DNA of 64,000 bases from NCBI RefSeq assembly GCF_954871325.1, contig NC_088779.1, positions 23,500,846-23,564,845 of the forward strand. The letters are read 5' to 3'. Origin of the DNA: Gordionus sp. m RMFG-2023. Taxonomy: Eukaryota; Nematomorpha; Gordioida; Chordodea; Parachordodidae. Numbering within the stretch: position 1 is the stretch's first letter; each line of letters begins with the position of its first letter. The notes beneath the pieces were generated by a model. It did no database searches and had not been told where the DNA came from. It saw nothing but the letters and a program-made list of their open reading frames with translations. Below are positions 1-64,000 of this stretch, in pieces. The position numbers were made by a program, and so were the translations under genes.

Positions 1-2308
1 ATTTTTTTAAATTAAAGGTTCAATAAATTTTTTTTTATTTTCATTAAAAACATTTTTTTATATAAAATTTTAATTTAATCTTTAATTTCACCCAAAGTCT
101 ACGTGACAGATAATTCACTGAAGGCTACCCCCTCCCTCCCTCTAAAACCAATATATATACCCTTTAATAATTTCCCGCTGCCTTTCAATCATTATTTACG
201 AATTTTTAATTATAATCCATAAATTATATAAATAATATCCAAAATTTTAATTACTCTACTATAAAAACTAGCAAAAAATTATTATTTTATTGTGAAAAAA
301 TTATTTTTTAGAAGATAGATTAAATTAAAAAACTTCTACTCATTTATGATGAATGATTATATTGTATTGTTTGACATGAAATCAATTTAGTTGATAGGTC
401 ATCTACTTTTAAATAAAATATATAACAGAAAATTATCCAGAAATAAGTTTTTTTTGTAAAATTACTCAATGACTATATGATTGTAATGTTGTGATTTGAG
501 CCAATTTATAAAAATGATTAACTCAATGTTTAATCTAGAAATATATTTTAAAAATTTTGTTCATAGATGCACAAAGTTTTGAACTTAATGAAATATAGAA
601 GTTTAGGCAATTCTTGCTTAAAATAGTGTTAGCCGTTTAAAAATAGGCTCAAATCGAGAAATTTAACAATACAAAATCTCAAATCGAGCAATTTAACAAT
701 ACAAAATGGTTGTATCTTATGCAATATATAAACTTGGTCGATTTTTAGCAATTATGTATATGCAATAAATATAAATAGATCTATTTAATAAATTTTGAAA
801 AATGTAATTCGTTACTCCTCATTATAGCCTATCCTACTTAGATGTCTACCCCCTTATTTGCCTACACTCTATCCCCTTTAAGATAATTTGGAAGCAAACT
901 CCTTCTCCTTCACCGCTCATGTATATACTGCTTACACCATTTGCAATATCATATATAATATGTATTTTAGGAATATTTTCTTTAAATTATTAAATATTAA
1001 GAATAGGAAGAAAGTTAAAAAAATCTAGGTTCATATAAAATCTATATTTAAATTTTCACAACTGGGTCATTTAGCTTTAGATATGTCCTGGCCATAAACA
1101 AGATAACGTCTTCTTTAAAATAGAGAATGGCTGGTACTTCTAATATTTTTAGTTTTTTTAATGCGCTGAACGAGTATTCTTCAGGTCGAAGTCTCAATGA
1201 CGATATTTTGAAAGATAGATAAATTTGCTAAAATAAATTTTAAATCGCATTCTTAAAATATATGAATCTGATGATAAATTTTTGCGGTAAATATAAATTT
1301 TTAAAAAACTGTTGTTTCTGTTATTTATAAATAAATTTTATGTCATTTCCTTGACTCGAACCAGAAATTTTCACTGAACAGAAACCCTTTTGTTAGTACG
1401 AGGGTTATCGGCCCTAGCATAACCCCTTTATCTAAATTTTTGAAGTAGTTGTATCATTAAGTGTCTTTAAAAATATTTTTTATAAAATATTTTTCATTTT
1501 TGCTATTTGTATTTCCTTCAACTCATATGCTTAGAATTAGAACTCAGACTAAAAAATAATTTTCTTTAATAAGCACCAAATTTTTTGTTGATTTTATAAA
1601 TAATTTTGTTTGTGAACTTAAAAAAAAGGTAATCGTATTTTGTTTTAAAAGTTTGTTTCTTTTATATGAGTGGTTCTTAGAATTATCAACCAAAAAATAT
1701 TCATGCAAGACAAACCCCTGTTTGGAAGAAATAAAATAATTTTTTTTATCATTAATTAATTTCAATCTACAAATATTGTAGCCTTGGGTATAAGTAATTT
1801 ATGAAATTTTTTTAGAATTTGAAGGGGGGGGGGGGGGGTTTATCTTATCAGTAATTAAATTTTTGTCACGGAATAGTTTTTCAGATGTTGTTAGTCATGC
1901 AGTCTTTGCATTGAACGATTTTATTATCAGTCTCACCCAAAAGACCTCATATCTTTACTAACGAGTTTTTTCACAACAGGATTAATCTATTGCTCTCAAT
2001 CATATAGTAAAAACGAATGTATATTAAAATCACATCTTGTACAAACTTAATGTAATCATATCTTTATTCATTTTAATTTCGGCAAAAAATATATAAATTC
2101 TCATTTTTATCATAGTTTATGTTTAATAGATATTAAAAATTTGTTTGTTTCTGTTTCTGCCCAGCCTTTGGAATTAAGGTTTAGTTTCATTTATTCGTCT
2201 CTATTTCAAAAAATTTAAATTAGGTTATATATAATATGTAATTTATTTTTCAAGGTAATCTGGTGGCCTAAAATTAAATAAAAAAATTATAATAAAATAG
2301 TAAAATAT
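1..2308. other. Intergenic AT-rich region downstream of MRPL13
   Basis: No coding exon recognised. It holds a copy of MITE family A at about 487-705, whose right end carries a short tandem repeat, and a run of 15 G at 1,824-1,838. A tRNA-like segment on the minus strand at about 1,330-1,430 contains a B-box-like GGTTCGAGTC. The 73-codon minus-strand reading frame at 1,544-1,765 has low-complexity composition and no recognisable motif, so I do not call it a gene. Confidence 0.5.
487..705. repeat. MITE family A, copy 1 (degenerate)
   Basis: Inverted ends are visible: GATTTGAGCC near the left end, and GCTCAAATCGAG followed by TTTAACAATAC at the right. The interior carries the words GTTTAGGCAA and TTAGCCGTTT seen in the other copies. 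The right end is followed by a second short copy of itself. Same family as the copies at 18.5, 19.8, 24.1, 30.7, 33.6, 33.8 and 54.5 kb. Confidence 0.55.
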
Positions 2309-4716
2309 TTACATATCCCATATTTTTGGAAAGTTTTCTATTTCATTTTGTGAATAATCTTGCAATCCTTTAGCTACTGGCATATATTGTTTCAGTTGAC
2401 CTGCTATATTTTCCATAATTTTTGATGGCACATCTTTCTATATATTATTATAACATTATATAAAAAATTAAGAAAGTTAAATTCAAACAGTTTTAATTGA
2501 AAAATTGCAAATGAAGTGTAATAAGTTTCATTCCAGTTCTATTAAAATTATTAGAATGTATTAACGAAACCTATTCTAATTAAATAAGAAATGTTTCTCA
2601 TTTAAAATAAATAGGGGAGACTGAGTTAAAGTGATTGACGTGGTAACAATATTTACGCAAATAATTTCTTAACCCTTGAACATAAAGACTATAAATTTGG
2701 TGTGAAGATGTATTTTTATAAAAATTTCTTACCTATGTTCATCTTTAAAAAAACTTTCGCTGATATAACCTACCAAAAAACCGTTTTTATCCAAAAATTA
2801 TAAAAAATCAAACTTTAGTTATTTGCTTTTAGCAAAATATATTAAGGCTCAGAATTTTAAAATTTGAATACAAGTTCCATAATAGCTATAAAATAAAATT
2901 TATTGGAAGTTTATAGCTTAATAAGTCATGTAATAACAACATAATATACAATACATTGGGGTAGAGTTTTTATGAGTAAAATTATTTTGTGTGATTTAAC
3001 ATTAATAGTTTGTTTGTTATTTGGAATAAAATTTAATAAGTAGTCACAAGGAGAAAAAATAATTGTAATATATAATGTGCCTAAAATGGGCACATTCAAA
3101 ATGTGCTATTTTTGATATAATTATTTAAATTCTGGTATTGTATCGATTAGTTTATACTAAAATTATAAATGTTAAATTTTAATTTAACAACTCTATCCTG
3201 AAAGTTAGCCACTTTACCCTGAGTATAGGGTACTATGGCAAAAATGGAACACTTCATGTAAAATTAATCACAAGTCCTAAATAATTTTGTCAATGAGGGA
3301 TATGACAACATATAAACAAATAATTTGTTCTGTTTTGCGAAAGGTTAAAAAATATTATGGTAAAATGCAAAATACCAATAGTTAATCATTTCACTCTGGC
3401 TTCCCTTAATTATACCTCTATAAACATGAGATACATTAAAGATAAAATGAATATAAATTATTATAAAATGGGAGATATGCAATACACACCCAGTTAAGTT
3501 TAGCTCATGGTTTCTAGTAATTAAATCAGATGCATTAAACTAATATTCATTGGTATTAGTGAGTAATGCCCAATACTCCCAATTTTAATCAATATAAATT
3601 TTAAGATTACATTAGATATTTGCAAATGCTGGTCCAGGCTGTGCCCAAGTCCAAAAGAAAATTTTTGATCAGACTGGACAGTACAATTTTTTGTAAAATT
3701 TCTAGCAGGTTAGGAAAATTAGGCCTGATGCTGATCACTAACATATTAAACCACAAGCGATAAAATAATGATTTATAAATTTCCAGGACAATAAAAGAAA
3801 AATGAGAATATTAATGAAATATATTTTTCATTTTTTTTTATTACTAGATGTAATTTTTTTGGTAATAATTTAAAAAGTGTTTTTGGTACATCTCTAATTT
3901 AATTACTAATTTTTTCTAGTTAGTGAATGATATATTTGTTTTGTTAAAATGTGTAGGGTTTAGAATTCTAAATTTTTATAAAATCCTATATAATGTTCTC
4001 CAATTATTTGTGCAACTGCTATATGTATTTAAAAGAGAATTACTTAAATAACATTAAGTATAAATCAAATAAATTAAATGAACAATAAAATTAAGATTAA
4101 GCAAGTTGCAGTAATACAAATATATTGTAAAATAAAAAATTTATGTAATTACAAGTTCTGGGTATAAATGTAATCTTGTCATGTTAGATCTTCTATGAAT
4201 ATTTTTTGACATTGAAGCATATATCACTTTCCTAACAATCTATTATGAATAATTTAATATTTAAAATTGGAATATACCTCTGTTGAATCTTTTTCATGTA
4301 GCATCCAAGCTGGAGTAAAACTCATGCCTTTAGGATAGCTAAATTACTATTTTCATATATAAGTATTTAAAAATAAAACCCCGTGTGATGATAATAATAA
4401 CGTTCTCTCCAACCTTCTCCTCTAAAAGCAAGCCATTTAGTATTATAAATGACTACATGATCTCCTACATCGGCTATATTAAATATTGTTTAAAATATTT
4501 TAATATGATTTACAATTTTTAAAGTATAAAGGTTTGTGCTTTCCTTCTAATACTGGTTTAACTCTCCTTACAATGGCCATTGGGGTTTGATGAGAAGCAT
4601 CGTACAACCACCAAAATTTTGAAAAAACAAGCCATTGCTATATGGAAATAAATATATGTTATTAACCATAAAAATACTTCAACTCTTCTATAATCATTTG
4701 GAAATCGCAATGCCAT
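2309..4716 (-). CDS. MRPL13: Mitochondrial ribosomal protein L13 (uL13m), six exons
   Basis: Large-subunit protein of the mitochondrial ribosome. Exons in gene order: 4716-4678, 4637-4514, 4473-4380, 4338-4278, 4239-4153, 2437-2309. All splice sites are GT-AG and the joined frame is open for 177 codons plus TAA, close to the roughly 178 residues of the human protein. Family landmarks in order: MALRFPNDYRRVE start; QWLVFSKFWWLYDA, matching the usual WYLIDAK region; LEGKHKPLYF; DVGDHVVIYNT; RERYYYHHTGYPKG; AWMLHEKDST; RRSNMTRLHLYP; and the tail SQNEIENFP. The ATG at 4,716 is chosen because it gives a typical short N-terminus ahead of the conserved block. Introns 1-4 are only 40, 40, 41 and 38 nt. 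Intron 5 is 1,715 nt and carries two repeats. The gene is divergent from MXG1. Identity is by recognised motifs; exon limits rest on frame and splice signals. Confidence 0.93.
2613..3406. mobile_element. TIR element family C, copy 1, in MRPL13 intron 5
   Basis: Imperfect inverted ends: AGGGGAGACTGAGTTAAAGT on the left, and CATTTCACTCTGGCTTCCCT on the right. There is no coding capacity. The left half is homologous to the element at 42,330 (shared words ACCCTTGAACATAAAG / ACCCTTAAGCACCAAG and GTGAAGATGTAT). A non-autonomous DNA transposon is the best reading. It accounts for about half of the intron. Confidence 0.6.
3614..3740. repeat. MITE family B (GGGCC-type), short copy
   Basis: Contains GGTCCAGGCTGTGCCCAAGT and ends GGCCTGATGCTGATCACTAA. 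The same ending (GGCCCGATACAGATCACTAA) is found at 22,110-22,130. It lies in intron 5 of MRPL13. Boundaries are approximate. Confidence 0.45.
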
Positions 4717-7090
4717 TTACCTAACCTCAAAAGGTTAATTCCTTTATCTTTTTAAATTTGAACAAGGGCTGAACCCGAACAATCCGAACACTTTTAACCC
4801 TAAATACACGTTTTTTTAAATCTCTGCAATTTACGTATAATTTAAATTAATAATATAAAATTGAAAAGGGAATGAAATACCTAGCTAGGAGAAAATTTTA
4901 TTTTATCGAAAATTATTAATCTATATAAAATTGTATTAATAAAAATCGGGAGAAAGAGTAAATTTATTTTAAAAAAATTAGGGGAAAGTATAAAAAATCG
5001 GAAGAAAGCATAAACTAATAGATGGCGTATTTTGTCTTAGTCAAATATAGAAAGTCGGAAAGTTTACGACAAAGTCGGAAAGTTTACGACAAAGTCGGAA
5101 AGTCTGGTAACCCTGGTTATTAGAAGTAGTGTATTGCTTAAAAACGTTACGGGGTAGGGGGGAGGGATGTGCTATTATTTTTAAAATATATTATCAAAAA
5201 AGATATATCTTCTGTATTCTATATTAAATCAACCAAGAACCTCGATTCTTAACCTGACTCCCTTCGATTTTTTTAAAATTTTGTATGTTAGTTGTAGCAC
5301 TCACTAATAAAAATGTCAAATCTTACTTTTCAGATCGGTTTACTTTTTGATATATACCCATCTTTAAAAACAACAAAATTTGAAAATACACTTTATTTAA
5401 TTTTAAACATGTCAAAAAATAATTAAGCTAAAAACATGATTTAAATTTTATTAAATATCTTTAAAATTTATGTGGAAATTTATTTTATTGAAAATAAGTC
5501 TATTATTAAAAACCGGAAATAAAAATCGGAAATAGCTATAAAAAAAATTATCTTTATCTTTCAAATTTATTTTACAAGAAAGTTTACTACCTAATATTTG
5601 TACAGGATTGTAGACTGGGAAAAATAATGGGCTAGGGATAACTTTTAAAATATGTTGTATAGTTTAAATCCCATATCATGACAAATATATAGTCATTTCT
5701 TTTTTAAAAGTGATCAATATGCAAAAAGCTATCTTAAAACCCCGATTATTTTTCATTTTTTTGAATATTAAAAAAGGCAAAAAAATGTTCACCAAATTGT
5801 ACTATATCTATATAAAAATGCAAAACGCCTTAATCTGGAAGCCATAATATAAGGTATAATAAATAATAAGGATTTTGTGAAGAGTAATAAAGTAACAACT
5901 ATCATAATAAAAACCCATTAACTCCTTCACCCCACCTAAAGATGGACCTTCGCTCCGCAAAAAATTTTTGAATTAAAATTTTTTGACCTGGAAACTTTGT
6001 GATTGAACGATGTATTTTTTTTGCCAGTTAAAATATTTGTAATAGTGAAAAATATAGTTTCATTTTAAATATTATTTAGATTACGGTTTATTATAATAAA
6101 TATATCTTATATTTGTCAAAATAATCTCTCAGAGTTTAATCTTTTTAAAATAAAAAAACAAATTAATTATTTATATAAAGTCATATTAAAAATCAGTTCC
6201 AAGAGTCGTCATTGTTATTAATATATTTTACATCACCATTACGAAATCAAATTACGTATTCAAAACCAATTTATTTATTAATTTTAACAACTTTAATAAT
6301 TTTATAAAATTAATAAACATCTTTTATATCTAGCAAAATAATTTAAATATCAACAAAAAACTTATTTAAATTCCAGTAATGTGCTGAAATCCTTTTTGGT
6401 TAAAATCACAATTATTGTTATGATCTTAGACAAGAGGGGAAATTAGGTTAGCTGCTAGAGCAAGCCTGCAACATCCTTATGATAATCATATACTAATACC
6501 TATGGATGTATTTATGTAATTTGAGAGAAGTAATATCATTGGGATTTGTTATATATTTGTGTAATGTATTAATATAAATTGATTTTCTTAATTGTCAACA
6601 ATGTTGAATATCTAAGCATGGAAACCAATTTCGAAATTAGATTAACAGTCAAACGAATTCCTGTAATAAAAATTTCATGCATTTATTTTCATGAAGGAAA
6701 AAATGAAAGTCAAATTATTTGTCACTATTCTTATTCGTTAAATAGTTTAATTAAATTTTGGGTAAGGTAACATTTTAAGATAACTAATCCTTGTGAAAAA
6801 ACTAATATTATTGATCAGAGCTTAAGGCAGATGCAGGAGTCTATAAATCCAACAAAGCCGATTATTGTATAAATATGTTAAATAAATCCGACACTTTTAT
6901 TATATGTATATAATAAATTTAAGTGATTTTTAAAAATAATTGATATAACATCTAAAGAAGTTCTTGTCTAAACTAATAGATGATAAAAAAAATTCGGAAA
7001 TAAAAATATAAGATAACTGGTAAGGTCCATGGATTTTCTTTATTATGATATTATTATTTTATGCTATATTTATACAACAGATGAATGGAT
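4717..7090. other. Divergent intergenic region between MRPL13 and MXG1
   Basis: The MRPL13 promoter should lie just right of 4,716 (minus strand) and the MXG1 promoter at the far end. A 20-bp unit, AAAGTCGGAAAGTTTACGAC, is repeated about 2.6 times at 5,051-5,102, within a wider stretch of degenerate CGGAAGAAAG-like words from 4,940. I see no convincing exon. The 63-codon plus-strand frame at 6,579-6,770 has no recognisable motif or splice context. Confidence 0.45.
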
Positions 7091-7113
7091 ATTTTACCGA
7101 ATAAAGGGTTAAT

Positions 7114-7231
7114 GATTTGAAAATCAAGCTTGATTAAATAATAGAATCAATACATTCTAAACAACCGTATTGTTTATATTATAATGATTTTAAAAATTTA
7201 ATTAGTTGCAATTACTATTAATTATATAATA
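7114..7231 (+). promoter_or_regulatory. MXG1 conserved promoter / 5' leader block
   Basis: GATTTGAAAAT, then TTAAATAATAGAATCAATAC and ATTCTAAACAACC, followed by an AT-rich leader to the ATG. The same words occur in the same order and at similar spacing before MXG2 (26,710-26,831) and MXG3 (51,925-52,024). TTAAATAA could serve as a TATA-like element about 95 nt before the start codon. A further shared word, CTATATTTATAC, lies about 40-60 nt upstream in MXG1 and MXG2. Confidence 0.6.
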
Positions 7232-7307
7232 ATGTTATATTATATTTATTTAATGATTTTATTTAATATTGTTATTCCTACAACTAATGCATGCGGTGAA
7301 ACAAAAT
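7232..7307 (+). CDS. MXG1 exon 1: signal-peptide exon
   Basis: The ATG at 7,232 gives MLYYIYLMILFNIVIP and then TTNAC-GETK, with a hydrophobic core and a small-residue cleavage region around T-N-A-C. It ends in phase 1 at a GTAAGT donor. Paralogous exons at 26,832 and 52,025 share the pattern ATG..TTTAATGATTTT..ATTCCTA and, in MXG3, the sequence ACTAATGCATGC. That three-way similarity supports the start choice. Confidence 0.72.
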
Positions 7308-10300
7308 GTAAGTTATAAACCTTTTTTTTACAAATTAATAATGATTATTATTAATGAGGATATATTCTAGCATAATATAATATCAGCATTTCTGTATGTC
7401 ACGCACTTAATTATCTAAGGAAAATGAGGAAATGTTCCAAATTTATTTGATTAAGGGAATCCTAAAAGAGATAAAAGCGCCCTAAATATTTTTTAACTTC
7501 TGAAGATTTTACTTAACTTTTTAAAGCTCAACTATTTAAAATAAAACTAAAAAAATTTTTTTATAGAAAAACTTCATTTATATACACCAAAGAACTAAAA
7601 ATTTTATTTCGACTTTTATTTCATAATACATAGATTTATATAAAACTATTTCACAATTTTAAAATAATACATTGAACGTTAAAAGTAAAACATATATACG
7701 TAATTTAAAAATATATATTAAAAATATCATGTAAACTATTTGTAAATTAAAATCTATATAAAAACTGTATAATAAAAAAAATAATTAGTATAGTAAATTG
7801 TATGTTGGGTGGGAGGAGGTCAAGAAAGAGAGCCGTGGATGGCAATGCAGTTAGATCTGCATATATCAATAGAAATGCGCTATCTGAGATAGAACCCTTC
7901 CTGTGGGTCACCAGTGATGGCGCGGATTTTTTTTACCAAGGGATTTGAAGAAGTTAGGGCATGATTGCCAAAAAAACCGATTGTGTCGGATACGATTGGT
8001 ATGAGATTGCAATTGGTTAGGGAAGTGTATTTATTAATTTTAGAGTTTTCAGCTCGCACGAATGAGTTGTTATTAAAGGAGGGAGCAAATCGGTCGATAC
8101 AAGTATAATCCCATGCTAATGGAGTTCCATTACTCCATGGTATTAATGTCAAAAAAATTAATGATACAATTTGACATCAATGAGCTCAATGCTTGTATAA
8201 AAAAATATATTTATTTATCATTAAATATTTTAAAACAATTTCTATTCTGTTTCTAGCATAAATAAATTTCACATTTTTCACACTTCAACCTTAAATATGT
8301 GCTAACATGTAGTAAATACTTTTTTTCGAGTGTTGGGAGCTTCTGACCAATGCCCTATATTTTCATATCTAACGTCTGATATTATCTGAGGCAACATAGA
8401 ACCTTTTTTTCTCTTACTAATTTTACCTGCCATTAATGAAGCAGTAACTACTTGAGATATAAATATTATAAGTTTTATAAAAGATTTTTCATTTTTTTGA
8501 AGTAAATGTCTTCGATACAATAATCATCATTCACAATGCAGATATCTATCAAATAAAATATTACTCGAGATAGAACCTTCTATCTTTGATATCTACTAGC
8601 ATTCTACTAGCATATCGTTTAAATCTACCCTTTAAATTTAAGGCCTATGGATCTGAAAAAATTTTTCTCCGCCAAGAACCACCGCCTCACATCTTCTATT
8701 GGGTCGATACCATTGAAGGATTTAACATGAAAAAATTTAACCATTTGACAATTATTATATCAGTATTAGTATCAGTTTTATAATCGAAACTATCTCTCCT
8801 TTTTCTTGAGATCGCGGCTTTTCAAATTGAAACTTTTAGGCCATTGGATTGTATGGTACCAATTATATATATATATACCTATTCTCAAAATTAGGCAAAT
8901 TTGATTAGACGAAGAACTCAACTTATTCCTAATCCTGTTTGTGTTTTTATAGTTAGATTTCCTATATACACTTTAAAATCATAAATAATTCCGGTGGATC
9001 CTGCAATAGCAAATATTTTTATACCCCATTAATGGAGATTTGATTTTATATATTGATTCAATGTATTCTTACCCTTAAATGATATCAAAAATTCGTCAAC
9101 ACAAATATTATCCTCCATTTCAATTTTTTTCATATTGGCCTGAATAGCGGATATAAACGGTCTTACTTTAAAGCATTTATCATGCCCTTCTACATAACAT
9201 GGAATTACTATTGTATTATCATTGAGATGCAAATATTATCGTGATTGTTCGAAACGGTATCAGTTACCTGTGGAAATTTGAATTCCTGAGACCAATATTA
9301 GCGATATGATGGAACCCTTACCAGTGGATAAAATAAATAAATACCTATTGTTCAATCTCATTTTTATCGGTTTTCAAAGATTGTTTTGAACGCGAAATAA
9401 ATTTGATTGCTCAAACATTATTATCTAATATATCAGAATCCGATATGATATTGGAATGTTATTTTGGGGATTAGAAAATTTTTTTTAGAAAATGTTGTAT
9501 CAAATGATTCAAAATTTTTTAATAATCATGAATATTATCAAGTTCTATGTGGAGTGAATTTGTGGGCGAATCTATATTTGAAATTATCATTAGGATGATT
9601 TATCCTCACTATCATCAATATCTGTTTCCGAAATATCACCTTCAATTATAATTACTTTATTTGACACCTATAAAAATAAAATATATAAATTCAATGTTAA
9701 TAAAATAATTTATAAAATTCCCAGTTAATTAATTTTGGATTATAATTTTAAAATTATATTTACAAAAATAATTAAAATTTTTAAAAAATATAGATTCATG
9801 ATGACATCTATAATATTTTGTCTTCTTTATAAAATAAACAGTTCAGAATTTTTCAAATTAAAATATATATAAATAATATGTAAAATCAGGGTTTCGAACC
9901 GTTTAGTATAACGGTTCGGTTCGTTCCGGTTTTTAGTTTAAAATTTTATAAAGGTTTTGTTCCATTTCGGTTTTTTAAAAAAAAATCATATCGGTTCGGT
10001 TCGGTTTATAATTTATAACGGTTCTTTTCGGTTTGTTCCGGTTTTTATAAATTTAATTTTAAAAAAAATTAATCATTAACCATGTATATATTAATTTTAG
10101 AGAAAAATCTTTTTAGTTTATAATTTCTTATTTAATTTATCCATGATAATCTAATAGATATTTTTATTAAATTTAGGAAATATAAATTAGACAAATTAGT
10201 TTTTTTTTATTTTATAAATAAATAAGATAAAAACAAACATGCGTAAATACAATAATGAATAAAATAATATGTATACTATACTATTTAGGTTTAAAAAGAG

Positions 10301-13300
10301 AATTCGAACGGATAACTAAAATATTTTCTAATATTTCAGGATTTAATTTAGTTCTCTGGGCAAAGAGTATAAACTTAAGGCTTGAAAATGCTCTTTCTAC
10401 GGAGACCTGCGTAGCTGGAACTGCTAGCACAGTTATAGCTAACTTATAAAGTTCTGGCATACTATTCTTTACATTTTCCCAATAATTCAATTTTCTAATC
10501 TCTCTATATTATCAAATGACCGAATTATATATTCTATTTCTATACATTTATTATAATTTTCGATGCCCTGAGAATTATTCTTATTAAGACTTTCATGCGA
10601 CTTAAATAAATCTTCAAAATCATCATCTAAATTATCCTTCGAATACGAACACGTAGGCATAGTATTTAGAATTTCAATATTCTGATTATTTAGATTTTGT
10701 ATCAAGTTCCAAGTTTTACAAAGATGTTTTCTGGCGATCTCTCTTTCTTCAAAAGTTAAAAATACATTATATCTAGGGTCGAGATAAATAGCAGAGCAAA
10801 AAACTTCATTTTTGAAATTTATTTCTCGTGCTTTCATCGTAGAAACTAAAATTCTGGCAAATGGAGTGTCTACTTTACTCGTTTGCATGAGACATTTGAT
10901 CCACGCAGCATAAAAATCGCCCATTGTCAATTGTTCACTTTGTAAATATTTTGTCAAAACATAAGCTGGATATAAAGCTTTTAATATGTCACTAATTATT
11001 TTCCATTCATTCTCTGATAAACATTTTCGATATTTCTTGGCAAAAGCTTTTTAACTCTAGTAATCTTTCCAACATTAAATAGATAGAGTTCCATCTTGTG
11101 CAACAATCTATTAGTGATTTTTTCAAATTTAATTTTGAGATAATAGCCATTGTTGTCTGATTTCTTATTTTTTTGCAGATGTTTCTTGCTTTATTTATAA
11201 TGACAATTTCATTTGAATTTTTAATGCAATCATTAATTGCTAATTGAAATGTATGTGAAGCACATCTAATACCTATTAATATGGATCTGGCATTTGGTGC
11301 AAGATTAATATTTTCAATATTAAAAAGTTCTTTATTTTCATCATGAATTATATCATTTTTATTTAAATCGTCATTGTCTATATCATTATTATTTAAATCA
11401 TCATTAATTAAATAATCGTTAAGGTCATCATCTTCATCATCTTCTTCATCGTGTAGTATTAATAGCTTAATTAACTTAATCATATTTGCTGCATTATCGG
11501 TGGTTATTGTGTAAAACTGCTCAATTTTTATTTCATATACTTTTAGAACATCTAGAATAATTTTTTTAAGATATTCTGATGTGTGTCGTTCTTTAATCAC
11601 TTTCATGCATAGAGTCCTTAATTTTATTTTTCCGTTATTTATAAATTGAATATTGATCCCCAATATGGACCTATCATATCTAGTTGCTATATCTAATTTT
11701 AACGAATTAAGTTTTTGATATACTTCAGGAAAATTAAAATTTTAAATTTAGGTTAATAATTTAAAACTAATTATTTTTAAAACCATTTTGAACCGGTTTA
11801 AACCGGTTCAAAATATTTATAGCGGTTCGGTTCGCTCTTTTAATATTCTTCATAACGGTTCGGTTAAGGTTACGGTTCAGAAAATCATAGCGGTTTATTC
11901 CGGTTTTGCGGTTCGGTTCGGTTCGAACCCCTGTGTAAAATCAAGTAATTTAATAAAAATCGAAAGGAAATATAGTCAAAAGTTACGTGTTAATAAAATA
12001 AAAACAAATGCTATTTTTTTTTGATTATTAATAAAATTGAATTGAATATACATTATATATTCATTTTAAAATGCAAAATTAAATCAATGAATGGTTTTAA
12101 ACGTTAAAATGTTACATGTAATATGATTATGTCAAATTAACTCTCAGAACTTTAATGGAAGTGAAAATATTTATAATCATATAAAAGCTATTGACTATAC
12201 AAAAAGCTATCGCTTTTAGTCATTAGTTTTCGAGGTGTATAGAGCCCAATAAATTAAATATGTTGACCGGAGCCCTGGCTGCAGAGCCGTTTCTTATGGC
12301 TTACCTTAGTTTAGGACTAAGGGCACACAAAAAAGCAATAAATTAAATATGTTGACCGGAGCCCTGGCTGCAGAGCCGTTTCTTATGGCTTACCTTAGTT
12401 TAGGACTAAGGGCACACAAAAAAGGTTTAATATAAAAAAGGGTGGCAATATCGATGATTAATTTGAAAAAATAATTAGATCAATTATATGGAATGGAGAA
12501 TAGAATGACACTTTCTAAGTTCTAAAGACACATCATTTATTCGCGTTTTCTATAAAGGTTATAGTAACAAGAATTCCATTAAAAAATATATTTTTTTGAC
12601 AAACCATTTTATTATTAAATGGTTTTCTATTTTATTTAATAACTAGAGCAGGGTGGTATTACCAAATAAGGGACTCCGACCTCAATGTGAGTATTAGAAA
12701 CATGCTCATTGGCCTGATTTGAGCTTTAATTATTATGGATTAATAGTTTTGTTTTCATCAAAAATAGGTATAGGGGATAAGGCTTGGCAGGTGAGTGAGG
12801 ATTGGTGTTATAATTTTTCCCGGACAATCTTATAAATGAGAACATTATAAGAAACATCATATTACAACAAAAAAATGGGAGGGAAATTTATTTTAAAAAT
12901 TTTATTACACAACTTCCCCCCCCCCCCAACCAGAACACAATATCTGTCCTCTTGATAGATTAACCAAATATATTTCAGATAAACGTATATATTTAATTGT
13001 AGATGATATTGCAATAATTGTGATTTGTTGAAGGCTGCAAACTATTATCAAATCATAGCAAATATTATGATCTTATGTATAAAATTGCATTGATAGAGAA
13101 TATAGATTCTGTTTTTTATTAAGAATTGCAAAGCTATAGGCTAAATTGTCTATGGAGACGTTATTAATCTTGAATGATTTTTCGAAAAAACGATGGCAAA
13201 AAAAAGTTCTGCAATCAGGCTCCCGAAGGCTTAAAGACGATTCCAAAATATATAGCGCCAAAATTAAACAAAATAAGATACTGAGCAAGTGGTAAAAATA

Positions 13301-16300
13301 CATCTTTTCCAGATAAATTCTTTCATCTGAAAATAAACTTATGAGAAAAATATATTGAAAACATAAATTTTGGCAAAAAAATAATAAATACTAATCTGTA
13401 ACTAATGTAGGCAGAGATGATGTCCCACCATTTAAGTCAAACCATATTATGATGGATGTTATTATAGTATAATATAACTAATTCAAAAAGAAAGATAAAG
13501 GCTCCAGTAAAGTGTGTGATTGAAAGTTTTGAAAGGTTGAAGGATATTTTGATATGTCTAGAATAAATATTATATTTGTTATTTTTTATATATAACTAAA
13601 ATCAGGTAGTATTAATCCCCAATCTCAACCCCTACCCAAGCCACATTCATGTAAGATATGTTTTTATTTAAAATTCTAAAAAAAACAAAAATTATATATA
13701 AATATATTCACAATAAAATTTTTTTTTGAAAAAATTGTTATTTTCAATATGGAAATAAAATTTAACCAGGTCGTCATGGTGATATCAACTGCATTTCTGA
13801 ACCTGTAAAAAAACGGCCACCAGGTGAATCAAACGTTTTGAAATTAATTCTTATTACTATCATATATAATTATTCAAATTTAGAAAATTATAAAATAATA
13901 ATGTTGATGAAAATTGCTATTTACATTTATACTCTTCATTATATAAATACAATATCTTTTAAGTTATAGGGCAACCAAAAGTTATAATTGTCAGACCTAT
14001 GCCTATATCTCCTTCATGTGAGTATTTATTTTTTTGTTCTTTTTTTGTAAAAAAATCTGTTATACATTATCAAACAATGGTAGTCTTTTTTTTGTGAAAA
14101 AAATATCATTTTCGTGGCATGTAAACTTAAACAAGGTGAACGTGGTAGCAACTGCAATTCTAAAGTCAAGCCTATACAGCCTTCAAGTGAGTCATGTGTT
14201 TCTAATTCATTCCTACGATCATAACTCAAACTTTAAAACAATAATATTTGTGAAATTACGATTTTTATTTTTGCATATAAAAACCAGATGGTGTCAACCG
14301 AATCAGGCTTACTCCACTGTCACCTTCATGTAAGCTATAAATTTTTAATTCGATAAAATTATAAATTTTAATTGTTTATGACAGGTACTGGTATCAACTG
14401 CAAACCCAAGCCCAAGCCTAAAAGGCCTCATGGTAAAGCAGGTGCTTTAAATTATATTCGTATTATTCAGGCTTAAAATATAAATTATTAACACGAAAAA
14501 TTGCTATTTTCATTTATTCTCCACAATAATAAATCAAATATCTTTAAAGTTATTTATACCTCAACCAAAAGTTATAATTCCCTAACCCAGGTATTTAAAA
14601 TTAAAAAATTTGAATATAAAAATATTAGTGAAAAATTGATAATTTCATTTATTTGCATATAAATTAAACCAGGTGGTATCAATCGAATCGGAAAACGTAA
14701 ACGCAAACATAAGCTAAGGCCTCCTTCATGTGAGACATGTGTTTATTATTCTAGATTTTGATGATAAATATTTATTTTCCTTTATTTGTATATAACACAG
14801 GTAGTCAGAATGGTTTGAACTGTATTTCAAAACCCAGGCCCAAACCGCATTCAGGTGCATCATCTGTTTCTAATTTAATCTATCATATTATTTAAACCGG
14901 AAAATTTATAATATAATAACATAAATTTATTTGAATATAAAATTATACCAGGTGATATCAATCGAATTCCCAAGCGCCCTATGCCTAAGCCTCCTTCATG
15001 TGAGCCATGTGTTTATTATTCTAAATTATAATGATAAATTGTTATTTTCCTTTATTTGCATATAACTTAAACAGGTGGTCATAATGGTTTAGACTGCATT
15101 TCCCTACCCAAACCCAAGAATATATCGCCTCTAGGTGTGCTATATATTTTAATTCAGTTCTACTAACATATTATTTAAATTTAAAAAATAAAAAAAATTG
15201 ACATTTTCATTTACTCTCTTATATAAAAAATTAGATATCTTAATAGGTATCCGTCAACCAGAAGCCCCCAGACCTCCTTTATCACCTTCGTGTAAGTCCT
15301 TTAAAAAAAATTTAAAATTATACATTGATTAAGATAGTATCCTAATTTATTTTACATAAAAGGGGTATTTTTAATTGCAATGATATTTAGGTCAGAAAAT
15401 TTTGATAGACCTCTGCAACACTAGCAAATAATAAATAAGATAAGAGCTTCTGAGATGCGAGACTAACCATTACCAATCGCAAAACGCGCACAATATATTA
15501 AATCGTTTTAAGAATTAGTTGGTTAAATGTATCATAATAGGAAATTTACGAGTTTATCAAAGATCATCATGCTAGTTATGCCCAATATATAACCTGTTTT
15601 CTTAAACTTTAAAAATCCAAGTATCTTTAAAAAAATGTATATATTTTAAGTAAGCTACATTTTTATTATAGTATTTCTCCAAATATTTGTTAATATTTAA
15701 GAGTTTTAAGAGGGTTTTAGCAAAATCCCGTTCTTCTCTATGTGTAGTATTTGGAGAAAAGCTAAAGCGCCCATGGAATTTGTATTATCTGAATTTTATA
15801 GACCGTTTTGTTAACTTTTGAATTTGAATTAATGTTTAATAGATTTTTCATATATTTAGTGCACCATTCAAAAACATGGTGTCATTTTTTTCAAAATGAA
15901 AGTAATTTTTTTTTGCAAAAAAACAAATATTGATTTTTAATCACCAGAATATTCAATTTATATTTAGAAAATGTTAAAGTTAAAAAAATTTTAAGTTATT
16001 TTGATTTTTAAAATTTATTTTAGTAATTTAGAGTTTTTTTTGCTTTGAAAAGGATTTTTCATTTTTTTTGTTGATATAATTTATAATGCCGTGAATGAAT
16101 AATTTTTATCAATCACCATTTAAATTTTTGGCCATATCGGTTAGTCAATCCGGTCCTAATAGACTAGCCCCTGAACCGGACCGGTAGTTGGACCACTTTT
16201 ATACCATAAACCTGGTCTGTCTTTAATCCTAGTCGGCCATTCGTAGTAGTCTCAATTCCTGATTGAAATATTTTAATTGACTTAATTAATTAGCATATAT

Positions 16301-19300
16301 TGACTGCAATAGCGTTTTTCTTTTCCAGGAGAATTTTTATTGATTCATTTCTCCTGTCAAATTTAAAAATTTATCAAGAAAAACACTATATTAAGTTCTA
16401 AACAAGATAATATATGCCTTGTTAACAAATATTTTTTAAAGAAGGGGTTTCACATAAAAAAGGCTTTTTATTAAGGCGATGCGAGCCATCATACGCATGA
16501 GCTGAACTGGCTAATAAAAAGAAACAATATGCTCACCTCCATTAATTCCCAAGCACCTCTACGAACAAGGATATTAGTATTTATATATGAAATATTTATT
16601 TTTTTATTTTTTTATTTATTTATGAAATATGATATTTTAATTAAAATGAAATTATACGCTATTTTTTTTAGAAAACGAAAAGAAATCTTTTACCAGTTTA
16701 TAACGGTATCAGACTGGATTTTACAGATCTTGGGTTCCGATTGGTCTGTAAACATTAATTAGTTTTGGCCGCCACCTTTACTAATTAAATTCTGAAATCA
16801 TAAAAATAAAAAGTCCAAAAATATAATTCTAGGATTAAAAATTTAACATTAGATTTTATTAAATCTTTAGAATTCTGAAAGTTTTTAAAAAATTTCTACA
16901 TTTATTCAACAAAAATGAAAATCAATCAAATTAAACAGCTTCTATGAATTATAGTATATCGAAGGGTAAATAAAAATACTTGCCAATATTTAGATTGATA
17001 TTTTTTCTCCATGTAATTCTTTAAAAATAGTTATAAATTATTGCGCACAAACACATTATTATATTATGATAGTATAATAGGTGGCTCATATGTAGCAAAA
17101 TTTATCTAGCAACGGTTACTGATACCCATCAGATCATATTCTAAACAACAATCAAATTGTGTCAAAATGTTATAAAGAACCCACTTTTTAATATATATCA
17201 ACGGAATCACGTAGTCGAGTCCAATCTACTATAAATATAATTCCCCAAAGGTACGCGAACAACCAAGTCGGCTTCAGAAGAAAACCATGATCCTTGCCGG
17301 AGTCGAATCTAGGTTTAGCGTATTCGTGATCAACTCACTTACCAATTAGAACACAGATGATTTAAGGAAGCATCAATTTTTTTTCATATACAGCCCAAAA
17401 TCAAAAAATTTTATTTCTAAACCTAGTTATTATTTTTATATTGTTTGATATAAAATAATTGGTAACTATCCAAAAATTTAAAAAAAGTCATGTGGAGTCC
17501 TCCAATTCTGTCAGGTTAATATTCCCAGCCCGGAACTAAACCATCTTATCCAGGAAAAGTTTATTGACTTTAAATTCGATTCTGAAATCATTTTATTTTT
17601 CAAACTTATTAAATAAATTAAAAATAAATTATTAGTATAATAATATTTTAATTTATTTTTTGTTTTAATAAACAATACAAGTTCAAAATCTCAAACCTCG
17701 AACTAATCCACCTTATTCAAGTAAGAGTCAATTTTTGATGTTTTTAATTTGAAATCATAATATTTTTCACTATAAAAATTTTATTTTTAATAAAATAAAT
17801 CATATCCTAAACTATGGAGTCAAAATTCTTCGACACAAAACTAACCAGCCTTATCCAGGTGAGAATTCATTTTAATATTTTATCAACCCTGAAATCAAGT
17901 CAAGGATAGAAATGTCCTAGACATAAAAACCTACGTATAAATAGAAACTGGACAATAATATCCCAATTTTTAAGAAAATTTCAAAGGCTTAAAAAAGGCG
18001 ATTATTTTTTTTTAAAAGAAATGACTTCTTTCTTCATTTAAACATTAAACAAATTTCTAAAATTAGGGTATAGTGTCTCTTTGTCTTAGGTACTTTTGTC
18101 CGGATCTTTTTGCCTTAGGAAATATATGTCTCTGATTCATTTTTATATATTATTTTTTTATGTAATAAGATATCTCCAAACCTAAACAACCAAAAGGCAA
18201 AATTCTAGGACCACAAAATAGACAGCATAATAAAGGTGAGTGAGACATTTCCATATTTTTAATTTAATTCTTTAAATTATATTATCAAACATCCGGATTT
18301 GAATTTAACTAGTTTTTTTTTTAAATTTATACTCCGGCACTGATTAGATTTTATGGTGACAAAAAGTTGGCCCAATCCTGCTTGATGATTATTAAATTAT
18401 ATAACTAAAATTTATTCTTAAATAAATTGACCCGAAAAAAATTATTTCCGAAATGCGCTTGAATTTTTTTTTTCCTTTTAGTCAGGTCTAAATTTTTAAA
18501 ATTGTACTATAATAACGAGCTCTGGTTAACCCTAGTGCACGGTTCGATTTGAGCCGTTTTTTGAAAACAGGTAACTCAATATTTTAGCCAAAAAAATATT
18601 TATTGCCCTAACTAAGCCTCGAGATTTTGCGAATAGATGCCAAAACCTTTGTGCCGGACAGAATCTTCTAATATTTCTCTGGATAATATTGAGTTGGCCG
18701 TTTTTAAAAATAGGTTCAAATTGAGCCGTTTAACCCTAATTAGGCCTGTAGGTATATTTGAAAATTATAATATAACATTGATAAAAAAATATGAATTGCA
18801 TTCACATATTTTATTGATATTGGTTTATAAAAAATTTCTAAAACCTAAAATTAAAAGGTAGCAATTCTCAGTCCCGCAACTAGACAATCTAATTATTATG
18901 CATTTTTAATTCATCTGGTATTAAGTTTATTAAAAATTCAGAATCAGATGATGAAATAACAACATCCATGCTTACGCTAATCGTTAAGATATAAATAATA
19001 ATATTCAAATTAATAAACTAAGGACAGAAATAGTAACTGGTTAAAAAAATTAAAATGTGATAGAGTAAACAGCTGATTTTCTTAAAAAATTTTAATTAAT
19101 TTTTTTTTTTTAACAAACAAACGTAAACTCGTTCGTTATAAAAAAGAAACGCGTTCACATTTAAGTTCGTCAAAAATAAAAGAACGCGAACGCCGTCTAA
19201 TTTTTTCAAGAAAAACGAACATCTTTCTTGAACGTGTTCGTTTACAACATTACATTTTAATGAAGTATACGTGTCATAATTTATGCGAATATAATGAGTC

Positions 19301-21280
19301 ATCCTGATTGTAAATCTTCCAAATAATTCTACGATTAAGGGGCCATTTTTGATATTTCACTTGGCAATGCATTCCAACAATCTACCATGTAAATATCCGA
19401 AGAATTTGTCATAAATTTCAAAATTTATATGAAAAATATGATGTAATATGTAAATTCATATAAATTAAAAATAGCTTCAAAAGATAAAATTATCCGAAAT
19501 TCTTAGGGTAAATGCTCTACACATGTTGGATAGAATTCACTTCCGGTAGAGTTAGTTTTTTTTAAATTTAAATTTCGCTCTAGTAAATGAATGTAAAAAT
19601 AAAAAGTTTCTAATCCTTAGGTAAGAATTTTTTCGGGTAAAGTCATTGTACCTGGATAGTTTATCGATATATTATTATCAATTTCGTTATATTGATAGTT
19701 GTTTCACTTCGGACAGACCCTTCATATACTATTAAAAAAAACTACTCCATTTGTATCTGAATCAATATAATCGAGAAGATAGCTAAACTAAATTTTTGAG
19801 AATAATAGAAAGATAGGGAATAGGGTTAATATTAGTATTGTTAAAAGGATCGATTCAATTTTTAAAAATGTTCCTATAAAAATTTTAGCCACAATAATAT
19901 TGGTTAAGCCTCGAGATTCTGCAAATAGCGCCCAAAAAATCTCCAGGCTTACATAATAGTATTTTGGCTAAAATCTTAATCAGGCCGTTTTAATAAATCG
20001 ACTCAAATCGGGCATTTTAGCAATACTAGTTAATGCATAATATTAAAATATGTTTAACAAAATTTACGATTTAATAATCCTAACTATAATTTTATATTTT
20101 TAAAAAAAAACTGAATTTGGTATATCTACTGTATAAGACACATATTAACTAGAAATTGGGGATTCTGAAAATATAGATATATATAATTTTATACTGCTAT
20201 AAAATTCTCAATTGCTCAAAAAAATATAATAAATTTATAAGTATTAATAAAAATATTTTTACCCCAGTCATCCAAACCTTACCGAAAGAGTTAATTACAA
20301 TTCATTATTTTTGATATAATAAATAACACTTAACTAAACTCTTGCCTCTACCATATCTCATTATAGGTGAATCATTTTTGTGTTTTTAATTAAATTGTAG
20401 GAAATCATATTTTTCCAAAGAAAATAATAAAATACAAATATTTTCAAATACTGTTATAAATAAATATTAATAATTTTCTTTTCATTTTTTTTTCCATAAT
20501 AACAAGGTGATATGAATGGGAAATGCAAACCTAGACCCTCCAAACCCAGAATCCCCAACTCCAAACCGTTTATTCCTCCAGGTGAGTTATTCTTCACATA
20601 TCAATTAAAATCTAAAATAATTTTTTTGTTATCTTTACCCGTAAGATGGCACAAGTAACGGAAAGTTGGTGCCAAAACCAATACCAGAAGTAAATAATCC
20701 ACCAGATTGCTCTTCAGAAAATATAGATTCAGAAATTGATAATAGCGTTGGTAATGCAAATGGCCATATTAATTATCTAAAATAAGACCTATTTAAATTA
20801 GCTTCACATTTTTAAAAAATATATTTGTAAAAATTATAAATAAATTAAATGTATATTGATAGGGAATTTTTTTTTAGTATTTACATCTATTTTATTAAAT
20901 TGAATCACAGATACTGTAAATATTGACAAATCAGAAGATAGTTCTGTTGACAAAATCTCCGCACCAGAACCGAACCTTCCATTGGACTCAATCAAATCTC
21001 CAAATTCACATGTCGATTCCAGCACTGAAGATGAGAATGGTTAAAATTTCTCGAAATATGACCTTACCTATTTAACTAATACTATCTAATCAACTTTATA
21101 TTATTTTTTAATTATTAAGAAAAAATATATTATTTATTTTTACCTTCGGGAATTTATATAATTATTAGTTAAATTTTTAGGCAATTTTTAATATAAATTT
21201 TATTGATCGTTCCAACAGAAGCAGAAACCTGCGCTCCAATTTGTAATCCTCGTTCGCACAAGCGGCACAAGAATCTTTAA
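7232..21280 (+). CDS. MXG1: secreted micro-exon protein, 18 supported exons
   Basis: No known family recognised. Exons: 7232-7307, 13770-13823, 13970-14017, 14136-14186, 14288-14329, 14385-14432, 14673-14729, 14801-14854, 14952-14999, 15075-15134, 15247-15291, 17682-17720, 17820-17858, 18170-18235, 20507-20581, 20646-20750, 20911-21039, 21219-21280 (stop). Every intron is in phase 1 and every internal exon is a multiple of 3. The joined frame is open for 365 codons, and none of the 17 junction codons is a stop. Layout: N-terminal signal peptide; about 16 modules rich in Gly, Pro, Lys and Arg, many with N-C or N-R near the start and P-P-S/G at the end; an acidic Ser/Glu/Asp stretch; and a Cys-containing basic C-terminus. 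Intron 1 (6.5 kb) contains piggyBac and hAT insertions and may hide more exons. A secreted, fast-evolving protein is inferred from structure only. Confidence 0.72.
7838..8152 (-). pseudogene. Retroelement-derived fragment (fossil)
   Basis: A short minus-strand stretch resembles the segment that follows the reverse transcriptase domain in a widespread class of metazoan retroelements: the pattern PWSNG..L.WD.TC..FAPS and, farther on, a GDP..G..L-like motif. Only this piece is present and it is broken. Whether the parent was a LINE or another retroelement cannot be decided from so short a piece. Confidence 0.4.
8302..9660 (-). mobile_element. Decayed piggyBac transposon
   Basis: Minus-strand pieces follow piggyBac transposase order. 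An acidic N-terminal stretch (ISETDIDDSED) lies at about 9,595-9,660. The segment KCFKVRPFISAIQANM followed by ICVDEFLISFKGKNTLNQY at 9,029-9,232 matches the conserved kvRP...vDE.m..FKGr...kqY region. FAIAGSTGIIYDF lies at about 8,960-9,020. A C-terminal piece at 8,302-8,520 ends DVRYENIGHWSEAPN, matching the ..H-W-P.. ahead of the Cys-rich tail. The copy is interrupted by several stops and gaps and is certainly inactive. No terminal repeats or TTAA duplication were confirmed. It sits in MXG1 intron 1. Confidence 0.72.
9887..11933 (-). mobile_element. hAT transposon, 2,047 bp, with TSD
   Basis: An exact 8-bp target duplication TGTAAAAT flanks it (9,879-9,886 and 11,934-11,941). Ends are CAGGGTTTCGAACCG and, inverted, CAGGGGTTCGAACCG. 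About 150 bp inside each end are dense repeats of the CGGTTCGGTTCG word. The transposase is on the minus strand: YDRSILGINIQF, TTDNAANM and RCASHTFQLAI in 11,007-11,720, then CTRWNSIYLM; a middle piece at 10,487-10,957 (YLDPRYN); and the C-terminal hAT dimerisation region VPATQVSVERAFSSL at 10,281-10,490. At least one frameshift separates the first two pieces and no BED finger is seen, so it is a defective copy. The clean TSD implies a moderately recent insertion. Confidence 0.9.
12247..12424. repeat. Exact 89-bp tandem duplication
   Basis: Two identical 89-bp units, 12,247-12,335 and 12,336-12,424, with no mismatch seen. The unit is visibly more GC-rich than its surroundings (TTGACCGGAGCCCTGGCTGC and GGACTAAGGGCACAC). 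I do not recognise the source. Confidence 0.9.
13770..15291 (+). CDS. MXG1 core: ten tandem micro-exons
   Basis: Ten exons of 42-60 nt separated by introns of about 55-240 nt. Two module styles tend to alternate. One is G-x-x-N-G/C..C-I-S (GSQNGLNCISKPRPKPHS; GGHNGLDCISLPKPKNISP). The other is G-D/G-I-N-R-I-x-K (GGINRIGKRKRKHKLRPPS; GDINRIPKRPMPKPPS). A third, shorter type lacks Cys (GQPKVIIVRPMPISPS; GIRQPEAPRPPLSPS). A decayed copy of the third type lies at about 14,555-14,587, where the acceptor AG is gone. Introns share sequence at both edges, so the block grew by duplication of exon-plus-intron units. Confidence 0.75.
15292..17681. other. MXG1 intron, about 2.4 kb
   Basis: No exon recognised. 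At 16,130-16,250 there are GGTCC/CCGGACCGG words typical of the hAT element at 61,039, probably a remnant. A tRNA-like segment lies at 17,225-17,365. A decayed micro-exon relic at about 17,490-17,530 ends CTTATCCAG but is followed by GAAAAG instead of a GT donor. Confidence 0.4.
17225..17365 (-). repeat. tRNA-like / SINE relic
   Basis: On the minus strand an A-box-like AATTGGTAAGTGAGTTG is followed about 30 nt later by a B-box-like AGATTCGACTCC, the spacing expected of a pol III internal promoter. No cloverleaf with paired acceptor stem was convincing, so a tRNA-derived SINE or its relic is more likely than a functional tRNA. Weaker B-box-like words occur at 1,330-1,430 and 38,645-38,745. Confidence 0.35.
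17682..18235 (+). CDS. MXG1 mid-section: three micro-exons
   Basis: Exons 17682-17720 (39 nt), 17820-17858 (39 nt) and 18170-18235 (66 nt). The last begins ATATCTCCAAACC directly after an AG and encodes ISKPKQPKGKILGPQNRQ. It belongs to the same exon family as MXG2 exons at 31.6, 32.9, 39.1 and 39.8 kb. The 39-nt exons end T-N-Q/P-P-Y-P/S. Repeated intron text between them shows local duplication. Confidence 0.6.
18541..18738. repeat. MITE family A, copy 2
   Basis: Near-palindromic element with inverted ends of about 60 bp: GGTTCGATTTGAGCCGTTTT on the left, and GGTTAAACGGCTCAATTTGA when the right end is inverted. The interior carries CCTCGAGATTTTGCGAATAG. It lies in an MXG1 intron. Confidence 0.75.
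18895..19252 (-). mobile_element. hAT fragment related to the element at 47.3 kb
   Basis: CAGAATCAGATGATGAAATA and the following TTCAAATTAATAAACT match 47,980-48,060. The right part repeats GAACGCGTTC-type words and ends CGTTCGTTTACAACATTA, like the end of that element. It is truncated on the left and has no complete transposase. It lies in an MXG1 intron. Confidence 0.6.
19836..20026. repeat. MITE family A, copy 3 (degenerate)
   Basis: Left end TATTGTTAAAAGGATCGATT, right end GACTCAAATCGGGCATTTTA. The interior has AAGCCTCGAGATTCTGCAAA, as in copy 2. It lies in an MXG1 intron. Confidence 0.6.
20507..21280 (+). CDS. MXG1 3' end: last basic module, two acidic exons, terminal exon
   Basis: Exon 20507-20581 (75 nt) is a long basic Pro module (GDMNGKCKPRPSKPRIPN). 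Exon 20646-20750 (105 nt) passes from P/K-rich to acidic and ends ENIDSEIDNSV. Exon 20911-21039 (129 nt) is acidic and Ser-rich (DTVNIDKSEDSSVDKIS, then DSSTEDENG). The terminal exon 21219-21280 encodes ETCAPICNPRSHKRHKNL and stop. MXG2 has the same order: last P/K module, then acidic exons ending in E/D-I-D-x-S-V, then a short Cys-bearing terminal exon. Two Cys in the last exon suggest a disulphide-stabilised tail; this is inference. Confidence 0.75.
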
Positions 21281-21339
21281 TACTTATCACTATTACATTA
21301 TTGCAAGTATATATATATATAAGAACTTTTAAATATGTT

Positions 21340-21700
21340 AGCGTCAAAGTATTTTTTCCGGCAATGTGTTATTTTTTTCCGACATTAAATAATTTTTTGA
21401 GCGCGAATTTTTTGGATTTAAAAATATGATTATACGGGAAATGTGTTCCCTCATGTTTGAATACCTGCCCTATGAATTTCAGATAATTTTGTCAAGAATT
21501 TTTGAGCTTAATTTAATTTATATTATTTTTTCCATTAATTTTTCTTAAAAATTATTAATGACTCAAAAGCTATGGTTAAAATAATTTATGATTCATACGA
21601 TAGGTATTCTAAACATGCTGGAATATATTATCGGTAAAATCAAAATTATATTAAAAAGTTGAAAAAAATAACGCATTGCCGGAAAAAACACTTTGACGCT
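21340..21700. mobile_element. MITE family D with 40-bp TIRs
   Basis: Near-perfect inverted repeats of about 40 bp: AGCGTCAAAGTATTTTTTCC on the left and, inverted, AGCGTCAAAGTGTTTTTTCC on the right, both followed by GGCAATG. The element is 361 bp and non-coding. It begins 60 bp after the MXG1 stop codon, so it probably supplies or interrupts the 3' UTR. Confidence 0.8.
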
Positions 21701-21720
21701 CCGCTTCTGGATCCTCCAGG

Positions 21721-22135
21721 GATTTGGATTAGAAATCTGCAGGCTTCGGGCCCTGTCTATTTTTAAAAAATAATTTCGGTTCTGACTTGTTCAGGGCCTA
21801 ATATTTTTTAAAAAATTTCCGGCCGGGTCGGGCTTAAATTTTAAATATGATATCATTACACTTTGTCAAATAAATTGATACATTTTAAAATTCTTGCAAG
21901 AAACTAGGCTTAATATTTTTTTTATTTGTAGAATATTTTTCTACAATAGATAAATATTAAATTTTTTGATATTTAAATTAGGGCCGGGCAGACAAAAAAA
22001 TTTTATTTTTATTTCGGGTCGGGCTTTTCGGGACAAATAAAAAAATTTCTTTCGGAATAGGGCTGGACAAATTTTTTTAAAATTTTGCGCCGGACCGGGC
22101 TTGGGAAATTAGGCCCGATACAGATCACTAATTTA
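21721..22135. repeat. MITE family B, copy 2
   Basis: Begins near AGAAATCTGCAGGCTTCGGG and ends GGCCCGATACAGATCACTAA. Inside are repeated GGGCCGGGC / GGTCGGGCTT words alternating with A/T runs, as in the copies at 25.9 and 58.1 kb. A composite of two nested copies is possible. Boundaries are approximate. Confidence 0.6.
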
Positions 22136-25100
22136 GCTAGTCACTAACACCCACTCGTTTACAGGAAAAGTTGTTGTTATTAATGCGTAATTAAACTCCA
22201 AGATAAGATTTAAGTTTTAAGTTTTACCATTATATTTTCAATTATAATTAATCATCAAAACGGTCACATTGATGCAACTGAAGCGTAGAATTTATTAATA
22301 AAAAATGAAGGCTAAGACATATTTATGAAAATTTATATAAAAACATTAGATAAAGTATTTTAATCAAAATTTTTATTTTTTAAAAATAGGCATCTATTCA
22401 GATAAATCCAAGGAAGTCAATTAAAACAAATATACCTAACCAATATTCATTATAATGAATTTAATTTTACATTAGTTCATTTTAATTTTATTACAAAATG
22501 TATATATTTAATGTTTTTATGTTAATAATGTACATAATAATGTTTATAATGATAAAATTTAATGTTTTCTTTAATATAATATTGTTTTGAATATTAATTT
22601 TAAATTACCTAACTTTGGCCAACTCCAAGACGGCTTAGACTTTTTATCCTAAAAATTGGCCTTAATTTAAGCGGGGGCGTAATTCAGAGGTTTAACTAAC
22701 TTTTCAGACTAAAAGTTTGCCTCAAAATTAGCTATACTTCTTCACAATTATTTACTGTTGTTGCTGAGAATGATACGATTGGTAGGGAAAATTATAAAAA
22801 GATGCAATATATCATAGCAAAATATAAATAATCAGTTAATGACTAAATTAGGTAAAATACTATTAATCATATTTTATGTAATATTTACATATTACAATTT
22901 CCTCTACTATATTTAGTTTAGGGGCCAAATAAATTCGCTGGTGATCTGGTTTCCATAAGTCTCCCATTGTTTCGGCCCTGTGTGATTGGAAATTAAAGTC
23001 TTTTACCGAGAGATAAATGCTTAGTTACTCTCTTTGACATGATGCAAAAATTTTTCTTTATAAAAAAAGTCTTGACCCCCTACCCCTCTTTAGATCTACA
23101 CCCGATTTACCCATTTGGAGTGATTATCACTTTTGAAATCAAAAGTTATTTTAATTATACCCTTCATTAGATAATAACTTAAAACTTTTTATTAATAGTT
23201 TAAAAAAAACAATCAGAGGCATAATAAAAGAAGGTCTCGGCACGATAGGGAATTTTAGAAAATATTTCATGGCCCCAAAAGAGGCGTATCAGATTAATAG
23301 ATTTCCTTTTTAAATAATTACAATGATACCTCGAATAATTAATTGAATCCTTACATTAATAATTTGTTTGGGGAAAAATATAGTATAATTGTTTTTTTAT
23401 TCAATTACACTTGAATCAGAATGTTTAAATTGTTGTTTTCGTTCATTCGGGATATATTTTATAAGTAAAATTTTCCGTTAATCTTATTTCAGGGACTTCA
23501 TCTATACCTCCTTAAATGACAACCCCCTTCAAAATTTTTAAGTTTAGATCAAAATAAAAAAGAAAATCGAAATCAAAACTATCCAGGGCCTATTTCCTTT
23601 TATTTAAATGACAATAGCGTCTTCATAACTATCTACCCTCTCAAATTTCTATGATAATCTTTTGTTATCCCCACCCCCAGCTTCTTCCTGATAGAAGTCT
23701 CTGCCTTTATATCATTGGCATGACAATGATTATAAAATAATTAAATATTTTAGAATTGTAATTACGGAGCATGTCCATCAGGATCATTTTATAAGAAACA
23801 ATTCATTCACAGGAAATTTTCAAATATGTTTCGTTTATTATAACCAAAATTGGAGAGAAATAATTTAGAATTGATTATACATTTTAATAAATTAAATATT
23901 GCCTAATCAATATTGTTTATAGCTGTGAAAGAAATAGTGTTGTTACCCTGCATTCACAGTTATCGCGAATTAATGGAGAAGTATGCAAAATTATATAAAA
24001 ATGCAGCACATTTTGCATACTTCGCTGTGATTTAGTCCTAACTATGAATTCATGACACCTCATTCACAGTTAGCGCTAATGTGTGGTGGATATTACAAAA
24101 ATAATCGTATTGCATAATTCGCTGCGAATTCACGCTAACTTTAAAGTTAAAGGGCTCGATTTAGCCAATTTTAAATTGAGCTGTTAGCCAAAATTATATT
24201 ATGCAAGTCTCGAGATTTACTTATGTCCGAACTTTCCTGTAATCAATGAGTAAAATTTGAAGGTTATTATAATATTTATTGGTGAAAATATAGGGTTATC
24301 CGTTTTTAAAGATTGAGCCTTTTAACAACACAAAAAAATTGGTGGAGTTAATATCCCGTAATTATCTTTATGCATATTTAATCCTGTTTTACATAAGGAG
24401 AGGTGGAAGAAATGTAAGGATTGATATTGCCATAATTAAGCTTACGATCACAGCAATAAACCCTTAACAAAAGGGAAAAATAATTTGGATTATAATTGCT
24501 ATATGGCCGATTTCAATAATTCTATTGATCCAATTTTAATTATCTAATTTTTAAGAATTATATGTTACCAAGAAAATCTCATAATGAATAAATATAACAA
24601 AAATTTAAACACTTCAATGAATTTATTCGTTTCCATTTAACATTTTATACAGAAATCTAAAATTAGAATGCGTGATTTGACAAAGTTTGCAGTAATAAAT
24701 ACACCAATTTGATCCAATATTTTCATAATTAACACGACTAATCCCTTTTTACTAACAATACCGGTATCAAATATAACTATGGAAAATAGATTTTTAAAGT
24801 TTAAAGCTAATCGAAAATCATCTTTAAATTGTTTACATGCAAACTCCTAAACCTTTCTTTAGATAAAATACTGTAGAAAATTTCATAAATTAATATCATT
24901 TAAATGATATTCCTATAAAAATGTAAAATTGATCAATAAAGTTATATTTTAAAATCAATTTTGTCCAATTAAAATACTGTATAAATAGTAATATAATTAG
25001 AGGGCCTAAAGAAAAATTCACTGGAGAGTCCTAAATCCCAATAGTAGTACTTAGGACTTTGAAAGCATTCCCGATCTCTCCACAAGACCTAGATTCGCAT

Positions 25101-25875
25101 ACATAGGTTAACTATTCCGATTAACTTCCATCAGATATTTTAAGTAACTTTTATTTGACACCCTCCATAATTTTTATAAAAAAATATCTAACATTCATAT
25201 AAGGTTTCTCACTAAAGACTTAGACCGGTTAACTTAATATATGTAATCTAAAGATATTTAAAACCCTGGAGACCTAGAATGTTTACGTAAACTAATTATT
25301 AAGATAGCAATAATATTTTGATTATCTTTTATAATTTTTTACAATACTTTTAAAATACTACTCAGGATATATGCCTCTTTTTAGTTTAGAGTGATAATTA
25401 CTAAAGTTAGCGATTTCTATACTCCCCAATGATGATTTGTTCCATATACCTATCTCTTTCTTACTCTTTATCCTTCCTACCCTTCAATAACTTTCCACCT
25501 AGAAATGACTATAACATTTAAAAGATATTTAAATAAGCTTTCATTGATTCCCGATGATTTTTTTAAAACTCATATTATATAAAGATTATATGACGGTATT
25601 ATAATATAAAAAGTTTCTAATAAAATGTAATCTTCCCATATGACCCTCAGATCCAAAATTTTAGATGATTATCATATTATAATTTTATTTTAGATACCCA
25701 TATCAAAATTTTTAATCCTATTTTTTTATTTAGTTTTCTTTGGGAATAAAAGTTAAGGGTTAAAAACTATTTTTAAAACATGAGCGGGTGAATTTTAAAT
25801 ATTTTTCGGGCTGAAAGAATATAACAGACCTCTATTAATTAAAAATTATTTTTTTGATTCATATTATATATTTCG
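22136..25875. other. Intergenic region between MXG1 and MXG2
   Basis: No exon found. A MITE family A copy lies at 24,146-24,331. A segment at 23,930-24,130 contains a perfect 14-bp inverted repeat, GAAGTATGCAAAAT / ATTTTGCATACTTC, within repeated CATTCACAGTTA words, and is probably another small inverted-repeat element. The rest is AT-rich unique-looking DNA. Confidence 0.45.
24146..24331. repeat. MITE family A, copy 4 (degenerate)
   Basis: GTTAAAGGGCTCGATTTAGC at the left and GATTGAGCCTTTTAACAACA at the right form the inverted ends. The interior has GCAAGTCTCGAGATTTACTT. Confidence 0.6.
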
Positions 25876-26146
25876 GAGACATGTAGGTATTTCATAAAAA
25901 AAAATTTTGCCAGGCCTGGTCTAGATTTTTTTTAAGAAATATTTTTCAACTTGGTCCGATTTTTTAAGATATATCATTTATTTTAAATTTTTATAGCTAA
26001 TAATGGCGATTTAAAATATTCGGTTTTAGGTATTAATAAAAATTGTAGGCCTTGCCCGGTGTTCAAAATTTTTTTTAGGTCCGACTCGGATATATTTAAA
26101 AGAATTAAAATTAGGCCCGGTCTGGGGGCCTGCATGTCTCTGATAT
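25876..26146. repeat. MITE family B, copy 3
   Basis: Left GGAGACATGTAGG and right CCTGCATGTCTC are inverted. The interior has CCAGGCCTGGTC, GCCTTGCCCGG and GGCCCGGTCTGGGGGCC words between A/T runs. A GCGGGTGGGC-type relic follows at 26,220-26,330. Confidence 0.6.
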
Positions 26147-26709
26147 ATTTTATAAGTTTCATTAAAAATACATGAAAAAAAAGAGCCAAACAAGCCATTA
26201 AATAATTTTTAAACTAGGCTGATAGGCTGGCTAAGTGAAACAAATTTTTTATAAGTGGGCGGGCAGAGGTGTGTTGTAAATATTTAAAAAAAAACCATGT
26301 GTGAGCGGGTGGGCTAACAAAATTTAAACATGATTAGGCTTTAAAACCAACTTGATATTGAAAAGGTTATGATATGAAAAGGTACACACTACGTGATTAT
26401 AAAATCAAACCTACGCTTAACAAGACATTTTGTCAAGGATGAAGTTTCCTCAAATTTTAAATTGGATCGGGCTTAGGTTTACTCTATGCTATTCCCCTGT
26501 CTAACTCTACGTTTAAAATAAACCATTATCTATGAGTTAGGAAGGTAAAATTTGAGTTATAGATCAATATCTATCGTAATGATTATTTTATTATTTAAGA
26601 AATCGAAATAGTTGAATCGTGCCATTAATTTTTTTAATAATGATGTTATCCTTATCCCTTCTGCTATATTTATACCGAAAATTATCGAGTATTTTACAGA
26701 AAGAATAAA

Positions 26710-26831
26710 GGATTTGAAAATTACGTATTTAAATAATAGAATCAATTTATTCTAAACCACCATATAGGTTAATTATTTTATATTTTTATTTTTGTTTATT
26801 TTTTCAATTATACCTTATTTATACTCTAATA
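26710..26831 (+). promoter_or_regulatory. MXG2 conserved promoter / 5' leader block
   Basis: GGATTTGAAAATTACG, then TATTTAAATAATAGAATCAA and ATTCTAAACCACC, about 100 nt before the ATG. The same words precede MXG1 and MXG3. CTATATTTATACC about 40 nt farther upstream is shared with MXG1. Confidence 0.6.
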
Positions 26832-42088
<15,257 letters not shown>

Positions 42089-42329
42089 TCTGTATAAACT
42101 ATGCAATGTTCTTTTTCAGATGTATGGGTATATCTAAGAACTACTTCTATATATATATATATTTACATTTATCCAATTTTTAGTAAAAACTAGATATAAT
42201 TAGAATCGACGGAATATTAGGTCTAGTTAACATCTTCCATTTTAATCTTCCGTTTCTTTTAAATCAAACGTAGCGATTGTATACTTTTATTAAAATAAAA
42301 ATCATGCGTAATCTATCCAATTTATTGGA

Positions 42330-43955
42330 AACCGGGGTAAAGCGATAGACGGGTTAACGATGTTAACGCGAATAACTTTTTAACCCTTAAGCACCAAGTC
42401 TTTAAATTATGTGAAGATGTATCTTACTTTCAAAAAACCTATCTGGTTTTATATATTTTGTCAAAAAACGGTTTTTTACCCAAAAATTATAAAAGTTATT
42501 CTCTAGTATATTTAGCTTTTAGTAAAATATCGCATATATGTTCCTTAATGTATTAGCTATAAAATTAAATTTATCTGACGTTCAGTTAGTACTATGCTAG
42601 AAGTCATGCAATAACGATATTTATAATATTTGTCACCTTGGGGTAAACAGTTATGGGCAAAATGGTTCAAATATCTAATCATTAACCTTATATTTTCATT
42701 CATTCATTTAATAATTTTTATTATATTAAATAATGATAAATTATAAGAGAAAGCCCATAATTAGAAATGTAAGTATGATTGATAGAGCTTTAAAATACAA
42801 AATAACAAATAATACTTCTGTAAAAATATAACATACCTTATATAAAAATAATATTAAACGTTCAGGTGATGTTAAGCATCATAAACAAATAGATTGAGTG
42901 AATACATATTAGATGCCAGTAGGTCATTTATGGGATTAACTCCTAAACAATTAAATTATATTGTTAGTATTTGAATTGAGTATTAATTATTAAATATTTC
43001 AATTTACCATTATTAATAAGTTATCAAATCATATTTGAATTGAAAATTATTAAAATAATGAAATAGATTTACATTTCAAATAAGCATAAAATTTTGAAAA
43101 TTATTTTATATTTCAATTAAGCATTTTTAATAAAGCTACCAAATTAATATTGATATTTGAATTAAGCATTATGAAATACATTATATATTTCAATGGAGAA
43201 TTTTTAATAAAGCAACCAAATTAATATTGATATGAATTAAGCATTATTAAAATTATGAAATACTTATATATTTCAATGGAAGAATTTTTAATAAAGCAAC
43301 CAAATTAATATTAATATGAATTAAGCATTATTAAAATTATTAAATACAATATATATTTCAATTGAGCATATAATTATGAAATTTATTTTAGACACAATTG
43401 TGCATTTTTAATAAAGCTACCAAATTAATATTGATATGAATTAAGCATTATTAAAATTATGGAATACATTATACATTTCAATTGAGTATTTTTATTAAAG
43501 TTCAAAATTAAGATTATGAATTTAATTGAATTTATTAAATTAATTATATTATTTTAATAAGTCTACAGAACTGGTATTGGTAATTATTAAAATGAAATTG
43601 TTTTATTTTATAAATAAACAAGATAAGAGCATTTGCATCAGCTAGTTATACAATATCACAATGTGCCTGTGTTGATTAGTTTATGAATAAAAATCATAAA
43701 TATATCTTAAATTTGTAATATTTGCTAAATATAACAATAAATATGTGTCAAATATTACAGGGTAAAGTGGGTAAAATGAGTAGTTTGACATACTAATCAT
43801 AGCTCCTAAAATATCATAGGTAGAGGGCTACACTTTTTCTATCTTATAGATGAGGAATTGGGTTATTAAACATTAATATATAATTTGTTGTGTTTGACTT
43901 TTGTTTAAAATTTTTATGGTAAATATGCAAAATTATCGCTTTACCGGTCTCCCCT
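42330..43955. mobile_element. TIR element family C, copy 2
   Basis: Inverted ends are ACCGGGGTAAAGCGATA on the left and, on the right, TATCGCTTTACCGGTCTCCC. The left 350 bp are homologous to the element in MRPL13 intron 5. The interior has no transposase and has been lengthened by a tandem repeat at 43,083-43,522. It begins about 240 bp after the MXG2 stop. Confidence 0.65.
43083..43522. repeat. Minisatellite, about five units of 75-120 bp
   Basis: Repeated order: AAGCATTATTAAAATTATGA, ATATATTTCAATTGAGCA, TTTTTAATAAAGC, ACCAAATTAATATTGATATG. Units start near 43,083, 43,165, 43,240, 43,323 and 43,443. It is nested in the family C element. Confidence 0.8.
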
Positions 43956-44189
43956 ATTATTTCTCTAAATTTTGTCAAACAAGAAAATTGATTCCCAGTC
44001 ATAATTACACCTAATTTTATCATATTTTGAGCACAAAACAATGATATATATTATATATAACTGTATTCTTAATGATAAATTCGGTGTAATTTAGACAACA
44101 CGCCAGTACATTTTAAAGATGGGAAGCATTTCAATTTTATTTTTAAATAAAGTTTAGTTTTAACACATTATTCTGCTTCCGGTTACCGT

Positions 44190-44500
44190 TCTGCGTAGTC
44201 AGGTAATATCTGTAATAACGACTTATATAATTTTTTGAAATTTTTAGAATCGATATTTTACATATGCTGGATTTGACGGTATAATTTTTTTTAAAAAACG
44301 CCCATAAAATAAATGATTTGGAGCGTTTTTAAATTTGAAGATCCTTTTACCGATTCCAATATGTACAAAACCTATCTCATAAATTTTAGGCAAATTAATC
44401 ATCAAATTTTGAGTTTTATTTGTAATATATATATGCACTAATTATACAATATTTTACTTGGATTGGCCGAAATATTTTCTGTATTACCTGATTTCGCATA
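44190..44500. repeat. Small inverted-repeat element
   Basis: GCGTAGTCAGGTAATATCTG on the left and, inverted, GCGAAATCAGGTAATACAGA on the right. No coding capacity. Read as a MITE of about 310 bp. Confidence 0.5.
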
Positions 44501-45910
44501 TTTCCGCTGTAACACATATACTTCGAAAAGCATCGTATATATTATTACCGCGCTGGCTAATTTCCCAATATCTATAAATCCTTGAAACTCTATCCTACAT
44601 TGCATTTTTGAAATATAAAAGTTATATCCACTAATAATTATATTGCTATTTCACTGATAAAAGTTGTCATTTTATAAAGATAGATAATATACATCTTTTT
44701 TTAAAAGGGATTTTAATTTTGTCTCCTTTCGATTTCCTTAAATTATAGTTTGTCCTTTTTTTACTCCTTCCGCCACCTTAAGTGATTTGGGTTTAGTAAA
44801 GAAACCCTTCATTCCTAGTGATATTATCCTATTCTCCTTATAGCGAAAAATCGTAATTGTGCTTAAAAATCGTTTTATTCTGGCCGAATATTAACATTTC
44901 GAAATGATATTCAAAAATTTTTAAGCCATATCATATGCTATGTAATATTTTGAAATGAATTTTAAAAAAATTGACTATTTCTTAAAAGTTTTATACATTC
45001 AGTTTTGAAGAAGCCTAGAATTTAGAAAGAATACCCATTCCTAGTTTTGGTCTCTTATTTTATAACGATGCGATTAAAATACTTACAATGACAATGTTAT
45101 AAGGAGATAAAATTCTCAATATTAACATTGCGAAGGTTTAAACGCAGTGATTAAAGATGTGGGCCAGAACCAGGTCATATTTTTATATTTACTATTGATA
45201 GAAATAATAATAATTTATTGATAATTCATCTATTTTAAGATAAAAATTCAATTTCTACCCATCAATTGTTGATAGCTAGATAGACTGGATATCGAAGAAA
45301 GTTTCAATTTAACTTCACATTCGTTTATTTTTTTATTTTATTCTGGAACTAATATTTAATTCATTGTGATATAATGTTTACAATAAAGTTTAATGTTTTC
45401 ATTACATTTATATTTGTTCTTATAATTAAACATTTGAATTTTATATATAAAAAAAAACTCGAATGAAGAAATTTCCTATATGATATGATATGTTAACCCC
45501 CCCCCCCCCCGGCTAACAAGTAAAACTTTCTAGCATCATATTTGATGCTAGTTTGATATATTGTAGTTGTGATTACCAATATAGAGGAAGAGAGAATTAT
45601 ATAAATATAAACACATTTTTTGCCGAAATTTATAAAAAAAATATAGAACTTGTGATTAGATATACAAGCTTTTACTAGTAAAATAGGAGAAAAGATTCTC
45701 TTCAGAGATTTGTTATTTACCATATGCCATGTTATAAATAAATAAGACAATTTTACAGCAAAAATTTAAAGTGATATGATGAATCTGGTGCGTTGCTATT
45801 TAGGTTCTAAGATTCTAAAGCATCTTCCTAATCGATTAGTATTTTTCAAATTAACACTAAATTTTTAAGTAATTAACGCCTCGTCTAAACATATACAGTG
45901 TTATGATAAT
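44501..45910. other. Intergenic, no feature recognised
   Basis: AT-rich DNA between MXG2 and MXG3 with no supported exon. A run of 13 C at about 45,498 is the only notable feature. The 85-codon minus-strand frame at 45,493-45,750 begins in low-complexity sequence and looks fortuitous. Confidence 0.4.
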
Positions 45911-46095
45911 GAAACATATTGAAAATTAAATTAAAACTCATCCATATAAAATTATAATCTTTGCAAAAATAATTAAAATAACAAAAGGAATACATAAAAG
46001 AAATTTCAATAATGTTTTCTTTGTCTATATTTTAATTATTTTTGCAAAGTATAATTTTATATGGATGGGTTTTAATTTAATCGTCAATATGTTTC
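45911..46095. repeat. Long hairpin: about 67-bp inverted arms, 49-nt loop
   Basis: Left arm 45,911-45,979 starts GAAACATATTGA and ends AATAATTAAAAT. Right arm 46,029-46,095 is its inverse with only a handful of differences. Read as a foldback MITE, or less likely a precursor-like hairpin. Confidence 0.85.
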
Positions 46096-47326
46096 ATTAA
46101 ATCTTCACAACATAGTAAGATAATATTTTACTTAAAATAAAGAAAAAATTGAACGGAAGAAAAATTAATTGTAAATAAATATTATTTCTTTATGTTATTA
46201 TTACTGTAAAATAAGTGTTTATTATTAAAAATATACAATAAAAAGAGGAACAAACAAAAATTAAACAGATAATTTTACTTCTTTTCGCCTTTAAACAAAA
46301 TCGCAAAAAAAATTTTTTATTATTAAATTAAATATTCATTCATTTTTGCGCTGATTTTTGAATATAAAAAAGTTGTGGTTTAAATTTTAGGCATAAAATA
46401 AGGTAAATTATAAATATTTAGATATAAGATTTATTTTCTTATGATATAAACAAATTATTAAAATAAAATTACTAGATTTATTCAATAATAAAGTCATGCA
46501 AATTATTAATTTTATTACCTTTAATTAATTAATAGATGGTTTAAATCTTTTAATATAATTATACAAAAATCATTTGAAAGAAAATATATAATTCTATAAT
46601 ATTAAATCCGCAAGTTGGCGTATAATTATTTTTTCAAAAAATTAAAATTTTTTTTTTAAAATATATTTAAAAAAAATATATAATAACATCTGGGGAACAA
46701 TTTACCATAAACTTCAATTCAGCAGAAATCTTGGAATTTAACAAATATTTAACATAGCTAACGTAAATTTTATCCCACTTGTCACCAATACACTTGGTGT
46801 TTTTGGTAGGAGTTCCTTAAATTTATCATATTGGATAAAAAAAGTTAGCTAAATCTGTCAAAAAATAATAAAGTAATTTATATACACCTCTACATAAGAA
46901 ATCTTCGTCCTTTTTTACCATTTCAAATCACATGTATATTTAACAGTTAATCACAAAGTGTGTACTCGATATCGCGGGGTAAAATATGTGTAAATTTAAT
47001 ACAACCAATCCGAAGGTTTAGAAATAGACCAAAACACATGGTAGCAAAAATATTAATGTTTAGGACAATGTGAGAATATATTGGTCTTTAAAGAATATTT
47101 GCGATATTTAAAAAAACACCAATTGGGGGTTAAACTATGTGAAAGTCGTTAATTATAAGATGTTTCATACACATAAAAGTTTGTTTACAAATATAAATAG
47201 TTAACATATAAAGTGTAAATAATAAATATAAATTGTACGATTATAAACTATCCAAATATACAGGTTTTGCCATTGTTTTCAAACAGAAACCCCTATTATG
47301 AGAGCACAAAAAAAACATATTTTTAT
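46096..47326. other. Intergenic, no feature recognised
   Basis: AT-rich, with no supported exon or repeat boundary. Words such as CGCGGGGTAAAATATGTG at 46,973 recall family C ends, but no partner end was found. Confidence 0.35.
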
Positions 47327-48414
47327 TAGTGCTGTAAACATTTTTAAAAAAATCGAACGCGTTCGCGTTCAACGTTCATTGACAAAAATCGAACGCGTTC
47401 ACGTTCACGTTCAAATTCAAAAAAAGGAACGCGTTCAAGTTCATGAACGCGTTCATGCGTTCAAAATTTTATGATAAATTTTTTTTTAAATTTAATTTAA
47501 TATAAATAAATGCCTTATATTTTTCAACACAATATATTAGCCATGATAAAAAATAATAGTTTTATTTTGATAATATAATTATAAATACAATATAATAGAG
47601 CGATAAAAAAATAAATTTATAAAAAATTTTTCTTATTAATTTTTAATAATAATTGCTTTTCAAAATTTTCATCTGATAGGTATGAACGCTTGGCAGTTAA
47701 TACAGCGTTAGCTATACTAAAAACTCGCTCAACAGGGGCAGATGAAGGGATTGCGGTGTTATACTTGATAAACAATTCTTTTAAAAGGGGGAATTTATTA
47801 AAAACATTTAATGTTTTATCCATTGTCTCAAAAAATTGAGCTATGTTATCATCCTTCAATCTGCCCTCTTCTTCCTCGTCAAAAAAAGGATATCTCGGAA
47901 TTAATTTTAAAACAGTGAAATATTTTTGATATTTGGGTCATGGTAATTCTAATTCAGCTAATATTGAATTTTGATTTTCAGAATCTGATGATGAAATATT
48001 TATATCCATGCAAATGCTAATCTATTAAATTAAAATATAAAATATTCAAATTAATAAACTTTAATCTTATCTTCTCTAGCAGTAGCACGTTATGGTACGT
48101 TAATTGCAATATGAAAGAGGAAAAAGTAAAAACAGCCGATTAAAAAATATAAGACTTTTTTGTTAAAAAATTGGATTAAATATTAATTTTTCAAAAATAA
48201 AAATATAAGACTTTTTTGTTAAAAAATGCGGATTAATATTAATTTTTCAAATAAATAAAAATTAAAAGTGTTTTTAAAATTGAACGAACGTAAAATTGAA
48301 CGCGTTCATCAAAGAAAAGGAACGCGTTCCCGTTCAAAGTTCGTCAAAAAAAAGGAACGCCGTTCATCACTTTTTTTTCAAAGTTCATTTTGAACGCGTT
48401 CGTTTACAACACTA
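47327..48414 (-). mobile_element. hAT transposon, internally deleted, 1,088 bp, with TSD
   Basis: Exact 8-bp target duplication ATTTTTAT at 47,319-47,326 and 48,415-48,422. Ends are TAGTGCTGTAAAC and, inverted, TAGTGTTGTAAACG, followed by clusters of GAACGCGTTC. Only the C-terminal transposase part remains, minus strand 47,617-47,859, with the dimerisation motif SSAPVERVFSIANAVL. Just upstream of it is a readable stretch ending PRYPFFDEEEEG. It is non-autonomous. Confidence 0.9.
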
Positions 48415-48869
48415 ATTTTTATATATTTTGTTCTCGTCACATGAAAAAATGTCAATACCTTTAATTTTACCGTTCATTCGAACAAATTCTCATATAAAAC
48501 GAGCATTTACTGAAAAAAATATCTATAAAATTATTTTTTTAAAAAAATCTAAATAAATTTATTTGCTTAAAAATAATTGTGCGCATCAATGATGTTACAT
48601 AAAATCATATTAAAAGATAATCTTAAAAAATTAATTTATGACTAAATAATTAATATGTGAAAAAAATTTTTTATCGTTAATTTAATAATTAATGGACCGT
48701 ATGGATTAGCAGGCTTATTCCTTAAAAAAATATTTATAAAAAGTAAATATTCATCAGAAAATATGATCCTTCCAACTAATTGTGCACGTGCGAATTACAT
48801 TTTTTTAAATTAATATTTTTTATATCAATGAACATATATTCCCTTTTAGTTTTCTTAAGATGCATTTTT

Positions 48870-49615
48870 TATGGTTCATCTTAACATTTTTACAATTTCT
48901 ATTTTTACCCATTTGCTTAAAATAAGTTCAAACTAAAAAAATAAGGAATATGATAATTTTCATTTTTCTATGGTTCTTCGTTGAAATTTTATTTTACAGT
49001 ATATATTTTTACATTTACTTTAAAAAAATTTAAAATAACTATTATGACAATTGTCAGTACATCTTAATTGAAATTTTATTTTAACAAGTTTACAATTTAT
49101 ATACCCAATTGTTTCAAAAAAGTTAAAAATAACAATTATGACAATTGTCACTTTTCTATGGTAACTGAAATTTTAATTTAACATGTTTACAATTCTATTT
49201 TACCTAATTTCGTTATCAAATTTCAAAAAATGTAAGAAAAATAAGGAACCTGACAATTGACACTTTTCTAAATTATATCATTGAAAATACATGCAACTTA
49301 TAATTTTACCTATTTGCTTCATAAGAGTTTAAAAACGATTATGACAATTGTCCTTTCTATGTTATATCTTCATTGACATTTTAATTCAACATATTTACAA
49401 TTTATATTTTTATCAATACTTGAAAAAAATTATAAAATGACGAGTATGACAATTGTCACTTTTCTATGGTTCGTCTTCGCTGGAATTTTAATTTAATATG
49501 TTTACAAAATATGTTCCCATTTGTTAAAAAAAATTTAAAAAAGTTTTGGAAAGTTAAGAATATGACAATTTTCACTTTTCTTTGGTTCATCTTCGCTGAA
49601 GTTTTAATTAGATCT
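48870..49615. repeat. Satellite-like tandem array, about seven 100-125 bp units
   Basis: Units share TATGACAATTGTCACTTTTC, TATGGTTCATCTTCG, TGAAATTTTAATTTAACATG, TTTACAATT and CCCATTTGC. Each unit carries the 12-bp palindrome TGACAATTGTCA or a one- or two-base variant of it. Units are diverged and vary in length. Confidence 0.82.
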
Positions 49616-49789
49616 CTCAAGATCTAGGACCACCCAAGATGATCAATTAGTGAGTTAGCCTCATAATTAAAACAGCATTAACTTTTCCAAACCATAATTA
49701 TAATATCTAAATGTTATTTATTATTATATTTATTGGAATAGACTCTAGTAGGCTCTTGATCAAAAAAAAAACAAACTATATTTCAGGTA

Positions 49790-50000
49790 AGATGAAAAAA
49801 AAACGACCCAAATTTTAGATTGAATAGAAAAAACAGACCACAGAGTAGAAGTCGTAAAAACGAGCCGAACTTTGAGTCAGAGTCGAAAAAAAGATCCAGA
49901 TTTTGTGCGGAGTTGGTTTTTCGGCTTTGACTCAGGTCAAGGTAGAAAAAACTTTCCTAATCTTGAGTCGGAGTTAAAAATAACGATCCAGATTTGGGAA
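49790..50000. repeat. Degenerate short tandem repeat
   Basis: Four loosely conserved units of about 45-55 bp of the form ACGATCCAGATTT..GAGTCGGAGT..AAAAA. Origin not recognised. No coding sense. Confidence 0.5.
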
Positions 50001-50390
50001 AATGTTACCGATTAACAGCATTAGGAGCAACCAGAGCCAAATTAACCATTCCAAATATTTTAGGGACCGGGTCTAAATAAAAAGTGTAAGAAATTTATGA
50101 ATAAATTGTTTTTTAGGGAATTCTACACTTCTCCCTTATATCTCTAGCCAATGAAGAGACAATATCATACTTTTTATAATTTTTTGTCTCCTAGGTTGAA
50201 ACTAATTTCCTGTCAAAAAAATCGCATGTCTTATAAAAAAGAAACGTTAAAAAAAAAACTCTGCCATAAAAAATTTGCTTGGCATTAAAATTATTAATAT
50301 GCCTTTTATTTCGTATAACTACTTGATCGGCAGCGATGATTATAATATGTGCGATGAAAATAATTAAAACATTAATTGAATTGATTTTTA

Positions 50391-51769
50391 CAGAGTTGTT
50401 AAAGTAGCTCGCTACTTGTAGCGCGCTACTTAGCGCGCTATCTTTTTTGGTAGCTATAGCTAATAGCCGCTACTTTTTTTAAAAAAATATAATGAATGTA
50501 AGTATAAACATGAAAATTTAAATATAATATCATAATTAATTATAATTTTTATAATTTATTATTTAATTTGGAAATTTAAATATATTTTCAATTTTTAATT
50601 TATATTTTCAATCTGTGTTAATAATCTAAAATGGCATCGCCCATGGATATCCAAATTCTTGAAAGTGATTCAGACATGGAAGATTCAATAAAAGAAAATG
50701 TACTTAATAGCTCTAATAACGATTTCCCATTCCCTAGATTTGAAAAATTTTTTTAAATAAATATTAAAACAAAATCTGGATACAAATTCCTGTGCTTAAA
50801 ATGTAAAAAAAATATATCATCAAATCAATCGAGTAGCTATAACCTGAAACACCTAAAGGTAAATTGTTATTTTTACATTATAATATTATTTATTTTATTA
50901 GACTGTTCACGCCAATTGCTATAAGGAAATAGAGAAACATATAAAAAAATTTGGTATAGGAGAATCTTCATTCAAAAAGACAAATACTATCCAAACCAAA
51001 TTAACTGATAATAAACATGCCAATATTTCACAAAAATTGGCTGATAAAGTAATTGTTGATTTTATTATTGACACAGTTCAACCATTGTCCTTGGTTGATA
51101 ATCCATCATTTATTATGATGATTAAAACTTTATCCCTGGCACAACAGTTTTATGTCGCCAGACACTTATGAATAAAATAGACGACAACTTCAAAGTGATG
51201 AAAGATGCTCTAATAGTAGAGTTATCAGATATATCTTATGTATGTACCACGGCAGATAGTTGGACACATAACAGAAGGTAAAAACTTATTTATATTTATA
51301 AATTGATCTGATTAAATATTTTTAGAGCTTCCTTGCCCTCAAGTGCTAGTGTCGAGAGATTATTTAGTAAAGCAAAGCTTATACTTTCTGATAGTCGCTC
51401 TAGACTTGGGGATGATAATATTGAAATGATATTATTATTAAAATGCAACAAATTAAAATAAATATTTATTTATATTGCTTATTTTTTTATAATCTAAACT
51501 AACTATATTTTTATATTTTTAAATGTTGATTTTTATATATTATTTATTATACATTTACATTATAAGCAAAAAAAAAATAAAAAAAATTTGTTTCTAAAAT
51601 TTTTTTTATAAAAAGTAGATTAAAAGTAGCTAAAGCTACTTTTGAAAAAAAGTAACTAATAGCGCGCTACTTTTTTTGACAAATAGCGAAAGCGGTAGCG
51701 CGCTCCTTTTTTTGACAAATAGCTATAGCGGTAGCGCGCTACTTTTAAAAATAGCGTTTAACAACTCTG
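50391..51769 (+). mobile_element. hAT transposon with BED finger, internally deleted, with TSD
   Basis: Exact 8-bp target duplication GATTTTTA at 50,383-50,390 and 51,770-51,777. Ends are CAGAGTTGTTAAA and its perfect inverse, with clustered TAGCGCGCTAC words inside. Plus-strand transposase: start MASPMDIQILESDSDMED at 50,631; a BED zinc finger C-x2-C (FLCLKCKKN) and H-x4-H (LKHLKTVH) joined across a 43-nt intron at 50,859-50,901; then TTADSWTHNR; and, after a 48-nt intron at 51,278-51,325, the dimerisation motif LPSSASVERLFSKAKLIL to a stop near 51,460. The catalytic middle is deleted, and one stop near 50,754 and one frameshift near 51,155 are visible. The two introns keep normal splice ends. 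Confidence 0.9.
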
Positions 51770-51924
51770 GATTTTTATATGAATTTATATATTTGAAAAA
51801 CATCGATTATTGTAAATTTTATTATTAGTACAAATGGAAAATGATTTGATTCATTTTTGAATAGACCTATTCTATATTTGGGCCTCAAATGAATCAGTAT
51901 TTTTTTATAGAAAACAGGATAGAA

Positions 51925-52024
51925 GGATTTGATCAAACTTATTTAAATAATATAGAATCTATATATTCTAAACAACCATTTATATATATAAATTTATTTA
52001 GTTTACAATATTCACAACATAATA
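51925..52024 (+). promoter_or_regulatory. MXG3 conserved promoter / 5' leader block
   Basis: GGATTTGATCAAACT, then TATTTAAATAATATAGAATC and ATTCTAAACAACC, 50-100 nt before the ATG. It matches the blocks before MXG1 and MXG2. It lies 150 bp right of a hAT insertion. Confidence 0.6.
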
Positions 52025-52091
52025 ATGATACGTCATTGTATTTGTTTAATGATTTTGTTACTAATTATTATTCCTAGAACTAATGCATGCT
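52025..52091 (+). CDS. MXG3 exon 1: signal-peptide exon
   Basis: ATG at 52,025; MIRHCICLMILLLIIIPRTN then A-C, an Arg/His N-region followed by a strong hydrophobic core and T-N-A-C at the likely cleavage site. GTAAGT donor in phase 1. It shares ATTCCTA and ACTAATGCATGC with MXG1 exon 1. A longer frame across 51,889-52,077 is in another phase and has no homologue in MXG1 or MXG2. Confidence 0.75.
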
Positions 52092-55000
52092 GTAAGTTAG
52101 TTATAAATGAATTATTTTTTTTAAAAAAAATTATTTTTATTGTAGATGAATAAATTCTATCTTATTAATAACTATTATTTATAATAATTAGGAAAAGAAT
52201 AGTAAATATGGCATAATATAATTGTGATATCTCTAAATAAAAACTAGTCTTATCAACCGAGAAGCAGGGGAGAAAATTGTTGAAAATGTATTTGATTGAG
52301 TAGCAGGGGTTAGATGAATGTATCAGAGTTTAGTTTATAAAAGGGAATAAGGCTGTTGATTAAATAATATAGTTTGAAATTGTTGTAGCATTAACTTTTC
52401 TCTTAACACTTGAAATATACATACATTTTTATCAATAATCCTTAGCATATTTTTAAGTTCTTTTACAAATTTTAGTCACTATATGACCAGGGAAGGGAAA
52501 TAAAATTTGCTATTATATATCTTGAGGAGGGACGGGTTCAGGGAATAGGCAGTAGGCAGCCAGGGGTATGGATTAAAAAAATATTTTTAGGGGATAAATA
52601 AAAATTTTGCGAAAATCATAAAAAATTGCCAGTATTTTTTTCCATGAAACTGCTTTAACCTATGCGCAATTTAACAAAACCTTCCTTTTCACAAAGTTAA
52701 AAAACTTTAATAAACTTATTTTAAATTTCTTTTTAATTTTTTAAATAAAAAAAATATTTTGGACATGCTATTATTTTTTTTTTCATAGCCAGTAATCTCT
52801 TGCCCGCCACCAGTTAGAGTCTCCAAGATTATTGTCTATAGTTTAATCGTTTACCAGAGGAAGAATTAGCACGACGGAAATTAAAAAATATTGGCATTCT
52901 CTCATTTAGGAATTTTGATTATTAAACGTGAATTCTTTGCTATACAAATGTATACAAAACGATTAATTATTTTGTTTGTTCATTTTTGTTTATAATCATG
53001 ATTTAACGAGAATGAGCATGCGTCTTCAAAATTTTAACCTTCGAGATTGAAAAACGTAATGTTAAAGTATTGAGTATCTGCATAATTGTGGGTAAATTTT
53101 ACATCCGGTAGCGTGAGTGGGTATACAGGCCTGTGCCCCATCTCTATGTTATATATAACGTAATATTTTTAAAAATTGATGAATTTAAATCAAATTTGGT
53201 TAAATTATTATATATATTTTTTTTTCCCCCATTTGTATAAATATCGGTTGTATTGATATCGGTGCATCTATGATATTAATTTTTTTTTATTAGAATTCAT
53301 TTTTAAATGTATGTGAAGAAGCATAAAATAAAAAGGCAAAAATTTCTTTAGGAAAGGGGAGCCCCAAATGCTCTTTATCCTCCATATAGTTCAATTATTT
53401 TTTTGGCTTTCTTGTTGTATCCTATTAGCTTATCAACAAAATTTATTTAACATAATGCACATTATTATAACATATAGAGAATTGGCTGAAGAAGTGAATT
53501 GGAGGAAATTTTATTTACAAAATCCCCCAAGTTAAGCAAGTGCGAAGAAAAAATATTTCCACGCCAAATTAAATAAGGCATATTTGAGCCTAATAATCAA
53601 GGCATATTGAATCATTTAGCAATTCTTTCAATTAAAAAAATGAAATTTTGAAAATATGGAAATTGAAAACGTAATTGATAATTTTGACGAAAAAACAATA
53701 TATAAACAAAGGAAAAATGTTAAATTTCGGAATAAAATGTATAAAAAAAATTAACTTCACTACCCAGATGAAATAAAAAATTTTTAAAAAACTATATTTC
53801 TAAATTAATAATTTTTCAACATAATGGCTATGATAAGAATTTTTTAGAAAAAAATATTTAAAAAAATGAGTGATAATCGGGATCTAAATTTATCATAAAT
53901 AATAAATGGCTGCAGTATTTGCATGCACTTATGCATGGTATGAAGGTAGGTGACAGGTCTCTATTTTAACTAAAACCGTTATGACGAGGATGATGGTTTA
54001 ATTTAAAATAATTATACAATCTGGAGAGCTTGCTACTATTATAGTATGAGTGATAACTTTGAAATGAGCAAACGATATGTTTTATAAAATATTTAATTTA
54101 AGAATAATTACTTCTTAGAGTAAATGACAATTTATTGATAGGGGAGACCGAGGGTTATATGATCCATAAAAAATTGAAGGACCATAAAAAGAGCAGGCAA
54201 AACCGATTTATACATAATATAATTCTTTACATATAGGGCACTATGGTAGGAATTGATAAAATTTAATAAAATATAATAAATTCAGGAATTTTGAAAAGCA
54301 TCTGGGATACCATATCTTTTAATTTTGACATTTCTCTGCTATATTTTATTAATTTTTATATAAATGTGTTTATCCTAAATGAAAATATATTATTCAAATA
54401 TGATAAATTTTTATGATTTAAATGTTAAATCTCAAGGTATATTAGGTTTCAAATAATTTCATACCTACCAGGAAAACTCTTCACAGGTTTCCCCTAATTT
54501 GTATTTTTAAACGGCTCTCGATTTAAGCCGACTAAATTAAAACGGCTAATATTTTAGGCAATATATTATTGCCTAAACCTCTATTTTGCTAATAGATGTC
54601 CAAATCTTTGGGCCATCAATGATTAAAACTTCAGGCTTGATTAATATTTATATGGATAAAATATTTCGCCGTTTATAAAAATCGGTTCAAGTCGAGCCTT
54701 TAACAAAACCCCTAATTTTGTTTCTATTTATGTTTTTATGTTTTTCATTTTATTTACAAACAAAACATAAATCAGTTGACAAAAGCCATAATCATCAACA
54801 AGGTGAGTCATATATTTTTAATTTAATTATATTATATCATATTATTCGAAACTTAAAAAATAATAACGGTGTAATATTGTTATTCCAATATATTTGCATA
54901 TAAACTTAAAATCAGGTGGTTACAACCATCATCCCCAGCCGCCTCAAGGTGAGTCATTTAATTTAATTCTATTATTATATTATTCAAACGTTTAAAAAAA

Positions 55001-58000
55001 GTTTTAAGAAATAACATTGGTAATATAAACTTAGAACCAGGCGGTTACAACTACCGACCTCGACCCAATCCCATGTTACACAATCATTACTATTTAAATT
55101 TTAAATTTTTTTATAAATTACCAATATTGTTATAGAAAAAAACAACTGTCCATTTACATATTTTAACTTAAAATCAAATGGTTAAAACTATCCCTAACCT
55201 AAACCCAGACCCGTGTTACCTTAAGGTGAATCATGCATTTCAAAGTTAAAAAAAAATTATAAGATACAAAAATATATAACAGTCATTTTCATTTATTTGC
55301 ATATATATAATGTATCAGGTGGTTACAACTATCCACGACCCGAATCCAGACCTAGACCTCACGGTGAGTCATATATTTTTAATAAAATCATTACTATTCA
55401 AACTTTTTAAAAAAATTATAAAATATATTCACATTGATAAAGAAAAACTGTCACATTCTTTTATTTACATATATAAAATGCAAATAAGGTGGTTACAATT
55501 ATCCCCGACCCAACCCGCCGCAAGGTGAGTCATATATTTTTAATTCTATTCCAAAATCATTATTATTCTTTAAAAAAAATTAAAAAATACTTGCACATTG
55601 GTAAAGAAAAACTGTCACATTCATTTATTTACATATATAAAATGCAAATAAGGTGGTTACAATTATCCCCGACCTAAGCCGCCACAAGGTGAGTCATATA
55701 TTTTTAGCCACCTCAAGGTGAATCATTTATTTATAATTCAATTCAACAGTCATTACTATTCCAATTTTGCAAAAAAATTATAAAATACTTACTCATTGAA
55801 TAAAAAAAAACTGTCATTTTTATTTATTTGCATAACCCAGGTAATTTTAACGGTTATCCCCCACCTAGACTCTATCCACCTTCATGTGAGTCACGTGTTT
55901 TTAATTCTTATAATAATAATAATAATAAATAATTTAAAAAATTGTTCTTTTTATTTATTTGTAAACAAACTTTTACCAGGTGGTTATGGTGGCAACTGCA
56001 ATCCTCCCCCTCCATGTGAGTCACGTGTTTTTATTATCAATTCTCGTACTATCATATGATTCACACTTAGAGAAATTAAATTTATGAATAATGCCTTATA
56101 GTGAGCCCGATTTACACAAACGATGCGAAATTATTCGTGTGTAATTTACAAAAGCAAGGCCAATAAATATGCATAAGAAAAATGATGAAATGGCTACAGC
56201 TGTTTAACGTATATATTCAAAAAGTATTACAGCTATGGCAAATCAGCTGTGATTTCGCTAGGTATTAATTTCGCATCTCTAGAGTTGAGAAAACCGCGCT
56301 TACTGTAAATGCAGCGTAATAATTTCTATTTATTCTTCACTATATTAAAATAAAAATATTTTTTAAAGATAATCCAATAATTATTCCTACCTTCACTGTA
56401 CCGCAGCCTCCAGGTAAGCCATATTTTTAAAATTTTATTTCTACTATTATGCTAATTACATTCATTCATTTAATTAATAACATTCGTCAAAAATTGACAT
56501 TTTCATTTATTCTTTTCAACGCTTTATAATTTAAAATATATTTAAAGTTACACAGCCGCCACCTCCACCTCCGCCACCTCCACCTCCACCACCACCACCT
56601 CCACCTCCACCACCTCCAACACCTCCACCACCTCCACCAACGCTGCCACCGCCACCGCCAAAAATTATAATTACTGTACCTCCAACGACTAGGAGTGAGT
56701 CAACTTTTATTTCAATTCTACACCAATTGAGTAATAGTAAATTCTAATATTTGTATAGTACGAATAGCGAATAATTTAAAAGAATCGAATACGAATAATT
56801 AATTATTTGATCCTTAAAAAAATGTTATATATATTTATTTTTTAAAACCTGTAACACAAGCCCAATTTACGATGACCTATGCGAGTGAGTCAATTTGTGT
56901 TTTTTTATTACATTTTTTAAATATAAAAAATTTGTCAAATAGTCAGTTCCGTCCCTAACATTTTTTTTCCGCCTTTAATAGACTCCTGCGTAAACGAGAG
57001 AACGCCTTCTAGTGGTTAAAAAAATTATTTAGGGAGGCTCTAAATTTTGATTATCTTGGAATTAATTATTTCCGCTTTTTTGCTAATTTTGATTACGATT
57101 TTATCTTCTTTTGACAATTTAAATTTAAATTTCCATTTTTTTTGGTAATTTTTTATTTATATAAATACAAATTTAAATTCGAATTTTCTTATCATTTTTA
57201 TCTAAATTAAGGTTTTTTTTAAAGAGGGATTTCCTTTTCACAATCGGGGGCCAAAATGTTTTAGCAGAATTTAGATTTGTTGCAAAAAAATAAAATAAAG
57301 GACACGCTTTAGATTTAACGTATATAACTATCAGCCTCCATTTCTTTTAATTCAAATAAGCCGCCACTTTCTCACCCCCCCCCTCTCCCCCACTTTAATT
57401 TTTTTGTGTCGCTTATAGGTAATATCTAACAAAAGTAAGCAGGAAAGAATAAAACTGCATATAGTATTAGAAAAAAAATTTGGTTATAAATTATTTTTAT
57501 TTTTCTTAAACAGAAGAGACTCTTAGTACTATTCCATGGTGGAAAATCACGAAAGGTAAATCATTTTGTATTTCTAATTAAATTCTGAAATTATTTTTTG
57601 TAAAGGCGGTGTTCAAAATATAAAAAAAAATTTATTAGCAAACTCAAAATTTTATCGAAAAAGAAGAAATAAGTTTTTTTTTTAAATATAAAATTCAGGC
57701 GCGTACGCAGGAATTTGGTCTGGGGGGGGGGGATAATAAAATTTTTTAAGAACTATTATTGTTTTTTAAAAATATCAAGCATAAATTTTTTAGGACTAAT
57801 AACTATTTCTAACACACAATTTTAAATTTATGTGAATTATAAAAATATTATATGTAAAGAATCACTTAAACAACCCAAAATAGAAATTTGAATTTTTTAA
57901 AGTTTCTTAGGAATAATTGCATTAAAATCCAATCTTCGTTTTGATTCAGCTAATTTTTCAATTATCTCATCCTTGCTTGTCGTCAAATGCCTATGAATAT

Positions 58001-59903
58001 TCAAAAGATCCAAACCTTTCAATCTACTTTCAGATGTTGTACTTCTTGGTATGTTTTTCAGAGACCTGCAGGCCCGGTTCCCGGGCTGGACAGTATTTTA
58101 ATTTTTTTAAATATACCCGGGCCGGGCCCGAAATTTTTTTAAAGAAACACCCAAGCCGGGGCTGAAAATTTTATTTTAAAAAAAGCCGGGCCGGACCTGA
58201 AAATTTTTTAAAAAAAGCCGAGTCGAGCCTAAATATTTTTTTAAAAAAACCGGGCCGGGTATGAAAATTTTTAAAAAAAACCCAGACCGGGCCGTAAAAA
58301 ATCTTTAAAAAAATCCGGGCCGTGCCCTGCAAATGGTACTTCTGCAGGCCTCTGTTATTCTTAAAAAAGAGAATGTTCTCTCATTAGTTTACTAATGGGA
58401 AGAGTTTATAAACCCTTTTAATACATTGGGAATTTGATCTAAAATGTGTTTGAAATAATGCAGAGCATCCATAGCATTTTTTGGGACTATATCAACCATT
58501 GTTAATCTTATAAACAAAGTTATTCAGCTAGTAAGGCATCATAAGATACTTTAACATCTTCGTAATAAAAATCTAACAAATATTTTTTTTTCTATCACCA
58601 TCTGAAAAAGGTTGGGAAGGCTTTTGTTGAAGTAATATTTGCAGATTAGTAAGTGCTGCATGATGAATTAAAAATTCATTTATTTGGGTTATAAATGTAT
58701 CTGTATTTATATATACTCTTCTACTTATCCTATATTAATGTTTTAACGATGAGCTTGCCTTGCTACAAGTCGAGGGAGACAAATATTAAACACGTATAGC
58801 TCAGCTTTTGACTCAACAATAAAATATGAAATTCTTCATCAACATTAGCCCTAATTTCCTTGAGTTCTGATAAAATGCTCTCCGCTATTCTCATCTTCTT
58901 AATCAAGTCAATGTCATGTTTTTGAAAAGTAATACTTAGTTGTATAATTAAATAATACATTCTAATGAGAAATAAAATTTGTAATAAGCATTGAATCCAA
59001 TAATTTTCTTGCTTCTGAGGAAATATTTCTTTCAGGCCATTGTGATATTTCAGTAATAGCAAATAATTGGCTCTTCTAACTCCTTAAAAGCTGTTACTGC
59101 TTGATGGCAGAGACTCTATCTCGTTGGAGAAGGTTGTAATTTCTTTTTCCCTGTTGGACAAGAAGTTTCAGAAATAATAATTATTTGACTAATTTGAAAA
59201 TGGTAGATAAATATTACGCCACTAAAAATTTGAAAATAATAAGTAAATATTACGCCGGAAAACTTGAAATCGAAATTAATTGATAAAATAACTTAGTAGA
59301 TAAATGTGATAATAAATGCAATTAAATATATATTTAATATGAGATACGAATAAATATTAACAAATATAGATTAATATAAACAATAATATTTTTGAAAAAT
59401 ATATCTGGCATCTGCATTTTTTGGCTTTGGGGGGGGGGGGGGGGGGAAGGCCCCGCTGCGTACGTCAATGATAAAATTAAAAACATGTCCGATGATTTTT
59501 TTTATAAAATTTCAAATATTAGCGATTTCATTAAAATTTTAAAACTTACTTCTAATAATTTTGAAATTTTCAAATATTTTAAAAAAAATTTTGGATATAG
59601 CCTACACCATAGAAAAAATTATCAATTATTTGTACAAGAATTATATATATTTTAAAATTTTATTTTTAATGAATGTCTCAAAACCACAAGTCACTACCAG
59701 GCCACCACCCATTCTAGGTTATTAATTTTGTGTTTGTTTTTTTCTAAATCTGAAAATCATATTTAGGCATTGATAAAAAAAAAATTTTTTAGATAAATAT
59801 ATTTTATTATATTTATTCTTTCATTATAATAAATTTTAATCAAATATCTTTAAAGTTGAACGTGGGCCAGAAACTACATCGCACAGTCATAAAACCCCTG
59901 CAT
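52025..59903 (+). CDS. MXG3: secreted micro-exon protein, 14 supported exons, 3' end not found
   Basis: No known family recognised. Exons: 52025-52091, 54776-54802, 54916-54948, 55319-55363, 55489-55524, 55653-55688, 55841-55885, 55980-56015, 56369-56413, 56548-56694, 56861-56884, 57514-57555, 59691-59717, 59856-59903. All introns are phase 1 and the joined frame is open throughout. After the signal peptide come very short Gly-Tyr-Asn-Pro modules, a Gly/Cys module (GGYGGNCNPPPP), a polyproline exon, and small T/P-rich exons. No acidic or terminal exon of the MXG1/MXG2 kind was found before the window ends, so the last exon is either beyond 64,000 or unrecognised. A hAT element (57,696-59,470) sits in the intron before 59,691. 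Confidence 0.66.
52092..54139. other. MXG3 intron 1, left part
   Basis: No exon supported. The first 130 nt share words with the start of MXG1 intron 1 (TTATAAA..TTTTTT, GGCATAATATAAT). The rest is AT-rich and unassigned. Confidence 0.4.
54140..54495. mobile_element. TIR element family C, copy 3 (short)
   Basis: AGGGGAGACCGAGGG on the left and, inverted, AGGGGAAACCTGTGAAGAG on the right; about 356 bp with no coding capacity. The outermost bases match the right end of the element at 42,330-43,955. It lies in MXG3 intron 1. Confidence 0.5.
54504..54708. repeat. MITE family A, copy 8 (degenerate)
   Basis: TTAAACGGCTCTCGATTTAA at the left and GTTCAAGTCGAGCCTTTAAC at the right form the inverted ends. 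The interior has CTAATAGATGTCCAAATC. It lies directly right of the family C copy. Confidence 0.6.
54776..56015 (+). CDS. MXG3 Gly-Tyr-Asn-Pro micro-exon block
   Basis: Exons of 27-45 nt: DKSHNHQQG; GGYNHHPQPPQG; GGYNYPRPESRPRPHG; GGYNYPRPNPPQG; GGYNYPRPKPPQG; GNFNGYPPPRLYPPS; GGYGGNCNPPPP. The 55489 and 55653 exons and their introns are nearly identical 164-bp units. Two further copies are decayed: one at about 55,041-55,074 lacks a usable in-phase donor, and one at about 55,177-55,222 has an AA acceptor and a TAA where the others read TAC. Only the last module has Cys. Confidence 0.72.
56095..56310. other. MXG3 intron segment, unassigned
   Basis: Less AT-rich than its surroundings (ACAGCTGTTTAACG, GCAAATCAGCTGTGATTTCG, GCGCTTACTGTAAATGCAGC). 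The words recall the 23.9-24.1 kb segment (CGCTGTGATTT, GCGAAT), so it may be a relic of the same small repeat. Confidence 0.3.
56369..57555 (+). CDS. MXG3 distal exons including the polyproline exon
   Basis: 56369-56413 encodes NPIIIPTFTVPQPPG. 56548-56694 (147 nt, 49 codons) reads V-T-Q, then almost uninterrupted Pro with T and T-L breaks, then PKIIITVPPTTR. 56861-56884 is a 24-nt exon (QFTMTYA). 57514-57555 encodes ETLSTIPWWKITKG. The Pro codons are a mix of CCA, CCT and CCG, so codon slippage is not the only source. A polyproline II rod flanked by Ile/Val-rich ends is the structural expectation. Confidence 0.66.
57696..59470 (-). mobile_element. hAT transposon (ZMYM1-like transposase), 1,775 bp, with TSD
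   Basis: Exact 8-bp target duplication ATAAAATT at 57,688-57,695 and 59,471-59,478. Ends are CAGGCGCGTACGCAG and, inverted, CATTGACGTACGCAG, each followed by a run of G on its own strand. Minus-strand frame 58,763-59,062 (IQLSITFQKHDIDLIKKMR and following) matches the helical region just before the C-terminal dimerisation domain of ZMYM1-like hAT transposases. Other parts are short and broken. A family B MITE is inserted at 58,059-58,354. The element occupies an MXG3 intron. Confidence 0.82.
58059..58354. repeat. MITE family B, copy 4, nested in the hAT element
   Basis: Ends CAGAGACCTGCAGG and, inverted, CAGAGGCCTGCAGA. The 296-bp interior consists of seven or more CCGGGCCGG-type words separated by A/T runs of about 20-30 bp. 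No convincing target duplication was seen. Its position inside the 57,696-59,470 element makes it younger than that insertion. Confidence 0.75.
59691..59903 (+). CDS. MXG3 last recognised exons
   Basis: 59691-59717 (27 nt, TTRPPPILG) follows ATGTCTCAAAACCACAAG, a variant of the ATATCTC..AAG lead of the ISK-type exons. 59856-59903 (48 nt, ERGPETTSHSHKTPA then Cys across the junction) has a GTGAGT donor, so at least one more exon is expected downstream. Confidence 0.55.
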
Positions 59904-61038
59904 GTGAGTCTTTTCTTTTTGTATATGTTCAAATATTTATTAATTTAAAAAAAATGGTATACTGATATATTTTTCAAAAAATAGGTATGTATTAGAGACT
60001 TTTAGTATTTCTAATCAGCTCTTTACGAGCCCATTGGCCTTTATTTAGGTTCAAAATTAGGCTCAGTCTCGGAAGCACAATGATTACAGATAGGGGCGCC
60101 GATGGGCTAGCCAAACCATTTAACCAAATAATTACCCATTCATGTTACAGTTAAGTGGAAACCGGGGCACAGCGAACCAGATATAAATAATTATAATTAA
60201 ATTAAGATAATGTGTCTATATTATATAATTTGATAATTCATAAAAGTTATCTGTTCATTTTGCTTTAAATTTTAAAAAAAATCTCAGAAAATAAAATTTA
60301 AATGAAGCATTTTAAATAAAAAATAATTCTTAAAGTTTTTTTCTGCCTGCATCTTGATTTCATAGAATAAAATCCTCACATGAAATTTTTGAGTAAAATT
60401 TTTGGGTAAAATTTTTGGGGCTATAATTAGGAGTATTATGAATTGCCTCTCAATTTTTTACATATATCAATCTATAGTATTTTTTATATTTGAATCTAAT
60501 TTAAGATATTTTTCCCAGCTTTAACAGTTTCCTAAGTTGGGTACTGCAATTCTAGACCGACGATTTATTATAAAAAATATATATAAACTATTATATAAAA
60601 CATTAAAATAATTTTTAAAAAGCAAATAAAAAAAGAAATAACATGTTACCCTAGGGAAATGTATAGGAAATTAAACAGCATATTCCGAGGAAATTCTATT
60701 GGCGGAAGTAAAATCCCTTATTGGAGTAATTTCTAATGAGTCTCCTTTTTTGATCTATGTTTTCATGAGAATGCATGTCTTTTCCTAGGTAGATATGTGG
60801 CAATACCATCAAATAAAGGCCGCCACTGGGGACTCCGCTCTAACCAAAGCCTTAACTACGCTTATCCTTCCACTCATATCTAATACAGCATCATAGCTCC
60901 AGTGGCATACCAGGATTTATCCATAGGGGGAATCCTTTTGTGGTTTCTTTATATCTCATTGAAGGTGACCGACTAATTGGAAGTATTAATTCCAAGATAT
61001 GTCAATGTTTTGTGCTTTATTAATGTCTAACCAGTATA
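59904..61038. other. MXG3 intron or 3' flank, repeat relics
   Basis: No exon supported. GGAAACCGGGGCACAGCGA at 60,159 looks like a family C left end without a clear right end. CAGTGGCATACCAGGATTTA followed by GGGGG at 60,900-60,932 resembles the end of a hAT element of the 57.7-kb type. GGCTCAGTCTCGG near 60,070 may be a family B relic. Confidence 0.4.
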
Positions 61039-63673
61039 TAGTGAAGGTCAACGGTCCGGTCCTATCGGTCTTAGACCAGGAACGGACCGGGCCGATTGTT
61101 GGACCGATCTTTTTGTTGAGGACTGTGGTCCGGACCGGTCTTTTATTGATATTTAACTTTACTTTACTATTCAATTAACATAATTTTTTTGTATATTTTA
61201 TTTTATGATATTTTTCTAGAGGAGTTATTTTAGATTTTGTTAATTTTTTTTTACAATATGAAAACCATAAGTTTGTCCAAGAAATATTTTACTTATAGTC
61301 TTAATAAAAAACATAGAATATGTGTCACTGTAATACCAAATTTAACATATCGTCAGCAACAAGTAACAAAATAATTGTTTATAATTTTTTAAGCAATAAA
61401 TTAATCAAAATAAGCAGTATTATTATTAAAATATTTTGGTTATTATTTATATATCTATTTTTTCTTAAGAAACTGTCTGAATAATTCATTGTCAAAATAA
61501 TTTAACCTTATTCTTAATAAAATAATTAGGTACCTTAAGCAGACATTTGATAAAACATAAAATTTATACTTCTAATAATGAAAATGGAAATATCTCAAAA
61601 ACACAATCTACTCTTAATTTAAATATGCCCTCCACAAGTACAAAATCACTTTATACCATTGGATAAATTCCAAACAGATCATATGAACCAACTCATAATA
61701 AAATGGGTAATAATGGACTCTCTGCCAATGAAGACTTGAAAGTTCAGGTCTTCATAATTTAATCGAATATTTAAACTCAACTGCTACAATTTGGTCAAAA
61801 AACAAAGTTAAAAATTTTTATACAGCTAATTTTGAGAAACTAAGAAATTCTCTTAAAAATAATTCTTTAATAAGCTTTACCACAGATATGTGGAGCAATA
61901 TAAATAAAATTTCATTTATAGCCATTACTGCACACTATATTGATTCTTCTTTTACATTAAAAAATATTTTACTTGTTATAAATCATATCCCATTTCCTCA
62001 TACTTCTGAAGAAATATCCTTAGCTATAAAAGAAGTAATTGATGTATATCAATTGGAGGAGAATATACTGGCCTGTACTACAGATAATGCCAATAACATC
62101 CTAAAAAGCATGGATATTTTGCAGAATATTTATAAGGAACAAAAATTTAAAGGCTTTAGATGCTGTGCCCACATTCTAAACCTAATATCTCAGGAAGGTT
62201 TATCATATATTACAACTATCCTAGAAAAGTGTAGAGACATAACCTTTTCTATAAATAAATCACCCAAAATAAATCAAGCATATGTACGAATATGTGAAAA
62301 TAAGGGTATTACAAAATTTAAAATCCCTTCTGATATCCCTATTAGATGGAATAGCTTTTATTTAATGGTGAATACAATTTATGAGTTATTTACATTTTTA
62401 TCCAATTATTTTTAAAAAATATTTAATTTTTAGAACATGGACGCTATAGAAGAAGTACTTTTTTTTGAATTACAAACAATTTAAAGGGGTTTTCTTTACT
62501 GAGTGTGAAAAAGAAGACCTTAAAGAGGCTGTAGATTTTCTAAGGCCCTTCTATAAAATCACACTTGATTTATCAGGATCCAAACATCCTACAGTTGGGA
62601 TTTCCATGTTATATATGGAGAATATAAATAATAAAATTTTAAATAATATAAAAAAGGATAATAACAATACAAGAAAAGAAATTCTTAATAACATGCTGGT
62701 TAAAATGCAGAAATATCTCAAAGAATTATTTTGCTATGAATCATATGTCTCAACATTATTGGATCCGAGATTAAAACAAGTTTACATGCCTAATACTCTT
62801 AATAGAATTGAGTATATGACCAAATTTTCAAAATATTTAAGGAAGATAGAAAATTAAAAAAATACAGGAATAACGGATTCTCAGGTATATTTTTAATATT
62901 TATTTATTAAATCCTAATTTTCAAACATTTGTGCCAGGAGGAAATCAATGAATTTAGTTTTTTAGAAAGAATTTTATCCTAAAAAGGAAATTCAGAAGGG
63001 AATTATATATCTGCAGAAATCATTGAAGAAAATATATCAGAACTTCATACCTATGAATGAACCTCTTGTTTCATTAAAGGATGACATATTAGTATGGTGG
63101 AAAGCCAATAGTGAAAGGTCTTTTATATTTTTTAAATAGTCAATATAGTTTATTATATAGATTTCCAGTCCTCTCATTAGCAGCTAGAAATTTTTTAGCA
63201 ATTCAAGCAACATCTGTCCCCTGTGAACAAATATTTTCGAAAGCAGGAGATATTGTCACTAAAAAAAGGAATAGGCTTTTAAACAATACAAGCTTTGATG
63301 TGTATGGGCTCTTGGTTAAAGAATGGAATAGATCTACCGCCTCCATTAAGTCCCTCTTCTAATTCCTTCCAAGGAAGTTCTACAAACAAAGACATTAGCA
63401 TTTATTTAAATTAAATATTTGTATTAATTATTATATTATTCATAATTAATTTTATATTGTTTATATAATACTCTTATATTTAATAAAATGATAAAACAAA
63501 TTAAATTATGTTAAAAAAAATATGTTTTTTAAACAAATAAATAGACCGGTCCTGGACGGGTTTTTTTATTTAGGACCACGGTCTGGATCGATCTTTTTTT
63601 AAGAACCGTGGTCCGGTCCGGTCCAAGGGTATCGGTCCAGTCCGGACCAAAGACCGGACCGTGACCTTCACTA
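61039..63673 (+). mobile_element. hAT transposon, near full length, 2,635 bp, with TSD
   Basis: Exact 8-bp target duplication CCAGTATA at 61,031-61,038 and 63,674-63,681. Ends are TAGTGAAGGTCAACGG and, inverted, TAGTGAAGGTCACGG, with clustered GGACCGGTC words within 130 bp of each end. Plus-strand transposase from about 61,750: FTTDMWSNIN; ACTTDNANNI (catalytic region); RCCAHILNL; IPIRWNSFYLM; then TLLDPRLKQ in 62,465-62,857; then WWKANSER, a 43-nt intron at 63,118-63,160, and FPVLSLAARNFLAIQATSVP-CEQIFSKAG, the dimerisation domain, ending at 63,362. The first and second pieces are in different frames, so at least one break exists. No BED finger is seen in 61,140-61,700. The clean ends suggest a young copy. 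Confidence 0.93.
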
Positions 63674-63681
63674 CCAGTATA

Positions 63682-64000
63682 ATAACCAGCAAAAATTAAA
63701 ATTTTATTATAATAACAAAATTTTGGCCAACATTATGATTGAAAAGAAACTTAAAGCATTATTCTGAAAATTTTATCGATATTTAATGTCAATGAAAATT
63801 AATTTAATACAGTGGGTAGGCTGTAGAAAGAAGAGAATTGGCATTATGCAAAAGGAAAATATTTTAAAAAAACTACCTATCTGGCGTTCGCTAATATTTA
63901 GTGTCTGACTAGTACTTTTAATTCCTCAATCAAATATGAAAACCACAAAAATTTAATGAATTATAAACAAAATGAAAACTACGACGTCACGCTTTAAGAA
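63682..64000. other. Right edge, no feature recognised
   Basis: 319 bp of AT-rich sequence beyond the hAT target duplication. No exon, repeat end or motif supported. Confidence 0.4.

Follow-up and report, generated by a model that had tools for sequence, protein, structure and literature searches.

Three genes with many small exons, here called MXG1, MXG2 and MXG3, lie in tandem on the plus strand of the window, the 64,000-nt stretch of DNA of the horsehair worm Gordionus sp. m RMFG-2023 (Nematomorpha) analysed in this study, at C5:23500846-23564845 of the assembly. Gene models were built from splice signals and reading frame. The cluster extends from position 7232, where MXG1 exon 1 starts, to 59903, where the last MXG3 exon in the window ends, in agreement with the span given by the initial annotation. 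The genes and their parts are as follows.

7232-21280, plus strand: MXG1, 17 exons, 354 aa
7027..7282, plus strand: sequence upstream of MXG1 with the greater part of its exon 1, homologous to the MXG2 and MXG3 counterparts (blastn)
7232..7307, plus strand: first exon of MXG1, hydrophobic and signal-peptide-like, a paralogue of the first exons of the other genes
13606..15291, plus strand: MXG1 exons 2-12, alternating modules rich in Pro, Lys and Arg, with Cys and Gly codons at the junctions
18170..21280, plus strand: MXG1 exons 13-17, basic, then acidic, then a tail with C-x3-C and basic residues; stop codon TAA
26832-42088, plus strand: MXG2, 18 exons, 409 aa, with exon 13 at 39781-39849
26832..26886, plus strand: MXG2 exon 1, hydrophobic, signal-peptide-like
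28482..42088, plus strand: MXG2 exons 2-18, the final four being three acidic exons related to one another and a short terminal one
52025 onwards, past the end of the window, plus strand: MXG3, with 14 exons (219 codons) inside the window and an open frame
52025..52091, plus strand: MXG3 exon 1, hydrophobic, signal-peptide-like
54776..56015, plus strand: MXG3 exons 2-8, an array of Gly-Tyr-Asn-Tyr-Pro modules, partly on a 164-bp unit
56369..59903, plus strand: MXG3 exons 9-14, the gene running on outside the window
56548-56694, plus strand: poly-proline exon of MXG3, 147 nt, among exons 9-14

The hydrophobic first exon is followed by 16 exons in MXG1, 17 in MXG2 and at least 13 in MXG3, all of them small; 13 to 17 had been predicted for the three plus-strand genes. 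As also predicted, every intron in the three models is in phase 1, and the length of each of the 43 internal exons is divisible by 3 (15/15 in MXG1, 16/16 in MXG2 and 12/12 in MXG3). Internal exon size ranged from 24 to 147 nt; 33 of the 43 fell within 24-75 nt, the range proposed for most exons, and nine exceeded 81 nt. The GC-content of exons was 0.385-0.485 versus 0.247-0.261 in introns. The concatenated frames proved to be open, including that of MXG3 across its 14 exons, but the lengths of 365 and 383 codons proposed for MXG1 and MXG2 were not reproduced. Donors are weak in several MXG2 exons. Transposons are present in introns of the cluster, and a transposon ORF search returned 21 matches at 30-43% identity.

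Several counts set this arrangement apart from chance. The donor GTGAGTCA occurred 12 times on the plus strand of the window and was absent from the minus strand, while 60 first-order Markov sequences contained it 0.13 times on average and once at most. An open stretch of at least 36 nt preceded the donor in phase 1 in 12 of 12 cases, in phase 0 in nine and in phase 2 in four. Across 264 kb, a scan trained on the exons called in MXG1-MXG3 placed 44 phase-1 plus-strand candidates inside the window, compared with 20 in the remaining 200 kb. Other classes in the window comprised 23 phase 0 candidates, which partly re-read the same exons as phase 1, eight phase 2 candidates, and two to four candidates per phase on the minus strand. 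The phase-1 frame of the 43 internal exons contained no stop in 827 codons, compared with 36/870 and 73/827 in the other frames, although these counts are not independent evidence because open frames served as a criterion for picking exons. We regard the initial observation as confirmed and its interpretation as partly supported.

Two deposited Gordionus proteins agree with the models. P0022 (401 aa) equals MXG2 codons 9-409 letter for letter, so that MXG2 exons 2-18 match it when exon 13 is placed at 39781-39849; its start lies at a later Met, 8 codons downstream of the start in our model. P0023 (121 aa) is identical, letter for letter, to MXG1 codons 234-354, and this deposited model lacks exons 1-13. 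The agreement is one between gene models. Used as a database query, MXG2 returned P0022 alone, under the title 'unnamed protein product [Gordionus sp. m RMFG-2023]'; a mycorrhizal fungal origin of the DNA, which its AT-richness and repeats had suggested, was rejected on this match. A profile search, for which MXG1, P0022 and a shortened MXG3 were aligned, returned P0022 and P0023 and no deposited protein matching MXG3. For the whole cluster the searches thus yielded two deposited models, one nearly complete and the other truncated, which suggests that standard annotation misses genes of this kind.

Pairwise blastn comparison of the region upstream of the genes together with exon 1 gave 71% over 271 bp for MXG1 versus MXG2 (26622-26885), 71% over 247 bp for MXG1 versus MXG3 (51868-52093) and 67% over 199 bp for MXG2 versus MXG3. 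Judged by these alignments, the genes multiplied by tandem duplication together with their upstream region, and the shared region is a candidate promoter. A 26-base upstream motif, written from the MXG1-MXG3 copies themselves, had exactly three exact matches in the 287,057,807-bp assembly, one ahead of each gene; at up to three mismatches one extra match appeared, and the reversed control pattern gave seven.

The initial annotation described a tandem, paralogous family of three genes. Tandem arrangement and paralogy stand, but the number does not, since at least four paralogous first exons were found, the fourth of them outside the window.

82252-82336 in continued window numbering, downstream of the window: MXG4 first exon, paralogous to the other first exons

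Its alignment to MXG1 covered 108 bp at 72% and that to MXG2 128 bp at 70%, and at least three module-like exons follow this exon. Two further exons of MXG3 were located downstream of the window; the 3' ends of MXG3 and MXG4 were not found there. No further first exon was detected within 100 kb on either side of the window, part of which was masked. Genome-wide searches with the upstream region, module arrays, proteins and donor pattern returned the window's own copies and weak partial matches on the sequence labelled C1 only. The sensitivity of these searches was low, as the MXG1 protein missed the exons of MXG2 and MXG3 and the MXG1 upstream region missed MXG4; the single-locus status of the family is therefore not proven.

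Within the genes, duplicated and degenerate exon copies were identified.

14647..15179, plus strand: tandem duplication of two exons in MXG1, exons 8-9 versus 10-11, 74.7%
14530..14590, plus strand: dead exon copy of the exon 4 type, with a stop in the paralogous frame
34311..34400, plus strand: dead exon copy in an MXG2 intron, with a stop ahead of any matching donor
35155..35255, plus strand: dead exon copy in an MXG2 intron, interrupted early by a stop; aligned to the exon 11 region at 75% across 138 bp
55035..55235, plus strand: two extra exon copies in MXG3, one without a matching donor, the other with stops and a lost acceptor

The 164-bp unit of MXG3 consists of an exon and an intron, and its copies are at 92% matches. 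The duplicated blocks of MXG1 (14647-14896 and 14925-15179) correspond to a unit of about 270 bp, and several pairs of copies of this kind occur in MXG2. Among the dead copies in introns, four carry stops, one lacks a matching donor and one is a fragment. The comparison of copies indicates that exons multiply with their introns, mostly keep the frame while alive and decay in place. One window thereby displays much of a micro-exon life cycle, with fresh copies at 92%, older paired units and dead copies.

In 11 paralogous pairs, hand-chosen from significant alignment blocks and the 164-bp repeat of MXG3, 10 of 12 exon gaps had a length divisible by 3, versus 6 of 44 intron gaps (Fisher's test, p = 1.2e-5), suggesting selection for frame. 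The family had also been described as diversifying. In all six groups compared, pS exceeded pN (the pairs overlap, and the figures are independent of the intron flank measure); positive selection is therefore not shown, and this part of the earlier description was not upheld, although identity is lower between exons than between the introns flanking them. In the 11 pairs named above, exon identity was 0.751 versus 0.823 for introns over ungapped columns, and 0.695 versus 0.755 with gaps counted (p = 0.005). A higher rate of chance matches in AT-rich introns may account for part of the difference, and the lower likeness of exons would also fit weak constraint. A global flank alignment in which introns appeared far more conserved than exons was dropped, as random and decoy flanks average 0.66-0.67 by this measure.

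The locus could alternatively be a partly dead or unexpressed repeat array whose exons are leftovers that still look spliceable. The presence of at least four clear dead copies, the weak donors in MXG2, the intronic transposons and the fact that exons are no better conserved than introns agree with such an array. The called exons, however, have no in-frame stop, their gaps mostly keep the frame, the upstream region is kept in three genes, and deposited protein models exist; we consider this explanation improbable.

The predicted MXG proteins start with hydrophobic segments (best 12-residue hydropathy 2.25-3.72), contain 12-32% Pro and have a net positive charge; the MXG1 and MXG2 products are hydrophilic and become acidic towards the C-terminus. 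The single-sequence structure model of P0022 had a mean pLDDT of 38.5, which fits disorder as a weak indication. No Pfam family was found above the cut-off for the MXG proteins, and P0022 had no match among PDB chains at E ≤ 1. Searches with MXG2 and with the alignment of MXG1, P0022 and MXG3, in which shared 5-residue words were needed, revealed no protein outside Gordionus at E ≤ 10. These results are in line with the initial failure to recognize either the trematode micro-exon or the aphid bicycle sequence family. Among the literature matches listed, there was no publication on micro-exon genes in Nematomorpha.

The parallel in design drawn earlier to schistosome micro-exon genes (MEGs) and aphid bicycle genes was corroborated. 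Almost every internal exon of bicycle genes begins at the second codon position, equivalent to phase-1 introns (PMC9168663), and the genes are described as having a secretion signal, about 17 exons and fast sequence divergence (PMC9168663, PMC13041983). The MXGs resemble them in the signal-like first exon and the many small internal exons, all starting at codon position 2. In contrast, MXG sequences are Pro-rich, whereas bicycle proteins are reported to have saposin-like folds and C-Y-C motifs (PMC9168663, PMC13041983), and bicycle genes occur in Hemiptera (aphids, phylloxerans, scale insects) rather than in a hairworm. Sequence likeness to bicycle proteins was not found at E ≤ 10 or, for P0022, in PDB, in searches that divergent members can escape. 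Bicycle proteins are also stated to model poorly without curated alignments (PMC9168663, PMC13041983). The published bicycle gene-structure classifier (threshold 0.72) scored MXG1 at 0.089, MXG2 at 0.005 and the incomplete MXG3 at 0.979.

According to PMC10526429, MEGs of Schistosoma mansoni have 10-20 short exons, mostly multiples of three, separated by introns of 0.1-5 kb; the exons span 3-81 bp (6-81 bp in the definition used for comparison), most being 15 bp, and the products are secreted, some of them described as disordered. The MXGs are similar in having 14-18 exons per gene in the window and internal exons that are all multiples of 3, but nine of the 43 internal exons exceed 81 nt and MEG exons are the shorter ones. 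Protein searches gave no matches that would relate MXGs to trematode MEG proteins. SP7-like effectors of mycorrhizal fungi (Glomeromycotina), as presented in PMC11333574, have one conserved intron before the first repeat, unlike the MXGs, which devote one exon to each repeat in an animal genome; no match to SP7-like proteins was obtained in protein searches.

Exon phase, number and size range, together with the MXG3 score above the classifier threshold, would be expected if the MXGs truly belonged to the bicycle family or to the schistosome micro-exon family. We consider such membership highly improbable, given that searches found no sequence relation, that the phylum differs and that both MXG1 and MXG2 fail the classifier. 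On present tests, the MXG family works like the bicycle, MEG, SP7 and tropoelastin systems and is a member of none, and with it horsehair worms would join the lineages with secreted micro-exon genes.

Vertebrate tropoelastin is encoded by small, symmetric phase-1 exons with split Gly codons, and its C-terminus has two Cys and basic residues. It is perhaps the closest known design: the MXGs share the small symmetric phase-1 exons and have split Gly codons at several, though not all, junctions. They differ from this vertebrate protein in being hydrophilic, and no sequence homology was found in Pfam and protein searches. MXG proteins could, by this analogy, be structural or adhesive components of an extracellular material (cuticle, egg string or larval cyst wall). 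The small phase-1 exons would then code for flexible Pro-rich spacers, with Cys loops and Lys and Tyr residues cross-linking the chains much as in elastin-like proteins. The regular spacing of Cys pairs, the Gly-Tyr-Asn-Tyr-Pro and poly-proline modules of MXG3 and the tropoelastin-like end of MXG1, with two Cys and a basic tail, point in this direction. The hydrophilic character and acidic C-terminal parts of MXG1 and MXG2, which are unlike elastin or resilin, and the lower likeness of exons than introns point away from it. A structural role is the main alternative, but we lean against it.

We favour, with some reserve, the explanation that the locus encodes a nematomorph tandem family of secreted, probably unfolded, modular proteins rich in Pro and Lys/Arg, which may work at the host interface. 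Transcripts would be spliced as modelled, and the secreted proteins would carry disulfide mini-loops along a polyproline-like chain. For the narrower claim that MXG proteins act at the interface between worm and host, we put the chance slightly short of even, most of the rest falling to structural or adhesive material and the remainder to another role or none. These parasites are noted for leading their hosts to water (PMC10380579). We infer that effector, venom or adhesive roles, as initially proposed, may apply to MXG proteins. A genome of Gordionus montsenyensis, which may be the same animal as the one analysed here, is cited in PMC11603191, where the hairworms Gordius aquaticus, Acutogordius australiensis and Nectonema munidae are also named.

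MXG1 follows a distinct pattern of cysteine codons at splice junctions. Eight of exons 2-11 start with GT, and the last base of exons 2-12 is T alternating with G (A once). The split codon encodes Cys where T meets the GT of the next exon, and otherwise Gly, or Asn once; junction codons therefore alternate between Cys and non-Cys. All five Cys junctions from exon 2 on are followed by a Cys 5-7 residues later in the next exon, so that C-x(4-6)-C pairs are complete only after splicing, and a sixth Cys junction, between exons 1 and 2, has a Cys of exon 1 located 5 residues ahead of it. Altogether, the 12 Cys residues of exons 1-13 all belong to six C-x(3-6)-C pairs, most of them completed across a splice junction. 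Among 5000 random orders of MXG1 exons, 15 left no Cys unpaired and 32 had six pairs, in a test designed after the pattern had been seen. Cys pairs written across splice junctions provide a concrete rule that is open to test by long-read RNA.

This pattern bears on the earlier proposal that any exon could be skipped without damage. The reading frame indeed tolerates it, but the Cys pairing of MXG1 mostly does not: single skips of exons 2-13 left unpaired Cys in 8 of 12 cases, and adjacent two-exon skips left none in 10 of 11. The units gained, lost or skipped in the repeat part of MXG1 would accordingly be exon pairs rather than single exons. A further-reaching idea, which we put forward as speculative and rather unlikely, is that hairworms independently invented a combinatorial arsenal of secreted micro-exon proteins, with exon pairs spliced as units and disulfide loops formed only at junctions. 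On this view, the choice of exons in alternative splicing would determine how many binding modules a host-directed protein has and also how its cysteines pair.

Complete Cys pairing is limited to the repeat part of MXG1. Two Cys of MXG1 exons 14-16 are unpaired; MXG2, with its last exon left out, has one Cys loop and two other, unpaired Cys; and the extended MXG3 has two loops, with 6 of its 10 Cys unpaired. In MXG4, a C-x3-C motif is located at the first junction.

Downstream of the window, a fourth paralogous gene start (MXG4) was found, with a first exon related to those of MXG1–MXG3. As read from the sequence, its first-exon junction carries C-x3-C. The first exon is followed by at least three module-like exons, and the exons located so far span 82252–85689 in window numbering continued downstream. 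The MXG4 first exon and the mobile, putatively mobile and repeated elements noted in the window are located as follows:

82252–82336 (8252–8336 of downstream stretch L011), MXG4 first exon
about 61030–63673, hAT-type transposon with RNase-H domain PF14372, MXG3 3′ region
36335–37082, shorter relative of the transposon ends, within an MXG2 intron
10487–11663, minus strand, two ORFs, MXG1 intron 1
12247–12424, 89-bp unit present as a perfect tandem pair
39992–40269, (AGAA)n array of 69 copies, within an MXG2 intron
492–672, 18548–18734, 19936–20039, 24148–24335, 30680–30869, 33600–34046 and 54548–54709, dispersed short repeat family

The shorter relative shared 87% and 92% identity with the ends of the hAT-type transposon. 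Neither minus-strand ORF had a Pfam match at E 0.001; we take the pair to be hAT transposase remains.

No further copies of the 89-bp unit were detected across the 264-kb region (window plus 100 kb on each side), and no Rfam matches were obtained anywhere in the window, the tandem unit included. Its predicted fold was −23.6 kcal/mol. Copies of the dispersed family were 69–87% identical and spread over the window.
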